DNA of 64,000 bases from Niastella vici (GTDB lineage Bacteria; Bacteroidota; Bacteroidia; Chitinophagales; Chitinophagaceae), in contig NZ_LVYD01000058.1 of assembly GCF_002077945.1 (NCBI RefSeq), positions 496,001 through 560,000 on the forward strand. The letters are read 5' to 3'. Shown here piece after piece: positions 1 through 64,000 of the stretch. Position 1 is the first letter of the stretch, and each line of letters opens with the position of its first letter. Below the pieces are notes generated by a model. The model was not told the DNA's origin and ran no database searches. It saw nothing but the letters and a program-made list of their open reading frames with translations. Position numbers and translations under genes: made by a program.

Positions 1-1
1 G

Positions 2-1228
2 AACAGGTATGCTGACAAAACCTGTACACCGGAGGAAAAAGAAGAATTGATGCGCCAGTTGCAGGAAGGCGGTAATGACGAAGCGATGCAGCAGGTGATC
101 GATAAAATGATCGAAGAACGGCCCGCCATCCATTCCATGCCCGATGCTACGGCCCAGGCTGTATTGCAGGCGATCTTTGAGGCCGATGAAGCGCCGGTGG
201 TTCCCTTGGAAACCGGGCGCCTGCGAAAAATATCTTTTGGCCGCATAGCCACCACCGCTGTAGTGCTTCTATTGGTTACGGTTGCCGGCTGGTTACTGGT
301 AACGCGTACGTCAAATAAGCAGGTAGCGACACTTACCACCAACGGTGATGTGGCTCCCGGAGGCAATAAAGCCCTCCTGACGTTGTCAAACAGATCAACG
401 ATCGTATTGGATAACGCGGCAAACGGAGTTGTTGCCCATGAAGGAAATGCGGCGGTAATAAAGCTGAAAAATGGCGAATTGAAGTACACAACGGCTGATG
501 ACCAGCCGGCAAACTCATCTGTTGAAATAGCGTTCAATACTTTGTCAACGCCCAAAGGCGGTGAATATACGGTTGTACTGCCTGATGGCACCCAGGTATG
601 GTTGAACGCTGCTTCTTCCATAACATACCCAACCGTATTTGATGCAAAAGAAAGAAAGGTACAGATTACCGGTGAGGCTTACTTTGAAGTAGCTAAACTG
701 TTAAGCGCCGATGGAAGAAAGCGTGTGCCTTTTGTTGTTGATATTCTCCCCGCAACTGGCCGCGGAACTGTTGGTGGCCGTATTGAAGTACTGGGAACTC
801 ACTTTAATGTGAATGCCTACAACGACGAAAAAGCCATAAAAACAACCTTGCTGGAAGGAAAAGTAAAGGTTACGAAAGATGAGGCATCAGCTATATTGAA
901 ACCAGGGGAGCAGGTGTCAATATCGCATCCCGATAGCTATCGGGACCGGTCATCCCATTTATCCCAACCCATCCCGGTTCAGACAGATGCGGTAATGGCC
1001 TGGAAGAATGGCGTCTTTCATTTTGAAAATGCTGATATAAAAACGGTGATGCGGCAATTATCCCGCTGGTACGATGTGGAAGTTGTTTACAGGCGAAACC
1101 CCGATACTGACGATCCCTTGTTTTTTGAAGTGTCGCGCCATACCAATCTCTCCGATGTGTTGAAAGTGCTTAACCTCGCCGGCGGCGCCCGTTACAGCAT
1201 TGAGAACAAAAAGATCATTGTACAATAA
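2..1228 (+). CDS. FecR-family anti-sigma factor, 5' end outside the window
   Basis: The reading frame is open from base 2 with no start in the window, so the N-terminus is missing; the first visible internal start (TTG at 47) is unlikely to be the real one. The protein has a cytoplasmic anti-sigma part, one membrane helix (about bases 240-305), a periplasmic FecR domain with the typical VAPGGNKA and GEAYFEV stretches, and a C-terminal DUF4974-like domain ending SIENKKIIVQ. Such proteins hold an ECF sigma factor until a TonB-dependent receptor signals through its STN domain. Its sigma gene should lie just upstream. No susC follows; the next gene is a secreted lyase. A 21-base insertion carrying an 18-bp palindrome distinguishes it from the two other FecR proteins here. 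Confidence 0.9.
   Translation, partial: NRYADKTCTPEEKEELMRQLQEGGNDEAMQQVIDKMIEERPAIHSMPDATAQAVLQAIFEADEAPVVPLETGRLRKISFGRIATTAVVLLLVTVAGWLLVTRTSNKQVATLTTNGDVAPGGNKALLTLSNRSTIVLDNAANGVVAHEGNAAVIKLKNGELKYTTADDQPANSSVEIAFNTLSTPKGGEYTVVLPDGTQVWLNAASSITYPTVFDAKERKVQITGEAYFEVAKLLSADGRKRVPFVVDILPATGRGTVGGRIEVLGTHFNVNAYNDEKAIKTTLLEGKVKVTKDEASAILKPGEQVSISHPDSYRDRSSHLSQPIPVQTDAVMAWKNGVFHFENADIKTVMRQLSRWYDVEVVYRRNPDTDDPLFFEVSRHTNLSDVLKVLNLAGGARYSIENKKIIVQ
928..945. repeat. 18-bp perfect palindrome inside fecR
   Basis: TCCCGATAG followed by its exact reverse complement. It lies in a 7-codon segment (PDSYRDR) absent from the two paralogous fecR genes at the same point, so it looks like an in-frame palindromic insertion. 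Confidence 0.75.
954..975 (-). repeat. Four C-tracts: potential G-quadruplex on the minus strand
   Basis: CCC tracts at 954, 963, 968 and 973 give four GGG runs with loops of 2-6 nt on the template strand. The same coding patch (SHLSQPIPVQT) with the same tracts occurs in the fecR genes at 8651-8687 and 26885-26915. Confidence 0.5.
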
Positions 1229-1321
1229 ATGATAATTATTCCGGAAAATAACCGATCCATATTTTTTTAAAACCTAAACTGATTATATGAAAAACCTGTA
1301 ACAAAAATGCCCTAAACCCTA

Positions 1322-1352
1322 ACCCGGCTTCTGCTCATTTTAAAGGCCGGGT
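1322..1352 (+). promoter_or_regulatory. Stem-loop in the leader of the secreted lyase
   Basis: ACCCGGC (1322-1328) pairs with GCCGGGT (1346-1352). It lies in the 171-base gap between fecR and the lyase and has no T-tract after it, so it is more likely a leader or processing structure than a terminator. Confidence 0.4.
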
Positions 1353-1447
1353 ACCCAACCCGTAGATCGATTACCCTAATTAAAACAGTCAGGAATTCTA
1401 TGAAAATTTTTACACACACCTTTCCATACCATGCACTGTATAAATGG

Positions 1448-4400
1448 ATGAAAAGGAAGATCATCCTGCAAACGCTGTATGGTTTGCTGTTGATGATCGC
1501 TTTCAATCAAAATGTTGCTGCGCAAAGAACTTTCGCGCATCCGGGTATCAGCCATAAGCTTTCAGACCTGGAAAGGATGAAATATAATGTGCAGGCCGGT
1601 AAGGAACCCTGGAAAACTTCTTTCCAGAATCTATCCCAAAACCAATATGCCAGCTACAATTATGTGGTGCAGGGCGATGCCAGCGTTACCCGCCTGGTAG
1701 AACCTTCTAGTATTGCAGGTTACAATTACGAGAAATTCAAGTACGATGCATTGGCGGCCTACTATAATTCAATCATGTGGTATATCACGGGCGATGAACG
1801 GCATGCGAAAAAATGCGTCCAGATCTTCAATGCCTGGGTAAACCTTACCCATATTGAATCAAATGGTACCAAGGCGCTCGATGCCGGCCGCGTGATCTGG
1901 AAAATGCTGGAAGGCGCCGAGATCATTAAAAGTACGTATACAGGTTGGTTGCAATCAGACATCAATAAGTTCAAGGCGATGCTGGTGTACCCCGGTTATT
2001 CCACCACGGTAGAACCAACCGCCGCCATTAACTCCGAAGACGCCACCTTTTACTGGTACATGTACAATGGCGATCCGGGCCGTCATGGAAACCAGGGCCA
2101 TTTTGCGATGCGTGGAATTATGGCCATGGGTATTTTTATGGATAATGAGATCATGTACGACCGGGCCCTTCGCTATATGAAGGGGTTGCCGCACCGTTCT
2201 GATGATCTGCCCTATCCTTCCGGACCGAATACAACATCTGCTTCGCCTTCTAATACCTACGATTATTATGATGAATATTCTTTAACTGCTTTAGGTGGTT
2301 CAACCCCCGACTATGGTTTTAATGAACCTATAGGAAATTATATCTGGGAAAACGGCCAGCCGCAGGAAGCTTCCCGCGACCAGTCGCATACCATCACTGC
2401 GGTTGCTATTATAAATACCTTGTGTGAAATGGCCTGGAACCAGGGCGATGATATGTATAGTTTTTTAGATTACCGGCCATTACTGGGTATAGAATTCGGC
2501 ATGCGCTACAATGCATCGCTCAATTATTCTTTCCCCGATCAGCCAACGCCCTGGGAACCTACTGTAGAGAACGGTGAGTTCATTCAGCGGCGCGACCGCA
2601 CCGGCCGCTGGTTCTCGAAGAAAATAAATCCTTATTCAGAAAAGGAGTTTACCAAGCTGCTGCGCGGAGTGAATTTTAAATTCAGCGAATATCCTTTCCA
2701 TGAAATGACGCTGGCGCATTACCGTGATCGCGTTGGGTTAAGCCCCGACCGGTATAAATGGTTGCAACGTGTATTCGACATTTCAACCAGGGAAAGTGGA
2801 TTGGAAGGCCAGGGTTTCCAGGTTGATTTCCCCGGCTGGGGTGGATTGACTTTCCGCAGAGCAACGAACTGTCCCGGTGATCCGGTTCAGTTTGTAAACG
2901 GCCAGCCTGTTTATAAAATGAATATGGCGCCCGGAAAGATCGAAGCGGAAAACTTTGACCACTTTACTCTCGATGGACAGGGCAAAGTGTATAACGACAA
3001 TACCGCCGCAAATACGGGTGGTCAGTACAGGACCGCAGAAGCAGTAGACATCGAGACCTGTTCAGAAGGCGGTTATAACCTGACTGCCCTGGAAAACGGC
3101 GAATGGATCAATTATACTATTGCCGTACCCACAGCAGGTACGTACAAATTAAAAATGCGATATGCGGCAACTGCGGCCAATGGCGCCATGCGGGTTGAAT
3201 TTGATGGAACTGATAAGACCGGCCCGTTTGCGATTCCGTTCGGAAGCGTATACTCAAACGGTGCACAGGACTGGCGCGATATTACGGTGGGTTCTGCTTT
3301 CACCCTGCAGGCCGGCGTACAAAGCATGCGCGTATTTATTTCCGGCGCCAGCAATGCATTTAACATCAATAGTTTCTCACTCAGCTATATCGGTAGCCTC
3401 GATGCGCAAACCATAAATTTTGGCGTGCTGCCTACCAAAAAAATGGGCGATGCCGATTTTGATGCAGGCGCAACCGCCAGCTCGGGATTACCGGTTACCT
3501 ATACCAGTTCCAATACGGGTGTGGCTACAATTGTTGATGGCAAAATTCATATTATAGCATCCGGGGTGTCCAGCATTACCGCTTCACAGGCCGGGAATGA
3601 TACTTATGCAGCAGCGGCCAATGTTTCACAAACACTCACCGTTACGGGTATCGCCGCCGGTGATTATGTATCATCGGGCAATATGAACTGGAATGGAGGT
3701 ACCTGGAATATTTCCGACGGAAACGGGGGCTACAGTGGCACCACCACAACGGCTCCCACCAGTAATACCAATGTGCATATTCTATCGGGGCACACGGTCA
3801 CGCTGGCAACAACGGCCGGCGTCGCAAAAAACTGCACAGTATTCAATGGAGGCACCCTGTTACAACAGGTTGCCCTTACTGTTTCGGGCCTGTATGTAGT
3901 TGATGGTACCCATACCATGTCGAACACGCTTACAGTGAACGATTTTTCAATCACCAATACCGGTGTGCTCGCTTCTACCACTGCACCGGCAGGAAGTGTA
4001 TTCAGTTTGATCACCAATAAAGCAACAACACTTTCTGTCAATGGCCGCCTGGGTGCGCCTGCAGGTTCTGCAGTTACTACAGTTGGTTCAGGCATAAGGG
4101 TATTTGTAAGCGGTACAGGTACTACCACCTTTACCGGTAATGGTGTGGTGAATATTGCCCGGTTCTCACCCAACTCCGGACAAAGCTCGGCCCAAACTAT
4201 AGTGGTCGATGTTGATATGGAAGTGCGTAACTACGCAGGTTCAATGGTCAGCAGCCTCACCTTGCAGAACGGAAATAATGGAACGGGCGCGAAGACCCTT
4301 ACCATTAATGCCGGTAAAACAGTTACCATTAACGGAAGCAGCAATCAGGGCGCTTTTCATGGCCAGTATGGAACCGGGTATGGCTGGTCGGCTTCCGCCA

Positions 4401-6769
4401 ACACCGGTGGCAGCATGATCTATAATATCAATGGTACACTCGATTGTTCCAATGCACAATTTAACCTGGTAGCAAACCAGCTTAGTAGTACCAATGAACT
4501 GACCGTAAATGTGAACGGAAAATTAAAGCTCGGTTCTACCGTACGTTTATTCCGTTTCCTCGACGGGCAAAAGATCAACATCAACATTGGTGATACCGGT
4601 ATTGTGGATGGTGCTGCTTCAGCACTTAATTTAAATACCGCCACCAGCGGGCAAAGTATAAACACCAGTAACTTCACCGGAGCTGCTGCGGTGGCAACAG
4701 CACTGGGCGGTGTAACATTTAGCGGCAATAACCCCGTTGTGGGCACCTATACTTTTGTTGGTAATGGAGGTTCAGGATATGCAACTGCTCCCGCTGTGTA
4801 TTTCACCGGCGGTACATTGTCGGCCAACCTGGCGCCCACCTATGCTGTTGCCAACCTTACGAATGGAGTGGTTACCAGCATCACCGTTATTTCAACCGGT
4901 ACTTATTCGGTAAAACCAACCGGTCTGCAATTTGTAGGTGGTGGGGCCCCAACACAATGGTTTGCCATCAAGGGCGATAACCAGTCGGGCACTTTAACCC
5001 GCCTCACCAATGCCAATGTGGCTACTCCTTTATGGATTGGTACTGCTGACACTTATAATCCGGTGACAGTAAAACCGGCCGCGGGTACTGTATTCACCGC
5101 GAATGTGAAAAAAGGTAATCTCAGCGTAGGCACTTCTTATGAAAGCCATGCCATCAACAGAAGCTGGAACATTCAACCGGCCAGTGCGTCTGCAACTGAT
5201 ATTACATTCGGTTACAATGCCACCGACGCCAATGCGCAATGTAATGCAGCCGCAGCCATGCGTTTGGCAAATTCATCAATTGTACTCGACACCCTGAGCA
5301 CACCAGCGGCTGCCACTGGCACCAACTGGCAGGTAAGCTATACCGGTGTAACCAGTTTCCCCGTATTTAATTTGTTGAATGCCGGATCCCAAACCATTGC
5401 ATTCGATTCACTGCAACCCGTGATGATCGATGCAGCTGATTTTGATGCAGGCGCTACCAGCAGCTCACAATTACCGGTTACCTATACAAGCGCTGATACT
5501 TCTGTAGCTACCATTGTAAACGGTAAAGTGCATATTGTAAAAGCAGGTATTGTTACCATTACTGCTACACAAAATGGCGATGTGTATTATTTGCCGGCCG
5601 GCAGTGTTTCAAGGCAACTGACCATCAACAAAGCTTTTTATATTGATGCAGATGCCGATGGCTATGGTGCAGGCGCTGCGGTGTTATTTGCACAAAATGA
5701 AACACCGGCCGGTTATTCAACCGATAGCACAGATTGCAGCGACGATGATGCAACTGTTCACCACCCGGTATTGTATTACGTTGATGCTGACCACGATGGT
5801 TCCGGTTCGTCAACAGCTATCATGCTGTGCGCTTCCACCGCACCAACCGGCTTTGCAACCGATAGCACCGATTGTAACGACAACGATTCTACTGTTCACC
5901 ACCCGGTATTGTATTATGTTGATGCCGACCACGATGGTTTCGGTTCATCGGTAACGGCTATGTTGTGCGCCTCCACCGCACCATATGGTTATGCAACCAA
6001 TAATGCAGATTGCGATGACACTAAATTGCTGTATACCGATTCAGACGGCGATGGCCTGGGTGCCGGTACGCCTGTAGCTTGTGGTGTGTCAAACAACTCA
6101 GATTGTGATGATACCAACCCCGTTGCTTTAACTGCCACTATTCCTGATGTATACGCTGTTAGCCAAACGGCAACCGAAAAAAATACCATTTATGTTGGCT
6201 ATGGATCTTCGTCGCTGACTATTGCTGCCCAGCCTGCGGGTGGAACAGCTCCATATACTTACAAATGGAATACCGGTAAAACAACGCAGTCTATTATTGT
6301 TACGGCTGCCGGTACTTATACGGTGTCTGTCACGGATGCCAAAGGATGCCAGACCACAGCATCCATCAAAATTGAGCTGGTAAATATTGAATGTGGTAAC
6401 GATTGGGAGAACAAGGTAACGATCTGCCATAACGGACATAGCGTTTGCATAGCTTCTTCTTCTATAGCTGCCCATTTGAAACATGGTGACAAACTGGGCT
6501 ATTGCAATGAAGAAGATGCTGTTGAAGACATCGTTGCTTATCCGAACCCGGTGATCAATGGACGGTTTATTGTTAAAACACCAGATTACCTGCTCGACAG
6601 GCAAATTCAATTAGAACTGACCGACCTGGCAGGCAAAACGGTTTATCAAAAACTGATAGCACAAAATACCGGTGTTATTGAAGTGCAGCTCGACAAAATG
6701 TTGAAGACCGGAATTTATATCCTGAAGATAAATGGACGCTGTGTAAGCAAGCTGATAATAATTCAGTAA
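1448..6769 (+). CDS. Very large T9SS-secreted alginate-lyase-fold protein with CBM6, Ig-like and MopE-type repeats
   Basis: An upstream ATG at 1400 is possible, but the ATG at 1448 gives a clean signal peptide (MKRKIILQT... ending VAAQ). In order: an alpha-helical polysaccharide-lyase domain of the alginate lyase superfamily (about residues 30-495; [10 protein letters not shown] and ASRDQSH motifs), a CBM6-like beta-sandwich (about 496-647; starts KIEAENFDH), an Ig-like Big/MBG repeat, a long Gly/Thr/Asn-rich probable beta-helix, a second Big/MBG repeat, three to four metal-binding MopE-like repeats (VDADHDG...TDCNDND), a SprB-like repeat ([12 protein letters not shown]), a small Cys/His module ([10 protein letters not shown]) and a T9SS type A sorting domain (AYPNPV...GIYILKI). 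It is inferred to be exported and held at the surface while cutting an acidic polysaccharide. Substrate unknown. Confidence 0.8.
5757..6032 (+). repeat. 138-bp tandem coding repeats (MopE-like)
   Basis: Two nearly identical 138-bp units begin at about 5757 and 5895 (each starting ttcaccacccggtattg), coding 46-residue repeats with VDADHDG and CNDND-type acidic clusters. More diverged units flank them on both sides. Confidence 0.7.
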
Positions 6770-6830
6770 ACAGTTTAGTAAACTGTTAAGCAGACAAATA
6801 TAAGCCCCGGCATAACGCCGGGGCTTTTTT
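6769..6830 (+). terminator. Rho-independent terminator after the secreted lyase, preceded by a palindrome
   Basis: AGCCCCGGC (6803-6811) pairs with GCCGGGGCT (6817-6825), followed by a T run to 6830. Directly after the stop codon lies a 19-bp palindrome (AACAGTTTA, G, TAAACTGTT; 6769-6787). Confidence 0.9.
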
Positions 6831-6943
6831 GTTGGGAGCGAAGTCGAAGAATTAAGTGTATCCCTGTATAGTAAAAAGCACTGGGCCTGACGGTATTGTT
6901 AGTTTAAATTTTGTTTATCTCTATTTTATAGATAGACTATCCG

Positions 6944-6973
6944 TTCCTATTAAAATTTTTTGTATTACTTTTA
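6944..6973 (+). promoter_or_regulatory. Probable promoter of ECF sigma gene A
   Basis: A -7-like box TACTTTTA (6966-6973) has TTC 19 bases upstream (6944-6946). The same arrangement (TTC, 19 bases, TATTTTTA) lies before the paralogous sigma gene at 25258-25287. Transcription from here would start at about 6980, just before the chosen TTG. Confidence 0.5.
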
Positions 6974-6993
6974 CTGCCATTGATAACCTATAC

Positions 6994-7587
6994 TTGGAAG
7001 CAACCCTGGTTCATACAGATGAAACACTACTCTCGCTGATTGCCGACGGAGATAAAGCAGCGTTTACCATGCTTTACCGCCGTTACTGGCAATTGTTATT
7101 TACAACGGCTGCAAGGGCGCTTCGCTCCAAGACGGATGCTGCAGATCTGGTGCAGGATGTTTTTTTATCGATCTGGAACCGGCGCGATGAGCTAAGTATA
7201 ACCAGCTCGCTTGCCGCGTACCTGCAAACCAGTGTGAGGTACAGGGTTATTAAATATGTTGAAAAGAATATTACCCGGCGCGACTATCTCATTCTGTTAA
7301 CCGAAATGTTGGTGAGTTACCAACCTCCTGATGTGGAATCTCAATTACATATAAAGGAATTACAAACTGCCATACAATCGGCCGTTGATCAAATGCCGCA
7401 TAAAATGCGCGAAGTATACCAACTCAGCCGGCAACATCATCTTAGCCATAAAGAAATTGCCGAACGCCTGGGGATCTCCGATGAAACAGTAAAAAAGCAT
7501 ATTCAACACGCTTTACTGCTCATTAAAACAGCTATTGGTCAAAACGCCCCGGCTTTTGCAGTGTTGCTGATTCAATGGCTGTGGTAA
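6994..7587 (+). CDS. ECF RNA polymerase sigma factor (PUL A)
   Basis: A sigma-70 family ECF factor of 197 residues. Region 2 covers about residues 20-90 (DAADLVQDVFLSIWNRR) and region 4 about 130-185 (LSHKEIAERLGISDETVKKH, a helix-turn-helix). I chose the TTG at 6994 over the longer frame opening at 6856: the aligned paralogue at 25309 starts with the same TTG-GAA context, and a likely promoter ends just upstream. It lies next to fecR, and its predicted role is to transcribe PUL A when released by FecR. The last 15 or so residues (FAVLLIQWLW) are hydrophobic, as in the paralogue. Confidence 0.9.
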   Translation: MEATLVHTDETLLSLIADGDKAAFTMLYRRYWQLLFTTAARALRSKTDAADLVQDVFLSIWNRRDELSITSSLAAYLQTSVRYRVIKYVEKNITRRDYLILLTEMLVSYQPPDVESQLHIKELQTAIQSAVDQMPHKMREVYQLSRQHHLSHKEIAERLGISDETVKKHIQHALLLIKTAIGQNAPAFAVLLIQWLW

Positions 7588-7714
7588 TTTGATGCCAGCA
7601 TTGTTTGTATCGCAGAAAAGTATATTTCACATTTGCCATGTGATTTAACGCGTTGTAATCCCTTGTCAGGGTAGCGTATACCCACGTTCTGTACCCCTGG
7701 AAAAAAAATATTTA

Positions 7715-7757
7715 TTTTTTTTACCCCCCCGGCTGCTTTTGCGGGACTATATATACG
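7715..7757 (+). promoter_or_regulatory. Conserved promoter-like block upstream of fecR A
   Basis: TTTTTTTTACCCCC, then CTGCTTTT, then GAC(T)ATATATAC. The same three blocks, with the same 22-base offset between the A ending the T-run and GAC, lie before fecR B (25931-25972). Shared only by these two regions here, it is a good candidate for the element recognised by the paired ECF sigma factors, but which polymerase form uses it is inference. Confidence 0.5.
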
Positions 7758-7782
7758 TTGCCCGAATTTTTATAAAAAGATT

Positions 7783-8940
7783 ATGAACGAACCATTGGCA
7801 ACGGAGCTTTTAAGAAAATACAGTAGGGGAGAATGTTCCGCTGCTGAAGTGCAGCTTATTGAATCATGGTATCAGGAATTGATCAAAACAGGAGAGCTGG
7901 AATGGGCGGAAGGAGAACAGGAATCATTTCAGGATACTGGTGAACAATGGTTAATGCAGCAGATGTCTGCAGCTGACGTTCCGGCATCTCCGGTTCGCCA
8001 TATGCGTGGCAACCGGACCTTGTGGGCCGCCGCTGCTATGCTGGTAATATTAACCGGGGCCGTAATTTATTTATATAATAAACGGCCCGTCGCAACAACG
8101 GTTGCAAACACCGGTGTACTAAAAAATGATGTAGCCCCCGGTGGCAATAAAGCAGTGCTTACGCTGGCAAATGGGGCAACCATAAATTTGGATGATGCAT
8201 CAATTGGCATGGTTGCGCAACAGGAGAATGCAAAGGTGCTCAAGCCCAGTGATGGTCAACTGGTGTATTCACAGGAAGGGAATAATGAAGATGCCGCCTT
8301 ATCATATAACATACTGGCAACACCGCGGAGTGGACAATACCAGCTTGTTTTGCCTGATGGCAGTAAGGTATGGTTGAATGCTGAATCTTCTATCCGTTAT
8401 CCCGTAACATTTTCGGGTAATGAAAGAAGAGTGCAGATCACGGGGGAGGCATATTTTGAAGTGGTGCACAATGGCAAAATGCCTTTTATAGTAGAAAAAG
8501 GGGATATGCAGGTGGAAGTGTTGGGAACGCATTTCAATATAAATGCCTACGAGGACGAAAGCGCCATTAAAACCACGCTGCTTGAAGGGAAGGTAAGGAC
8601 ATCAACGATGAATGGCCAGCGGGCAATACTTAAGCCAGGAGAGCAGGTATCCCTGTCCCATTCATCCCATTTATCCCAACCTATCCCAGTTCAGACAGAA
8701 GATGTAGTAGCATGGAAGAACGGATTGTTTCACTTTGAAAATGCCGATTTTAAAACGGTAATGCGGCAGATTGCAAGGTGGTATGATGTAGACGTTATAT
8801 ATAAAAGAAACACTGTGAAAAATGACCCCATGTTTGTTGAAATTTCAAGGAACACCAGGCTGTCAGATGTGTTGAAGATACTGGAGGAATCTGGCAGCGC
8901 GAAATTCAGCATCCAGGGGAGAAAGGTTATAGTAAAGTAA
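7783..8940 (+). CDS. FecR-family anti-sigma factor (PUL A)
   Basis: 385 residues. The N-terminal cytoplasmic part (LLRKYSRGECSAAEVQLIES) binds the sigma factor; one membrane helix lies at about 83-102 (WAAAAMLVILTGAVIYLY). The periplasmic FecR domain (about 165-270; ITGEAYFEVVHNG, VLGTHFNINAYED) and a DUF4974-like domain (about 310-380) follow. It sits between its sigma gene and a susC whose product carries an STN domain, the standard layout of trans-envelope signalling in Bacteroidota. It contains the SHSSHLSQPIPVQTE patch whose DNA has five C-tracts (8651-8687). Confidence 0.92.
   Translation: MNEPLATELLRKYSRGECSAAEVQLIESWYQELIKTGELEWAEGEQESFQDTGEQWLMQQMSAADVPASPVRHMRGNRTLWAAAAMLVILTGAVIYLYNKRPVATTVANTGVLKNDVAPGGNKAVLTLANGATINLDDASIGMVAQQENAKVLKPSDGQLVYSQEGNNEDAALSYNILATPRSGQYQLVLPDGSKVWLNAESSIRYPVTFSGNERRVQITGEAYFEVVHNGKMPFIVEKGDMQVEVLGTHFNINAYEDESAIKTTLLEGKVRTSTMNGQRAILKPGEQVSLSHSSHLSQPIPVQTEDVVAWKNGLFHFENADFKTVMRQIARWYDVDVIYKRNTVKNDPMFVEISRNTRLSDVLKILEESGSAKFSIQGRKVIVK
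8651..8687 (-). repeat. C-tract cluster in fecR A: potential minus-strand G-quadruplex
   Basis: CCC at 8651, 8657, 8666, 8675 and 8685, giving five GGG runs with loops of 3-7 nt on the template strand, at the same codons as in the other two fecR genes. Confidence 0.5.
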
Positions 8941-9022
8941 CCCCCTATTATATGCAATACCTATTTGAGACCAACCGTGTAAACTGTAAGCACGGCCATT
9001 CAGCAACCTATGTAACAAGGCT

Positions 9023-9062
9023 CCATGCCCGGCATGGGCTCCGTACCCCGCTATTGGGTACG
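9023..9062 (+). promoter_or_regulatory. Two adjacent stem-loops between fecR A and susC A
   Basis: CCATGCC/GGCATGG (9023-9037) and CGTACCC/GGGTACG (9042-9062). There is no T-tract. They could mark a 3' end or processing site of the sigma-fecR transcript in the 460-base gap before susC. Confidence 0.4.
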
Positions 9063-9274
9063 ATCTCCAAACAACATTACCCGGTTTGGGCTGCGGATAT
9101 TTCATGCCTGTTGCAGCCACAAGACGATCCTTTCATAAAATATTGACCGGTGAATAACTAATGTACTGGCGACTGTTTAACGTAGTGCGCACGGTTTGTC
9201 GTGTACCTGTACGAAAACGGTTTCGTTGGAAAATGTGTGCGATCACCCCATCAACGAGTTTGATTACCCTGAAT

Positions 9275-9401
9275 AAAAAACCGCCCCGAAGGCGATCGGT
9301 GCGGTTCTGTTGAATTCAGGTTAATGCAATAGAGAAGCTGATATCCTTATTGTTTAACCCCAGCCCCCGGCCTGCGAAGCCGGGGGGTAAATCCAAATTT
9401 A
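9275..9401 (-). ncRNA. Candidate antisense sRNA over the susC A leader
   Basis: Read on the minus strand: a -7 box TAAATTTG (9401-9394) fits the Bacteroidota consensus TAnnTTTG. The predicted transcript starts near 9388 with a stem-loop (CCCCCGGC/GCCGGGGG, 9364-9386) and ends at a hairpin (AACCGC.CCGA/TCGG.GCGGTT, 9279-9306) followed by six U. That is about 110 nt, antisense to the susC 5' region. PUL B shows the same layout at 27286-27412 with different stem sequences. Cis-antisense RNAs at this place are known in Bacteroides PULs (DonS type). Caveat: the -7 box overlaps the susC start context. Confidence 0.55.
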
Positions 9402-12400
9402 TGTATTTAAGTCATTGCCTCCACCGCTATTTGCGGAAAATAAAGGTGGGGCGAAAAGAACTGATCGTAATGAATTACCTGACCATTTTTCTATTAGCCA
9501 CCTGTTTGCACCTTACGGCAGGCGTGTACTCCCAAAAGGTTACCCTGTCGGGAGAGAACATCTCACTAAAGCAGGTCTTTAAGGAAATTAAAAAGCAAAC
9601 AGGCTATACGTTTGTATACCGGGAAGTATTATTGCAAAAAGCCGGTAAGGTAAACGTAAATGTCAAAAACGCATCTGTTCAACAGGTGCTGGATATTTGT
9701 TTCAGGAACCAGCCGCTTTCCTACACTATTATTAATAACAATATAGTAGTGGTAAAAGAAAGCCACGTGCCCGCCGTACCGGTTGTTACTGTTGAAAAAC
9801 CGGTAAAGGTTGAAACGGCACCACCGCCACCGGTAAAGATCACTGGTGTGGTGCTTAATGAAACCGGCGCGCCCCTGGCAAACGCCAACGTAGCTGAAAA
9901 AGGAAAGCTCAATAGTGTAATGACCAGGGGCGATGGTTCGTTCGCAATTATGGTAGAAGGGCCCGGCGCTACATTAGTGGTTTCATATGTTGGGTTCGAT
10001 GATAAACAGGTTTTTCTCGGTGATAAAACCGAAGTATCCATAAAAATGTCGGTTGCACAGGCGCCCATGGAAGAACAGGTGGTAGTAGGATATGGCACCT
10101 CAAAGAAGGCAACAGTTACCGGTGCATTGGAACCGGTAACCAGCAAAAATTTCGAAAGCAGGGCTGTATCCAATCCCGCATTGGCCTTGCAGGGCAGCAC
10201 ACCCGGACTTACCATAACAAGAACTTCTTCACGCCCCGGCAATGAAGAATTGAATATGCAGATCCGCGGCGTTACTTCCGTGAATGGAGGTTCTCCGCTC
10301 ATTGTTATCGATGGAATTCCTGTTGCCAATACCAATGCATTTTTCACCATGAACCCCGATGATATAGAATCGGTGAACGTCTTAAAAGACGGTATGGCAG
10401 CCATTTTTGGTAGCCGCGCCGCCAACGGCGTTATTCTTGTTACTACCAAACGTGGTAAAGGAAAAACGAAAATTGATTATGGTTACAATGCACGCATCAA
10501 CACATTAGGTCTTAAAACGCCTGCCACTACGATGCAGCAATACGCCAGTATGTGGATAGACGCTATTACGCAGGATCCAAAGCCTGATTATTGGGGATGG
10601 CAATCGATGGATAACCTGAAAAAAATGCAACAGGGCATCGAAGGGATCTATTCAACGTCAAAGTGGGGTGATATATTTATTGGTAATGCCAACCGGTACG
10701 ATGAACTGTTTGCTACCCGCCTGTCACAACAGCATAACCTGAGTGTTTCGGGATCTTCCGATAAAACTTCCTATCGCTTATCTGCCGCTTATGCCGATAA
10801 CCGCGGGCCATTGGCCACAGCATATGATGGCAAGAAACAATATAACCTGCGCCTGAATTATGATTATAAGCTTACTGAAAAAGTAAAACTGCAAACAGGC
10901 GTTACGTATCAAAGAGATATCACATCTTCTCCTTCAAGCGGTTTACGTTTTGAAATGATTGCCTGGGATGCGCCTTTATTCCCGGCCAAAAATCCTTTTG
11001 GTCTGTGGTATGCCAACTTTGGTGTGGGTGACAGAAACTCTACGGCAGCCACCATGGACGGTGGAAGAGATACCAGGTCCAATGATCTGGTAAGAACCGA
11101 TATCAAGGCTACTGCCGAGCTGTTGAAAGGCCTTGAAGTGGAAGGTACTGTTTCTTATCAGGTAAACCAGTATAGAATGGATAATTACCGGCTCACTGTT
11201 CCCACGTACCGGTGGAATGGTGCAATTGCCGAGAAAAATATAAATCCGGAATCTGATATCAGGGCACAATCAGATAATACTTTATATCAAAACTATACCG
11301 GTTTATTGCGCTATACAAAAACAGTTGGCAGCCATCGCTTCACGGCTATGGCGGGTATGAATGCCGAGAAGAACGATTATAAAAGTGTGTATGGATACCG
11401 TACCAACATTGGAGCCGATGGGGTGTACGACCTGAATGTTGCTCCCACCGATTATGTGGAAGCAAAAGGTGGACGCAACCAATGGGGCTTATATTCCTAT
11501 ATCGGCCGGTTGAACTATGGTTTCAAAGGTACCTACCTGTTGGAGCTGGTGGCACGTCGCGATGGCTCTTCCCGTTTTGCTCCCGGCAATAAATGGTCTA
11601 ATTTCTATGATGTTTCTGCAGGCTGGGTGATCACTAATGAAAATTTCATCAGAGACCTCGGGATAACCGACCTTAATTACCTGAAAATTCGTAGCGGCTA
11701 TGGCGTAATGGGAAACAACGTCAATATCGGCGACTACGATTATATTTCGGACATCGCTATGGGTAACACCATCTTTGGCAGCGTGGCAACCAGTCAAACC
11801 ACTGTGCGGTTAAACCGCAACGGCCTTACCAGCAACGATCGCACCTGGGAGCGCGTGAAAATGATAAACGTGGGTATAGACGCGGTCATGCTCAGGAACA
11901 GGTTGACTGCCCGCTTCGATTATTATAAGAAAAGGAATGATGGCATGTTGATCAATATACTTTATCCCGCCGTATTAGGGGGCAATGCACCGCAAACGAA
12001 TAATGGTGTGCTCGATGTAAAAGGATGGGAAGCCATGCTGGGCTGGCGCGATAAGATCGGGGACTTCAGTTATAATGTAACTGTGAATATAGCCGACAGC
12101 CGCAACAAACTGGTTGCGTTGAACGGCGCTGCCGCCTACAATCCGGGATTGGTTGCAGCAGTGGAAGGTCACCCGCTGAACTCCTGGTTCATGTATTCGA
12201 CAAGAGGGTTTTTGACCGATCAAAAAATGGTTGACCTGTATTACGATAGATATACGGCCATCGCACAGGGAGAAATGCCTGCCGCAAGCGATGACGTAAG
12301 GCTTCGTGCGGGCGATACCAGAAAGCGGGATGTGAATGGCGATGGCATCATCGATCAAAGAGATGTGAAATACATGGGCGATGCAGCACCGCATTACACC

Positions 12401-12877
12401 TTCGGACTTACACTGGGCGCCGGATGGAAAAACATCGATTTCACAGCATTTCTGCAAGGCGTAGGCCAACAATATATTGAACGCACGGGCGCACTGGCTT
12501 ACCCGTTCTGGGATATTTACACCAATCAAAACAGTAGTTTCCTGGGAAATACCTGGACGCCCGAAAATACCGGTGCCAAATACCCAAGGCTCACTACGAA
12601 TAAAGACCGTGCCAGATGGAATTACCTGCACAATGATTTCATGCTTCAGAATAACAGGTATCTGCGCCTGAAATCACTGATCGTAGGTTATACGCTGCCG
12701 CAATCAATGATCTCGAGAATAAAACTCGAAAGAGTGCGGGTTTATTTTTCAGGCAACGACCTGTTTGAATTTACCTCCATTAAAGATGGATTCGATCCGG
12801 AACAGGGTGCGAATTCTCAATTAGACGGTTATCCCTTTATGAGAACATGGTCATTTGGCCTTAACCTCGGTTTATAA
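9401..12877 (+). CDS. SusC/RagA-family TonB-linked outer-membrane transporter with STN domain (PUL A)
   Basis: 1158 residues from the ATG at 9401. An alternative ATG at 9470 begins right at the signal peptide (MNYLTIFLLATCLHLTAG); the longer form is kept because the paralogue has the same extension. Domains: STN (about 50-105; SLKQVFKEIKKQTGYTF), carboxypeptidase-like regulatory beta-sandwich (about 145-215), TonB-box-like segment (VVVGYG near 225), plug (NPDDIESVNVLKDGMAAIFG) and a 22-strand-type barrel ending FGLNLGL. It imports oligosaccharides with SusD across the outer membrane; STN passes the signal to FecR. Closely similar to the SusC at 27412 over its whole length. Confidence 0.93.
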   Translation: MYLSHCLHRYLRKIKVGRKELIVMNYLTIFLLATCLHLTAGVYSQKVTLSGENISLKQVFKEIKKQTGYTFVYREVLLQKAGKVNVNVKNASVQQVLDICFRNQPLSYTIINNNIVVVKESHVPAVPVVTVEKPVKVETAPPPPVKITGVVLNETGAPLANANVAEKGKLNSVMTRGDGSFAIMVEGPGATLVVSYVGFDDKQVFLGDKTEVSIKMSVAQAPMEEQVVVGYGTSKKATVTGALEPVTSKNFESRAVSNPALALQGSTPGLTITRTSSRPGNEELNMQIRGVTSVNGGSPLIVIDGIPVANTNAFFTMNPDDIESVNVLKDGMAAIFGSRAANGVILVTTKRGKGKTKIDYGYNARINTLGLKTPATTMQQYASMWIDAITQDPKPDYWGWQSMDNLKKMQQGIEGIYSTSKWGDIFIGNANRYDELFATRLSQQHNLSVSGSSDKTSYRLSAAYADNRGPLATAYDGKKQYNLRLNYDYKLTEKVKLQTGVTYQRDITSSPSSGLRFEMIAWDAPLFPAKNPFGLWYANFGVGDRNSTAATMDGGRDTRSNDLVRTDIKATAELLKGLEVEGTVSYQVNQYRMDNYRLTVPTYRWNGAIAEKNINPESDIRAQSDNTLYQNYTGLLRYTKTVGSHRFTAMAGMNAEKNDYKSVYGYRTNIGADGVYDLNVAPTDYVEAKGGRNQWGLYSYIGRLNYGFKGTYLLELVARRDGSSRFAPGNKWSNFYDVSAGWVITNENFIRDLGITDLNYLKIRSGYGVMGNNVNIGDYDYISDIAMGNTIFGSVATSQTTVRLNRNGLTSNDRTWERVKMINVGIDAVMLRNRLTARFDYYKKRNDGMLINILYPAVLGGNAPQTNNGVLDVKGWEAMLGWRDKIGDFSYNVTVNIADSRNKLVALNGAAAYNPGLVAAVEGHPLNSWFMYSTRGFLTDQKMVDLYYDRYTAIAQGEMPAASDDVRLRAGDTRKRDVNGDGIIDQRDVKYMGDAAPHYTFGLTLGAGWKNIDFTAFLQGVGQQYIERTGALAYPFWDIYTNQNSSFLGNTWTPENTGAKYPRLTTNKDRARWNYLHNDFMLQNNRYLRLKSLIVGYTLPQSMISRIKLERVRVYFSGNDLFEFTSIKDGFDPEQGANSQLDGYPFMRTWSFGLNLGL

Positions 12878-12910
12878 TCCTAATATCTGATGAGCGTAAA
12901 AATTCTTGAA

Positions 12911-14737
12911 ATGAAAAACTTTATTATTCCGGTAGCTATCGGTACCCTGATCATAGGCGCCGGTTCCTGCACGAAAAATTTCCTCGACCTGAAGCCTTTG
13001 GATAGATTAAGTGAAGCAACTTATTTTAATACCCCCGATCAGTTTAAATATGCAACCAATGATTTTTATGAAAAAATGATCAGCTGGGAGCCGGTCGATG
13101 GAAGCAGTATTTACGATTTTATGGACTTCGGTTCAGACATTTCAGCCTTCGTTGGCGATGCTGCACAGGTAAAGTATGGCCGGGGTGCCGTGAATGTACC
13201 ACTTGACGATAAATATTGGGTGAATCCCTATGCCTACATCCGTAGCATTAATATCATTCTTAAAAAAGCAGATGCCTATTCCGGCAAAAAAGAAGACATA
13301 AAGCAATACGTAGCGGCCGCAAAATTTTTCAGGGCCTGGCATTATTTCTTTCTGTTAAAACGCTTCGGCGGCGTTCCCATCGTAACAACAGTACCCGACA
13401 TCGAGGGGGAGGAATTAAAGGCCCCGCGAAACAGCCGTTATGAGGTGATTGATTTTATACTGGCCGATCTAAAAGAAGCCATTGCCGGTTTGCCAACAGA
13501 ACAGGCAATTCCAACCAGCGAAAAAGGGCATGTAAGCAAATGGGCAGCAGAAGCCTTTAAGGCACGGGTACTGCTATACGAAGCTACCTGGCGCAAATAC
13601 ACCGGCACCTCTACCGATTTTAAAGGTTCAGGCGGTGCGGCCGCCGATCAGGTTAACCAGTTTTTGACTGAAGCAATTAGTCTTGCCAAAGATGTAATGC
13701 AGAATGGCGGTTATAAATTATGGAACTATAACAGCAACACGGCCATTGCCAACCGAAGCAATTTTTACCTGTTTTGTATAGATGGCTCAGGGGGTAACCC
13801 GGCAGGGCTCGATAAAACCACCAACAGTGAGTTTATACTTAAAAGCATGTACGACATAAACCTGCGCCCCGGTGGTATCAATCTGTCGCATACAGTTCAA
13901 AACCAGGGGCTGCCCAACCGGAAAATGATGGATATGTATCTGTGCACAGATGGATTACCGGTAAATAAATCGGGTTTGTTCAAAGGCTACAAAAATGTGT
14001 CGAAAGAATACCAGAACAGGGATTACCGTTTGCTGAGTTATGTGTTGGGAAACAAAAAAGCGCCCGATTCAGGAACGATCACATTGGACGGGAAAGTGGG
14101 TTACACCAACTTTAAATTATCCGCTTACAATTATCCAACTTACCGCACCAGCAATCAGGAATCGCAAGATTATCCACAGATCCGGCTGGCCGAAGTGTAC
14201 CTGATCTATGCCGAAGCTTTGATGGAAAAGAACGGCTTCATCAGCGATGCCGATCTGAATAGCTCCATCAACCAGTTACGCGCAAGGGCCGGGGTAGCGC
14301 CACTCACGAATGCGCTGGTCACCAACAATGGTTTGAATATGCTGGATGAGATCAGGCGCGAGCGCACCGTGGAGTTATATGGCGAATGCTTCCGGTACGA
14401 CGATCTGAAACGCTGGGGTATTGCAGAACATGAGCTCAATCAAAGCGTATGCGGTATGGTAGTAGGAGGGGCTTCCTATGAAACCGAATTCAAGGTTGCT
14501 TCAAAAGTAGACCCCACCGTGGATAGCGCAACGGGCAAATATATAGTGCGGAATTACGAGAAAACAGCCGGAAGTGGCGATGGCGAAACAGTGGTATCTA
14601 CCGTTTACGGCGGTCTGAAAGCTATATTGATCGATGATGCAGCTAACCGTAATTTCAGAAGACAACATTATTTGTACCCGCTGCCATTGAGGCAGATCCA
14701 GTTAAATCCTAACCTGGTTCAGAATAATGACTACTAA
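12911..14737 (+). CDS. SusD/RagB-family surface glycan-binding lipoprotein (PUL A)
   Basis: The ATG at 12911 is preferred to 12890 because it directly starts the signal peptide with a lipobox (GAGSC, Cys20). About 608 residues with SusD helical TPR-like features: the N-terminal NFLDLKPLDRLSEATYF, KFFRAWHYFFLLKRFGGVP and the C-terminal LAEVYLIYAEALME and RRERTVELYGECFRYDDLKRWG blocks. It forms the lid of the SusC transporter at the cell surface. It follows susC by a short gap and is part of the same operon. Confidence 0.93.
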   Translation: MKNFIIPVAIGTLIIGAGSCTKNFLDLKPLDRLSEATYFNTPDQFKYATNDFYEKMISWEPVDGSSIYDFMDFGSDISAFVGDAAQVKYGRGAVNVPLDDKYWVNPYAYIRSINIILKKADAYSGKKEDIKQYVAAAKFFRAWHYFFLLKRFGGVPIVTTVPDIEGEELKAPRNSRYEVIDFILADLKEAIAGLPTEQAIPTSEKGHVSKWAAEAFKARVLLYEATWRKYTGTSTDFKGSGGAAADQVNQFLTEAISLAKDVMQNGGYKLWNYNSNTAIANRSNFYLFCIDGSGGNPAGLDKTTNSEFILKSMYDINLRPGGINLSHTVQNQGLPNRKMMDMYLCTDGLPVNKSGLFKGYKNVSKEYQNRDYRLLSYVLGNKKAPDSGTITLDGKVGYTNFKLSAYNYPTYRTSNQESQDYPQIRLAEVYLIYAEALMEKNGFISDADLNSSINQLRARAGVAPLTNALVTNNGLNMLDEIRRERTVELYGECFRYDDLKRWGIAEHELNQSVCGMVVGGASYETEFKVASKVDPTVDSATGKYIVRNYEKTAGSGDGETVVSTVYGGLKAILIDDAANRNFRRQHYLYPLPLRQIQLNPNLVQNNDY

Positions 14738-14744
14738 AGCAATA

Positions 14745-14838
14745 GGCAATAGGCAATTGACAGAGAGAGGAGCAAACACAATTTGAAAGCTCCTATCCAA
14801 TCGGGAGATATCAAATTGACTGTCGATTGTCTATTGCC
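14745..14838. repeat. 94-bp palindromic element between susD and the surface lipoprotein gene
   Basis: Outer arms GGCAATAGGCAATTGACA (14745-14762) and the near-complement at 14821-14838 (16 of 18 pairs), inner arms CAATTTGA/TCAAATTG (14779-14786, 14811-14818) and a core CTCC/GGAG stem. PUL B has only 28 bases between the same two genes, so the element looks inserted. It has a MITE- or REP-like form and would fold as an intercistronic hairpin. Confidence 0.7.
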
Positions 14839-14881
14839 AATAGTTATAACAACTTGAAGAACCTGTTTAAATCCAAACTAT

Positions 14882-16213
14882 ATGAAGTTCCCAATAAAAA
14901 AGATCCATTCCATAACGGCCTTACTTGTTTTGGCAGGCATGTATGCTGGTTGTACTAAAGGGCCCAGGCTTAAAGACTATACTTATCCCGAGCCTCAACC
15001 GAAAAGTATGTTTCCTGACAGCGGTTATGCCGGATTCGCTACTGTAACGATCACGGGCAGTACATTTGGTGATTATAAAGATGTGGTTAAGGTGTTCTTT
15101 AATGGTATTCAGGCCGATTCGATATTGTCGTGTGAAGATGGAAAAATAGTAGCCCGCGTACCAAAAAATGCCCTGTCAGGGAAAGTAAGTCTGCAGGTTT
15201 GGACACACATCGTTGATTCTATAGGACAATTTAACATCGTTGCAGCCCCGGTGGTGTTATCAACTAATAAGGATATCGGTTTACCAGGTGAAACGGTGGT
15301 GATAACCGGTGCGGGATTTGGTATCGACCCGGCAAAAGTAAAAGTAGATTTCAATGGTACAACCGGTACTATTACCACTATAAACGATTCAACACTTAAC
15401 GTAACCTTACCGCAGGGATTCACCTCTGGTAACATTGTGGTATCGGTTAATAATTATCCGGTAACCGGCCCATTGTTCAGGGCCGTTGCAACTGTTCCGA
15501 ACCCAATTTACTGGCTGTCATTTGAAGGCAACCTGACCGACAATATGGGGGGGGCTGCTGCGACTTATACTTACAAAACGCCCGAAGGTAAGCCCATGAG
15601 CTATGTTAATGGTATAGCCGGACAGGCTGTCAAATTGGAGGGCACGTATAATTTGACAACGACAAATAACCAGGTATTGGCATTGCCCGCCCAAATAACC
15701 AGGCAGAAAGAGCTTACTGTTGCCTGCTGGGTGAACTGGACGAATGATTCTACCAACTGGGTACAGGAGCCTGTGTTTGATGCCGGAGCGGCCAGGGGGC
15801 AACGTATCTGCTTAATGACCAGGATGAATTCAGGTTTTGGCACCGGTTATCTTAATATGATCGGCCGCTCGGTCTTTGAAAACATTAATGGTTTTGGTAC
15901 ACCCCCTACTTATTTTAACGCAATTGGCAAAGGACCGCTTCCGCCCAAAGAATGGCATCATGTAGCCATGGTAATTTCAGTAACCAATCGCATTGAAAGA
16001 ATTTATATGGACGGTGTAGAGGTTGGTTCAGTGACTTTAACCGCCGCTGCAGACCATACTGTATATAGTCACTCCAAAGTTTATATCGGTTCACCAACCA
16101 ATGGCGTTACCAAAGAACCGGCATTGGGTGGTATGATAGACGAGTTTCAGATCTATAACCAGGCATTGACCGCCGACCAGGTATTTGCCATTTACTACAA
16201 GAACAAGCCGTAA
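14882..16213 (+). CDS. IPT/TIG plus LamG-like surface lipoprotein, SusE/F position (PUL A)
   Basis: 443 residues, lipobox at Cys24 (MYAGC). Two IPT/TIG immunoglobulin-like domains (about 35-120 and 122-205; VTITGSTFGDYKDVVKVFFNG and a second copy VVITGAGFG) are followed by a LamG-like concanavalin fold (about 210-440; YWLSFEGNLTDNMGG, EWHHVAMVIS, GMIDEFQIYNQALT). Such proteins behind susD usually act as extra surface glycan-binding proteins; binding is inferred from domain type and position. Paralogue at 32776. Confidence 0.8.
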   Translation: MKFPIKKIHSITALLVLAGMYAGCTKGPRLKDYTYPEPQPKSMFPDSGYAGFATVTITGSTFGDYKDVVKVFFNGIQADSILSCEDGKIVARVPKNALSGKVSLQVWTHIVDSIGQFNIVAAPVVLSTNKDIGLPGETVVITGAGFGIDPAKVKVDFNGTTGTITTINDSTLNVTLPQGFTSGNIVVSVNNYPVTGPLFRAVATVPNPIYWLSFEGNLTDNMGGAAATYTYKTPEGKPMSYVNGIAGQAVKLEGTYNLTTTNNQVLALPAQITRQKELTVACWVNWTNDSTNWVQEPVFDAGAARGQRICLMTRMNSGFGTGYLNMIGRSVFENINGFGTPPTYFNAIGKGPLPPKEWHHVAMVISVTNRIERIYMDGVEVGSVTLTAAADHTVYSHSKVYIGSPTNGVTKEPALGGMIDEFQIYNQALTADQVFAIYYKNKP

Positions 16214-16249
16214 CGGCGAAATATTTATTTTCAAAAGCCCAATTAAACT

Positions 16250-17530
16250 ATGAAACGACTCGCCCTTTTTTCTATACTCGCCACTGTATTGAGTGTATCT
16301 ATGATAGACTGCTCAAAAAAAGGCGGCGAAGAATATGATGAGCTTTACGACACCACTAACATGGTGGGTGCAGTTAAATATATTGATACATTGCCTCCCG
16401 GTACTCCGTTAATTCATCCGGGTGGATTGAATGTAACTGAAGATTTTGACCGCATCAAAGCGGCGCTGGTTGCAAATAATAAAGACATTACAGCCGGATA
16501 CAATAAACTGAAAGCCAACTCGCATGCAGATTCAACGTATACGCCCAGCCCGGTTGTAAAGTTGATCAGAGGGGGCAGTAGCCGGGAAGAACCTGAACCG
16601 GATAACTATTCGAAGGCTTTCAATGACGCGGCTGCTGCCTATCAGTTGGCGCTTCGCTGGAAGATCGAAGGCAGAACAGGTTACGCCAATAAAGCCGTTC
16701 AGATCCTGAACGCCTGGGCTTCTACCTGTACGCAATTAAGCGGCGACCCCAATGTGTTCCTGGCAGCCGGTTTCTACGGTTACCAGTTTGCATTAGCCGG
16801 TGAACTGATGCGCGATTATAGTGGCTGGGCACCTGCCGATTTTCAGGCCTATCAGCAATGGATGTTAAAGGTGTTTTATACCATGAACCATTCATTCCTG
16901 GTAAATCATAACGGCGCCTGTATCGATCACTATTGGGCTAACTGGGACCTGGGTAATATTGCCTCTGTTATGGCAATCGGTATTTTAACCGATAACCGTA
17001 CCATGTACAACGAGGCCGTGAATTATTTTCAGCGGGGCGCCGGAAACGGAAATATCAGAAAGGCCATTTATTATGTACATAAAGACGCCGGTTTGGCCCA
17101 GATACAGGAAAGCGGTCGTGACCAGGGGCATGCTACGCTTGTAACAGCCTTATTGGCCACCATTTGCGAAATAGCTTATCACCAGGGCGATGATTTTTAT
17201 GGATTTAATGATAATATGGTGTTGAAGGCTTCTGAATATACCGCCAAATACAATGTGGCTTATGAGGATGTTCCTTTCCAACAGTATCCGTACAGGGATT
17301 GTGATACAACGATCATGCAAACTGAAATTAGTGATTACCAACGAGGCACGGTGCGCCCCATGTATACGATGATCTATAATCATTATGTAAAGCGCAGGGG
17401 ATTGAAGGCGGCGCCGTACACTGAGCGCGGTGTTAACGCCAGCTATCCCGAAGGCGGTGGTGGCGACTACGGTCCCAATAGCGGTGGCTTCGACCAGTTA
17501 GGATTCGGCACCCTGTTATATTCAAGATAG
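16250..17530 (+). CDS. Alginate-lyase-superfamily polysaccharide lyase, lipoprotein (PUL A)
   Basis: 426 residues, lipobox at Cys21 (SMIDC). The rest is one alpha/alpha-toroid domain of the alginate lyase superfamily (PF05426-like, which includes PL5 and PL38-type enzymes): FNDAAAAYQLALRWKIEG, the Asn/Trp-rich HYWANWDLGN (about 226-235) and QESGRDQGHATL (about 285-296), whose Arg and His are typical of the active-site cleft. It likely cleaves a uronic-acid polysaccharide at the surface or periplasm by beta-elimination. The exact substrate cannot be read from the sequence. Last gene of PUL A; a strong terminator follows. Confidence 0.8.
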   Translation: MKRLALFSILATVLSVSMIDCSKKGGEEYDELYDTTNMVGAVKYIDTLPPGTPLIHPGGLNVTEDFDRIKAALVANNKDITAGYNKLKANSHADSTYTPSPVVKLIRGGSSREEPEPDNYSKAFNDAAAAYQLALRWKIEGRTGYANKAVQILNAWASTCTQLSGDPNVFLAAGFYGYQFALAGELMRDYSGWAPADFQAYQQWMLKVFYTMNHSFLVNHNGACIDHYWANWDLGNIASVMAIGILTDNRTMYNEAVNYFQRGAGNGNIRKAIYYVHKDAGLAQIQESGRDQGHATLVTALLATICEIAYHQGDDFYGFNDNMVLKASEYTAKYNVAYEDVPFQQYPYRDCDTTIMQTEISDYQRGTVRPMYTMIYNHYVKRRGLKAAPYTERGVNASYPEGGGGDYGPNSGGFDQLGFGTLLYSR

Positions 17531-17612
17531 TTAGGATGATCCAATATCCTGTTTAAATCCAGCTGATTTCTCTACCCATGTAGTTCAGGTGACATGCGGC
17601 AGAAAGTTACCA

Positions 17613-17640
17613 GGCTTCCCGGTTCACCGGGAGGCCTTTT
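17613..17640 (+). terminator. Rho-independent terminator of PUL A
   Basis: GGCTTCCCGG (17613-17622), loop TTCA, CCGGGAGGCC (17627-17636), then TTTT. Confidence 0.85.
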
Positions 17641-17643
17641 CTG

Positions 17644-17745
17644 TTGATCGGGGAAAAGGCAACACTAAAGGGTATAGCAATTAATGCCGGCAACCTTTAT
17701 GATATTAATACCACTGCCGGCATGAGCTATGAATTTGTTCCTTAA
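17644..17745 (+). pseudogene. Possible C-terminal remnant of a secreted glycoside hydrolase
   Basis: An open 33-codon tail reads LIGEKATLKGIAINAGN, then LYDINTTAGMSYEFVP and a stop. This resembles the last beta-strands of large Bacteroidota glycoside hydrolases. There is no start codon and no upstream coding frame past the terminator hairpin. A degraded gene end at the PUL border is the simplest reading; the similarity is from memory. Confidence 0.35.
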
Positions 17746-17891
17746 ATAGAAATGGCAATAGCAATTAAAACTCCATTAGAATATCATTAAAGTTAGCCGG
17801 CGCATTTTCTAATATTGTTCGCTACCGGAAGAAAATTTTATTAATGAGTTGTTATTGGGTCAAATAAACAATTAAAAGTTGCCATCGGGCC

Positions 17892-18003
17892 TTTGCCCGT
17901 GTTCATTTTACCGTTAATTTTACGAATCCCGCATTACTGCTAACAGTAGCATATGGGGGACCTAAACGATGGCTTTCCATTAAACGGGAAAGCTTTATTT
18001 TTT
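17892..18003 (+). ncRNA. Candidate promoter plus about 75-nt terminated small RNA or attenuated leader
   Basis: A -33 TTTG (17892-17895), exactly 19 bases, then a -7 TAATTTTA (17915-17922) predict a start near 17929. About 65 bases on, GCTTTCC (17972-17978) pairs with GGAAAGC (17987-17993), followed by TTTATTTTTT. A small stem TACTG/CAGTA lies inside. It ends about 50 bases before the next gene, so it is either a free sRNA or a leader with a terminator. The rest of the 525-base gap (17531-18055) holds the PUL A terminator and the hydrolase remnant. Confidence 0.5.
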
Positions 18004-18055
18004 AGGGAACAGTAACAACTGTTTGTTTAATGAACTTCATATTATTTGGAGCCTG

Positions 18056-18460
18056 ATGATGAAGTCGGTTATTAAAATGCTGCTTTTATGTGGTTTTCTC
18101 TTTCTTGGGGGGTATGCACATACAACCCAGGCTCCCTTTGGCCCCGCAAATACGGCCGACAGATCTGCGCTGGCGGAATATCCGGTAGTGCAAAAAAATA
18201 AAGCATTCTTTACAGCCGCACCCCTTCCCGGATTAAGAAAAGTTGCCGATCCATTAAAGGCCACAAAAGAAGAGGATGATGACGATGATGATGATTTCTT
18301 TAAAAAACATCCGGGCACAGGTTATGGGGGCATTTCTTCTTTTTATACTACAATAGTTGAATATTGCGATTATTATTTGAGCGGTCGCCTGCCAGTTCGT
18401 GAACATTTTTCCTACGTCTCCACATCAAAGTTTATCATGCACTGCGTGATCAGGATATGA
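18056..18460 (+). CDS. Small secreted acidic protein of unknown function
   Basis: 134 residues from the ATG at 18056, chosen because a GGAG stands just upstream and the frame then begins with a signal peptide (MMKSVIKMLLLCGFLFLGGYA). Seven Asp in a row follow two Glu near residue 85. The C-terminal part (YYLSGRLPVREHFSYV) resembles nothing I recognise. It lies alone between PUL A and the efflux operon. Confidence 0.5.
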   Translation: MMKSVIKMLLLCGFLFLGGYAHTTQAPFGPANTADRSALAEYPVVQKNKAFFTAAPLPGLRKVADPLKATKEEDDDDDDDFFKKHPGTGYGGISSFYTTIVEYCDYYLSGRLPVREHFSYVSTSKFIMHCVIRI

Positions 18461-18615
18461 TCCCTTTCTTCCATAGCGGACAAACAATGACAGCCTAACC
18501 ACTCCATTATTGATTGTATTGCTTGCCATAATAGCTTAAGCTATCGTGGTTAGGAATGCTTTGTCCCCGCTTTAATCAATATTCTCAGGCAATCTCTAAA
18601 CGCTCCATAAATATT

Positions 18616-19704
18616 ATGAAACAAATTCTTATGCTCATTGGCTTATATGCCACCCTGGTGTGCCATACAAGCTGTAAAACAAAAGCGGAAACCACTAAAG
18701 AAGAGCCTACAAAACTGCTCGTGACAAGTCCGGTGAAAATGGACACAACCGTAACCAATGAATATGTGTGCCAGATAAAGTCCATCCGCAACATTGAATT
18801 GAAAGCGCAGGAGAAAGGTTACCTCGAACGCGTGTATGTTGACGAAGGCCAGTATGTAAAGGCCGGACAATTATTATTCAAGATCATGCCTACTGTTTAC
18901 CAGGCCGAAATGGAAAAAGCTGATGCGGAAGCCCAGGCTGCAGAAATTGAAGTGAATAATACCCAATCGCTGGCCGATAGAAATGTAGTATCAAAGAACG
19001 AACTGGCGCTGGCCGTTGCTAAATTAAAAAAGGCAAAGGCGGAGTATGCGCTGGCCAAAGCACACCTGGCATTTACCGACATCACAGCCCCTTTCGATGG
19101 TATTGTTGACCACCTGCATTTAAAACAGGGAAGCCTGGTTGAAGAAGGTGAGTTGTTGACAAGCCTGTCAGACAACAGCAAGATGTGGGTTTACTTCAAC
19201 GTATCTGAACCGGAGTACCTGAATTATAAAGAACATGCCCAGGCAAAAGAAAAGCTGAAAGTAAACCTGATGATGGCCAACAAAGAGTTGTTCAAACATC
19301 CCGGTTATGTTGAGACCATTGAAGCCGAGTTCAACAACGAAACCGGTAACATCGCTTTCCGCGCCACCTTCCCCAACCAGGAAGGATTGTTACGTCATGG
19401 TGAAACCGGCAGCATTCTCATGAAGGAAGATCTGAAGAATGCCATCATCATTCCGCAAAAAGCGACACTGGAGATCATGGATAAAAAATATGTGTATATA
19501 GTTAATAAAGACAATGTGGTGAAGCTGACGCCCATTACCATCGCTGCTGAAATACCTGACCTGTATGTGATCAAGGACGGTGTAGCCGAAGGCGACAAGA
19601 TCTTGCTGGAAGGGATCCGTAAGGTGCAGGATGGTAACCGGATAGCCTTTGAGTATGAAGAACCCGGCAAGGTAATGTCTCAGTTAAAGTTGGAATCGGA
19701 ATAA
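18616..19704 (+). CDS. RND efflux periplasmic adaptor (membrane fusion protein)
   Basis: 362 residues from the ATG at 18616; the frame opens earlier at 18556 but only this start gives a lipoprotein signal (CHTSC, Cys20). HlyD/AcrA architecture: barrel-sandwich lipoyl halves (IELKAQEKGYLERVYVDEGQ and ITAPFDGIVDHLHLKQG) flanking an alpha-hairpin (about 100-145), then a beta-barrel and membrane-proximal domain. It links the inner-membrane pump at 19852 to the outer-membrane channel at 23012. Classic three-gene order. Confidence 0.93.
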   Translation: MKQILMLIGLYATLVCHTSCKTKAETTKEEPTKLLVTSPVKMDTTVTNEYVCQIKSIRNIELKAQEKGYLERVYVDEGQYVKAGQLLFKIMPTVYQAEMEKADAEAQAAEIEVNNTQSLADRNVVSKNELALAVAKLKKAKAEYALAKAHLAFTDITAPFDGIVDHLHLKQGSLVEEGELLTSLSDNSKMWVYFNVSEPEYLNYKEHAQAKEKLKVNLMMANKELFKHPGYVETIEAEFNNETGNIAFRATFPNQEGLLRHGETGSILMKEDLKNAIIIPQKATLEIMDKKYVYIVNKDNVVKLTPITIAAEIPDLYVIKDGVAEGDKILLEGIRKVQDGNRIAFEYEEPGKVMSQLKLESE

Positions 19705-19715
19705 TGCAGGTTGCC

Positions 19716-19812
19716 AGTTACCAGGTACCAGTTACAGGAACTCAAATTAATTGCAGGTTGATTACAGGCCGGCTTTCCGCATGAAGGGCCCGGCAACCGG
19801 AAACTGGTAACT
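19716..19812. repeat. Palindromic element between adaptor and pump genes
   Basis: AGTTACCAG (19716-19724) and its complement CTGGTAACT (19804-19812) border a GC-rich centre (GGCCGGC...GGGCCCGGC); GGTACCAGTTAC repeats the left arm. Imperfect. It has the same position type as the 94-bp element at 14745: a hairpin inserted between operon genes. Confidence 0.45.
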
Positions 19813-19851
19813 AAAATATTGACCATTCACCAAACGTAAAGATTAGAATAC

Positions 19852-22800
19852 ATGTTTAATATATTCATGAAAAGGCCGGTCTTTGCGATCGTGCTATCCC
19901 TCGTTATTGTCTTTATGGGGATACTGGCGATCAATACCCTGCCTACATCTCAGTTCCCTTCCATTGCGCCCCCACGGGTAATCGTTAGTGTGGCGTACCC
20001 CGGCGCCAGTGCCGATGTGTTGGTAAAATCAGTGCTCATCCCCATGGAAAAAGCCATTAACGGGGTGCCTGGTATGAAATACATGACCTCAGATGCCACC
20101 AGCGCCGGTGAGGCAAACGTACAGGTGGTGTTTGATCTGGGAACCGATCCCAATGCGGCGGTGGTAAACGTAAAGAACCGCATTGAGCAGGTAACAAACC
20201 GGTTGCCTGTACTGGTGCAACGCGAAGGTATCATCGTTAACCTGCTGCAGCCGAACATGTTGATGTATGTAAACGTATACAGTAAGGATAAGAACGCCAA
20301 TGAAAACTTCCTGTACAACTTTACCAACGTAAACATCATGCGCGAGCTCAGCCGCGTAAAGGGTATTGGTAGCGCGCAGATCTTAGGTAGCCGTAACTAT
20401 GCCATGCGCATTTGGCTGAAGCCCGACCGCATGCGGGCATACAATGTATCAACCGATGAAGTAATGGAAGCCCTGGGCAGTCAGAGTATCATTGGTTCGC
20501 CCGGCCGGTTGGGAAGAAGTGATGGTAAGCGTTCCGAAGCATTGGAATATGTGTTAACCTATCAGGGCCGGTATAACCAGCCGGAGCAATATCAGAATGT
20601 GATCATTCGCGCCAACCCCGATGGCGAGATCCTTTACCTGAAAGATATCGCCGATGTAGAGCTGGGAAGTGAATTTTATGATATCTATTCAAACCTCAAT
20701 GGCCACCCTTCTGCGGCCGTGGTATTGAAACAAACCTATGGCAGTAATGCCCAGGATGTAATTAAAGCGATAAAAGAAAAACTGGAAATACTGAAAAAAG
20801 AATCCTTTCCGCCGGGAATGGATTATGAGATCGATTATGACGTCTCGAACTTCCTCGACGCTTCTATAGAAAAAGTGTTGCATACGCTGGGCGAGGCCTT
20901 CGTGCTGGTGGCCATTGTGGTGTTCCTGTTCCTGGGCGACTGGCGTTCTACGTTGATCCCCACGCTGGCGGTACCTGTATCGCTTATTGGTTCGTTCTTC
21001 TTTATGCAGTTGTTTGGGTTGAACATCAACCTCATCACGCTGTTTGCGTTGGTACTGGCCATTGGTATTGTGGTCGATAACGCCATTGTGGTTATTGAAG
21101 CGGTGCACGCCAAAATGGAAGAAACGCATATGTCGCCTTATAAGGCAACAAAGGAAGTATTGCATGAGATCAGCGGCGCCATCATCGCCATCACCTTCGT
21201 AATGGCAGCGGTGTTTATTCCCGTGGCGTTTATGAGCGGTCCGGTAGGGATCTTCTACCGCCAGTTCTCCATTACAATGGCAACCGCCATCGTACTGTCG
21301 GGTGTGGTGGCGCTTACTTTAACACCAGTGTTGTGCGCCATGTTATTAAAGAATACCCATGGCAAGCCAAGAAGGAAGACGCCGATCAATCTATTCCTCG
21401 ATGCCTTCAACCGGGCGTTTGAGAAACTGACGGGCCGGTACTCGAAGCTGATGGAAAGGATCGTGAGCCGCCGCCTGGTCACATTCTTATTATTAGGTGC
21501 ATTCTGTTTTGGCATCTTTGGCATTGGTAAAACATTGCCTTCGGGTTTCATTCCCAATGAAGACCAGGGTATGATCTACGCCATTATACAAACACCGCCC
21601 GGTTCCACCCTCGAAAGAACAAACGACCTGTCGAAGCGGGTACAGGAAATTGCCGAACATGTAGATGGCATTCAATCGGTATCGGCGCTGGCGGGTTATG
21701 AGGTGTTGACCGAAGGCCGTGGTTCAAATGCCGGTACCTGTATCATCAGTTTGAAAGACTGGAGTGAACGTAAACATAATGTGAACGAGATCATTGAGGA
21801 ACTGGAAGAAAAATGTAAAGAGATCCCCGGTGCTACCATTGAATTCTTTGGTCCGCCGGCCGTGCCCGGTTATGGTTCTGCAGGTGGTTTTGCCCTGCGT
21901 TTGCTCGACAAAACCAATAGCGATAATTACACCGACATGGAAAAGGTGAACGATGATTTCATGGCTGCGCTCAGAAAACGTAAAGAGCTTACCGGTTTGT
22001 TCACCTTCTTCAGCGCCAACTATCCGCAATATGAATTGCAGATCGATAACAAGGCCGCTATGCAAAAAGGCGTATCCATCGGAAAAGCCATGGACAACCT
22101 GTCGATATTGATAGGTAGTACCTATGAGTTGGGTTTCATCAGGTTCGGTAACTTTTTGAAAGTGTTCGTGCAGGCTTCGCCTGAATACCGCGCCCTGCCC
22201 GATGATCTCTTGAAACTATATGTAAAGAACAACCGCGAAGAAATGGTGCCTTACTCGGCATTCATGTCAATAAAGAAAACACATGGGTTGAATGAGATCA
22301 CCCGGTACAATATGTATAACTCCTCGGCTATCCGCGGGGAACCGGCGGCAGGTATAAGCAGTGGTGAAGCCATTAAGATCATTCAGGAAGTGGCCGATAA
22401 AACATTGCCCCGTGGTTATGGTATCGACTGGGAAGGGTTGTCGAAAGATGAATCATCGCGTGGTAATGAAGCGGTGATCATTTTCGCCATCGTATTGATG
22501 TTCGTGTATTTGATCCTGGCTGCGCAATACGAAAGTTTCATTTTGCCATTATCGGTTATTCTCTCGTTGCCTGCCGGGGTATTCGGTTCGTTTTTGTTGA
22601 TCAAGGTAATGGGACTGGCAAACGACATTTACGCCCAGGTGGGTTTGATCATGCTGGTGGGTTTGCTGGGTAAGAACGCGGTACTGATCGTAGAGTTTGC
22701 CGCGCAAAAACACCGTGCCGGCATGACCGTTTTCAGGGCTGCGATGGAAGGCGCCCGAACACGTTTCCGCCCCATCTTAATGACATCACTGGCGTTTATT

Positions 22801-23019
22801 GCCGGGTTGATACCGCTGGTATTTGCTACAGGCCCCGGTGCCATTGGTAACCGTACCATTGGTTCATCTTCCTTAGGTGGTATGTTGGTGGGTACACTGG
22901 CCGGGGTAATTGTTATTCCCGGATTGTACTATATGTTCGGTAAACTGGCAGCCAAACGCAAGCTCATTAAAGATGAAGACGAAAATCCATTAACAGAAGA
23001 AATAGATCACAATGTTTAA
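19852..23019 (+). CDS. RND-family multidrug efflux permease (AcrB/HAE1 type)
   Basis: 1055 residues: twelve-helix RND layout with two large periplasmic loops. It begins MFNIFMKRPVFAIVLSLVIV and has the hydrophobe/amphiphile exporter signatures GIVVDNAIVVIEAV (TM4 with the proton-relay Asp) and LVGLLGKNAVLIVEFA, plus KNAVLIVEFAAQ and MTSLAFIAGLIPLVFATGPG in the C-terminal half. Trimeric proton-driven exporter of toxic compounds. Stop codon overlaps the start of the outer-membrane channel gene by 8 bases, implying coupled translation. Confidence 0.95.
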   Translation: MFNIFMKRPVFAIVLSLVIVFMGILAINTLPTSQFPSIAPPRVIVSVAYPGASADVLVKSVLIPMEKAINGVPGMKYMTSDATSAGEANVQVVFDLGTDPNAAVVNVKNRIEQVTNRLPVLVQREGIIVNLLQPNMLMYVNVYSKDKNANENFLYNFTNVNIMRELSRVKGIGSAQILGSRNYAMRIWLKPDRMRAYNVSTDEVMEALGSQSIIGSPGRLGRSDGKRSEALEYVLTYQGRYNQPEQYQNVIIRANPDGEILYLKDIADVELGSEFYDIYSNLNGHPSAAVVLKQTYGSNAQDVIKAIKEKLEILKKESFPPGMDYEIDYDVSNFLDASIEKVLHTLGEAFVLVAIVVFLFLGDWRSTLIPTLAVPVSLIGSFFFMQLFGLNINLITLFALVLAIGIVVDNAIVVIEAVHAKMEETHMSPYKATKEVLHEISGAIIAITFVMAAVFIPVAFMSGPVGIFYRQFSITMATAIVLSGVVALTLTPVLCAMLLKNTHGKPRRKTPINLFLDAFNRAFEKLTGRYSKLMERIVSRRLVTFLLLGAFCFGIFGIGKTLPSGFIPNEDQGMIYAIIQTPPGSTLERTNDLSKRVQEIAEHVDGIQSVSALAGYEVLTEGRGSNAGTCIISLKDWSERKHNVNEIIEELEEKCKEIPGATIEFFGPPAVPGYGSAGGFALRLLDKTNSDNYTDMEKVNDDFMAALRKRKELTGLFTFFSANYPQYELQIDNKAAMQKGVSIGKAMDNLSILIGSTYELGFIRFGNFLKVFVQASPEYRALPDDLLKLYVKNNREEMVPYSAFMSIKKTHGLNEITRYNMYNSSAIRGEPAAGISSGEAIKIIQEVADKTLPRGYGIDWEGLSKDESSRGNEAVIIFAIVLMFVYLILAAQYESFILPLSVILSLPAGVFGSFLLIKVMGLANDIYAQVGLIMLVGLLGKNAVLIVEFAAQKHRAGMTVFRAAMEGARTRFRPILMTSLAFIAGLIPLVFATGPGAIGNRTIGSSSLGGMLVGTLAGVIVIPGLYYMFGKLAAKRKLIKDEDENPLTEEIDHNV

Positions 23020-24445
23020 AAACAACCTATGCAAATACCTGGGCATCGCAAGTATTTGCCTGGCCTACACGGCCTGCAAACTGCCTGTTCTGGTACAAAA
23101 AACAGAGAGCAAAGCAACCCCTGCGAGTTTCAACAACTCGCAGGATACTGCCAATATAGGGGCCTTAAAATGGTCAACCTATTTTACCGATCCCTATCTG
23201 GTAGCTTTGATCGATACCGCGCTTCAGCATAACCAGGAGTTGAACATCACCCTGCAGGAGATCGAGATCACAAAGAACGAGATCCAGGCAAGAAAGGGGG
23301 AATACCTGCCCTTTGTGGGCGTAAGGGCTGGCGCCGGTGTTGAAAAAGTAGGCCGTTATACCAGCCAGGGTGCTGGTGACGCCACTACCGAAATAAAACC
23401 CGGTAAAGAAATGCCCGACCCGCTGCCCGATTTTCTACTGGGTGCCTATGCAACCTGGGAAGTAGACATCTGGCACAAACTGCGCAATGCGAAAAAAGCA
23501 GCCGTGACCCGGTACCTGGCAACCATAGAAGGCCGCAACTTTGTGGTCACTACACTCATCGCCGAGATCGCCAATTCATATTATGAATTGCTGGCGCTCG
23601 ATAACCAGCTCGATATTGTAAAAAAGAACATCGAGATCCAGAGCAATGCGCTCGAGATCGTAAAGGTGCAGAAGGAAGCAGCACGGGTAACGGAGCTGGC
23701 CGTGCGTAAATTCGAAGCGGAAGTGCTGAAAACAAAAAGCCTGCAATTCGATATTCAGCAGCAGATCACCGAAACAGAGAACAGGATCAACTTTTTGCTG
23801 GGCCGCTTTCCGCAACCCATTGCCCGCAATGTACAAACAATGGATAAAGCCATGCCCACCATGATACAGGCTGGTATTCCGGCGCAGTTATTAAGTAACC
23901 GGCCCGACATTAAACAGGCGGAGCTGGAACTGGCTGCATCGCGGCTGGATGTACAGGTGGCCAAAGCGCAGTTCTATCCATCATTGGGCATTACTGCCGG
24001 TATCGGGTACAATGCATTTAACCCCGCTTATTTGTTCAGAACGCCCGAGTCAATGTTATATTCACTCGCAGGCGAGCTGGTAGCGCCGGTTGTGAACCGG
24101 AACGCCATAAAAGCGGCCTATATGAATGCCAATGCCAAACAAATACAGGCGGTGTATAATTATGAGCGCACCATCGTAAATGCGTATGTGGAAGTGGCCA
24201 ACCAGATCTCGAAGATCGGTAACCTGCAAAACAGTTATGAGCTGCAGACAAAGCAGGTAGCAGCGTTAACAGAATCGATCAACATTTCGAACGACCTGTT
24301 CAAATCGGCCCGCGCCGATTATATGGAAGTGTTGCTTACCCAGCGCGATGCGTTGGAATCAAAATTTGAACTCATCGAAACAAGAAAAGAACAAATGGTT
24401 GCCACCGTGAAGATCTACCAGGCGTTAGGCGGTGGGTGGAAATAA
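23012..24445 (+). CDS. TolC/NodT-family outer-membrane efflux lipoprotein
   Basis: 477 residues with lipobox at Cys22 (LAYTAC). Two outer-membrane efflux repeats with long helices (YYELLALDNQLDIVKKNIEI; RPDIKQAELELAASRLDV) form the channel tunnel. Third gene of the RND operon; a terminator follows. Confidence 0.93.
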   Translation: MFKNNLCKYLGIASICLAYTACKLPVLVQKTESKATPASFNNSQDTANIGALKWSTYFTDPYLVALIDTALQHNQELNITLQEIEITKNEIQARKGEYLPFVGVRAGAGVEKVGRYTSQGAGDATTEIKPGKEMPDPLPDFLLGAYATWEVDIWHKLRNAKKAAVTRYLATIEGRNFVVTTLIAEIANSYYELLALDNQLDIVKKNIEIQSNALEIVKVQKEAARVTELAVRKFEAEVLKTKSLQFDIQQQITETENRINFLLGRFPQPIARNVQTMDKAMPTMIQAGIPAQLLSNRPDIKQAELELAASRLDVQVAKAQFYPSLGITAGIGYNAFNPAYLFRTPESMLYSLAGELVAPVVNRNAIKAAYMNANAKQIQAVYNYERTIVNAYVEVANQISKIGNLQNSYELQTKQVAALTESINISNDLFKSARADYMEVLLTQRDALESKFELIETRKEQMVATVKIYQALGGGWK

Positions 24446-24485
24446 GAATTAGACAACATAAATAGAAAAACCCGCAGCGCGCAAA

Positions 24486-24525
24486 AGCCCCGTCTCCAGT
24501 TAGGTGGAACGGGGCTAATTTTTTG
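24486..24525. terminator. Terminator between convergent genes
   Basis: AGCCCCGT (24486-24493) pairs with ACGGGGCT (24509-24516), extended inside by CTCCA/TGGA, followed by a T-rich run on the plus strand. It separates the efflux operon from the convergent lipoprotein gene. Confidence 0.85.
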
Positions 24526-24538
24526 TTTCAAAGCGTAA

Positions 24539-24982
24539 TTATTTCATCCTTACATATTTTTCAATATTCAACCGGTTCACCCCGGTGGCTGCTATCTTTT
24601 CTATTCCCTGCTGTATGAGGGTGTCGTTATGGATGGTAACAGTAAACGAAAAGTCATTGTTCTCCCAACTCCGGTCGCTGCAGTATTCAAGGTGTTCGGT
24701 ATAGGTGCTGTCTTTGAGGGTATATTTACCACCGCCCGAAGAAAAGAAAGCGGTAGCGGAATCTTTGCCTTTGTTGAGGTCATGACCTAAAAATGAAAAA
24801 TGCGAATCGTTGATGACCTTGATAAACTGTTTGTTTTGCGTGTAGTCGGTAACGGTGGTGTCGTTCTTTTCTATCAGGGTGCCAGATATCAGTTTCCAGG
24901 TACCGGTAATGGGCAGGGTCGATGGTTTTGTGTTGCACGATACATAGAGTAGAATGGTGAAAAGAGAAATGGCAAGTCTCAT
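24539..24982 (-). CDS. Small lipocalin-like lipoprotein
   Basis: 147 residues, lipobox at Cys16 (LYVSC). The mature part starts ITGTWKLISGTLIEK and has alternating strands (GKYTLKDSTYTEHLEY, FTVTIHNDTLIQQG), as in the lipocalin-like DUF4488-type proteins of Bacteroidota. Ligand and role unknown. Confidence 0.65.
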   Translation of the reverse strand: MRLAISLFTILLYVSCNTKPSTLPITGTWKLISGTLIEKNDTTVTDYTQNKQFIKVINDSHFSFLGHDLNKGKDSATAFFSSGGGKYTLKDSTYTEHLEYCSDRSWENNDFSFTVTIHNDTLIQQGIEKIAATGVNRLNIEKYVRMK

Positions 24983-24999
24983 GTGCGTTTTTCTTTAAA

Positions 25000-25033
25000 A
25001 GTATTGCAAAATATGTATAGCTACTGCAATACT
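25000..25033. promoter_or_regulatory. Inverted repeat between divergent genes
   Basis: AGTATTGCA (25000-25008) and TGCAATACT (25025-25033), 16 bases apart, in the 56-base gap between the lipoprotein gene and the LytTR fragment. Candidate regulator site. Confidence 0.4.
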
Positions 25034-25038
25034 ATTCC

Positions 25039-25242
25039 ATGAACCTGAAAACGATCCATCAAAAAGTACCGGCCGCCACTTTTCTGCGGGTAAGTAAATC
25101 ATACGTGGTCAATAAGGAATACATTGAATCGTTCGACAACCATAATATCTACATCGGTGAAACCGAAATTCCCCTGGGCGAGGTATACCGCGCAGCATTC
25201 TTTGACAATTATGCAGGTGGTTTTATGAGTGGGGAAGCGTGA
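25039..25242 (+). CDS. LytTR DNA-binding domain fragment
   Basis: 67 residues matching only the second half of a LytTR domain (FLRVSKSYVVNKEYIESF, EIPLGEVYRAAFF). An in-frame stop lies 7 codons upstream. Response regulators of this family have a receiver domain and a full LytTR, so this is most likely a remnant, although a short expressed protein cannot be excluded. Confidence 0.5.
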   Translation: MNLKTIHQKVPAATFLRVSKSYVVNKEYIESFDNHNIYIGETEIPLGEVYRAAFFDNYAGGFMSGEA

Positions 25243-25257
25243 ACCGCAATCCTTCCT

Positions 25258-25287
25258 TTCTAATTGTAGCTTTTTGTATTATTTTTA
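25258..25287 (+). promoter_or_regulatory. Probable promoter of ECF sigma gene B
   Basis: TTC (25258-25260), 19 bases, TATTTTTA (25280-25287); equivalent of 6944-6973. Confidence 0.5.
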
Positions 25288-25308
25288 CGCCAACATGCAT
25301 TGGCTTAA

Positions 25309-25905
25309 TTGGAAGAAGTAACTACCCATACTGACGATACCTTGCTGGCATTGATGGCAAACGATGATAAAGATGCGTTCACCCTGCTTTATCGCCGGTA
25401 TTGGGAAGCCATGTATTTAACAGCTGCCAAAGCGCTTCGCTCAACAGACGATGCGGCCGACATGGTACAGGAGGTTTTTTTATCGCTCTGGAACCGCCGC
25501 CACGAATTATCAATTACCGGCTCCCTCGAGGCTTACCTGCAAACAAGTGTTAAGTACAAGGTCATTAACTATATTGAGAAGAACATTACCCGCCGCGATT
25601 ACCTGGCTTTATTGGCCGACATGTTGAACAATTATGAACCGCCTGATGCGGAATTACAGCTGCAATTAAAAGAGTTACAACAGTTGGTGCAATCGGCAGT
25701 GGAGCAAATGCCCGGCAAAATGCGCACGGTGTACGAGCTCAGCCGCCAGCAACACCTGAGCCATAAAGAAATAGCGGAACGCCTCGGCATTTCAGATGAA
25801 ACAGTTAAAAAGCATATTCAGCATGCCCTGCAGCTCATTAAAGACGTGATCCGGAAAAATGCAGGGTCCTTTGCAGCGCTGCTTTTTCATTATCTATTCT
25901 CCTGA
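25309..25905 (+). CDS. ECF RNA polymerase sigma factor (PUL B)
   Basis: 198 residues from a TTG. Region 2 (DAADMVQEVFLSLWNRRHEL) and region 4 (LSHKEIAERLGISDETVKKH) are almost identical to the sigma factor at 6994; the helix-turn-helix is the same residue for residue. The two factors may therefore read each other's promoters. Followed by fecR B after 90 bases. Confidence 0.92.
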   Translation: MEEVTTHTDDTLLALMANDDKDAFTLLYRRYWEAMYLTAAKALRSTDDAADMVQEVFLSLWNRRHELSITGSLEAYLQTSVKYKVINYIEKNITRRDYLALLADMLNNYEPPDAELQLQLKELQQLVQSAVEQMPGKMRTVYELSRQQHLSHKEIAERLGISDETVKKHIQHALQLIKDVIRKNAGSFAALLFHYLFS

Positions 25906-25930
25906 TCAGTAATGCGCGAAATTTTTTTTC

Positions 25931-25972
25931 TTTTTTTTACCCCCTCTGCTTTTCTCAGCTGACATATATACA
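25931..25972 (+). promoter_or_regulatory. Conserved promoter-like block upstream of fecR B
   Basis: TTTTTTTTACCCCC, CTGCTTTT and GACATATATAC in the same order and spacing as at 7715-7757. Confidence 0.5.
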
Positions 25973-25995
25973 GGGAACCCATTCATTTTCTACAC

Positions 25996-27168
25996 ATGAA
26001 CATACCACAACTACAGGAGATATTAAGAAGATTCGGTGCAGGCGAGTGTACACCCGCTGAACAGGAGCTGGTTGATAAATGGTACAGCGAGTTGGTGAAT
26101 ACCGGAGAGGTGCCCTGGAATGTAGAACAAAAGAATAGGTTGCAGGCGACCTTTGAAAACAGGTTGTTACAAAGCATTACAAATGAACCGCAGGCGGCAC
26201 CTTCTACGGGCCGGGTGCGATTTATACAGCGAAAGATGTGGTGGGCAGCCGCTGCGATATTTGTTTTACTGGCGGGCGGTGCATACTTTTTCCTTAATAA
26301 ACCTAAAAAGGAAATTGAAGTAGTGAAGACAACTACCAAACCGCAAAACGATGTGGCGCCCGGTGGCAATAAAGCGGTGCTTACGCTGGCCAACGGAACT
26401 ACTATAAATTTGGATGATGCGTCAAATGGCATGATTGCGCAACAGGGAAATGCAAAAGTGGTAAAGCTTGATGATGGTCAATTAGTTTACGATGCAAAAG
26501 CATTGACCATTGACCATTCACCATTGACCTACAATACATTGGCAACCCCCAAGGGCGGACAGTATCAACTGGTTTTGCCCGATGGCAGTAAAGTTTGGCT
26601 GAATGCCGCCTCTTCTATAACCTATCCAACCGCATTTACCGGTAACCAGCGAAAAGTACAAATAACCGGCGAAGCCTATTTTGAAGTAGTACATAACAGC
26701 AAGATGCCTTTTGTTGTAGAAAAAGGCAGCATGGCTGTTGAAGTGTTAGGTACACACTTCAATATCAATGCGTACGATGATGAGGCTGAAATGAAAACTA
26801 CTTTGCTGGAAGGGAAAGTGAAAGTAAGTACGGCAGTCGGAAATGGGTCGGCCATATTAAAGCCTGGAGAACAAGTATCCTTATCCCACTCATCCCACTT
26901 ATCCCAACCCATCCCAGTTCAGACAGAAGAGGTGATGGCCTGGAAAAACGGACAATTCCATTTTGAGCATGCCGACTTAAAAACAGTCATGCGCCAATTA
27001 GCCCGGTGGTACGATGTTGACATTGTTTATAAGAACCCAACGCAAAAAAACGATCCCTTGTTTATCGACATGTCAAGAAATGCCAACCTCTCTGATGTAT
27101 TGAAAGCCCTGGAAGTATCGGGCAGCGCCCGGTTCAGCATAGAAGGAAAAAAGATCATCGTTCTGTAA
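25996..27168 (+). CDS. FecR-family anti-sigma factor (PUL B)
   Basis: 390 residues: cytoplasmic part (RRFGAGECTPAEQELVDKWY), membrane helix (about 81-101; WWAAAAIFVLLAGGAYFFL), FecR domain (ITGEAYFEVVHNSK, VLGTHFNINAYDD) and DUF4974-like C-terminus (SIEGKKIIVL). Controls the sigma factor at 25309, with input from the STN domain of SusC B. Confidence 0.92.
   Translation: MNIPQLQEILRRFGAGECTPAEQELVDKWYSELVNTGEVPWNVEQKNRLQATFENRLLQSITNEPQAAPSTGRVRFIQRKMWWAAAAIFVLLAGGAYFFLNKPKKEIEVVKTTTKPQNDVAPGGNKAVLTLANGTTINLDDASNGMIAQQGNAKVVKLDDGQLVYDAKALTIDHSPLTYNTLATPKGGQYQLVLPDGSKVWLNAASSITYPTAFTGNQRKVQITGEAYFEVVHNSKMPFVVEKGSMAVEVLGTHFNINAYDDEAEMKTTLLEGKVKVSTAVGNGSAILKPGEQVSLSHSSHLSQPIPVQTEEVMAWKNGQFHFEHADLKTVMRQLARWYDVDIVYKNPTQKNDPLFIDMSRNANLSDVLKALEVSGSARFSIEGKKIIVL
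26885..26915 (-). repeat. C-tract cluster in fecR B: potential minus-strand G-quadruplex
   Basis: CCC at 26885, 26894, 26903, 26908 and 26913; same codons as in the two other fecR genes. Confidence 0.5.
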
Positions 27169-27285
27169 TAGTAATAAACGAAACATAGCTTATGCCATTT
27201 GAAAACACAACTTATCGAACGCATCCTCCCGAATAATCATTCATAGGGTTGGCCTCAGCGAGGTCAGCCTCTCCAGGGATTAACC

Positions 27286-27412
27286 AAAAAAAATCGCCCC
27301 GACGGCCATCGGAGCGATCCATTCAGGTTAATCCAATGCAAGACTGTGTACATCCTTTTATTGTTTAACCCAAACAGCCCCAGCAAATACGTGGGGCTAC
27401 AAACCAAATTTA
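27286..27412 (-). ncRNA. Candidate antisense sRNA over the susC B leader
   Basis: On the minus strand: TTG, 19 bases, then TAAATTTG (27412-27405); predicted start near 27399; first stem AGCCCCA/TGGGGCT (27376-27398); shared middle part (TTAACCTGAAT); end hairpin ATCGC.CCGA/TCGG.GCGAT (27293-27318), then eight U. The stems differ from those at PUL A (9275-9401) but keep pairing and position, which argues for a real RNA. Confidence 0.6.
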
Positions 27413-30400
27413 TGCATTTAACTGCTTGCCGCAACCTTTTTTTGCCGAATATACAGGTTGGGCGAAAACAATTGCTTGTGATGAAATTCACCTCATTTTT
27501 CTTACTGGTGGCCTGTTTAAATGTATCTGCCGGCGTGTATTCCCAAAAGGTGTCGCTGTCGGCCGACAACATTTCATTAAAGCAGGTTTTCAAGGAGATC
27601 AGGAAGCAAACGGGTTACTCGTTTGTCTTTCGCGAAGTACTGTTGCAAAAAGCCCGGCCGGTCACGCTCCACGTCAACAATACCGGCATAAGCCAGGTGC
27701 TCGATCTGTGTTTGAAAGATCAGCCCTTTACGTATGCCATCATTGGCAGCAACATTGTTGTGATCAAGGAAAAAGACATTCCACCGCCAATTAAAACACA
27801 GGAAGAGAAGGCGCCCCCAATAAAGGTCACAGGTACCATTTATAATGAGAACGGTACGCCGTTGGGGAACGCCAACATTCAGGAGAAAGGAAAAACGGGT
27901 GGCGTATTTTCCAAACCTGATGGCAGCTTCGAGATCAACGTTGACAATCAAAATGCCGTTCTTATTATTTCTTATGTGGGTTATGAGGCCCGGGAAATAA
28001 AAGTGGGCAATCAAACAAGTATCACCATAAAATTAACGCAAGCCAACATTGCGATGAACGACATCGTAGTGATTGGTTATGGTACTGCTAAAAAAGCCAC
28101 CGTTACCGGCGCTGTTGAACAGGTGAGCAGCAAAACATTTGAAAGCAGAGCAGTTACCAACCCGGCATTGGCCTTGCAGGGACAAACACCCGGTTTGTTG
28201 GTGACCCGCAGTTCATCCCGCCCCGGTAAAGAAGCGATCAACTTCCAGATCCGCGGCGCTACCTCGGTCAATGGCGGTTCACCGCTGTTGGTGATCGATG
28301 GTATCCCTTCTTCCATCGATAAAATTGTAGATGGAAAACTGGTTTCCACCCCCGATGCCTTTTTCACCATGAACCCCGATGATATAGAATCGGTAACCAT
28401 CCTGAAAGATGGGATGGCTGCTATTTATGGTTCCCGCGCTGCCAACGGGGTAATAATGGTTACTACCAAACGGGGCAAGGGAAAAATGCGGATCGATTAT
28501 AATTTCAACACGCGCTTCAATACCATCGGTATTAAAACGCCTTCGCCCGATATGCAGCAATACGCCACCATGTGGATAGATGCCAATAAAGAAGAAGCCG
28601 TGCCCGATTACTGGGGTTGGAAGTCATTGGACAACCTGCAAAAAATGCAGCAGGGCGTTGAAGGCATTTATTCAACTGCATTCTGGGGCGATATCTTCAT
28701 TGGCAAAGCAAACCGGTACGATGAATTGTTTGCAGCCCGCGCTTCGCAGCAACACACGATGAGCCTTTCCGGTTCATCAGACAAAACATCGTATCGCCTT
28801 TCGGCTGGTTATGCCGATAACCGGGGTAACCTGGCTACCGCTTACGACGGGCAGAAACAATACAACCTCCGGTTGAATTATGATTATCGAATTACTGATC
28901 ACATAAAATTGCAAACGGGTGTAACCTATCAGAAAGATAATACATCAGGTCCTTCAGGCGGTCTTGGTTTCGATATGATCGCCGAAGACCCGCCGTTCTT
29001 CCCCGCTAAAAATCCATACGGACAATGGTATGCCAACTTCGGCAATGCCGGTAATCGTAATTCTGTAGCCAGCACCACCGATGGCGGCAGAGATACCAAG
29101 ACCAATGACCTCATCAGGATCGATCTGAAAGGAACTGTAGAAATTTTTAGAGGACTTGAACTGGAAGGAACCGCTTCCATTCAACAGAACCAGTACCGCT
29201 GGGATCTGTACAACCTTACCGTGCCCATGTATCAATGGGATGGAACATTAGCGCCTTCGAGCATCAATCCAACCTCGAATATCAGGGCCGAATCGGACAA
29301 TACATATTACCAGAACTATACCGGGTTAGCACGCTATACCAAAACGTTCGGCGACCATCGCATTACCGCCATGGTGGGTTTGAATGCAGAGAAGAATATG
29401 TTCAAAGGGTTGTATGCATACCGCACCAATATTGGCAGCAATGGCGTGTATGATCTTAACGTTGCGCCAACTACATACGTGGAAGGAACAGGCGGCCGTA
29501 ACCAATGGGGGTTTTATGCCTACATCAGCCGCATCAACTATTCGTATAAAGACAAATACCTGTTGGAATTGCTTGGCCGTCGTGATGGCTCATCGCGATT
29601 TGCGCCCGGGTATAAATGGTCGAATTTCTATAACATCTCAGGCGGCTGGGTTGTCACCAATGAAGAATTCGTGAAGCAATTACGCCTGCCTGTTGATATG
29701 ATGAAAATCCGTGCCAGCTATGGCGAAACCGGCAACCAGGTGGGTATTGGTTTGTACGATTATATTTCACAGATCGGCACCGGCAATGCCACTTTTGGCA
29801 GCACGCCAGCCAATCAAACCGCTGCCACTATTAGCAATAGCGGCCTTACCAGTAAAACCCGTACCTGGGAACGGGTAAAGATGATGAACCTCGCGGTTGA
29901 TCTCGCATTCCTGAATAACCGCTTAACTGCTACGTTCGACTATTATAAAAAGAAGAACAATGGCATGCTCATCAACGTTACCTATCCTTCGGCATTGGGC
30001 GGAACCGCTCCTAAATCGAACAGCGGCGTGCTCGATGTGCATGGCTGGGAAGCGGTAGTAGGCTGGCACGATAAGATCGGGGAAGTAAGTTATAATGTAG
30101 CGGTGAATGTAAGCGATAGCCGCAACAAGCTGATTTCGATGGAAGGCGCTACTACCTGGAATGCCGGAAAAGTAGCTGCTATTGTAGGCTCACCGCTGAA
30201 CTCCTGGTTTATGTATCAAACCGATGGCTATTTTAAAGATCAGGCAGCAGTAGACGGCTATTACTCTAAATACACCTTAACCTCACAAGGCGAAATACCT
30301 TCGCAGGGCGACCAGAAGGTGAACCTGCGCCCCGGTGATACAAAAAAGAAAGACCTCGATGGCAATGGGTATATCAGCGCCATAGGCGACCCCAGCAAAG

Positions 30401-30927
30401 GAGATAAAGGAGATGTGAAATATATGGGCGATGCGGCACCGCATTATATTTTTGGGTTGAACCTCGGCGCTTCCTGGCGCGGGATCGATTTCACCGCTTT
30501 CTTCCAGGGTGTGGCCAATCAGTATGTAGAACGCGATGGTACACTGACCTATCCGTTCTGGGCCGTATGGACCAACTCCAATACTTCTTTTCTCGGTAAA
30601 ACCTGGACGGCCGACAGGCCCAATGCCAAATATCCCCGCCTCACGGTGAACAATGTTCGGTCGGCATGGAATTACCAGCACAACGATTTTATGTTGCAGA
30701 ACAACCGCTATGTGCGCATGAAAACACTGGTGATAGGTTATACGTTGCCAAAAACACTGGCGGCAAAAGCAAAGCTCGATCGCGTACGGGTTTATTTTTC
30801 GGGTAACGATCTGTTTGAGTTTACCTCCATTAAAGATGGGTTCGATCCCGAACAAAGCCTCACCTCGCAAAACAACGGCTATCCGTTCATGCGTACCTGG
30901 TCGTTTGGCGTTAACCTTGGTTTGTAA
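27412..30927 (+). CDS. SusC/RagA-family TonB-linked outer-membrane transporter with STN domain (PUL B)
   Basis: 1171 residues from the ATG at 27412; the ATG at 27481 (MKFTSFFLLVACLNVSAG) is the alternative start, directly at the signal peptide. STN (SLKQVFKEIRKQTGYSF), carboxypeptidase-regulatory-like domain (IKVTGTIYNENGTPLGNANI), TonB-box region (IVVIGYGTAKKATVTGA), plug and barrel as in PUL A, with an extra short loop (SIDKIVDGKLVSTP) in the plug and another near the C-terminal third. Imports oligosaccharide and signals to FecR B. Confidence 0.93.
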   Translation: MHLTACRNLFLPNIQVGRKQLLVMKFTSFFLLVACLNVSAGVYSQKVSLSADNISLKQVFKEIRKQTGYSFVFREVLLQKARPVTLHVNNTGISQVLDLCLKDQPFTYAIIGSNIVVIKEKDIPPPIKTQEEKAPPIKVTGTIYNENGTPLGNANIQEKGKTGGVFSKPDGSFEINVDNQNAVLIISYVGYEAREIKVGNQTSITIKLTQANIAMNDIVVIGYGTAKKATVTGAVEQVSSKTFESRAVTNPALALQGQTPGLLVTRSSSRPGKEAINFQIRGATSVNGGSPLLVIDGIPSSIDKIVDGKLVSTPDAFFTMNPDDIESVTILKDGMAAIYGSRAANGVIMVTTKRGKGKMRIDYNFNTRFNTIGIKTPSPDMQQYATMWIDANKEEAVPDYWGWKSLDNLQKMQQGVEGIYSTAFWGDIFIGKANRYDELFAARASQQHTMSLSGSSDKTSYRLSAGYADNRGNLATAYDGQKQYNLRLNYDYRITDHIKLQTGVTYQKDNTSGPSGGLGFDMIAEDPPFFPAKNPYGQWYANFGNAGNRNSVASTTDGGRDTKTNDLIRIDLKGTVEIFRGLELEGTASIQQNQYRWDLYNLTVPMYQWDGTLAPSSINPTSNIRAESDNTYYQNYTGLARYTKTFGDHRITAMVGLNAEKNMFKGLYAYRTNIGSNGVYDLNVAPTTYVEGTGGRNQWGFYAYISRINYSYKDKYLLELLGRRDGSSRFAPGYKWSNFYNISGGWVVTNEEFVKQLRLPVDMMKIRASYGETGNQVGIGLYDYISQIGTGNATFGSTPANQTAATISNSGLTSKTRTWERVKMMNLAVDLAFLNNRLTATFDYYKKKNNGMLINVTYPSALGGTAPKSNSGVLDVHGWEAVVGWHDKIGEVSYNVAVNVSDSRNKLISMEGATTWNAGKVAAIVGSPLNSWFMYQTDGYFKDQAAVDGYYSKYTLTSQGEIPSQGDQKVNLRPGDTKKKDLDGNGYISAIGDPSKGDKGDVKYMGDAAPHYIFGLNLGASWRGIDFTAFFQGVANQYVERDGTLTYPFWAVWTNSNTSFLGKTWTADRPNAKYPRLTVNNVRSAWNYQHNDFMLQNNRYVRMKTLVIGYTLPKTLAAKAKLDRVRVYFSGNDLFEFTSIKDGFDPEQSLTSQNNGYPFMRTWSFGVNLGL

Positions 30928-30962
30928 TTCATTGATTGAACTGAATAAAAATATTATATAGA

Positions 30963-32747
30963 ATGAAGAAGCAATTAATTCCTGTTATCATCGCTGCGGT
31001 TTTGTTCCCGGCCGTTTCGTGCAGGAAAGATTACCTGGACCTGTTGCCCGAGGACCAGTTGACCGAAGCAAATTATTTTACTACACCCGCGCAATTCAAA
31101 GCTGCCGCCAATGCTTTTTATAATAAAATGATCAGCTGGCAGGTGATCGATAAAAGCAACGTGTATGATTTTATGGATTTCGGTTCCGACCTCTCCTCGA
31201 ATATCACCGTAGGGTCAACCGTGAACTATGGACGCGGAACGGTGAATGCGCCATCAATCGATATTTATTGGGACAATGCGTATAACTATATCCGCAATGT
31301 GAATTTGCTGCTGGCAAAAGCGGATGCTTACAAAGGCGACAAAAGCGCTATAAAGCAATATGTTGCCGAAGCAAAATTCTTCCGGGCCTGGCATTATTTC
31401 TTTTTGCTGAAGCGGTTTGGTGGAGTTCTCCTCCTTACTTCTGTTCCCGATCTTAGCTCACCAGAAATTACGGCTCCGCGTAACAGCCGCTATGAAGTGG
31501 TAAACCAGATCTACAACGACTTAACCGACGCCATTCCCGATCTGCCAACCGAACAGGCCATTCCGGCTGCCGATAAAGGACATATCAGCAAATGGGCGGC
31601 AGAAGCATTCAAAGCCCGGGTGTTGTTATATGAAGCCACCTGGCGCAAATACACCGGCACCAGTACTGATTTCGCTGGTTCTGCAGGGCCTGCTTCTGAT
31701 CAAATCGCATCCTTCTTAACCGAAGCGGCCACATTGGCCAAAGACGTGATGGACAATGGCGGGTATAAATTATGGGATAATAACGCCACGCTCAATAAAA
31801 GAAGTTCTTACTATTTATTCAGCATCGATGGCGCCGGTTCCAACCCCGCCGGCCTCGATAAAACCAGCAATAATGAGTTCATCATTAAAAACGTATACGA
31901 TTACAATATTCGCCAGGGCGGTATTAACCTTACGCATACTGTACAGGCTTTTATGACGCCCAGCCGCAAAATGATGGATCTGTATTTGTGTACCGATGGT
32001 TTACCCGTAAGCAAATCACCCTTGTTCCAGGGCTACAGCGATATCACTAAAGAATACCAGAACCGCGATTACCGTATGCTGAGCTATGTGCTGGGTTATG
32101 CAGCCATTCCTTCAGCAGGTTCTTTAACGTTAAACGGCGGCGTAGGTTATGGCAACCAGAAATTCGCCGCATACAATTATCCCACCTACCGCAACGATAA
32201 CCAGGAGTCGCAGGATTATCCGCAGTTACGCCTGGCCGAAGTGTATCTGACTTATGCCGAAGCGTTGATGGAAAAGAACGGCAACATCAGCGATGCCGAT
32301 CTGAATGCATCTGTCAATTTAGTAAGAGCAAGAGCAGGGGTAGCGGCGCTCACCAATGCACTTGTTACGGCAAATGGGTTGAACATGCTGACGGAGATCA
32401 GGCGCGAAAGAACGCTGGAATTATATGGCGAGAACGCGCGCTTCGATGATCTGAAGCGTTGGGGCATAGCAGAACAGGAATTGAACCAGAATATCTGCGG
32501 CATGGTGGTAGGCGATGCTTCGTACCCAACCGAATTCAGGGATGCCAGTGGCAATGCCACCAGCAAATACCAGCCGGCCAAATATGTGAACGGCGAAGCC
32601 ACCGTAGCTACCGGTAAGGGCAACCTGAAATGTATTGTGATCGATGCGGCGGTGAACCGCAATTTCAAACGCATGCATTACTTATTCCCCATTCCGTTGA
32701 AGCAAATTCAGTTAAACAAGAATCTGGTTCAGAACAACGGCTATTAA
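30963..32747 (+). CDS. SusD/RagB-family surface glycan-binding lipoprotein (PUL B)
   Basis: 594 residues, lipobox at Cys20 (PAVSC). SusD blocks DYLDLLPEDQLTEANYF, KFFRAWHYFFLLKRFGGV and LAEVYLTYAEALMEKNG; very similar to the protein at 12911. Partner of SusC B. Confidence 0.94.
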   Translation: MKKQLIPVIIAAVLFPAVSCRKDYLDLLPEDQLTEANYFTTPAQFKAAANAFYNKMISWQVIDKSNVYDFMDFGSDLSSNITVGSTVNYGRGTVNAPSIDIYWDNAYNYIRNVNLLLAKADAYKGDKSAIKQYVAEAKFFRAWHYFFLLKRFGGVLLLTSVPDLSSPEITAPRNSRYEVVNQIYNDLTDAIPDLPTEQAIPAADKGHISKWAAEAFKARVLLYEATWRKYTGTSTDFAGSAGPASDQIASFLTEAATLAKDVMDNGGYKLWDNNATLNKRSSYYLFSIDGAGSNPAGLDKTSNNEFIIKNVYDYNIRQGGINLTHTVQAFMTPSRKMMDLYLCTDGLPVSKSPLFQGYSDITKEYQNRDYRMLSYVLGYAAIPSAGSLTLNGGVGYGNQKFAAYNYPTYRNDNQESQDYPQLRLAEVYLTYAEALMEKNGNISDADLNASVNLVRARAGVAALTNALVTANGLNMLTEIRRERTLELYGENARFDDLKRWGIAEQELNQNICGMVVGDASYPTEFRDASGNATSKYQPAKYVNGEATVATGKGNLKCIVIDAAVNRNFKRMHYLFPIPLKQIQLNKNLVQNNGY

Positions 32748-32775
32748 TACCCTGGTTAAACTCAAAACGATACAT

Positions 32776-34092
32776 ATGAAATCTTCTATAAAATATAGTT
32801 CTTTCATTCTGGCAATACTGTTTGCAGCAGCCATAATAGCCAGTTGCAACAAAGGCCCCAACCTTACAACCTATACGTACCCGGCGCCACTTCCTACGGG
32901 GTTTAGTCCGGCCAGCGGTTACCCCGGAACAGATGTGGTGATCACCGGTTCCAGCTTTGGCGATTACCCTAATGCAGTGAAGGTTTTCTTTAATGGCGTG
33001 AAGGCAGATACCATCCGGTCATGTGCAGATGGAAAGATCGTAGTGAAGGTGCCTGCTAATGCGCTTACGGGAAAAGTATCCATATCGGTATGGACAAATG
33101 GAGTTGACTCCCTCGGCATTTTTACGGTTATTCCCGCGCCGGTAGTTAAATCTATCAGTGCCGATGCCGGCACACCCGGCGATACGGTGATCATTAAAGG
33201 TATGGGGTATGGAACCGATCCATCGAAAGTGGTGGTAAGCTTCAATGGAACTACCGGTACCGTAAATGCCATGAATGATACCTTGATAAAAGCCATTGTA
33301 CCAGCGGGCTTTTCATCAGGTAACATCATTGTTATTGTAAATGGTTTTCCGGTAACAGGTCCGGGTTTCGCTTATCTGGTGCCTGTTCCTGATCCTATTT
33401 ATCAACTGGATTTTGAAGGCAACCTGAACGACAAAATGGGCGGTACGGCTTCAACTTATATAAAAGGAACGGCCGGTGTTGCTGCCTTATCATATGTGAC
33501 TGGCATAAACGGACAGGCAGTTTATTTGCCGCCCGGTGTTAAAGCCACGGCCTTTGGTGATGTACAGCAAACCATTTCATTGCCCGCACAAATAAGTAAA
33601 GTACCAGAGCTAACGGTTTCGTGCTGGGTGAACTGGGCAGGTACTGCCGATTGGGAACCCATCTTTGATTTTGGCGAAACGCGCGGTAATCGTGTTAACC
33701 TCACGGCGCGTGCCGCTGCCAGCTGGAACGGCGCAGGCACCAATATGGTGAGCCGCTTTATCATTGAGAACAAGACCGGCTTCAGCGGCTACTTTGAGTA
33801 TAATAATATTGGCAATAAGTCCATCACGGTGAATACCTGGCGTCATGCGGTGTTAACCGTTTCATCGGCTAACCTCATTATGAAAATGTACCTCGATGGC
33901 GTATTGATCGGAACAAAAGCGCTGCCTGCAGGCGCATCAAACACTATTTTCAGTCACAGCAAAGTATACATTGGCGGACAGGTGGTAGCGGCTGCCAATG
34001 AACCAACTTATGGCGGCAAGATCGATAAGTTCCAACTCTATAATTCGGTGCTTTCTGCCGACCAGATCTATACATTATTCTATAAAAAGTAA
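32776..34092 (+). CDS. IPT/TIG plus LamG-like surface lipoprotein, SusE/F position (PUL B)
   Basis: 438 residues, lipobox at Cys24 (IIASC). Two IPT/TIG domains (DVVITGSSFGDYPNAVKVFF; TVIIKGMGYGTDPSKVVVSF) and a C-terminal LamG-like fold (YQLDFEGNLNDKMGG, TWRHAVLTVSS, GKIDKFQLYNSVLS). Paralogue of 14882. Only 28 bases separate it from susD, without the palindromic element seen in PUL A. Confidence 0.8.
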   Translation: MKSSIKYSSFILAILFAAAIIASCNKGPNLTTYTYPAPLPTGFSPASGYPGTDVVITGSSFGDYPNAVKVFFNGVKADTIRSCADGKIVVKVPANALTGKVSISVWTNGVDSLGIFTVIPAPVVKSISADAGTPGDTVIIKGMGYGTDPSKVVVSFNGTTGTVNAMNDTLIKAIVPAGFSSGNIIVIVNGFPVTGPGFAYLVPVPDPIYQLDFEGNLNDKMGGTASTYIKGTAGVAALSYVTGINGQAVYLPPGVKATAFGDVQQTISLPAQISKVPELTVSCWVNWAGTADWEPIFDFGETRGNRVNLTARAAASWNGAGTNMVSRFIIENKTGFSGYFEYNNIGNKSITVNTWRHAVLTVSSANLIMKMYLDGVLIGTKALPAGASNTIFSHSKVYIGGQVVAAANEPTYGGKIDKFQLYNSVLSADQIYTLFYKK

Positions 34093-34112
34093 TACCACCT
34101 TAAACAAATACT

Positions 34113-35390
34113 ATGAAACAAATCATTTTGTACTCGATGCTCACGCTGTGTGGCAGTTCAATGATACTGTCCTGTGCCAAAAAAAGTTCAGGTAGCGGTG
34201 ATTCACCCACCGATACAACGGCGGTTACTGAAACACTGGAATACATTGATACCCTGCCGCCCAGCACACCGATGACGCATCCCGGTGGCTTGCAGGTGGC
34301 CGAAGATTTTACGCGCATAAAATCAGCGTTGGCCAATAATTCCGAACCCTGGGTATCGGGCTGGAATAAACTGATCGCCAATTCGCATGCGCAGTTAAGT
34401 TATGTGGCCAGTCCAACCGTAAAACTCATCAGGGGCGGTAGCAGTCGCGAAGAACCGGACCCCGATAACTATTCCCATGCATTCAATGATGTAGCAGCGG
34501 CATATCAAACCGGTTTGCGCTGGAAGATCTCCGGCGATACTACTTATGCAGAAAAATCAATCCAGATATTAAATGCCTGGGCAAGCACCTGCACTACATT
34601 GAGTGGGGATCCTAATATTGCACTGGCAGCAGGTATTTATGGCTATCAGTTTGCCATTGCCGGTGAGCTCATGCGCGATTATAAGAACTGGAAAGCGGCG
34701 GATTTCGCTAAATACCAGCAGTGGATGCTGACTGTATTTTATTCGTACAATCATAATTTCCTGCTCAATCACCAGAATAGTTGTCCAGACCTGTTTTGGG
34801 CCAACTGGGACCTGTGTAACATTGCTTCTACAATGGCCATCGGCATTTTAGCCGATAAACGTGGCATTTATAACGAAGCGGTAAATTATTTTCAGCGTGG
34901 CGTGGGCAATGGTAACATTCGCAAGGCCATCAATTATGTATGGAAAGACCAGGGACTGGCGCAATTGCAGGAAAGCGGCCGCGACCAGGGGCATGCTACG
35001 TTGGTGATTGCGTTGCTGGGAACCATCTGTGAAATGAGCTACCACCAGAACGATGACTTTTATGGGTATAACAGCAACCGGTTCCTGAAGGCATCGGAAT
35101 ATACCGCAAAATATAATGTGGCTAATTTATCGGTACCGTTCCAATCCTATACGTATTACAATTGCAGCACCACCACTACGCTTACGCAGATAAGTTCTGA
35201 TGGAAGAGGAACGGTGCGGCCTATGTGGGCGATGATCTATTATCATTATGTAAAGCGAAAAGGATTAACGGCGCCTTATACGCTGATGGGCGTTAACACC
35301 ACGCAACCCGAAGGTGGTGGCGGCGATTATGGCCCCAATAGTGGAGGGTTCGATCAATTGGGATTTGGAACATTGTTGTATACAAGATAA
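34113..35390 (+). CDS. Alginate-lyase-superfamily polysaccharide lyase, lipoprotein (PUL B)
   Basis: 425 residues, lipobox at Cys21 (MILSC). Same fold and motifs as the enzyme at 16250: LFWANWDLCN and QESGRDQGHATL at matching positions and the same C-terminal GGGGDYGPNSGGFDQLGFGT. A short Ser/Gly/Asp/Thr linker follows the lipid anchor. The near-identical catalytic region suggests the same or a closely related substrate. Confidence 0.8.
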   Translation: MKQIILYSMLTLCGSSMILSCAKKSSGSGDSPTDTTAVTETLEYIDTLPPSTPMTHPGGLQVAEDFTRIKSALANNSEPWVSGWNKLIANSHAQLSYVASPTVKLIRGGSSREEPDPDNYSHAFNDVAAAYQTGLRWKISGDTTYAEKSIQILNAWASTCTTLSGDPNIALAAGIYGYQFAIAGELMRDYKNWKAADFAKYQQWMLTVFYSYNHNFLLNHQNSCPDLFWANWDLCNIASTMAIGILADKRGIYNEAVNYFQRGVGNGNIRKAINYVWKDQGLAQLQESGRDQGHATLVIALLGTICEMSYHQNDDFYGYNSNRFLKASEYTAKYNVANLSVPFQSYTYYNCSTTTTLTQISSDGRGTVRPMWAMIYYHYVKRKGLTAPYTLMGVNTTQPEGGGGDYGPNSGGFDQLGFGTLLYTR

Positions 35391-35404
35391 TGAGTACTTT
35401 TAAC

Positions 35405-35439
35405 AGAGGGAGCTCCTGGCATCAGCGGGCTCTCTTTTT
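35405..35439 (+). terminator. Terminator of PUL B
   Basis: AGAGGGAGC pairs imperfectly with GGCTCTCT around a 14-base loop, followed by five T. Confidence 0.6.
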
Positions 35440-35451
35440 AATTTAAATAGC

Positions 35452-37044
35452 GTGGCAAAAAGAATTTTCATTTTAGTATTTTTCATTGCGAAAGCCATTA
35501 TGGCGGGCGCACAGGAATGGCAATGGTCAGTTACAGTTGACAGTGTAGTATCGCCCGAGACCAACTCTTTCCCCCGGGCGTTTTTATGGATCCCGCCCAA
35601 CTGCAAACAGGTGAGGGGCGTGGTAGTAGGCCAGCACAATATGATAGAAGATGGCATCCTGGAGCATCCCGATTTTCGAAAGGCCATGACGGCATTAGGT
35701 TTTGCCGAAGTGTGGGTGACGCCGAATATTACTATTCCCTTCGATTTCAACAAAGATGCAGGGGCCGATTTTAATTACATGATGCAAAAGCTGGCCGATA
35801 GTTCGGGGTATGCAGAGTTGGCGAAAGCGCCGGTGGTGCCAATAGGGCATTCCGCATTGGCCAGTTATCCCTGGAATTTTGCCGCCTGGGACCCTGCACG
35901 TACGTTGGCGGTTATTTCCATTCATGGCGATGCACCGCAAACGAAACTCACCGGTTATGGAAGACCTAATGTTGATTGGGGGAATAGAACGATTGAAGGC
36001 GTGCCGGGGCTTTTTATTATGGGCGAATATGAATGGTGGGAAGACCGCATAGCGCCCGGGTTTGAGTATGTACGCCAACATCCTAAAACACCGATCACTT
36101 TTTTTGCCGATGCCGGGCATGGACATTTTGATTACTCCGATGAGTTGGTAAATTATGTGGCGTTGTTTATTCAAAAGGCAGCTGAATACCGGTTAGTGGC
36201 AGGTGCTGCCAATTTAAAATTTATTGACCCCGCAAATGGGTGGTTGATGGACAGGTGGCGGAAGGACAGTGTGCCCACGGCTGCCGCCGCGCGGTATAAA
36301 GAGTATAAAGGGAATCGCCTACATGCATCCTGGTGTTTTGATGCCGCGCAATGTGCCGCTACGGAAAAATATTATGCAACCGCAAGGGCGAAGCAGGCGC
36401 AGCAAATAGGTTTTATGCAGGAAGGAGCGGTAGTGGCGCCTTCGAAATCACACGCCAACTATACCTTGAAATTTGAACCGTTGCGTGATGGCATTACCTT
36501 TCACGTGAAAGCGTTCTTTGCCGATACCTCACGTATGGTTGCAACAGCACAACATGCAACAACACCAGTGCATCTAAACCGGATCACGGGACCGGTGATG
36601 AAAATAAATGATTCAACTTTCAGGCTTTGGTTTTATCGTATAGGATTTAATAACCCGAAGCGGTCGAATGATGTGTGGTTAATTGCTACCAATGCTGGTG
36701 ATGAGAAATATAAAAGCATAGTGCAACAGGCCAACCTGCGGTTCCCGGTAAAGAACACCGTGGGCAAAATGCAGCAGATCAATTTCCCTTCTATACCTGA
36801 TCAAAAAATTAATACAAAAGTAATTGAGCTGAACGCTACTTCTACTGCAGGCGTTCCGGTTTACTATTATGTAAAGGATGGTCCGGCCGCGCTCAACGGT
36901 AACCGGTTAACGATCACTAAAATTCCACCGCGGGCAAAGTTCCCGGTAAAGGTAACGGTAGTGGCCTGGCAGTATGGCAGTAGTGTAGAGCCGAAATTAC
37001 AAAGTGCGGAACCTATTGAGCGTAGCTTTTACATTTTTAAATAG
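35452..37044 (+). CDS. Secreted alpha/beta-hydrolase-like protein
   Basis: 530 residues from a GTG, with signal peptide (FILVFFIAKAIMAGAQ). The first 270 residues look like an alpha/beta hydrolase: nucleophile elbow PIGHSALASYPW (Ser in GHSA) and a C-terminal AGHGHFDY whose His could complete the triad. An Asp/His-rich stretch and a beta-rich C-terminal half of unknown type follow (two Ig-like sandwiches, about 340-530). It lies 62 bases after the PUL B lyase, behind a weak terminator. Possibly a carbohydrate esterase acting with PUL B; this is inferred from location only. Confidence 0.6.
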   Translation: MAKRIFILVFFIAKAIMAGAQEWQWSVTVDSVVSPETNSFPRAFLWIPPNCKQVRGVVVGQHNMIEDGILEHPDFRKAMTALGFAEVWVTPNITIPFDFNKDAGADFNYMMQKLADSSGYAELAKAPVVPIGHSALASYPWNFAAWDPARTLAVISIHGDAPQTKLTGYGRPNVDWGNRTIEGVPGLFIMGEYEWWEDRIAPGFEYVRQHPKTPITFFADAGHGHFDYSDELVNYVALFIQKAAEYRLVAGAANLKFIDPANGWLMDRWRKDSVPTAAAARYKEYKGNRLHASWCFDAAQCAATEKYYATARAKQAQQIGFMQEGAVVAPSKSHANYTLKFEPLRDGITFHVKAFFADTSRMVATAQHATTPVHLNRITGPVMKINDSTFRLWFYRIGFNNPKRSNDVWLIATNAGDEKYKSIVQQANLRFPVKNTVGKMQQINFPSIPDQKINTKVIELNATSTAGVPVYYYVKDGPAALNGNRLTITKIPPRAKFPVKVTVVAWQYGSSVEPKLQSAEPIERSFYIFK

Positions 37045-37097
37045 AATGGTTAAGTGTTCATCCTGGTCCGTATCCTATCGCAATTACCTGAAAGAAA

Positions 37098-37126
37098 GGC
37101 CGCTTCCTATTGAAGCCGGCCCTTTT
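37098..37126 (+). terminator. Terminator after the hydrolase gene
   Basis: GGCCGCTTC (37098-37106) pairs with GAAGCCGGCC (37112-37121) with one bulge, followed by TTTT. Confidence 0.75.
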
Positions 37127-37227
37127 AATTCCAGGCGTTATCCCCGCCTGCGCTAAACGAAGCCGGAATGTGGCATGAATTTTTGTTGGAGTAATCAGTT
37201 TCAGCAATTGAAGAAAAAACAATTAAC

Positions 37228-38301
37228 ATGCATTGGTGGGAAAGGATCTTTATGGGGAATACGGTCTTGAACTGGATTATAGCCATCGGCATTGTTGTGG
37301 TTTCCTGGATGGTATTACGCATAGGCCGGCTGGTGTTCTTAAAACGGTTCAAACAATTTTCTACGCGTACGCGAACAACACTCGATGATTTTATTGTACA
37401 AATTACCGAAGGCGCCCTGCTGCCCGCTTTGTATTTAGGCGGCTTATATGCCGGCGTTTCTTACCTCACAGTAAGCGCCAAAGCAGACCAGCTGCTGCAT
37501 GTTGCAGTGATGGTCGTGATCACTTTTATCATTATCAAAACCATTACCTCGGCGCTGAACTATTTAATAAACCAGGCGCTGGGAAGTACTGCCGAAGACC
37601 TGGAGAGAAAAAAACAGGCACGGGGAATTATTCTTATTGTAAATGTGGTGTTATGGGTATTGGCCCTGGTATTCCTGATCAATAACCTGGGCTATAACAT
37701 AACCTCAGTAGTGACCGGACTGGGTATTGGCGGTGTGGCCATTGCGTTGGCATCGCAGAATATCCTCGGTGATCTGTTCAATTATTTTGTGATCTTCTTC
37801 GACAAGCCATTTGAAGTAGGCGATTTTATTATTGTAGATGATAAGATGGGGGCTATAGAATACATTGGGGTGAAGAGCACGCGCATCAGAACGTTGAGCG
37901 GCGAGCAGTTGATCTGTTCCAATACCAACCTGGTGAATGCCCGTATACATAATTACAAGCGGATGGAGAAACGGCGGGTAGTGTTTACATTTGGTATTCC
38001 CTACAATACCCCGCCTGAGAAAGTAGCCCGCATACCGGGGATGATAAAAGAGATCATTCAAAAACAGGAGACCACCACTTTCGACCGGGCGCATTTTTCG
38101 GCGTTCGGACAGTTCAGTCTGACCTTTGAAGTAGTGTATTACATTTTAAGTGCCGATTATACCTTGTATATGGACCGGCAGCAGGCTATTTACCTGGCCA
38201 TATTAAATTTATTTAAACGGGAGGGAATTTACTTCGCATATCCCACCCAAACGCTGATGATCAATGATACCCCGTTTATGCGGCCGGAGTTGAAAAGCTG
38301 A
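37228..38301 (+). CDS. MscS-family mechanosensitive ion channel
   Basis: 357 residues with about five membrane segments. The last is the pore helix and its MscS signature GLGIGGVAIALASQNILGDL, followed by the beta-domain (FDKPFEVGDFIIVDD, GVKSTRIRTLSGEQLICSN) and a mixed C-terminal domain. Releases solutes under osmotic downshock. Single gene. Confidence 0.93.
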   Translation: MHWWERIFMGNTVLNWIIAIGIVVVSWMVLRIGRLVFLKRFKQFSTRTRTTLDDFIVQITEGALLPALYLGGLYAGVSYLTVSAKADQLLHVAVMVVITFIIIKTITSALNYLINQALGSTAEDLERKKQARGIILIVNVVLWVLALVFLINNLGYNITSVVTGLGIGGVAIALASQNILGDLFNYFVIFFDKPFEVGDFIIVDDKMGAIEYIGVKSTRIRTLSGEQLICSNTNLVNARIHNYKRMEKRRVVFTFGIPYNTPPEKVARIPGMIKEIIQKQETTTFDRAHFSAFGQFSLTFEVVYYILSADYTLYMDRQQAIYLAILNLFKREGIYFAYPTQTLMINDTPFMRPELKS

Positions 38302-38331
38302 AAAAGTTTTTAAGATGTAGAATCATTTCCC

Positions 38332-38988
38332 CTATCTGTGCGATGCCAGATAAAATAATGTAAAGCTTATAGCCAGGCAAATGGTTGCCAACACCATCAT
38401 AATGCGGCCATGCATGCGGCTGGTTTTATCATACATTTTTACGGTGGTGCCGTTCTTTAACGTTTTTTTAGCCTGGTTAACAACGAGACCGGCCAAAAAG
38501 CCGCCAATGGCCAACTGAAAAAAGTAGGAGGCGCCCAGTAAACAGGCCAGGTAACCGAGGATGATCCAGATCAATTCCAGTTTCAAAGGTTGAAAGGTAC
38601 TCGCAGCTGCAGGGACCGCTGTGGGTACATGCGTCCTTTCCGCCAAAAGCGAAGCGGCAACCTGAATATCATAGGCGTTCCAGGAGGAAGGGTCGTTAAT
38701 GATCTCCCGCAATTCTTCAGTGGAGGAAGATTGCAGTACGTGTTCAAAACCAGGTTGCAACATATCGAATTTGGCCTGTTCGGCCAGCAGTCCGTTCAGG
38801 TCAGGAAACCGGTCGGTAGGAATTTGCAGCGCGAACATGGGGTCAACGCCTTCACTAAGAAAAACTTTATCGAGCTGGTTCACTTCATGTTCGAGTTTGC
38901 AGGGGATACCGTGTTGTTGTAAAAACGATATCAGGGCTTGCGCATCTTCTGGGGAATAGAACTTGGTGAAAGTTGCATATTGTGCCAT
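38332..38988 (-). CDS. DUF2007-like N-terminal domain protein with two or three C-terminal membrane helices
   Basis: 218 residues from the ATG at 38988 (the frame runs on upstream without need). The first 70 residues (FTKFYSPEDAQALISFLQQHGIPCKLE) match the DUF2007/putative signal-transducing fold; a helical middle part (EELREIINDPSSWNAYDIQVA) and hydrophobic segments follow (LIWIILGYLACLLGASYFF; MMVLATICLAISFTLFYLA). Function unknown. Divergent from the HAD gene. Confidence 0.65.
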   Translation of the reverse strand: MAQYATFTKFYSPEDAQALISFLQQHGIPCKLEHEVNQLDKVFLSEGVDPMFALQIPTDRFPDLNGLLAEQAKFDMLQPGFEHVLQSSSTEELREIINDPSSWNAYDIQVAASLLAERTHVPTAVPAAASTFQPLKLELIWIILGYLACLLGASYFFQLAIGGFLAGLVVNQAKKTLKNGTTVKMYDKTSRMHGRIMMVLATICLAISFTLFYLASHR

Positions 38989-39075
38989 AAGAGGAAGGGT
39001 ATGGGCACAAGATAATAAAAATTTTGGAAGGCGGCAATGGAGTTCGGCGGCAGGTGGATTGCGGCAGGAATAGAT

Positions 39076-39083
39076 TAACTTTG
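39076..39083 (+). promoter_or_regulatory. -7 box of the HAD gene promoter
   Basis: TAACTTTG matches TAnnTTTG, 16 bases before the ATG at 39099. The -33 region is weak. Confidence 0.5.
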
Positions 39084-39098
39084 AAACAAACCCGGACA

Positions 39099-39728
39099 AT
39101 GAGAAAAAAGGCTATAATATTCGATCTGGACAATACGATATTCCCGGTTCCGCAGATAGGATATACATTATTTGCACCTTTGTTTGCATTGATAGAGCAG
39201 GCGGGCTATCATGGTAATGAGATGGACCAGATAAAAGATGAAGTGATGCGAATGCCCTTTCAGCGGGTAGCACAAGAACATAATTTCAGCGAAACACTCA
39301 CCAATAAAAGCATTGAGCTGTTACAGGAGCTTGCTTATAACGGCGACATGGAATCGTATGAAGACTATGCCCACATACAACGACTGCCCCATGATAAATA
39401 TATAGTGACCACTGGTTTTCGAAAAATGCAACAAAGCAAGGTCGACCGGTTGGGACTGGCCAATGACTTCAAGGAAATTCACATCATAGACCCCACCACT
39501 ACCAAACAAACAAAGAAAGATGTATTTGCCGAGATCATGCACCGGCATGGATATAAACCCGAAGATGTGATGATCGTGGGCGATGATTTGCATTCAGAAA
39601 TAAAGGCGGCGCAGGAGCTGGGCGTATATGCGCTTTGGTATGATAAGGAAGAGCGGTATAAACCCGTGCCTGGCGTAAAGAAGATAAAGGATTATGGCGA
39701 GTTGTTGAAGGTGTTGGGCTCGTTGTAA
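39099..39728 (+). CDS. HAD-family hydrolase (phosphatase)
   Basis: 209 residues from the ATG at 39099, chosen because a TAnnTTTG box lies just upstream. HAD motifs: I, IFDLDNTIFP; II, VTTGF; III, Lys in DPTTTKQTKKDVF; IV, MIVGDDLHSEI. Helical cap between I and II. Likely a small-molecule phosphatase of the phosphoglycolate phosphatase type; substrate unknown. Confidence 0.88.
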   Translation: MRKKAIIFDLDNTIFPVPQIGYTLFAPLFALIEQAGYHGNEMDQIKDEVMRMPFQRVAQEHNFSETLTNKSIELLQELAYNGDMESYEDYAHIQRLPHDKYIVTTGFRKMQQSKVDRLGLANDFKEIHIIDPTTTKQTKKDVFAEIMHRHGYKPEDVMIVGDDLHSEIKAAQELGVYALWYDKEERYKPVPGVKKIKDYGELLKVLGSL

Positions 39729-39739
39729 GGGAATTGTAA

Positions 39740-39747
39740 TAGTTTTG
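39740..39747 (+). promoter_or_regulatory. -7 box before the truncated Fic gene
   Basis: TAGTTTTG, matching TAnnTTTG, 18 bases before the ATG at 39765. The short gene therefore seems to have its own promoter. Confidence 0.5.
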
Positions 39748-39764
39748 CGTACAATTTTCAGGAT

Positions 39765-40313
39765 ATGACCGGCTTTCAACCCACTAAAGATGATATTACC
39801 AGCCTGCAACAGGTAGTTACGGATTATGCCTATGCGCTGGATGTGCTGGACCAGTATGATCACCAGGTACTGGAGATCCGCGATACTACACCCGACGGAT
39901 TATACAAAATAACATATGAAGAAGCCATGTGGGCTATTCAGGGCCTGCGCGATAAATTTGGCGGAAGCGCACTGTTTGGTAATGAAAAAGACGAAAGCTT
40001 CCAGGGATCACTGGCGGCTATATATCAAACCTTCGACGGAAATTTCGTTTACCCCGGCATAGAAGAAAAAGCTGCGAACTTATTATACTTCGTTGTAAAG
40101 AACCATTCTTTCTCAGACGGCAACAAACGTATAGCTGCATTTTTGTTTGTATGGTTCCTGCAAAAGAATAACATCCTATACCATACTGATGGTTCAAAAC
40201 GCATTGCCGACAATGCATTGGTTGCTATAACACTGATGATCGCCGAAAGCAAACCGGAAGAAAAGGAGATGATGGTGAAGGTGGTGGTGAGTTTGGTGAA
40301 TTTGAAGAATTAA
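39765..40313 (+). CDS. Stand-alone Fic/Doc domain protein, truncated RhuM-Fic paralogue
   Basis: 182 residues, closely matching the C-terminal 180 residues of the next gene but lacking its RhuM part. Fic core HSFSDGNKRIAAF. The GNK (not GNG) variant is shared with Doc, which phosphorylates EF-Tu, whereas classic Fic proteins with GNGR AMPylate; activity here is inference. An inhibitory S/TxxxE(G/N) helix is not obvious. It appears to be a duplicate that lost the DNA-binding-like half and gained its own promoter. Confidence 0.75.
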   Translation: MTGFQPTKDDITSLQQVVTDYAYALDVLDQYDHQVLEIRDTTPDGLYKITYEEAMWAIQGLRDKFGGSALFGNEKDESFQGSLAAIYQTFDGNFVYPGIEEKAANLLYFVVKNHSFSDGNKRIAAFLFVWFLQKNNILYHTDGSKRIADNALVAITLMIAESKPEEKEMMVKVVVSLVNLKN

Positions 40314-40517
40314 ATAAAGATAATCTTACATCACAGGCAACTATTGAACCGCCAATAGTACAAATTTGCTTCGCGCTACAGCACTTCAAAAAAAATAACA
40401 ACATCGTTTGGTTTATAACACATGCCTGACTGTTATATATAAGGGGTGATTTCATTTTCGGTTAATGGATCGACATCGATTGATTTAATTTATTTGAAAT
40501 CGTAAAACCCTTGTAAA

Positions 40518-41498
40518 ATGGAAAGAATAGGTGAGATTTTTATATATCAGACTGCAGATGGGCAAACATCCATTGATGTAACATTAGAGAAAGAAACAGT
40601 TTGGCTTAGTCAGGAACAGATGGCTGAATTGTTTAGTAAATCCAAATCAACTATTAACGAACACATCAAAAGTATCTATAAGGAAGGAGAGCTTTTTGAA
40701 TCTGACACAAAAAGGAAATTCGGAAATTCCGAATTTTCTGACAAACCGACAAGTTATTACAGCCTTGATGTCATTATTTCAGTTGGATATAGGGTTAAAT
40801 CACAGCGCGGTATCCAATTCAGAATTTGGGCTAATCAAGTCTTAAAGAATTATCTTACAAAGGGTTATGCGATTGATAAAAAGCGTCTTCAAGACCAATC
40901 CCGCCAATTGGAAGAACTCAAACAAACCGTAAAGCTGTTAGAAAATGTTGTCGGCAATCATGAATTAACTTCCGATGAATCTTCCGGTTTGTTAAAGGTG
41001 GTTATTGACTATACCTATGCCCTGGATGTATTGGACCAATACGACCACCAGGTCTTAGAAATTCAGAACACTACTTCGGCCGAATTATTTAAGATCACTT
41101 ATCAGGAAGCCGTGTTGGCCATTAAAGGCTTGCGAGATAAGTTTGGAGGAAGCACTTTATTCGGTAATGAAAAAGACGAATCTTTTCAGGGATCGCTAGC
41201 CGCCATTTACCAGACTTTCGACGGGCATTACGTATATCCGAGTGTGGAAGAAAAGGCCGCCAACCTGTTATATTTTGTTATAAAGAACCACTCCTTCTCT
41301 GATGGCAACAAACGGATAGCTGCGTTTCTTTTTGTATGGTTCCTGGAGAAGAATCGTATTTTGTACAGGTCGAATGGTTCCAAACGTATAGCCGATAATG
41401 CGCTAGTAGCTATTACCCTGATGATTGCCGAAAGCAAACCAGAGGAAAAGGAGATGATGGTGAAGGTGGTGGTGAGTTTAATTAATTTGAAGAACTGA
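40518..41498 (+). CDS. rhuM: RhuM-family protein with C-terminal Fic/Doc domain
   Basis: 326 residues. N-terminal RhuM domain (about 1-125; VWLSQEQMAELFSKSKSTIN is a helix-turn-helix; YYSLDVIISVGYRVKSQRG is the family block), a coiled-coil linker (about 125-160) and a Fic/Doc domain (about 165-326; HSFSDGNKRIAAF). RhuM proteins are often found in type I restriction and other mobile defence loci. Codons 66-74 form a 27-bp palindrome (see 40713-40739), and a 27-bp palindrome begins just after the stop. Confidence 0.88.
   Translation: MERIGEIFIYQTADGQTSIDVTLEKETVWLSQEQMAELFSKSKSTINEHIKSIYKEGELFESDTKRKFGNSEFSDKPTSYYSLDVIISVGYRVKSQRGIQFRIWANQVLKNYLTKGYAIDKKRLQDQSRQLEELKQTVKLLENVVGNHELTSDESSGLLKVVIDYTYALDVLDQYDHQVLEIQNTTSAELFKITYQEAVLAIKGLRDKFGGSTLFGNEKDESFQGSLAAIYQTFDGHYVYPSVEEKAANLLYFVIKNHSFSDGNKRIAAFLFVWFLEKNRILYRSNGSKRIADNALVAITLMIAESKPEEKEMMVKVVVSLINLKN
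40713..40739. repeat. 27-bp palindrome inside rhuM (9 whole codons)
   Basis: Arms AGGAAATTCGG and CCGAATTTTCT with centre AAATT; 10 of 11 pairs are perfect and one is G-T. It codes RKFGNSEFS, a segment that I recall as variable in RhuM proteins. Same 11-5-11 geometry as the intergenic palindromes. Confidence 0.75.
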
Positions 41499-41499
41499 G

Positions 41500-41526
41500 C
41501 AACTGTCAGGAATTTCCTGACAGTTG
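41500..41526. repeat. 27-bp palindrome between convergent rhuM and nmrA-like genes
   Basis: Arms CAACTGTCAGG (41500-41510) and CCTGACAGTTG (41516-41526), centre AATTT. Perfect. It starts 1 base after the rhuM stop. It could act as a two-way hairpin terminator, though there is no T-tract. Confidence 0.85.
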
Positions 41527-41542
41527 TAGTAGAGGGAGGTGC

Positions 41543-42496
41543 TCAATACGAAAGTTTTTGACCTTGCCAACCTGTGGTGCGCAGAAATTGTTCCCAACTG
41601 AGGCTGTCGGGGTTTATTTGTCGGCTCCATAGCAGATCGCGGTCCTTTTTGAAATAGCCATACTCAACTGCGTACGTTACCATTCCCAAAATTTCATGCA
41701 CTAAGGTCTCGTTTGAACCAATTTCCGGGAAATGATGAAGCAAACTCGCCCGTGTGAACGCAGAACTATATTCAGCCTTCTTACCTGTGACCTGGATGAA
41801 AGTATCGACCATTTCCTGGGGTGAGATAATATCGCCGATAACTGGCAGTGACTTACCAGCGTACTTACCTGGATTCGAAAAAATTTCCAAAACAGCCGGA
41901 CCAGTAGCCGTAAGCGGATCAACAAATGGTGCCCGGAAGTCTTTGGGTAAATAGATCGGAAACACCAATGTATCGCCTTTCATAGCAGGTGGATAAAATT
42001 CAAGCAGATTGGTGTAAAAGAAAGCCATATAAATAAACGAGCTGGTGACAGGTAGCGTACGAATATATTCTTCGATGTTGGCCTTGTCTGTAAAATGAGG
42101 CGCAAACATTTTTCCATCCGTAATTTTATCTACATTTTCCAGGCTGCTGAAGATAATATGCTGTACGCCTGCTTCAACCGCCGCATCTGCCAACTGTTTA
42201 CCCAACTCCATTTCATGAGTGGCGGGTGGAATAATGCCAGGAGTCAGCATGAAAACACCCGCTGAGCCAAGGAATGCTTTCACAAAGTCTTTTTTATAAC
42301 CCAGATCAAGCGGTACATTCACCAGTTCGGCTCCCTGTTCTATCAAACCAAGCGCTTCCGGTGAATCAACGCGACGGGTGATACCGCGTACCCGGTAACG
42401 CCCGCTTTGTAATAAAGTGCGGGCAGCACTGCGCCCTTGCTTACCCAAAACGCCAACGATAGTAATGAGGGGTTTATCTTTTAAACTAAATGCCAT
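41543..42496 (-). CDS. NmrA-like NAD(P)-binding protein
   Basis: 317 residues. N-terminal Rossmann motif ITIVGVLGKQGRSAARTLL (GxxGxxG type) and the NmrA/HSCARG layout of atypical short-chain dehydrogenases (HIIFSSLENVDKIT, SFIYMAFFYTNLLEFYPPAM). Probably a redox or quinone-type sensor/reductase. Divergent from an HxlR regulator, a common pairing. Confidence 0.85.
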   Translation of the reverse strand: MAFSLKDKPLITIVGVLGKQGRSAARTLLQSGRYRVRGITRRVDSPEALGLIEQGAELVNVPLDLGYKKDFVKAFLGSAGVFMLTPGIIPPATHEMELGKQLADAAVEAGVQHIIFSSLENVDKITDGKMFAPHFTDKANIEEYIRTLPVTSSFIYMAFFYTNLLEFYPPAMKGDTLVFPIYLPKDFRAPFVDPLTATGPAVLEIFSNPGKYAGKSLPVIGDIISPQEMVDTFIQVTGKKAEYSSAFTRASLLHHFPEIGSNETLVHEILGMVTYAVEYGYFKKDRDLLWSRQINPDSLSWEQFLRTTGWQGQKLSY

Positions 42497-42518
42497 GTTT
42501 TCTGTTATTGAATTTTAG

Positions 42519-42546
42519 AACTATAAAAAATATAGTTGCAAAACTA
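42519..42546 (-). promoter_or_regulatory. Promoter and operator-like palindrome of the NmrA-like gene
   Basis: Minus-strand -7 box TAGTTTTG (42546-42539) with a TTG about 20 bases upstream. The palindrome AACTATA/TATAGTT (42519-42537) covers the expected start site, where a repressor would block transcription. Confidence 0.5.
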
Positions 42547-42572
42547 TTTACGGGGCAATAGATTTACAATAA

Positions 42573-42588
42573 CTATCCATTTGGATAG
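42573..42588. promoter_or_regulatory. Second operator-like palindrome in the divergent promoter region
   Basis: CTATCC, ATTT, GGATAG, 18 bases before the HxlR start. It shares the ACTAT core with the palindrome at 42519. Probable HxlR binding site. Confidence 0.45.
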
Positions 42589-42605
42589 CTTTTAAAATAA
42601 ATGTT

Positions 42606-42983
42606 ATGGGAATAGAATGTAAGAGTGATTTTATAAAAATCAATAATAAATTATACCCTTGCACGGTGAGTGCAGCGATGGATCTTGTCGGCGGAAAGTG
42701 GAAAGCGGTTATTCTATATCATTTAAAGGATGCCCATAAACGATATAGTGAGTTGAGAAAGGAAATGCCTGGCGTTACAGAACGAACATTGAGTTTGCAA
42801 TTAAAACAGTTAGAGGAAGACGCGTTGATTTCAAGGCAGGTTTTTGGAAAAAAGCCGCCCATTAAAGTTGTTTATAGTTTAACAGATTTTGGCAAAACGT
42901 TCACTCCTGTATTGGCAGCAATACTTGAGTGGGGAAATCAGATAGCTGAGGAAAGAGGGGAATTTGTCGGGAATGCTTTATGA
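42606..42983 (+). CDS. HxlR-family winged-helix regulator
   Basis: 125 residues: family hallmark CTVSAAMDLVGGKWKAVILY with Cys19 (redox-sensing in some members), then the winged helix (RYSELRKEMPGVTERTLSLQ, LEEDALISRQVF). Likely controls itself and the divergent NmrA-like gene. Confidence 0.92.
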   Translation: MGIECKSDFIKINNKLYPCTVSAAMDLVGGKWKAVILYHLKDAHKRYSELRKEMPGVTERTLSLQLKQLEEDALISRQVFGKKPPIKVVYSLTDFGKTFTPVLAAILEWGNQIAEERGEFVGNAL

Positions 42984-43477
42984 CCTGGCGACTATGTGGC
43001 ATTTTGTCAAGGTGATATTTAAAATAGTCAGGTTCTCACCAGAAGTTGTTAAAGATATGCCCTCTCGTACTAACTATACGGCGTCCGGGACTTAAAATGC
43101 GATATCCAGATCTAAAGATGCCGCATTTTGATCGAACTTTTTTGCATCCAGATCCAACTATAGTGCATCGCCGCTTAACTTTGAGCCATAAGAACATAAA
43201 AATGAGACACGAGTAGCTAATTTAAAGGTATAAGTTGCAAACCTATAACACAAAGTTGAAACAGGAAGCTGCATAATTTGGTACTGATACCACATAATTG
43301 GCTACTGACGTTCCATAATGAAATCTGGATACAATATAATGAGTCCTGGATTTACAATAACGATACCGGGATAATGCATAGTTGGCACAGAAAATTGTAT
43401 TTATACTTCCGGATGGTGCAAACAGTTAAGTAGAGACAATTAATTATATTGTGCTACCAAAATTCAGGATCTCACAT
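42984..43477. other. Non-coding stretch with degenerate repeats
   Basis: About 490 bases without a credible gene. It contains repeated words such as ATCCAGATC (two places in 43100-43165) and CATAATTTGG / CATAATTGGC / CATAATG spaced by about 20-25 bases (43270-43385). This style recalls the multi-repeat ends of IS21-type elements, but no istA/istB frame is present, so at most it is a scar. Confidence 0.3.
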
Positions 43478-44110
43478 ATGGATAAAAAGTGCAATGCCTT
43501 ACTGCAGATAATTATTTTACAAATTCTTGTTACCGTTATATTTGGTTGTCAAAGTGCAGTTACTGAAAGCGCTTCGAAACCTGTAGAACCCCAAAAAGAA
43601 GTTGATAGCGAAAATAAAACGGCCGCAAAAAAAATAGAACCAAAGAAAGAAGTTGATAACGGAGATGAAAGTGAATTAAACGATATTCTTGCAGACTTCA
43701 TGGAAATGAACGATAAGCCTTATTTACATGATACCCTGTTGATGATTGACAAGGATAGTTTTATTGTTTCTATAAAGCATTTACAAATCTACGAAGACAC
43801 TATAGTTGTTCCCAAAAAGTATGTTGAAATGTACAAGCTCGAAAGCTTTAGTACTTTTGCTTTTAAAACGTCGGTTACCATAAAGAAAAACGGGAAGGTC
43901 ATTATGCAAAGAAATATTTTGAAAGATGACTTTCAGCAATATCTTGATCCCTCATTAAAAAGCTATGCGGTATTGCTTTATCCATATGTCGTCACCAGGC
44001 AGGGCCACATTGAGATCCATCACAGTATCAGCATTCCATTGACAGATGTAGGAATTGGAGTATCGACTACGATCGATAAGAATGGGAACGTTGAGTTTAT
44101 GCGGAACTGA
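43478..44110 (+). CDS. Hypothetical lipoprotein
   Basis: 210 residues from the ATG at 43478, which begins the signal peptide; lipobox at Cys24 (VIFGC). A charged linker holds two copies of EP(Q/K)KEVD. The folded part (about 70-210) is beta-rich, with a C-terminal strand HIEIHHSISIPLTDVGIGVS. Not recognised. Codon use looks more AT-rich than the PUL genes. Confidence 0.5.
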   Translation: MDKKCNALLQIIILQILVTVIFGCQSAVTESASKPVEPQKEVDSENKTAAKKIEPKKEVDNGDESELNDILADFMEMNDKPYLHDTLLMIDKDSFIVSIKHLQIYEDTIVVPKKYVEMYKLESFSTFAFKTSVTIKKNGKVIMQRNILKDDFQQYLDPSLKSYAVLLYPYVVTRQGHIEIHHSISIPLTDVGIGVSTTIDKNGNVEFMRN

Positions 44111-44471
44111 TGGGATAATACTCACCAATGCAATTTTCATAACTCATTGATCCGCTTGGTCTGGCCACATGAATGTGTATGCTTTACGTTATTTATTCAA
44201 TTAAATGTACTCTCTTCATTAACTGGGATAGATAATCGAATAATACATATATTTGGTTTTACATCTAAAAGGTCCGTTAAGACTCTCTGATTTTGTCGCA
44301 CCCCACATAACCCATCGACAGGGACAAACCAACCACTTCAGTGCATTAGACTACTTGTGCAAGCTTTTATGTCTTGCCAATAGGACTATTGTAGCTAATT
44401 AAATTTCTGATTTAACACATGGCGCACTGAGATGGGCGCCAGGCAGGAGTATTTACTTAAAATTTCATAGC
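44111..44471. other. Intergenic region without recognisable content
   Basis: 361 AT-rich bases before the PAAR gene. No open frame, clear terminator or convincing promoter box was seen. Confidence 0.5.
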
Positions 44472-45323
44472 TTGGGTAAACCAGCAGCACGAATAGGCGA
44501 TATGCATGATTGTCCGGCCGTATCACCGGCAGGCGTACTGCATGTGGGCGGACCAATTGTTGGTCCGGGTAGTACAACAGTATATATAGAAGGATTGCCA
44601 GCGGCTACAGCAGGGGATGCGTGCTTTTGTGTTGGCGAGCCAGATAAAATAGTCTCCGGTTCAACAGGTGTATTTATAGAGGGAAAGGCGGCTGTGCGCC
44701 AGGGAGATCGATGCGCGCATGGCGGGGTGGTAGTAGGAGGGAGTGGAACGGTGGAGATTGGGGAGCGGATGGGGGCGTTGGGAGTGCCAGGGTTTGGAAA
44801 TGTTGATGATAATTTTATAGAACCTTCTGAAGAACAAAAAAAGGTAATAATAAACCAGGCAATCAAGGATTGCGTAAGCTTGCTGGAAAGAAAGCTGGAG
44901 TTATTACAAGATGAAGACCCGAATACACTTTCGCAGTTTAAGGATTGGTTTGGAAGCGATGATCATGAGTCGAAGCAAAAAATTTTATCAAGGATTAGCA
45001 GGGCGTTGGCGGTGAGCAAAAATTTGACTGAAGCTAACTTTGCACCAATTAAAAATGAAAAGGCTAAAAAAGAAGATTATGCTAATGCTTATCATGAAGA
45101 TGAATCGCATAAAATCCTTCTTGGAGACTTATTTTGGAAGGCTGATGCTAAAGGAAAATGTTCTCAAGCATCGGTCATAGTTCATGAGTTGTCTCACTTT
45201 GACGATATTGGACCAACAGAAGATGTTATTTATGGAGAGGAACGTTGTTTAAAGTTAGCAAAGGATTATCCGCATCTGGCTTTGTCAAATGCCGACTCAT
45301 TTGAGTTTTTTATAATAGCGTGA
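44472..45323 (+). CDS. PAAR-tip effector with M35 (aspzincin) metallopeptidase domain
   Basis: 283 residues from a TTG, the only start that puts the PAAR motif (MGKPAARIGDMHDCP) at the N-terminus; no in-frame ATG lies upstream. Residues 1-100 form a PAAR repeat domain, the sharpened tip of contractile injection systems. Residues 120-283 carry the aspzincin signature: HELSH (238-242), GPTEDVIYG (247-255, cf. GTxDxxYG with the third zinc ligand Asp) and NADSFEFF (273-280). This is predicted to be a toxic endopeptidase (peptidyl-Lys type in known members) carried by a type VI-like system. No T6SS structural genes lie in the window. The next gene is the likely immunity protein. Confidence 0.85.
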   Translation: MGKPAARIGDMHDCPAVSPAGVLHVGGPIVGPGSTTVYIEGLPAATAGDACFCVGEPDKIVSGSTGVFIEGKAAVRQGDRCAHGGVVVGGSGTVEIGERMGALGVPGFGNVDDNFIEPSEEQKKVIINQAIKDCVSLLERKLELLQDEDPNTLSQFKDWFGSDDHESKQKILSRISRALAVSKNLTEANFAPIKNEKAKKEDYANAYHEDESHKILLGDLFWKADAKGKCSQASVIVHELSHFDDIGPTEDVIYGEERCLKLAKDYPHLALSNADSFEFFIIA

Positions 45324-45355
45324 TGTGCCGAGGGGGTAAAAATTTTGAATATTAA

Positions 45356-45769
45356 ATGTATATGTTTATGGTAAAAAAGTTTGTTGATATTCACCTGACA
45401 GTTGATATAATTACGGATTTATTGCTTGCTCATGTACAGTTTCTAAATAATTCAGATAAGGAAATATATTTAGATACAAAAACGATTTGTAGTGATAATA
45501 GAACAACCAGAAGCGTGTTTGATATCACAGACGAACATCAGAATAAAGTTAAGTATAAGGGAGTTTTAGTAAAACGTGTAGTTGTTCCTGAGGACTATAT
45601 ATCATTGAAAGTTGGCGAAAAAATAGAAGCTCAGATCGTTTTAAATGAAGTATATAAGTTAGAAAAGGGCAATAAGTATAATATTCAATATTCTGTTTTT
45701 CACCCTACTTATATGGATGAAGCGGGTTTTACGAAATTGGAATCTAATAAGGTGGAAGTTAGTTATTAA
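45356..45769 (+). CDS. Probable immunity protein for the M35 effector
   Basis: 137 residues; ATGs at 45356, 45362 and 45368 all possible. No signal peptide. It is a small beta-sandwich. The stretch KVKYKGVLVKRVVVPEDYIS, the following LKVGEKIEAQIVLNEVYKL and YNIQYSVF resemble the Ig-like N-terminal domain that precedes the catalytic domain in many secreted M35 peptidases (pattern Y.G..VKR....DY..L..G). It starts 33 bases after the effector. A free copy of a propeptide-like domain is a natural inhibitor; this is inference from similarity remembered, not searched. Confidence 0.6.
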   Translation: MYMFMVKKFVDIHLTVDIITDLLLAHVQFLNNSDKEIYLDTKTICSDNRTTRSVFDITDEHQNKVKYKGVLVKRVVVPEDYISLKVGEKIEAQIVLNEVYKLEKGNKYNIQYSVFHPTYMDEAGFTKLESNKVEVSY

Positions 45770-45836
45770 TGGCTGTAAAGAGAATGTTTCTAGTTAGGCA
45801 ACTGTTCGGAGATTTCAATACTAACTTGCTTACAAA

Positions 45837-47066
45837 TTAAAACAGCTTCGGTTGAATTTGAAAATCTTTTCTTTTGTAATAATTACTGAGTCCTATTTTA
45901 ACAATTTCAACCTCATCTAAATTGTTTAAGTAGTTGCATAACTGTTGTGGAGTCCAATCCAAATGAACTTGTTCAATAATTTCATTAATAGACAAAGGTT
46001 TGCCATTAAATAAATTCAAGATTGTCTCCTTAATTTCTTTATTTGATTTTGTTTGATATTCTGTTTGAGGATCATACATGGTTTGGCTTGACAGCTCAGT
46101 TTCCAGAATATAATTTGTGCTTATTATCTGCGTTGAGGTATGAAGCGAATTTAAGTGTTGAACGAGTTCATCACCATTAGAAAGAGGGATGCCCCCCATT
46201 TTTATCAGATCAATGTTTCCAATAGGAGCAGGGTTTAATAAAGCGGGATTCAATACAAAAAGCGGAATGTTATGTTTTAATGCAGTCAGGCCTGCATCAA
46301 AAGTACCACTCATTTTTCCGCTGGCATCGCGTTCTGGGCCTGATGCAATAACAATAACAGCTTTTGACAAAGCACACACCAATTTGTTTCTTGCCATGGC
46401 ATTTTGCCCCGAAAATTTCTCATAAGGCATAAATTGGGAAATGAAAAGTGTGTTTTGTTCCCAATTATATTCTTTGATATCTTTTTTAATGCTCAAATGA
46501 TTAAAGCCGTAGCTTAAAACCATTGTCGTTGTGCTATTACTTTCAAGCGCTCCAATGTGGGCACTTGTATCTACTCCTTTAGCAAAGCCGGAAGTTACAT
46601 TGTATCCGCAACCTGCAATTCTATTTGCAATACGTTTAGTAAGCGTTATGGCATAATCGCTTACATCTCGCGAACCGATAATGGAGATGCTATCAGCATT
46701 CAAAAGTGACAAGTTCCCTTTACAAAATAAAACTGGTGGGGCATTCCCTCCTAACCTTTCAATAAGGGATTTAGGGTAGCGTTCATCATCTAACCCTATA
46801 ATATGGACATTTTCTTGTTTTAATTGCTGATAAGAAGCGTATAGTTGCTGCTCGTCTAACGAATGTAAAGAGGATAAATTCGCCCGTGAAAACTTGCCCC
46901 GGCCAATTTCGGGAAAGTATTCAGTTAGTTGTGAAAGGCTTTTTTCAAACAAGTCATTTACTTTCAATCCCAGGTTTTTGAGATTCCCATATATATAAGA
47001 AATGCTTTTTGCACCGAAGCCTGGTGTATTAAGAAGCATATATGTGGAAAATTCTCTGTCTCTCAT
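45837..47066 (-). CDS. DprA/Smf-like protein, likely defence-associated
   Basis: 409 residues with the DprA Rossmann-like core: YPKSLIERLGGNAPPVLFCKG, SISIIGSRDVSDYA, VTSGFAKGVDTSAHIGALE and SGTFDAGLTALKHNIPLFV, then a C-terminal winged helix (EIKETILNLFNGKPLSINEI). Classic DprA loads RecA on incoming DNA. This copy is translated from an ATG overlapping the stop of a phosphoribosyltransferase gene, an arrangement distinct from the housekeeping dprA and, from memory, listed among predicted anti-phage gene pairs. Confidence 0.85.
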   Translation of the reverse strand: MRDREFSTYMLLNTPGFGAKSISYIYGNLKNLGLKVNDLFEKSLSQLTEYFPEIGRGKFSRANLSSLHSLDEQQLYASYQQLKQENVHIIGLDDERYPKSLIERLGGNAPPVLFCKGNLSLLNADSISIIGSRDVSDYAITLTKRIANRIAGCGYNVTSGFAKGVDTSAHIGALESNSTTTMVLSYGFNHLSIKKDIKEYNWEQNTLFISQFMPYEKFSGQNAMARNKLVCALSKAVIVIASGPERDASGKMSGTFDAGLTALKHNIPLFVLNPALLNPAPIGNIDLIKMGGIPLSNGDELVQHLNSLHTSTQIISTNYILETELSSQTMYDPQTEYQTKSNKEIKETILNLFNGKPLSINEIIEQVHLDWTPQQLCNYLNNLDEVEIVKIGLSNYYKRKDFQIQPKLF

Positions 47067-47720
47067 CGTTTTGACCTGGTTTTAGTAATTGTCAGCACAT
47101 ATACATTTTTGGCTTTGCCCTGGTTGGTGATTATGTCCCAAGCCGCACTGAGTGTTACATAAAGATCGTCAAAAAGCAGGATATTTTTGCCTGTTAAGTG
47201 GCCATTTTGAAGTCCAAATGCCCCATCCAAAAGTTGTTTTCGCTTAGCCGGATCATCAATTCCTTTCATTTCGGGGGTTGATTTTAATCTCTTTAGACAA
47301 TGGAAATCAATAGGAAGCCTGCAATGCTGTCCTATGTGAGTAACGATTTCAATTACCGGTTGAAACTCCCTAGTTACATCGGATGGGGGAATGGGTATTA
47401 TTAGACTAATGTTCCAGGATGGCAGTTGGTGCTTTAGAAAATCTGCTGCTGTCTCTCCGATTACTTCAGCTCTTTGTATTTCCTTCCAATATTTTTAAAT
47501 GGTTCATTTCGAGCCCCATTGGCGTATATGTATTTTCCCATTTAATGACCTCGTCCTGAATTACTTTTTCAATTGTCACTGGTTTTCCATCAACCAGAAC
47601 AGTTTCTGTTACCTTTTTTGTTGACCATTCTTTAGGAACACTTGACAAAGTATGTAAGTCCAAAGCAAAGCCCTCTTTCCATGGCCCTGGTAATCGTTGT
47701 GGATTTATATTCATAAGCAA
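47063..47720 (-). pseudogene. ComF-like phosphoribosyltransferase gene with a +1 frameshift
   Basis: Two overlapping frames together make one protein. The first (47720 to 47466) begins INPQRLPGPWKEGFALDLHT; the second (from about 47494 down to 47063) reads AEVIGETAADFLKHQLPSW, then SLIIPIPPSD and the PRPP-loop-like NILLFDDLYVTLSA. The second frame has no start codon before Met at 47269. The switch needs +1 near 47469-47475. So this is a frameshift mutation, a sequencing error, or (less likely) recoding. The gene overlaps dprA by 4 bases (ATGA), so the two are coupled. In the PRPP loop the usual TTGAT is replaced by VTLSA. Confidence 0.65.
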
Positions 47721-47996
47721 TTAGAGGGATTGTTATAGCAATTCAGATATTTTCGCTTATGTATGGGGATTATAAATATAAATAATAAATGCTATTATTG
47801 ATGCCAGTACCAGTTCATGTTATACGAAATTGATTGTAATCAAGATTGGAAACTGAAGTTGAACTGGTTAAATACTGTTAAAAATCCTGCAACGCTAGAA
47901 CCAAAACCTTAACCCACATCAACACTATTTCTTAACCAGGATCATTGCCTCAAATGAACGCAGAGTGGGATCTTTGCAATATTAATTCGCTGCATC

Positions 47997-48695
47997 ATGC
48001 CAAAGACCTTTAGTTTAATAGTGATATTAACCTGTTGCACTATAGCGACCGGGGCACAAACAATCACCTGGAAAAAGCAGGAGTTTGTTTTGAAAAATGT
48101 CACCGCGTCGGTTGTTAAACTAAATGGAGAAGAAGTACTAAAAGTGGAAAGGGATTTAAAAGCATTGCCATTCGATATAAATAATATGGCTGCCACCGTA
48201 GATGAACCAACCTATGTTAAGTTGCAGCATGTTGAGCTGGAAAATGGGATAATTGAAGTGAAGTTGTTAAGCCGCATTCAGGACCCTTCACCCTTTGAAG
48301 GGGCAAGGGGATTTATCGGGCTTGCTTTTAGAATAAGTGAAAACGATACGGCGTATGAATCCATTTATGTAAGACCAAAGAATGGGCAATCGGAGGACCA
48401 GTTAGCGCGGAACCATACCGTGCAATATTATTCGTATCCGCATTATAAGTTCGACCGGTTACGACGCGAGGCTGCAGGTGTATACGAAACTTATGCTGAT
48501 ATTGGGTTAAATGAATGGATAACCTTCCGCGTTGAATTAGCTGGCGATACCGCGAAGTTGTATATAAATGATCAAAAGCATCCGGCGTTTATTGTCAATA
48601 AGATGAAAGGCGATGTAACTAAGGGTGCAATAGCCTTATGGGTTGATATAGGAACGACCGGCTACTTTAAAGATCTGACAATTACAAAGAAATAA
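47997..48695 (+). CDS. Secreted concanavalin-fold (LamG/DUF1080-like) protein
   Basis: 232 residues, signal peptide MPKTFSLIVILTCCTIATGA. A beta-sandwich pattern with YVKLQHVELENGIIEVKLL, ARGFIGLAFRISEND and WITFRVELAGDTAKLYINDQ is typical of LamG or DUF1080 domains that bind or process sugars. Isolated gene; function unknown. Confidence 0.65.
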   Translation: MPKTFSLIVILTCCTIATGAQTITWKKQEFVLKNVTASVVKLNGEEVLKVERDLKALPFDINNMAATVDEPTYVKLQHVELENGIIEVKLLSRIQDPSPFEGARGFIGLAFRISENDTAYESIYVRPKNGQSEDQLARNHTVQYYSYPHYKFDRLRREAAGVYETYADIGLNEWITFRVELAGDTAKLYINDQKHPAFIVNKMKGDVTKGAIALWVDIGTTGYFKDLTITKK

Positions 48696-48769
48696 AAGTC
48701 ACAAACAAACCCGCTGGCAGCACTACGAGTTTGTTTGTGACAATACCCTGAGCACCAGGCAACTCTTAA

Positions 48770-49429
48770 CTATTTACCCTGGCTCCATTTCTTCCTTCGC
48801 GCCAGTTCCGCTTCGCTCGGTTCCTCCGATACAAACGAACCGTGTTTCACTTCGCCATCCGGAACATAACTCCCAATTAGTACACCCGTTGTTGACACTT
48901 CCGACTCCGTCAATTTCCATTGTTGCGCCTGGGTGCCTTCTTCAAACAATTTTTTTCCTTTACCAAGTGTGATGGGGAATGTCCAGATATGCAATACATC
49001 AACCAGGTGATTGGCTAATAAAGTTTGTATCAACCGGCTGCTGCCCCAAACAAAGAGGTCGGGGCCATCCTGTTGCTTTAATTTCTTCAACTCATTCACT
49101 ACATCTTTGTTGATGAGGACGGTGCCATTCCACGACGTATCAATAGGCGTTGTGGCCACTACGTATTTATTGATGCGGTTGAACAATTCACCGATCGCGT
49201 CATTTTTATAAGGCCAGTACGCCGAAAATATTTCATATGTACGACGGCCAAGCAGCAGGTCATGCGGGGCCGACATGATCTTGTTCAATTTATTATTCAT
49301 CAACTCATCCCAATAATGAAATGACCAGCCGCCCCATTTGAATCCATTTGTAGGATCTTCTTCCGGTCCGCCCGGCGCCTGCAATACGCCATCCATTGTC
49401 ATATAGGTGGCAACAATAATTTTTCGCAT
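48770..49429 (-). CDS. RibD C-terminal/dihydrofolate-reductase-like protein
   Basis: 219 residues from the ATG at 49429 (a longer frame begins at 49465 but a promoter box lies at 49454-49461). MRKIIVATYMTMDGVLQAPGG, HDLLLGRRTYEIF and a C-terminal LHIWTFPITLGKGKKLFEEG are typical of the YwjB/YyaP dihydrofolate-reductase-like family. Physiological substrate unknown. Confidence 0.88.
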   Translation of the reverse strand: MRKIIVATYMTMDGVLQAPGGPEEDPTNGFKWGGWSFHYWDELMNNKLNKIMSAPHDLLLGRRTYEIFSAYWPYKNDAIGELFNRINKYVVATTPIDTSWNGTVLINKDVVNELKKLKQQDGPDLFVWGSSRLIQTLLANHLVDVLHIWTFPITLGKGKKLFEEGTQAQQWKLTESEVSTTGVLIGSYVPDGEVKHGSFVSEEPSEAELARRKKWSQGK

Positions 49430-49453
49430 ATTTTTTTGTTTTGTTTGATGACT

Positions 49454-49461
49454 CAAAGCTA
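49454..49461 (-). promoter_or_regulatory. -7 box of the reductase gene
   Basis: TAGCTTTG on the minus strand, 24 bases before the ATG; matches TAnnTTTG. Confidence 0.45.
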
Positions 49462-49536
49462 ACAAGTCCAGTTAACTCAGGCAGGGTGTGTATGTGACTT
49501 TGTAAAGGTGCATTGTGACAAAGTTCAGCGGGGTTC

Positions 49537-49560
49537 AGTTATCCGGAATTCCGGAATACT
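49537..49560. repeat. Palindrome upstream of dinD1 (TATCCGG class)
   Basis: AGTTATCCGGAA and TTCCGGAATACT, 10 of 12 pairs. Same core as the perfect copy at 58334-58360. Confidence 0.6.
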
Positions 49561-49613
49561 ATTTGGCCAAGACATTATAGCCTATGATCACCTTTCTGAC
49601 GTCGGGATAAGAA

Positions 49614-49643
49614 AACCATTTTCGTGACGTCACGAAAATGGTT
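49614..49643. repeat. 30-bp perfect palindrome upstream of dinD1
   Basis: AACCATTTTCGTGAC followed by its exact complement. It differs by one substitution per arm (compensatory) from the 28-bp palindrome inside dinD1 at 50009-50036. Confidence 0.9.
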
Positions 49644-49662
49644 GGTGTCGCCGGGGTATAAT

Positions 49663-49702
49663 ATATTGATCCCATTCCTGATGTCAGGAAGGTGATCAAT
49701 AT
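49663..49702. repeat. 40-bp interrupted palindrome upstream of dinD1
   Basis: Outer arms ATATTGATC/GATCAATAT (49663-49671, 49694-49702) and inner arms TTCCTGA/TCAGGAA (49675-49681, 49684-49690). The CCTGA core recurs in the dinD1 palindrome. Confidence 0.8.
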
Positions 49703-49821
49703 AATATGAAATGTAAAACTTGATTATTGTCAATAGCTTTCGAATAGTACTAAGTGTAATTATAGTTGTTTACATGGAATAGCGCTTTGAAACAATTATA
49801 ATAACCACAAAAGAAAGCCAT

Positions 49822-50592
49822 ATGAAACAAGATTTAATTAACGAGCTGTTTAAAAAGTTTGAAGCTACATGTTATGACATTGATAGTATAGAATGCTGGA
49901 GTGCCCGTGAAATGCAATTTTTATTAGGTTATAACAAGTGGGAAAATTTTGAAAAGGTGATAGATAAGGCAAAAGATGCCTGTATGAATTCTGGCGAGCA
50001 CGTTGAAGACCATTTTCCTGACGTCAGGAAAATGGTTCAGATAGGCTCTGGAACCGAAAGAGAAATTGAAGATATCGCCTTGACTCGATATGCCTGTTAC
50101 CTGGTAGCTCAAAACGGCGACAGTAGAAAGCAAGAAATAGCCTTTGCTCAAACCTATTTTGCTGTACAAACTCGTCGGGCAGAAATTGTGGAGCAGCGGT
50201 TATTAGACTATGAGCGGGTTAAAGCTAGAGAGAAGCTTAGCCATACAGAAAAACAGCTTTCTGGAATATTATATGAACGAGGAGTTGATGATAAGGGGTT
50301 TGCAATTATACGTTCAAAGGGCGATCAGGCTCTGTTCAGGTTATCAACGCCTCAATTAAAATTAAAAATGGGTATACCTGACAATCGGCCAGTAGCTGAT
50401 TTTCTTCCTACCATAAGTATTAAAGCAAAGGACCTTGCAGCAGAAATGACCAGCTTAAATGTTCAAACAAAAGACTTGAAAGGACAAAACCCTATAGAAA
50501 AGGAACATATAGACAATAATACTGCTGTGCGTGGTATGTTGCTGGAAAGGGGGATAAAACCAGAAAAACCTTCCTCCTGCAGAGGATGTTAA
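49822..50592 (+). CDS. dinD: DinD-like protein (BRO/KilA-N type), C-terminus frameshifted
   Basis: 256 residues as read. DinD family throughout: IECWSAREMQFLLGYNKWEN (BRO-N-like), QIGSGTEREIEDIALTRYAC, AFAQTYFAVQTRRAEIVEQR, GILYERGVDDKGFAIIRSKGDQALF. Compared with dinD2 (56549), an extra C near 50570 shifts the frame. In the other frame the coding continues LPPAEDVKKVQRKLDNDEKK to a stop at 50672-50674, so about 30 Lys-rich residues are lost. In E. coli dinD is LexA-controlled and inhibits RecA. Codons 63-72 form a 28-bp palindrome. Phosphoesterase gene next. Confidence 0.85.
   Translation: MKQDLINELFKKFEATCYDIDSIECWSAREMQFLLGYNKWENFEKVIDKAKDACMNSGEHVEDHFPDVRKMVQIGSGTEREIEDIALTRYACYLVAQNGDSRKQEIAFAQTYFAVQTRRAEIVEQRLLDYERVKAREKLSHTEKQLSGILYERGVDDKGFAIIRSKGDQALFRLSTPQLKLKMGIPDNRPVADFLPTISIKAKDLAAEMTSLNVQTKDLKGQNPIEKEHIDNNTAVRGMLLERGIKPEKPSSCRGC
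50009..50036. repeat. 28-bp perfect palindrome inside dinD1
   Basis: ACCATTTTCCTGAC followed by its complement, within the codons for DHFPDVRKMV (63-72). dinD2 has a palindrome of the same length at the same codons with different bases (56736-56763). Confidence 0.9.
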
Positions 50593-50704
50593 AAAAGTAC
50601 AACGTAAACTCGATAATGATGAGAAGAAGGCTCTGAAAGTAATTAAGAAAAAGAACAATAAGAAAAAAGAGTAGAAGGTTGTCGAATGAAGGTATCGTAA
50701 TTAT

Positions 50705-50735
50705 TTCAGTTGTCAAGAAATCCTTGACAACTGAA
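50705..50735. repeat. Palindrome after dinD1 (TGTCAAG class)
   Basis: Arms TTCAGTTGTCAAG and CTTGACAACTGAA, centre AAATC. Perfect 13-bp arms; the inner 27 bp share their arms with the copy after dinD2 (57435-57461). Confidence 0.9.
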
Positions 50736-50749
50736 GTAATAAAGTCAGC

Positions 50750-50774
50750 AGTTATTCGAAATCTTCGAATAACT
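50750..50774. repeat. Palindrome between dinD1 and mpe1 (TATTCGAA class)
   Basis: Arms AGTTATTCGAA and TTCGAATAACT around ATC; perfect. Decayed TATCCGG-class sequence follows at about 50778-50820. Confidence 0.85.
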
Positions 50775-50841
50775 TAATTATCCGGAAATTCTGAAAAGTT
50801 CAGTTCTCCGGATTTTCCCAATCCTCCATTAAATTTACCCA

Positions 50842-51606
50842 ATGCAAATTCAGTACTGTTCAGATCTGCACCTCGAATTTCCTGCTAATAGTAAGCATAT
50901 AAAAAAGCATCCGCTTGAGCCGGTGGGTGAGGTATTGATCCTGGCCGGCGATATCCTGCCTTTTGCGCTGCACAAAATGCAAACGAACTTTGTTGATTAT
51001 ATAGCCGATCATTTTGAAATGGTGTATTGGGTGCCTGGGAACCATGAGTACTACGGGTACGATCTGTCAACAGTAGCCGATCCGTTGTTGGAGAAACTTC
51101 GAAGCAATGTATGGCTGGTAAATAACCAGGTGGTTGATTACAAGAATGTGAGTTTTATTTGCAGCACGCTATGGAGCAAAATAGATGTCGTGCATGCTTT
51201 TGATATTCAGCGAAGCATTTCAGATTTCTTTTCCATACAATGGCAGGGGCAGAAATTAACCACCGAACAATTCAACCAACTGCACAATCAGTCGGTTCAA
51301 TTTTTAGAGAAAGCGTTTAAGGAAGTGAGTACGGAGAAACGCATCGTGATCACGCATCATGTACCTACTTTATATCAATATCCAAACCGGTATAGGAATA
51401 GTCCATTGAACGGCGCTTTTGTAACGGAGTTGTATGATCTCATCCATGATTCCGGAGCTAATTACTGGATCTACGGCCATCATCATTACAATATCCCGGA
51501 ATTTAAAATCGGGGCTACCACTTTGCTAACGAATCAATTGGGGTATGTGCAGCACGGTGAGCATTTGAGTTTTAGGCGGGAGAAAACGATAGAGATAGAA
51601 AGTTGA
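50842..51606 (+). CDS. Calcineurin-like metallophosphoesterase, copy 1
   Basis: 254 residues. Metal-binding motifs: SDLHLEF (DxH), LAGDIL (GDxx), PGNHEYYG (GNH[E/D]), THHVPTLY and YGHHHYN (GHxH). Cytosolic, no signal peptide. Substrate could be a nucleotide, nucleic acid end or phosphoprotein. A close paralogue lies at 57536. In both places it follows dinD after palindromes, so the two genes form a module. Confidence 0.9.
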   Translation: MQIQYCSDLHLEFPANSKHIKKHPLEPVGEVLILAGDILPFALHKMQTNFVDYIADHFEMVYWVPGNHEYYGYDLSTVADPLLEKLRSNVWLVNNQVVDYKNVSFICSTLWSKIDVVHAFDIQRSISDFFSIQWQGQKLTTEQFNQLHNQSVQFLEKAFKEVSTEKRIVITHHVPTLYQYPNRYRNSPLNGAFVTELYDLIHDSGANYWIYGHHHYNIPEFKIGATTLLTNQLGYVQHGEHLSFRREKTIEIES

Positions 51607-52200
51607 ACTAGCAAGGAATAGTGGATCTTGTGCCTGAAAGCGAAGCCAGAACGTAGCCAGGGTAGTGCAACTACGGTCCTGTATTAAGCCCAGGATAACC
51701 AGGTTAATGTAAACACCCAGCTTTGTGATCATATAACAGATCACCATAACAAACACTTATATAGCTGGCGCCGGTGGTAGCGTAATGGTACCGGTATTGT
51801 AGCCTGATGCTCTAAACACTGTACACTTACTCTACAGAGATCCTACAGGAACCTAAGGCTGCAGTAGGCCATTCCTGTACCAGTCTCAGCGCAGTCTCAG
51901 AGCTATTCCTATAGCGCAACACCCTTTCGAATACTACCCAGCATGGAGCCTACTACCAAGGGCGCGCCCCTTCCTTCATAAAAATGCTTTGCTTGTACCG
52001 GGCAGCTTTGATCCGAATTAGCATTAAACGAAATTTAAAACGTTTTTTCACCGCGATCGCGAATAAGACTGTAAAACCCTCAATGAGCCTATTGAATTGG
52101 TTAAAATGGCTAATAGAGTTGCGGCAGATTATGTGTTTGTGTGACGCAGTTTGCGTGCAAGTAATTAACCCCCTCATTCAGCACATTTCCCAATCCGGGA

Positions 52201-52266
52201 TAACCGAAGCGTGACCGAAGCTTAACCGAAGCTTGACCGAAGCTTAACCGAAGCTTGACCGAAGCA
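52201..52266. repeat. Six tandem 11-bp repeats
   Basis: Unit T(A/G)ACCGAAGCT, alternating TAACC and TGACC, thus a 22-bp higher period. One of the few simple tandem arrays in the window; iteron-like or slippage-prone. Confidence 0.9.
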
Positions 52267-52325
52267 TTCCTTAAGGCATTCCCTAAATTGGAATAGTAAA
52301 TGCAGTAGGGTGGCAAAAATATTCC

Positions 52326-52342
52326 TTAGCCAACTTGGTTAA
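52326..52342. promoter_or_regulatory. TTAGCCAA-type palindrome
   Basis: TTAGCCAACTTGGTTAA, one mismatch from a perfect dyad. A second copy is at 52459-52475 (TTAGCCAAGTTGGCTAG), followed at once by a further half-site AACTTGGCTAA (52476-52486). Likely a protein-binding site upstream of the gene at 52644. Confidence 0.45.
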
Positions 52343-52643
52343 TTTGTCTGAAAAAAAATCGTATGAGACGGAGGGTATTCGAAATCCCATTTCAATTCTG
52401 TTGAACATAGTCGTCGCTTTCAACTATTTCAACTTCAACAAATGTGGATAACTAAATCTTAGCCAAGTTGGCTAGAACTTGGCTAATCGAACGGTTTTTC
52501 TGCCTCAATTTTGATCAACGCTTAAGCAGTGAGTGCGATGCAGCGAAACCGGAAGCTAGCGCCGGAATGCTGCCGTACTTCCTGCCTCCCGGCCGGAATA
52601 GCGTTGTAACAATTTTACTTCTAACATTTTAAAAATTGATTTT

Positions 52644-53213
52644 ATGGCAGAATCTAAAAATAACTATGTCATGTTTGGCATGTCGGGGAAATTGGGCAAG
52701 CTGCTCATTTTCCGCCAGCGCGGGGGTAAAACTATTGCCACGGCCATCCCCAATCGCTCCAATGTGTTTACCGAACAACAGTTGGAGATACAAAGTAAAT
52801 TCAAAGAGGCAGCTTCCTGGGCACGCGGCATCCTGAAGAATGCGGAGAACCGCAAGTTCTACAGTTCCCAGGCAACGGGCGGTCAATCGGCCTTCAACAT
52901 GGCCATAGCCGATTGGTTTACTGATCCCGAAATAAAGGAGATCGACACCAAAGATTATACCGGTGTGGTTGGCAGTGTTATCAAAATAGGGGTGATAGAT
53001 ATCATCAAGGTGCAATCGGTGAAAGTGTCCATCACCACCGCAAGTGGTACGCTGGTGGAAGAAGGCAACGCTGTTTTTGATGCCAATAGCCAGCAATGGT
53101 TGTATACGGCCGTTCAAAACAATGCAACGCCTGTAGGTTCGCACATTAAAGCAACGGCTACCGACAAACCGGGCAACAGCCATTCGCTCGAAAAAGTGAT
53201 AGAAGCTTCCTAA
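52644..53213 (+). CDS. Conserved hypothetical protein with N-terminal SGKLG...FRQRGGKT motif
   Basis: 189 residues, no signal peptide. N-terminus NYVMFGMSGKLGKLLIFRQR is followed by a helical segment (LEIQSKFKEAASWARGILKN) and a beta-rich C-terminal half (VKVSITTASGTLVEEGNAVF). I recall similar unnamed Bacteroidota proteins but no function. Strong terminator follows. Confidence 0.6.
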   Translation: MAESKNNYVMFGMSGKLGKLLIFRQRGGKTIATAIPNRSNVFTEQQLEIQSKFKEAASWARGILKNAENRKFYSSQATGGQSAFNMAIADWFTDPEIKEIDTKDYTGVVGSVIKIGVIDIIKVQSVKVSITTASGTLVEEGNAVFDANSQQWLYTAVQNNATPVGSHIKATATDKPGNSHSLEKVIEAS

Positions 53214-53240
53214 GCAGCTATTTTGTTTTTGTCATTGAAA

Positions 53241-53273
53241 AGACTGCCCCCGGTAAAATGGGGGCGTCTTTTT
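53241..53273 (+). terminator. Rho-independent terminator
   Basis: AGAC.GCCCCC (53241-53251) pairs with GGGGGCGTCT (53260-53269), then a T run. Confidence 0.88.
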
Positions 53274-53300
53274 ACCTGGTATCAGGAGAAGTTTAGTTGA

Positions 53301-54200
53301 TTAACCCGCCTCTTCCAGTTCCACTATTTGTTGAGAAAGAACGTGTGTAACAGGTTGCATCTGCTGATTGAGATATAACTGATAGGCAGCTTCAACCAGG
53401 CAAAGAATATGATTATAAACCATCCAGGCCTGCCAGGGCGAGAAGCCGTTGGGGTATTGACCCTCGTAACCGATGCCGGCTTCGAGGAAGTCGGCCAGTT
53501 CGCGCCGGGTGTACTCGATGGGGCATTGCTGAAAGAAAGAAGTAATAACCAGGGAAGGATCGGCCAGTTGTTCCTCATTCAAATATACCGGCGTAAAATG
53601 GGGGGAATTTTCCGACTTACAATACACCGCCTCCACAAAGGGTAACAGCTGATCATGAAACTCAAACAGGATCTCCCGGTCAATGGCAGCAGTATAAGGA
53701 CTCATGTTATTAATAAGCGCCACGCGCAACCAATTAGGCAATAAATATTCCTGCAACTCATCAAACGGCGTGTGAGAAAACACCTCAGCAATTACTTCAT
53801 CAGGGTGGGACGTAGCTTTTTCAATCAACCGGGCTGGTTTCGAGAACCGGGCAGGTTGAGCCACTTTCGCGGTTGGCTGAACCAGTTTATTCCTGGCTGT
53901 TCCTGGCGGCTGACTCACCGGGTTAATGATCGAGCCGGTCTGCCGTTTCATTATCCACGCAGCCTCCACCAGGGATTCCATTTTTTCATAGAAGAATAGG
54001 TAGTTATTACGCTCATGATAGTCATCGGCATGGCTACCCGGACTGGAAACCGCAGCGGTTAGCCATTGCCACATGATTTCGCGAACGTCCTGGAGGTGGT
54101 AGCATTGGAAGAAGTCGTACAGGACAAGTTGCGGGTTATTGGTTTGTTCAGGAGTGAGGCGGAGGGGTGTGTTTTTAAGATTGGGATTGTGGGTTTTCAT
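53301..54200 (-). CDS. Hypothetical protein made of three diverged repeats
   Basis: 299 residues from the ATG at 54200. Three copies of a helical unit: NPQLVLYDFFQ...MESLVEAAW, HPDEVIAEVFSH...LLPFVEAVY and DPSLVITSFFQQ...ILCLVEAAY, each about 70-85 residues and ending in a conserved VEA(A/V) block. A basic linker (PTAKVAQPARFSKPARLIEK) joins units one and two. No known family recognised. Confidence 0.6.
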   Translation of the reverse strand: MKTHNPNLKNTPLRLTPEQTNNPQLVLYDFFQCYHLQDVREIMWQWLTAAVSSPGSHADDYHERNNYLFFYEKMESLVEAAWIMKRQTGSIINPVSQPPGTARNKLVQPTAKVAQPARFSKPARLIEKATSHPDEVIAEVFSHTPFDELQEYLLPNWLRVALINNMSPYTAAIDREILFEFHDQLLPFVEAVYCKSENSPHFTPVYLNEEQLADPSLVITSFFQQCPIEYTRRELADFLEAGIGYEGQYPNGFSPWQAWMVYNHILCLVEAAYQLYLNQQMQPVTHVLSQQIVELEEAG

Positions 54201-54394
54201 GATGGCAAGTTTAATAGTGAAGTAATAGTAATCTTGATCAGTGTCAATTTTTGAACTGATAGTCAATATATTGAAAAGATGATGGTATATTAGTGGTGTA
54301 TTATAATAGTGTCTGTATAGCGTTTCTGCAAAATTATTATAGAAAATTATTGGAAGATTGAAATAGTTGATTTAATTTGCTCTGTATAGTAATT

Positions 54395-54976
54395 ATGCGA
54401 TATTATTTATCCGATATAGCAGAAGTGTTTACTGGGCATACGCTTCGGGAGAAAGTACAACATGATCCCGATGGTGAATGCGCCGTAATTCAATTAAAAG
54501 ACCTGTCATTCACACCCAATGTCTGCATTAAGAATCCGCCCTATAAAATCTCATTGCTGCGCGGTATTCCCAAAAATCAGTTGCTTCAAAAAGGTGATAT
54601 CCTGATCCTTTCGAAAGGTTCTGCTAATAAAGCCCTGTTATACGAAGGTCAATATGCGCCGTCAGTTGCCGTTTCGGCATTTACAATAATCCGATTACAT
54701 AGCGGTCATCTGAAACCGGAATTTTTAACCTGGTATATTAATAGTACCGGGGCGCAGGAGTATTTTAGTATGCACCGGGCCGGTACTACTACTTTGAACC
54801 TATCGAAAAAGGCGATCGATGAATTACCGGTTCCGGTACCGCCTTTGGAGAAGCAGGAAATTATGATGAAATTGGTAACTCAATATGAGTTATATACAAA
54901 CCTGGTAGCCGAATATGAGCGTAATGTCCGGATGCTGGTCGATCATACATTAAACAATCAACTTAACGATCAATAA
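54395..54976 (+). CDS. hsdS: Single-TRD HsdS-like specificity subunit
   Basis: 193 residues from the ATG at 54395. One target-recognition domain (YYLSDIAEVFTGHTLREKV; LLQKGDILILSKGSANKALL; INSTGAQEYFSMHRAGTTTL; IDELPVPVPPLEKQEIMMKL) and one helix of the spacer; a usual HsdS has two. Its stop is directly followed by the hsdM start (TAAATG). Half-size S proteins can work as dimers with M. A second, full-length S gene lies at 58382. Confidence 0.85.
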   Translation: MRYYLSDIAEVFTGHTLREKVQHDPDGECAVIQLKDLSFTPNVCIKNPPYKISLLRGIPKNQLLQKGDILILSKGSANKALLYEGQYAPSVAVSAFTIIRLHSGHLKPEFLTWYINSTGAQEYFSMHRAGTTTLNLSKKAIDELPVPVPPLEKQEIMMKLVTQYELYTNLVAEYERNVRMLVDHTLNNQLNDQ

Positions 54977-56500
54977 ATGAGCCGTAAACCAACACAAGAC
55001 GAGATCAATGCCGCGCTATGGGCTGCCTGTGATTCCTTCAGGGGAACGCTTGACAGCAGCGATTATAAGAATTACATCCTCAATTTCATGTTCCTTAAAT
55101 ACCTGAGCGATGTATGGAAAGATAAATATGAAGAGTACAAAAAACAGATAGGTGATAACGATGAGCTGATCCGTCGTAAAATGAACCGCGAACGATTTGT
55201 GTTACCAGATCATTGCACATTTGATTATATAGTTGAGCATAAGCACGATACCGACCTGGGTTCATTGATCAATAAGATCACGGAGAAGATTGAAGATGAG
55301 AACAAGAGCAAAATGGAAGGGGTGTTTAAAGATATCGATTTTAATTCTGACAGGTTGGGTAATACCAAAGACCGTAACCGAAGGCTGAAAAACCTGATTG
55401 AAGACTTCGATAAACCGCAGCTTAATTTTCGTCCGTCTGTAATTGGCAGCGAGGATATTATTGGTAACGCGTACATGTACCTGATCGAACGTTTTGCCGG
55501 CGGGGCCGGTAAAAAAGGCGGCGAGTTTTATACACCACATGAAATAAGTGTGTTATTGGCCAGGTTGATGATGCCCAAAGCAGGCGACCGGATTTGTGAC
55601 CCTACCTGCGGTTCCGGCTCATTACTGATTACTGTTGCCGAACAGGTGCCCTTTAAACCGGGTACGCATTTAAGGGATTGTAGTCTGTATGGGCAGGAAA
55701 GCAATGGCGGTACCTGGGCATTAGCAAAAATGAACATGTTCCTGCATGGTATGGATGCGGCGCATATTGAGTGGGGCGATACCATTAATCAGCCGTTATT
55801 GATAGAAGGCGATCACCTGATGAAATTTGACATAGTGGTGGCCAATCCGCCTTTCTCCTTAGACAAATGGGGGGCAGAACGGGCGGCACATGATACGTAT
55901 AAACGCTTTACCCGGGGCATACCGCCAAAGACAAAAGGCGATTATGCGTTTGTGTTGCACATGATCGATACGGCGGTGGAAGGCTCAGGCAAAGTGGGGG
56001 TGATTGTACCGCATGGTGTGTTATTCCGCGGAAGCAGTGAAAGGCAGATCAGGGAAAGCCTGGTCCGCGATAATCTGCTGGAAGCGGTGATAGGTTTGCC
56101 ATCGAACCTGTTCTTTGGAACAGGGATACCGGCGGCTATTCTGTTGTTCAATAAAGGAAAGAAAACAAAAGATGTATTGTTTATTGATGCCAATAAGGAA
56201 TTTGAAAGCGGTAAAAAGCAGAACACCATACGCGAACAGCATATCAGCCGCATTGTAGATACGTACAAAGAGTTTTTACAAGGTGGGGGAGAAAAAGAAA
56301 AATATGCCCATCGCGCCAGCTTTGAAGAAATAGAAAAGAATGAATTCAACCTCAATATACCCCGGTATGTAGATACGTTTGAAAAAGAGGAGGAAATTGA
56401 TATACCTGCAGTGCAAAAGAGGATTGAAGAGCTGGATGAAGAGTTGGTAAAAGTAAAAGCGGAGATGAATAAGTATTTAAAGGAGTTGGGGTTTAAATAG
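54977..56500 (+). CDS. hsdM: Type I restriction-modification DNA methyltransferase subunit
   Basis: 507 residues. HsdM N-terminal helical domain (INAALWAACDSFRGTLDSSD), then the N6-adenine methyltransferase: motif I DPTCGSGSLL (near 208) and motif IV VVANPPFSLDKWG (near 290). C-terminal helices bind HsdS. Start fused to the preceding hsdS stop. Confidence 0.96.
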   Translation: MSRKPTQDEINAALWAACDSFRGTLDSSDYKNYILNFMFLKYLSDVWKDKYEEYKKQIGDNDELIRRKMNRERFVLPDHCTFDYIVEHKHDTDLGSLINKITEKIEDENKSKMEGVFKDIDFNSDRLGNTKDRNRRLKNLIEDFDKPQLNFRPSVIGSEDIIGNAYMYLIERFAGGAGKKGGEFYTPHEISVLLARLMMPKAGDRICDPTCGSGSLLITVAEQVPFKPGTHLRDCSLYGQESNGGTWALAKMNMFLHGMDAAHIEWGDTINQPLLIEGDHLMKFDIVVANPPFSLDKWGAERAAHDTYKRFTRGIPPKTKGDYAFVLHMIDTAVEGSGKVGVIVPHGVLFRGSSERQIRESLVRDNLLEAVIGLPSNLFFGTGIPAAILLFNKGKKTKDVLFIDANKEFESGKKQNTIREQHISRIVDTYKEFLQGGGEKEKYAHRASFEEIEKNEFNLNIPRYVDTFEKEEEIDIPAVQKRIEELDEELVKVKAEMNKYLKELGFK

Positions 56501-56548
56501 AAGGCGCTCATAAACCAAAATACATCATCAATCAATAAAAAGTAAGCC

Positions 56549-57403
56549 ATGAAACAAGAACAAATTAAAGAACTGTTTGAAAAATTTGAATCAGCTTGTT
56601 ATGAAATCAAAGGTGTAGAGTGTTGGAGTGCCAGAGAGTTACAGGATATATTAGGTTATAAAGAATGGCGAAATTTCATGAACGTTATTGAAAAGGCAAA
56701 GGAAGCTGTTAAAAATTCAGGAGATCAATTAGATGACCATTTTGTTGAAGTCAACAAAATGGTTCCAATTGGTTCAGGATCAGAGAGAACTGTTGATGAT
56801 GTCGCACTTACCAGATATGCCTGTTATCTTGTTGCTCAAAATGGAGATCCTTCTAAACCTGCTATTGCTTTTGCTCAAACTTATTTTGCTGTTCAAACCC
56901 GTAAACAGGAAATAATAGAACAACGATTGTTAGATGTGGCGAGAGTTAGTGCGAGAGAGAAATTAACCAAGTCTGAAAAAAAAATGTCGGGTATTTTGTA
57001 TGAAAAAGGAGTTGATGAAAAGGGTTTTGCATTAATTCGTTCCAAAGGCGATCAGGCTTTGTTTGGAGGTTATACTACTACTGATATGAAACGTAAATTA
57101 GGTGTGCCGGCATCAAGGCCTTTAGCAGATTTTCTTCCGACGTTAACCATTAAAGCTAAGGATTTTGCAACAGAGCTTACAAGTCACAATGTTCAGGAAA
57201 AGGAATTAAGAGGGGAAACTTCAATAGGTCAGGAGCATGTGGATAATAATAAAGCTGTTCGTAAAATGTTGGTCGAGCGTGGTGTTAAACCAGAGCAATT
57301 GCCTGCTGCAGAAGATGTACAAAAGGTAAAAAGAAAATTGGAGTCTGAGGAAAAGAAAATGCTAAAAGATGTAAAGAAGGAAAAAAGGGGTAGGAAAAAA
57401 TGA
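56549..57403 (+). CDS. dinD: DinD-like protein (BRO/KilA-N type), intact
   Basis: 284 residues, full length, with Lys-rich tail (KKEKRGRKK). Same motifs as dinD1: VECWSARELQDILGYKEWRN, IGSGSERTVDDVALTRYACY, QTYFAVQTRKQEIIEQR, KGDQALFGGYTT. It is inserted between hsdM and the second hsdS together with a phosphoesterase gene. Codons 63-72 again hold a palindrome. A link to DNA damage or phage-induced stress is inferred from the E. coli namesake. Confidence 0.9.
   Translation: MKQEQIKELFEKFESACYEIKGVECWSARELQDILGYKEWRNFMNVIEKAKEAVKNSGDQLDDHFVEVNKMVPIGSGSERTVDDVALTRYACYLVAQNGDPSKPAIAFAQTYFAVQTRKQEIIEQRLLDVARVSAREKLTKSEKKMSGILYEKGVDEKGFALIRSKGDQALFGGYTTTDMKRKLGVPASRPLADFLPTLTIKAKDFATELTSHNVQEKELRGETSIGQEHVDNNKAVRKMLVERGVKPEQLPAAEDVQKVKRKLESEEKKMLKDVKKEKRGRKK
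56736..56763. repeat. 28-bp palindrome inside dinD2
   Basis: Arms ACCATTTTGTTGA and TCAACAAAATGGT, centre AG. Exactly the same codons as in dinD1; the two bases that differ per arm change together on both sides. Confidence 0.9.
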
Positions 57404-57434
57404 TTAATAAATCAGTTATTATGTTGGCATTCTT

Positions 57435-57461
57435 CAGTTGTCAAGTATTTCTTGACAACTG
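57435..57461. repeat. 27-bp palindrome after dinD2 (TGTCAAG class)
   Basis: Arms CAGTTGTCAAG and CTTGACAACTG, centre TATTT. Arms are identical to those after dinD1; the centre differs. Confidence 0.9.
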
Positions 57462-57491
57462 GACGCTGAAGATGAGAATAAATTAACTAAG

Positions 57492-57518
57492 GAACTGTCA
57501 AGGAAAACTTGACAGTTC
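57492..57518. repeat. 27-bp palindrome before mpe2
   Basis: Arms GAACTGTCAAG and CTTGACAGTTC, centre GAAAA. Perfect. Confidence 0.9.
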
Positions 57519-57535
57519 AAAAAGGTAGTTCACTA

Positions 57536-58294
57536 ATGACCATTCAATACTGCTCAGACCTTCATCTGGAATTTCCCAGGAATAAAATGTTCCTGGAAAG
57601 GTTCCCACTTCAACCGGAGGGCGTAGTATTGATATTGGCCGGTGATATTTTACCATTTCACTTGCACAAAAAACAAACCGGCTTTATTGATTTTGTAGCA
57701 GATAATTTTGAAATGGTATACTGGGCGCCCGGTAACCATGAATATTATGGACATGATGCGGCAACGGTGGCTGATCCATTGCTGGAAAAATTACGCAGCA
57801 ATGTATGGCTCGTCAACAACCGGGTGATAGCGTATAAAGACGTGCAGTTTATATGCAGTACTTTATGGAGTAAGATACCGGTGGTAAATGCATTGGATAT
57901 ACAGCGAAGCATTTCAGATTTTCATGCTATCCGCTGGCAGGGAAAGAAATTGAGTGCTGAACGATTTAATCAGCTGCATGAAAATTCGGTTGCTTTTTTA
58001 CAGCGGGCTTTTAAGGAGACTAATACAATGAAAACGGTTGTGGTTACCCATCATGTGCCTACGCTGTATCAGTACCCTGATCAGTATATGAATAGTCCAT
58101 TAAATGGCGCGTTTGTAACCGAGTTATATGATTTGATTTTTGGTTGTGGCGCTGCTTATTGGATTTACGGGCATCACCACAGTAATGTAGGTGCGTTTGC
58201 GATAGGTGAAACAACCTTGTTGACCAACCAGCTTGGTTATGTGGAGTATGGTGAGCATGCCGTTTTTAGTAGAAATGCAGTAAGAAACATTTAA
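57536..58294 (+). CDS. Calcineurin-like metallophosphoesterase, copy 2
   Basis: 252 residues from the ATG at 57536; the earlier frame start at 57509 falls in a palindrome and is rejected. Motifs SDLHLEF, LAGDIL, PGNHEYYG, THHVPTLY and YGHHHSN as in copy 1, to which it is closely similar. Located inside the type I locus between dinD2 and the two-TRD hsdS. Confidence 0.9.
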   Translation: MTIQYCSDLHLEFPRNKMFLERFPLQPEGVVLILAGDILPFHLHKKQTGFIDFVADNFEMVYWAPGNHEYYGHDAATVADPLLEKLRSNVWLVNNRVIAYKDVQFICSTLWSKIPVVNALDIQRSISDFHAIRWQGKKLSAERFNQLHENSVAFLQRAFKETNTMKTVVVTHHVPTLYQYPDQYMNSPLNGAFVTELYDLIFGCGAAYWIYGHHHSNVGAFAIGETTLLTNQLGYVEYGEHAVFSRNAVRNI

Positions 58295-58304
58295 AAGATA
58301 TATC

Positions 58305-58329
58305 AGCTATTCGAAATTTTCGAATAACT
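58305..58329. repeat. Palindrome after mpe2 (TATTCGAA class)
   Basis: Arms AGCTATTCGAAA and TTTCGAATAACT around T; 11 of 12 pairs. Confidence 0.8.
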
Positions 58330-58333
58330 CACT

Positions 58334-58360
58334 GAGTTATCCGGGATTTCCGGATAACTC
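58334..58360. repeat. 27-bp palindrome before hsdS (TATCCGG class)
   Basis: Arms GAGTTATCCGG and CCGGATAACTC, centre GATTT. Perfect. 21 bases before the hsdS start. Confidence 0.9.
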
Positions 58361-58381
58361 AATAAAATTAAAAATGATTAT

Positions 58382-59623
58382 ATGGAAGGATATAAACATA
58401 CTGAGTTGGGATGGATACCGGATGATTGGGATTGTTTAGAATTATCACATATTACTCAGAAAGAAAGACCAGTTTCTTATGGTATAGTTCAAACAGGTCT
58501 TCCGGTTAAAGATGGAATTAAATGTATACGGGTCTTGGATATTGTAAACGGTAAAATAGATGATGATAATTTAATTACAACATCGCATAAAATAAGTAAT
58601 GCATATAAGAGAACTGTCTTACAAGATGGGGATTTGGTAATGGCATTACGTGGTAAGATTGGTGAATTAGCGAAGGCTACAAAAAGTCATGAAGGTTACA
58701 ATCTGACTAGAGGAGTGGCTTTAGTCGCTCCAAAAGCCAATTACGATAGTGAATATCTTAAGCAGCAAATGTCATCGCCTCTTTTTCGTGATTATTTAAT
58801 GGGTCATTTGAATGGATCGGCATTAAAGGAACTTGCAATTAATGTTATACGGAAGATAAAGGTGCCAATCCCAAAAAGCAAAAGTGAACAGCTTAAAATA
58901 GCCGATGTTCTTTCCACCTGGGACAAATCCATCGAAACCCTCACCCAATTAATAGCCGCGAAACAACAACTCAAAAAAGGCTTAATGCAGCAACTGCTTA
59001 CCGGCAAAAAAAGATTGCCGGGGTTTAAGGGGAAGTGGGAAGTTAAAAAAATAAAGCAATTGGGAAAAATCGAATCAGGAGGAACGCCAGATACTAAAAT
59101 TGTTGAATATTGGGATGGACAAATTGATTGGATAACTCCAACGGACATCACAGGTCTTAATGGTTATAGATTTATCGAACATACACAACGGAAAATAACT
59201 AATGCGGGCTTAAAAAATAGTTCGGCTACATTAATTCCGGCCAATTCAGTTATCATTTGTACTAGAGCAACAATTGGTGACTGCGCTATTAATTTGAAAC
59301 CTATAACTACAAATCAAGGTTTTAAAACCATAATACCCAAGGATGTTAATTATATGTTTTTATATTATAAAATGCTAAGTATTAAGGACGTAATGATTGA
59401 AAGAGCAAATGGAAGTACATTTTTGGAAATATCAAAGACGGATTTTGAAAATCTTGAGGTTCTTGTTCCTCCAACCGAGAGTGAGCAAACAGTTATTGGA
59501 TCTTTTTTAGAGAAACTGGATGAGGAGATAGATTTGTTAAAAAAACAACATGAAAGCTTAAAACTCCAAAAACAAGGCCTCATGCAACAACTCTTAACCG
59601 GCAAAAAAAGAGTAAAAGTATAA
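58382..59623 (+). CDS. hsdS: Type I restriction specificity subunit with two TRDs
   Basis: 413 residues in the standard S layout: TRD1 (about 1-170), central coiled coil (KSIETLTQLIAAKQQLKKGL), TRD2 (about 215-375) and C-terminal coiled coil (EKLDEEIDLLKKQHESLK). Each half ends with GLMQQLLTGKK, giving a direct DNA repeat near 58985 and 59578 where domain exchange could occur. It defines the two halves of the recognition site for HsdM/HsdR. Confidence 0.94.
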   Translation: MEGYKHTELGWIPDDWDCLELSHITQKERPVSYGIVQTGLPVKDGIKCIRVLDIVNGKIDDDNLITTSHKISNAYKRTVLQDGDLVMALRGKIGELAKATKSHEGYNLTRGVALVAPKANYDSEYLKQQMSSPLFRDYLMGHLNGSALKELAINVIRKIKVPIPKSKSEQLKIADVLSTWDKSIETLTQLIAAKQQLKKGLMQQLLTGKKRLPGFKGKWEVKKIKQLGKIESGGTPDTKIVEYWDGQIDWITPTDITGLNGYRFIEHTQRKITNAGLKNSSATLIPANSVIICTRATIGDCAINLKPITTNQGFKTIIPKDVNYMFLYYKMLSIKDVMIERANGSTFLEISKTDFENLEVLVPPTESEQTVIGSFLEKLDEEIDLLKKQHESLKLQKQGLMQQLLTGKKRVKV

Positions 59624-59721
59624 CCATATCCTTTATCCTTTGAAACGAACCATAAAAGTGGGGAAGGGAACAGCGATACCATGAAAACATACCTACATAC
59701 CTACATCTACAAAGCATTCGT

Positions 59722-62700
59722 ATGAGTTATTCAGAACTACACGATTCCCAATCCCCCGCCTTACTGCTATTGCGCAAATTGGGCTGGCAGCATATTACCA
59801 AAGACGAAGCGCTGCAACAGCGCGGTGGCATCAGGAGTAATGTAATATTGGAAGATATCCTGGAGCAGCAATTAAAAGCGCTCAATACCTTCACTTATAG
59901 AGGCAACAACTATAAGTTTTCCGAAGGTAATATCCATGCCGCCATTCATGCCATCAAAAATGTACCTGACGAAGGACTGGTTCGCACCAGCGAAAAAGTG
60001 TACGACTTAATTACGCTGGGTAAAAGCTTCGAGGAAACCATCCAGGGCGATAGAAAAAGCTTTACAATCAAATACATCGATTGGGAAAACCCAAGGAACA
60101 ATGTCTACCACATTGCAGATGAATTTGCAGTCGAAGGTTTGAATGAAACCCGCCGGCCCGACCTGGTTTTATTCATAAACGGAATTCCCTTTGCCGTTAT
60201 AGAGAATAAAAGAAGAGATAGAAATGGTTCCATCGATGAAGCTATTTCCCAGCATCAGAGAAACCAGAAAAAAGAAAATGGTATTCCAAAATTATACCAT
60301 TATGCTCATTTGCTGTTGGCCGTTCATCCAAACGAAGTGAAATACGCTGCCATCGATACAAAGCCAAAGTTCTGGTCGGTATGGGAAGAACAAACGGATG
60401 TGGAAGATAAAGTACAAAACATTATCAAAAAACCGGTTTCCGGAACGAAGGAAGGAGTGGAAGACCGGTTGCCCACTTTCCAGGATAAAATGTTGTATAG
60501 CCTTTGTCGCAAAGATCGGTTGTTAGAGCTGGTTTATAAGTTTATCGTGTATGATGATCGAAAAAAGAAGATCTGCCGCTACCAGCAATATTTTACCGTA
60601 ATGAATGCCTTGCAACGCATAAAAGAGTTTACCAAAGAAGGGCAACGCAGGGGCGGCGTGGTATGGCATACCCAGGGCAGTGGTAAAAGCTTAACCATGG
60701 TGATGCTGGCCAAATGTCTGTCGCTTGAAAAAGATATTAAAAATGCAAGGGTTATCATTGTCACCGACCGAATTGATCTCGATAACCAGATCACCAAAAC
60801 TTTTGAAGCCTGTCAGAAACATCCGGTGCAGGCAAAAAGCGGCGCTGATCTGGCTGAATTGATCAATAATAATGGAATAGAGATAATAACTACCATCATT
60901 GATAAATTCGACGCCGCTTTAAGCCGGCGTGATATTGAAAATGATTCGGCCAATATATTTGTGCTGGTCGATGAAAGTCACCGCAGCCAATACGGTAGCA
61001 TGCATACCAAAATGAGAAAGGTATTGCCAAAGGCCTGTTATATTGGTTTTACCGGTACGCCGCTTACCCATAATGAAAAATCAACGGCGAAAAAGTTTGG
61101 TGGCTTTATTCTTCCCAATTACCCAATTGAAAAGGCCGTTCGCGATAAAGCTGTAGTCCCTTTATTATACGAAGGCCGTTCTGCAAAGTTGTCGGTGAAC
61201 AGAACCGCATTGGATAAAGAGTTTACCCGCGTAAGCGAACCGTTAACGGAGTACCAGACTAAAAACCTGCAAAGGAAGTTTGCATCCATCACAAAAATTT
61301 ATAAAAGTCAGCAGGTTGTTGAAGAAATAGCCTACGATATAGCAAAGCATTATTGCGAGAACTGGCAGGGTAAGGGATTTAAAGCCATGCTGGCGGTACC
61401 GCTTAGGGAAACGGCTATTAAATACCTGCGCTATTTTGAAAACCAGATCAACCCTAAACTGCACCTGAATGCGCGGGTAATTATTTCCGCACCCGATACC
61501 AGGGAAGATAATGAAGAGGTGGATGAAGAACCAACCTCCGAAGTACAGAAATGGTGGGATAAAACATCCAGGGATTACGGCGGCATCGACGAATATGAAC
61601 GTGTTACTATTGAAAAGTTCAAGCAGGAAAGTGAAGACGTGGAATTATTGATTGTAGTAGGAAAGTTGTTGACTGGTTTTGATGCGCCGAATTGCAGCAT
61701 TTTATACCTGGCAAAGCCGCTGGCCGAACACAACCTGTTGCAGGCAATTGCCCGCGTAAACCGGTTATATGAAGGAAAAGATTTTGGCTACATTATTGAC
61801 TATATCGGCATTTTAGGCGAACTGGATGAAGCCCTGACCCATTACGCAGCTTTAAGCGAATTTGATGAAGAAGATTTGGAAGGCAGTTTGATTAGCGTTG
61901 CAGAAGAGATTAAGAAACTTCCCCAACGGCATGCAGAGTTAGTTGATGTATTTAAAGAGGTGAAAAAGAAGGCGGACAAGGAGGCGTTGGAGCGGTTTCT
62001 GCGGCCGGAAGATAAGCGGGATATTTTCCGGCAAAAGCTTACAGCATTCGGCCGTACCCTGCACACCGCTTTAGCAGCCAGCGATGAGCTGGAGAAGATA
62101 TTTTCGCGAGAAAAAGTGACGTTTTTTATTAAGGAATTCGAGTATTATAATTCTTTACGGATTTCAATACAGGCTCGATATGCTGATAAAGTTGATTTCA
62201 AAGAATACGAAAAAAGGATTCAAAAACTACTGGATACTTATGTAAGCGCCGAAGGGATGGATCAGATCACCGAGCCAATCAATATTTTCGATGAGGAGCT
62301 GTTCAAAAAAGAAGTAGAGCGGGTTACCGGCTCTATAGCTTCCAAAGCAGATGCCATTGCTTATGCTACAAAAAAAGTCACATCTGAAAAGATGGATGAG
62401 GATCCCGTATACTATAAACGGTTTTCCGATATGATCGACCAGGCTATCCAGGATTTCCTGCAAAAGCGCATCACAGAATCCCAGTACCTGGCTAAGCAGA
62501 TACAAATAAGGAATGAAATGTTGAAAGGCAGTCCGGAAGGTGTACCCGCTGAAGTGCAGGGCAAACCGGAAGCCCGGGCATTTTATGGTATTCTTCGTGA
62601 AGAGATATTGAATGCAGGAATTCAACTTAGCGCGAAACAAAATAAGGCGCTGGCACAGGCCGGTTTAAATATAGCCAATATTATTTCATCGCTGGTGATC

Positions 62701-62859
62701 AGAGATTGGGTACGAAACAATGATGTGAAAAATAAAATGATGAATGATATGGAAGACTACCTGCTTCGGGAGTCGGCTCAATGGGGTATTACTATATCTT
62801 ATGAGTTGTTGGATACAATGCTTGAGAAATGTATAACCGTTGCTAAAAAAGTCTATTGA
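59722..62859 (+). CDS. hsdR: Type I restriction endonuclease/translocase subunit
   Basis: 1045 residues. N-terminal PD-(D/E)XK nuclease (RRPDLVLFINGIPFAVIENK, near 145-170), SF2 helicase motor with Walker A HTQGSGKS (near 315-322), DESH box (near 415) and SAT-like TGTP motif, motif VI AIARVNR, and a C-terminal helical domain for docking on the methylase. Cuts unmodified DNA after translocation. 98 bases after hsdS. Confidence 0.96.
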   Translation: MSYSELHDSQSPALLLLRKLGWQHITKDEALQQRGGIRSNVILEDILEQQLKALNTFTYRGNNYKFSEGNIHAAIHAIKNVPDEGLVRTSEKVYDLITLGKSFEETIQGDRKSFTIKYIDWENPRNNVYHIADEFAVEGLNETRRPDLVLFINGIPFAVIENKRRDRNGSIDEAISQHQRNQKKENGIPKLYHYAHLLLAVHPNEVKYAAIDTKPKFWSVWEEQTDVEDKVQNIIKKPVSGTKEGVEDRLPTFQDKMLYSLCRKDRLLELVYKFIVYDDRKKKICRYQQYFTVMNALQRIKEFTKEGQRRGGVVWHTQGSGKSLTMVMLAKCLSLEKDIKNARVIIVTDRIDLDNQITKTFEACQKHPVQAKSGADLAELINNNGIEIITTIIDKFDAALSRRDIENDSANIFVLVDESHRSQYGSMHTKMRKVLPKACYIGFTGTPLTHNEKSTAKKFGGFILPNYPIEKAVRDKAVVPLLYEGRSAKLSVNRTALDKEFTRVSEPLTEYQTKNLQRKFASITKIYKSQQVVEEIAYDIAKHYCENWQGKGFKAMLAVPLRETAIKYLRYFENQINPKLHLNARVIISAPDTREDNEEVDEEPTSEVQKWWDKTSRDYGGIDEYERVTIEKFKQESEDVELLIVVGKLLTGFDAPNCSILYLAKPLAEHNLLQAIARVNRLYEGKDFGYIIDYIGILGELDEALTHYAALSEFDEEDLEGSLISVAEEIKKLPQRHAELVDVFKEVKKKADKEALERFLRPEDKRDIFRQKLTAFGRTLHTALAASDELEKIFSREKVTFFIKEFEYYNSLRISIQARYADKVDFKEYEKRIQKLLDTYVSAEGMDQITEPINIFDEELFKKEVERVTGSIASKADAIAYATKKVTSEKMDEDPVYYKRFSDMIDQAIQDFLQKRITESQYLAKQIQIRNEMLKGSPEGVPAEVQGKPEARAFYGILREEILNAGIQLSAKQNKALAQAGLNIANIISSLVIRDWVRNNDVKNKMMNDMEDYLLRESAQWGITISYELLDTMLEKCITVAKKVY

Positions 62860-63587
62860 TGAAGCAAAGTGAAGGATTGCACATTGAATATGGAACTACC
62901 CGTATTCCTTTTGTGTTGCTGTACAGTAAAAGAAGAACCTTGGGCATTGCGGTTACGCCTGATAAACAGGTAACCATAACGGCTCCTTATGATGCCAGTC
63001 TTGAAAAAATATTGGAGAAAGTTGGGAATAGGGCTGCTTGGATCAGTAAACAAATAAGAAAGTTTGACTCATACGAAGTCACGTTACTACGCCGGAAGAT
63101 TGAATATGTAAGCGGTGAAACGCTTTATTACATGGGTAGGAAATACAGGTTGAAAGTCGTAGAAGGTATTCCGGAAATGATCACCAAAGAAGGAAGAAAT
63201 ATAAAAGCTGTTGTTAAAAGTAAGGCAAATCAGAAGCATATAGCCGGTATGGTTATGGACTGGTACAAGCAGGAGGCGAAAAGAGTATTCCGGGAGCGGT
63301 TTGAGCGTTATGCATATATATTGAAACGGGAAAAGTTATCAGTTAACCAGTTACTAGTTCGACGTCTGGAAAAACGTTGGGGTAGTTGTACTGAACTGGG
63401 AAATATAATACTTAACCTTTCACTGATTCAAGCGCCGGTTCAGTGTGTTGATTACGTTATTTTGCATGAACTCTGTCATTTAAAACATCTCAATCATGGA
63501 CCAAGGTTTTATAATATGCTTGGCAGGTATATGGAAGATTGGGAAAAGAGAAGAGACCGGTTGCAAACCGTTAGAATACTCGAATAA
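62859..63587 (+). CDS. YgjP-like (DUF45/M48-type) zinc metallopeptidase
   Basis: 242 residues; the ATG overlaps the hsdR stop (TGATG), so it is translated with hsdR. YgjP/DUF45 signature: RRLEKRWGSCTELGNIILNL and the zinc site HELCHLKHLNHGPRF. This family very often closes type I restriction operons; a role in controlling or maturing the enzyme is suspected but unproven. Confidence 0.9.
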   Translation: MKQSEGLHIEYGTTRIPFVLLYSKRRTLGIAVTPDKQVTITAPYDASLEKILEKVGNRAAWISKQIRKFDSYEVTLLRRKIEYVSGETLYYMGRKYRLKVVEGIPEMITKEGRNIKAVVKSKANQKHIAGMVMDWYKQEAKRVFRERFERYAYILKREKLSVNQLLVRRLEKRWGSCTELGNIILNLSLIQAPVQCVDYVILHELCHLKHLNHGPRFYNMLGRYMEDWEKRRDRLQTVRILE

Positions 63588-63629
63588 TTTATGTATTTTA
63601 AAGTTAATAATCAGAAAATATAGAAGCTT

Positions 63630-64000
63630 ATGTACTGGTTATTTAGCAATGATATTTTTGGTGTTCGCAGCGAAGTTGTAAATATCTCCTGGCAACAAAA
63701 ACAAAATTTTCAAGGAGAAGTTGGTGATGAAGTGATTTTTTTTGAATTTAATTATAGGAGACATTTATTTACTCATCTTTATAAAATAGCTCGAATTAAC
63801 AAGCGGAAAACTGAAAGGAATTTAGGTATTAATTCAATTTCTCTTACACTTCGGTTAATTACAAATTTTGGGGAAGAGAAGGAGATTGAGGATTATATTT
63901 TCAGTTTCCCTAGAATCAAGTATTTCAGGAGTCGGCTATACAGGTATTTTAATAGGCGATATTACAAATTAACTGATGTAGAGTTTTTTGCCATAGTTGA
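63630..64000 (+). CDS. Hypothetical protein, 3' end outside the window
   Basis: Open frame of 123 codons from the ATG at 63630 to the window edge: MYWLFSNDIFGVRSEVVNIS, then GEVGDEVIFFEFNYRR, HLFTHLYKIARINKRK and IEDYIFSFPRIKYFRSRLYR. Rich in aromatic and basic residues, no signal peptide. The GDEV...HLYKI run is faintly like PUA/EVE-type domains, which I cannot confirm. It follows the type I operon by 42 bases and has the same strand. Confidence 0.6.
   Translation, partial: MYWLFSNDIFGVRSEVVNISWQQKQNFQGEVGDEVIFFEFNYRRHLFTHLYKIARINKRKTERNLGINSISLTLRLITNFGEEKEIEDYIFSFPRIKYFRSRLYRYFNRRYYKLTDVEFFAIV

Follow-up and report, generated by a model that had tools for sequence, protein, structure and literature searches.

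Palindromes within RhuM- and DinD-type regulator genes as probable self-encoded operators, with solitary copies near such genes in Niastella vici

Operators inside coding sequences are known, the lac operator O2 in lacZ being an example, and short palindromes, some of them inside genes, constitute the dispersed or inserted units of the REP/RAYT and Rickettsia palindromic elements. The palindromes described here resemble lac O2 as regulator sites inside a coding sequence, but O2 lies in a target gene, whereas these sites lie in the regulator's own gene and vary with its recognition helix. They are short and partly intragenic, like the REP/RAYT and Rickettsia elements; unlike those, they occupy a fixed position within a domain, with a core that tracks the recognition helix. 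In phage lambda (PMC5043065), dimers of the O protein bind inverted-repeat sites in the O gene, and the origin lies inside that gene. Judged by position, the sites of RhuM and DinD likewise lie within the gene of a DNA-binding protein, which would bind there; lambda O has a set of repeats serving replication, in contrast to the single palindrome found here, which encodes the stretch past the recognition helix and recurs in five families and several phyla. No earlier description of a self-encoded palindrome in RhuM, DinD, Bro-N, ORF6N or KilA-N genes was found in the open-licence literature.

The window, that is, the whole 64,000-nucleotide stretch of N. vici DNA that was analysed, contains a rhuM-Fic gene, two dinD genes followed by metallophosphoesterase genes, and a type I restriction-modification locus:

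40518..41498, forward strand: rhuM-Fic gene, 326 aa (PF13310, 79.1 bits, cut-off 33.7; PF02661 Fic, 43.7 bits, cut-off 24)
40638..40664, forward strand: codons for KSKSTINEH, a segment of the RhuM recognition helix (modelled helix 43–55, pLDDT ~96; top mutual-information columns of the family)
40716..40736, forward strand: self-encoded palindrome inside rhuM, core TTCGG N5 CCGAA
49822..50592, forward strand: dinD1 (NF008573, 320.4 bits, cut-off 242; Bro-N), the C-terminal part of which runs on in another frame
50009..50036, forward strand: self-encoded palindrome inside dinD1, core TCCT, encoding DHFPDVRKMV
50842..51606, forward strand: metallophosphoesterase 1 (PF00149, 59.9 bits)
54977..56500, forward strand: hsdM of the type I restriction-modification locus (PF02384, PF12161)
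56549..57403, forward strand: dinD2 (NF008573, 361.5 bits, cut-off 242; Bro-N)
56736..56763, forward strand: self-encoded palindrome inside dinD2, core TTGT, encoding DHFVEVNKMV
57536..58294, forward strand: metallophosphoesterase 2 (PF00149, 52 bits)
58382..59623, forward strand: hsdS (PF01420, 143.6 bits)
59722..62859, forward strand: hsdR (PF04313, PF18766)

The profile search found no other PF13310 match in this genome; the alignment covers profile positions 18–75 of 252 and is followed by the Fic domain. The window rhuM, dinD1 and dinD2 each hold a palindrome at the fixed codon of their family. The first-pass annotation had overlooked these three, as well as two dinD-type sites 5' of dinD1, and had listed eight solitary palindromes (at 41500, 49537, 50705, 50750, 57435, 57492, 58305 and 58334), all of which are present in the sequence. 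The solitary sites, to which no strand is assigned, are as follows:

41500..41526: RhuM-type, core TCAGG, perfect, arm 13/loop 1, one base past the rhuM stop
49537..49560: RhuM-type, core TCCGG, imperfect, 10 of 13 pairs, centre ~49548
49614..49643: dinD-type, perfect, 30 bp, 5' of dinD1, core matching DinD genes with helix xRWEN
49668..49697: dinD-type, 10 of 13 pairs, 5' of dinD1, sharing dinD1's own core
50705..50735: RhuM-type, core TCAAG, perfect, arm 13/loop 5
50750..50774: RhuM-type, core TTCGA, perfect, arm 11/loop 3
57435..57461: RhuM-type, core TCAAG, perfect, arm 11/loop 5
57492..57518: RhuM-type, core TCAAG, perfect, arm 11/loop 5
58305..58329: RhuM-type, core TTCGA, imperfect, perfect part 58308–58326 with arm 9/loop 1
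58333..58361: RhuM-type, core TCCGG, perfect, arm 12/loop 5

The 11-5-11 layout proposed for most of the eight is exact in two (57435–57461 and 57492–57518) and loose in the other six, while the division into three arm classes, each present at both dinD-phosphoesterase modules, was borne out (50705, 50750 and 49537 in the first module; 57435/57492, 58305 and 58334, respectively, in the second). Inspection of the sequence downstream of the eight revealed no T-run, in agreement with the earlier view that they are not classic terminators; the combination of a hairpin with a T-run, expected of an intrinsic terminator, occurs at none of them. All eight are far above chance expectation. Counting perfect palindromes with arms of at least 11 and loops of at most 9, the window contains 10, all between 41500 and 58361, including two inside the dinD genes, the dinD-type site at 49614 and one of unrelated sequence at 52459; elsewhere in the genome, a sample of 40 stretches (798,001 bases) contains 38, none belonging to the arm classes, and a Markov-1 random copy of these stretches contains 2. 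An equal frequency beside unrelated genes, which would have spoken against the association with rhuM and dinD, was not seen in this genome. A 25-bp pattern of the classes has nine matches in the 10.06-Mb genome, of which seven are in the window and the other two are imperfect.

Loci found with, or matching, Virulence_RhuM PF13310, DinD NF008573, Bro-N PF02498, ORF6N PF10543 and KilA-N PF04383 were compared, and in all five families the gene carries its palindrome at a constant location. The RhuM sample included 140 distinct genes, drawn from records of bacteria, archaea and viruses (per scan, the best 80 loci nearest the query). Their internal palindrome has a near-constant place and codes for the stretch after the helix-turn-helix, with 10.69 of 12 possible pairs formed, compared to 8.24 in synonymous-codon shuffles and 7.72 in a downstream control; at least 10 pairs are found in 122 of 140 genes vs. 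2 of 140. Positions 3–7 and 10–12 are paired in 136–140 of the 140 genes, although the arms differ widely in sequence; the pair types at position 5 are nearly even (GC 36, CG 34, AT 34, TA 32), and the central bases vary freely. The encoded residues change in matched pairs (R..R, K..L, A..A, S..E), as required by the DNA symmetry. The half-site cores are 10 bp apart, which is one helical turn. The weaker cases comprise 21 of 149 genes with 8–9 of 12 pairs, no better than shuffles, and locus L463 has 7 of 12. The site is ~180 bp into the gene, an unusual place for repression.

Mutual information outside the encoded stretch links palindrome positions 3–6 with columns 28, 29, 31, 32 and 35 and positions 7–8 with columns 30 and 34; all these columns fall in the recognition helix (modelled helix 43–55). 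There are 24 five-base cores across 134 RhuM genes, and in leave-one-out prediction the helix recovers the core in 86% of cases, compared to 45% for the remaining N-terminal domain and 9% at random. Restricting neighbours to <60% identity gives 73% for the helix and 12% for the rest; below 50% identity, the values fall to 26% and 4%, the former because few same-helix neighbours are left. Pairs with the same helix, 45–55% identical elsewhere, have a common core in 13 of 13 cases, while pairs at least 70% identical with differing helices share it in 1.3% of 155. The RhuM core is tied to the recognition-helix residues of its own protein beyond overall relatedness. The core inside the window rhuM agrees with that of other helices having E at column 35, which show GGC at positions 3–5 in 22 of 23 cases (a set excluding the window gene).

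The DinD core, too, is tied to the helix of its own protein beyond overall relatedness. The palindromes of 92 distinct genes form 11.35 of 13 pairs vs. 8.50 after shuffling, at a codon constant to ±1 in 87 of the 92; helix columns 34, 36, 37 and 40 covary with the core, and prediction from the helix reaches 78% vs. 60% (76% vs. 34% at <70% identity). Nine of the 92 genes, with 7–9 of 13 pairs, are no better than shuffles. ORF6N, KilA-N and one Bro-N type carry palindromes at fixed codons as well, and in ORF6N and KilA-N the core corresponds to the helix, in small samples with no relatedness control. The ORF6N helix residue corresponds to one triplet at positions 3–5 with no exception for Q (15 genes, CAC), E (8, CGC) and K (2, CCT); in the three genes with R these positions vary. 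At three ORF6N loci (L528, L533 and L540), the best palindrome lies 9–14 codons further along, with an apparent repeated LRSQ segment.

The arms differ yet pair, with no preference for G-U, and therefore the symmetry is of the duplex-DNA type. Among the three options offered by the first-pass annotation, these comparisons strongly favour binding sites of RhuM/DinD-type proteins, since almost every rhuM or dinD gene examined contains a palindrome of the same kind, with a core that follows the helix. The palindromes are probably operators of RhuM, DinD, Bro-N, ORF6N and KilA-N regulators, each gene carrying its own, and recognition of that site through the helix seems very likely. The N-terminal helix-turn-helix would read the palindrome as a two-fold symmetric dimer site, embedded in the protein's own coding sequence at the codons just past the recognition helix, so that regulator and site would move as one piece. 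Binding at the internal site could bring about negative autoregulation, e.g., by blocking transcription in the regulator's own gene, whatever the promoter; in an operon of the hsdM-x-hsdS type, such a block would also act on the downstream genes. The function might be portable autoregulation, and we give autoregulation as the purpose an even chance. Target sites of common, poorly understood regulators of phages and defence islands could then be read off their own genes, making the roles of RhuM, DinD, Bro-N, ORF6N and KilA-N testable. The genes also provide a natural set of matched protein–site pairs for the DNA recognition code, and a clear example of coding sequence strongly selected for a double role, in which DNA symmetry dictates paired amino-acid changes.

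The self-address might serve another end: the protein could use its own gene in the manner of an origin, or for immunity or competition, by recognising incoming copies of the same element or starting replication or recombination there. This appears unlikely but deserves consideration. Within ~2 kb of 138 RhuM genes there is no second same-core site and hence no visible promoter operator, and the sole nearby same-core site is the one inside the gene; RhuM and DinD are also widespread on viral contigs, and lambda O (PMC5043065) offers the precedent of an origin within the gene. Against this, in genome records 13 of 80 RhuM loci (nearest the query) and 23 of 66 DinD loci have type I restriction-modification genes within ~2 kb, where no replicon is expected.

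A mobile palindrome, or template-switch copying between the arms (quasi-palindrome correction), with no role in binding, would account for the paired arm changes, for the shifted palindromes and apparent LRSQ repeat of the three ORF6N loci, and for solitary copies, some of which in relatives adjoin ordinary genes, e.g., those for seryl-tRNA synthetase and FecR. The covariation of the arms had been noticed correctly in the first-pass annotation, but its basis sits inside the genes. We regard either process as quite improbable, and mobility as unsupported as the main explanation, though it may still apply to solitary copies. Neither explains why residues ~20 codons upstream predict the core or why the codon is fixed in records from archaea to phages, and the class is missing from the 798 kb sampled. 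As to REP/RAYT-type elements, the genome's one Y1 transposase match (PF01797) lies on another contig (C46).

RNA hairpins acting in the transcript by attenuation, insulation, processing or protein binding to the mRNA are slightly less probable still. Five solitary copies do fold strongly (−15 to −18 kcal/mol, z −5.4 to −7.2), and the RhuM central bases are free, as in a loop. However, an RNA helix should tolerate G-U above A-C, and the mismatches at RhuM positions 3–12 are 14 G-U and 28 A-C, with 0 and 3 among 695 pairs at positions 3–7 of 139 genes; the counts are 37 and 34 in DinD, 4 and 4 in KilA-N, and 5 and 7 in ORF6N, so the G-U tolerance of a structured RNA element is lacking. Moreover, several dinD palindromes are continuous through the centre with no loop, T-tracts are absent, and the core tracks a DNA-type recognition helix. 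That the palindrome simply follows from conserved amino acids in the encoded stretch is scarcely credible: conserved DHFxDVxKMV and LRSQxxTS codons favour symmetry and 7.7–8.5 pairs survive synonymous shuffles, but shuffling costs 2.4–3.2 pairs in RhuM, DinD and ORF6N, where the comparison was made and where pairing exceeds the shuffles, and RhuM residues change in matched pairs, which rules it out as a full explanation for these families.

Returning to operators, the cores of most solitary sites in the window differ from those of the resident RhuM and DinD proteins, so the reader of these sites would lie outside this set; most, indeed, match no such regulator found in this genome. The sites around the dinD and phosphoesterase genes are presumably operators of homologous regulators, mostly absent from the present genome. 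It is possible, though somewhat less likely than not, that the whole Bro-N/KilA-N/ORF6N/RhuM/DinD superfamily is built around such a self-address, the segment being both binding site and code beside the recognition helix: regulator and site would diverge together, insulated specificities would let mobile elements tell their own kind, and solitary copies would be addresses through which one element answers another. If so, the recognition code of the domain could be read from genomes alone through the paired data. In a relative (G085), the core of one solitary site is that of a RhuM encoded in the same genome; elsewhere, two same-core copies lie directly 3' of a dinD (L344), and one lies 42 bases ahead of a dinD open frame (L414). 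In the window, the open reading frame of metallophosphoesterase 2 was listed from TTG 57509, and the in-frame ATG at 57536 comes past the 57492–57518 palindrome.

All the palindromes named in the first-pass annotation are present in the window, which spans 496001-560000 of contig C58. Perfect palindromes with arms of at least 11 bases and a loop of at most 9 number 10 in the window, all between 41.5 and 58.4 kb; the same criterion gave 38 in 40 other stretches of the genome (798 kb of 10.06 Mb, 134 contigs), and none of these 38 belonged to the classes described for the window. A 25-bp pattern covering the classes had nine matches genome-wide, seven of them in the window, the remaining two being imperfect. 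That annotation had overlooked dinD-type copies 5' of dinD1 (49614 and 49668) and a palindrome inside each of three coding sequences:

40518-41498, rhuM-fic, internal palindrome at 40716
49822-50592, dinD1, internal palindrome at 50009
56549-57403, dinD2, internal palindrome at 56736

The 11/6 palindrome TTAGCCAAGTT...AACTTGGCTAA at 52459-52486 belongs to none of the described classes. Towards its 3' end (50540-50670) dinD1 seems to be frameshifted, with the conserved DinD C-terminal sequence LPPAEDVKKVQRKL running on in another frame. A Doc/Fic-like ORF (39765-40313; TIGR01550 31 bits, below the cut-off) lies immediately 5' of rhuM-fic, and a partial hsdS-like ORF (54377-54976; PRK09737 and MAD5 matches far under the cut-off) directly upstream of hsdM.

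Across the taxonomic family, 147 genomes were scanned with the 25-bp pattern, the own genome among them, and 47 gave matches. By a count of the match table these totalled 74, vs 28 for the reversed control, so chance alone should yield some weakly paired matches. Other genomes accounted for 65 matches, of which 40 (38 loci) were inspected, mostly picked for well-paired arms; 22 of these lay within a rhuM frame or what remains of one, always in the same phase, four in or adjoining other rhuM remnants, three in a Bro-N-type gene and 11 elsewhere, some of them imperfect.

The RhuM set drew 80 loci from named genome records and 80 from viral contigs, 160 in all; each scan supplied the 80 nearest relatives of the query, those from genome records being the nearest among the matches listed. 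The 149 parsed ORFs had 12 of 12 pairs in 33 cases, 11 in 56, 10 in 39, 9 in 20 and 8 in one, scores of 8–9 being the level reached by shuffles. The best palindrome lay 14–26 residues before the GYR motif in 138 of 140 distinct genes, and exactly 18, 21 or 24 in 131. Mean pairing in these 140 genes was 10.69, compared with 8.24 in synonymous shuffles, which left the protein unchanged and chose the best centre anew each time, and 7.72 in a downstream control; taken singly, 112 genes differed from their shuffles at p ≤ 0.05 and 66 at p ≤ 0.01. Positions 3–7 and 10–12 from the centre were paired in 136–140 of the 140 genes, position 8 in 94, position 9 in 114, and the two centre-adjoining positions in 74 and 105. 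All four base pairs were used about equally at position 5, and the encoded peptides vary in matched pairs (TVRKFRTV, VVKEYLTT, VVANFATT, VVSKMETT, VTEKFSAT, TCKDFLQV).

The five-base core of the arm follows the recognition helix of the encoded protein. Mutual information, calculated outside the encoded stretch, peaked between palindrome positions 3–6 and protein columns 28, 29, 31, 32 and 35, and between positions 7–8 and columns 30 and 34, while positions 10–12 went with columns 59–65 and 41; columns 28–32, 34 and 35 lie in the second helix of the RhuM helix-turn-helix, residues 43–55 of the window RhuM in a high-confidence structure model. In a set of 134 RhuM genes, which together show 24 different cores, the core was predicted correctly for 86% from the gene most similar in seven helix residues, for 45% from the gene most similar in the remaining aligned N-terminal domain and for 8.6% from a random gene; the values were 73%, 12% and 6% with neighbours below 60% identity, and 26%, 4% and 2% below 50%. 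Same-helix pairs at 45–55% identity had a common core in 13 of 13 cases, whereas pairs at least 70% identical with different helices shared it in 1.3% of 155. Residue 35 corresponded to GGC when E (22/23), ACG when R (16/17), AGC when Y (10/13), GA when L, M or I (28/28), and CCT (31/40) or ACG (8/40) when K. Judged by eye, 18 of 19 further RhuM genes of the taxonomic family fit the helix-core table, two of them with helix variants absent from it; the exception, L463, has a degenerate palindrome.

Related regulator families also have palindromes at a nearly fixed place within their genes. In 92 distinct DinD genes, 11.35 of 13 pairs were formed (shuffled 8.50, control 8.01), the centre fell within one codon in 87, and the core covaried with helix columns 34, 36, 37 and 40; prediction by helix reached 78% vs 60%, and 76% vs 34% for neighbours below 70% identity. 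Bro-N-type genes with a YWxxLK motif had the palindrome at one place in 17 of 17 distinct parsed genes (8–12 pairs; controls at most 9). The 27 ORF6N entries analysed, from the best 30 loci of a phylum sample, averaged 10.93 pairs, their shuffles 7.72, and in 24 entries the offset was the same to within one codon; one helix residue corresponded at positions 3–5 to CAC when Q (15), CGC when E (8) and CCT when K (2), the positions varying when it was R (three genes), and a second, K or R, corresponded to position 7. In KilA-N, 21 of 21 parsed loci had 10–12 pairs at a single offset, and in a small set of 18 genes that includes near duplicates the core corresponded to the helix. The sole ORF6N match in the own genome (L519, C13:142940-143209) has a perfect 12/12 palindrome at the family position; in ORF6N loci L528, L533 and L540 the best palindrome lies 9–14 codons past the usual place, with an apparent in-frame repeat of an LRSQ-type segment.

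The RNA hairpins offered as one option in the first-pass annotation find no support in the arm mismatches, where G-U is not in excess over A-C (RhuM 14 and 28, DinD 37 and 34, KilA-N 4 and 4, ORF6N 5 and 7; at RhuM positions 3–7 of 139 genes, 0 and 3 among 695 pairs); on this sequence evidence, the symmetry is therefore that of a duplex DNA site. The two five-base cores are 10 bp apart, a spacing at which a dimer would set its recognition helices into consecutive major grooves on one DNA face. Around 138 RhuM genes, to a distance of about 2 kb, no second same-core site occurred, which suggests that the coding sequence itself contains the operator; with such an operator, a mobile gene would be autoregulated regardless of its promoter. 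In vitro, LexA bound its site at a rhuM from the gut, which that paper names a death-on-curing protein (PMC3998124). Genes of the rhuM type may therefore be damage-inducible, as the name of dinD states for that gene. A self-operator could then limit the induced level of the regulator. Searches of open-licence papers yielded no earlier description of a self-encoded palindrome in these families; the closest parallel is the lambda O protein, whose origin lies within its own gene (PMC5043065).

The solitary copies are taken as putative operators of homologous regulators. The proposal that they bind RhuM/DinD-type proteins gains strong support from the presence of the same palindrome type inside rhuM and dinD genes, with a core that follows the gene's own recognition helix, but most solitary window cores are unlike those of the resident proteins. 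Three of the RhuM-type copies in the window have the core TCAAG, two have TTCGA, two TCCGG and one TCAGG; two further solitary sites are of dinD type. From the helix-core table, the expected RhuM helices would be of the types QNISLH for TCAAG, NTINYH for TTCGA and RTxNEH for TCCGG; none of the genes in that table has TCAGG. The only RhuM found in the own genome has helix STINEH and core TTCGG; since one KSTISEH RhuM in the table has a TCCGG core, recognition of the TCCGG sites by the resident protein is conceivable. Of the two dinD-type sites, one shares its core with dinD1 and the other with xRWEN-type DinD proteins, a type to which neither resident dinD belongs.

Relatives also have solitary copies without RhuM nearby, some adjoining ordinary genes. 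At L344, two dinD-type copies with the gene's own core lie directly downstream of dinD (904 and 959 bases from the start of the 873-base frame), and at L414 one same-core copy precedes the dinD frame. In the relative G085, an intergenic stretch (L481, 2487-2770) contains two TCAAG-core copies 100 bp apart and, at 2750, a GTGCA-core copy, this last core being that of RhuM L464 of the same genome; the stretch is a mixed-core cluster resembling that of the window.
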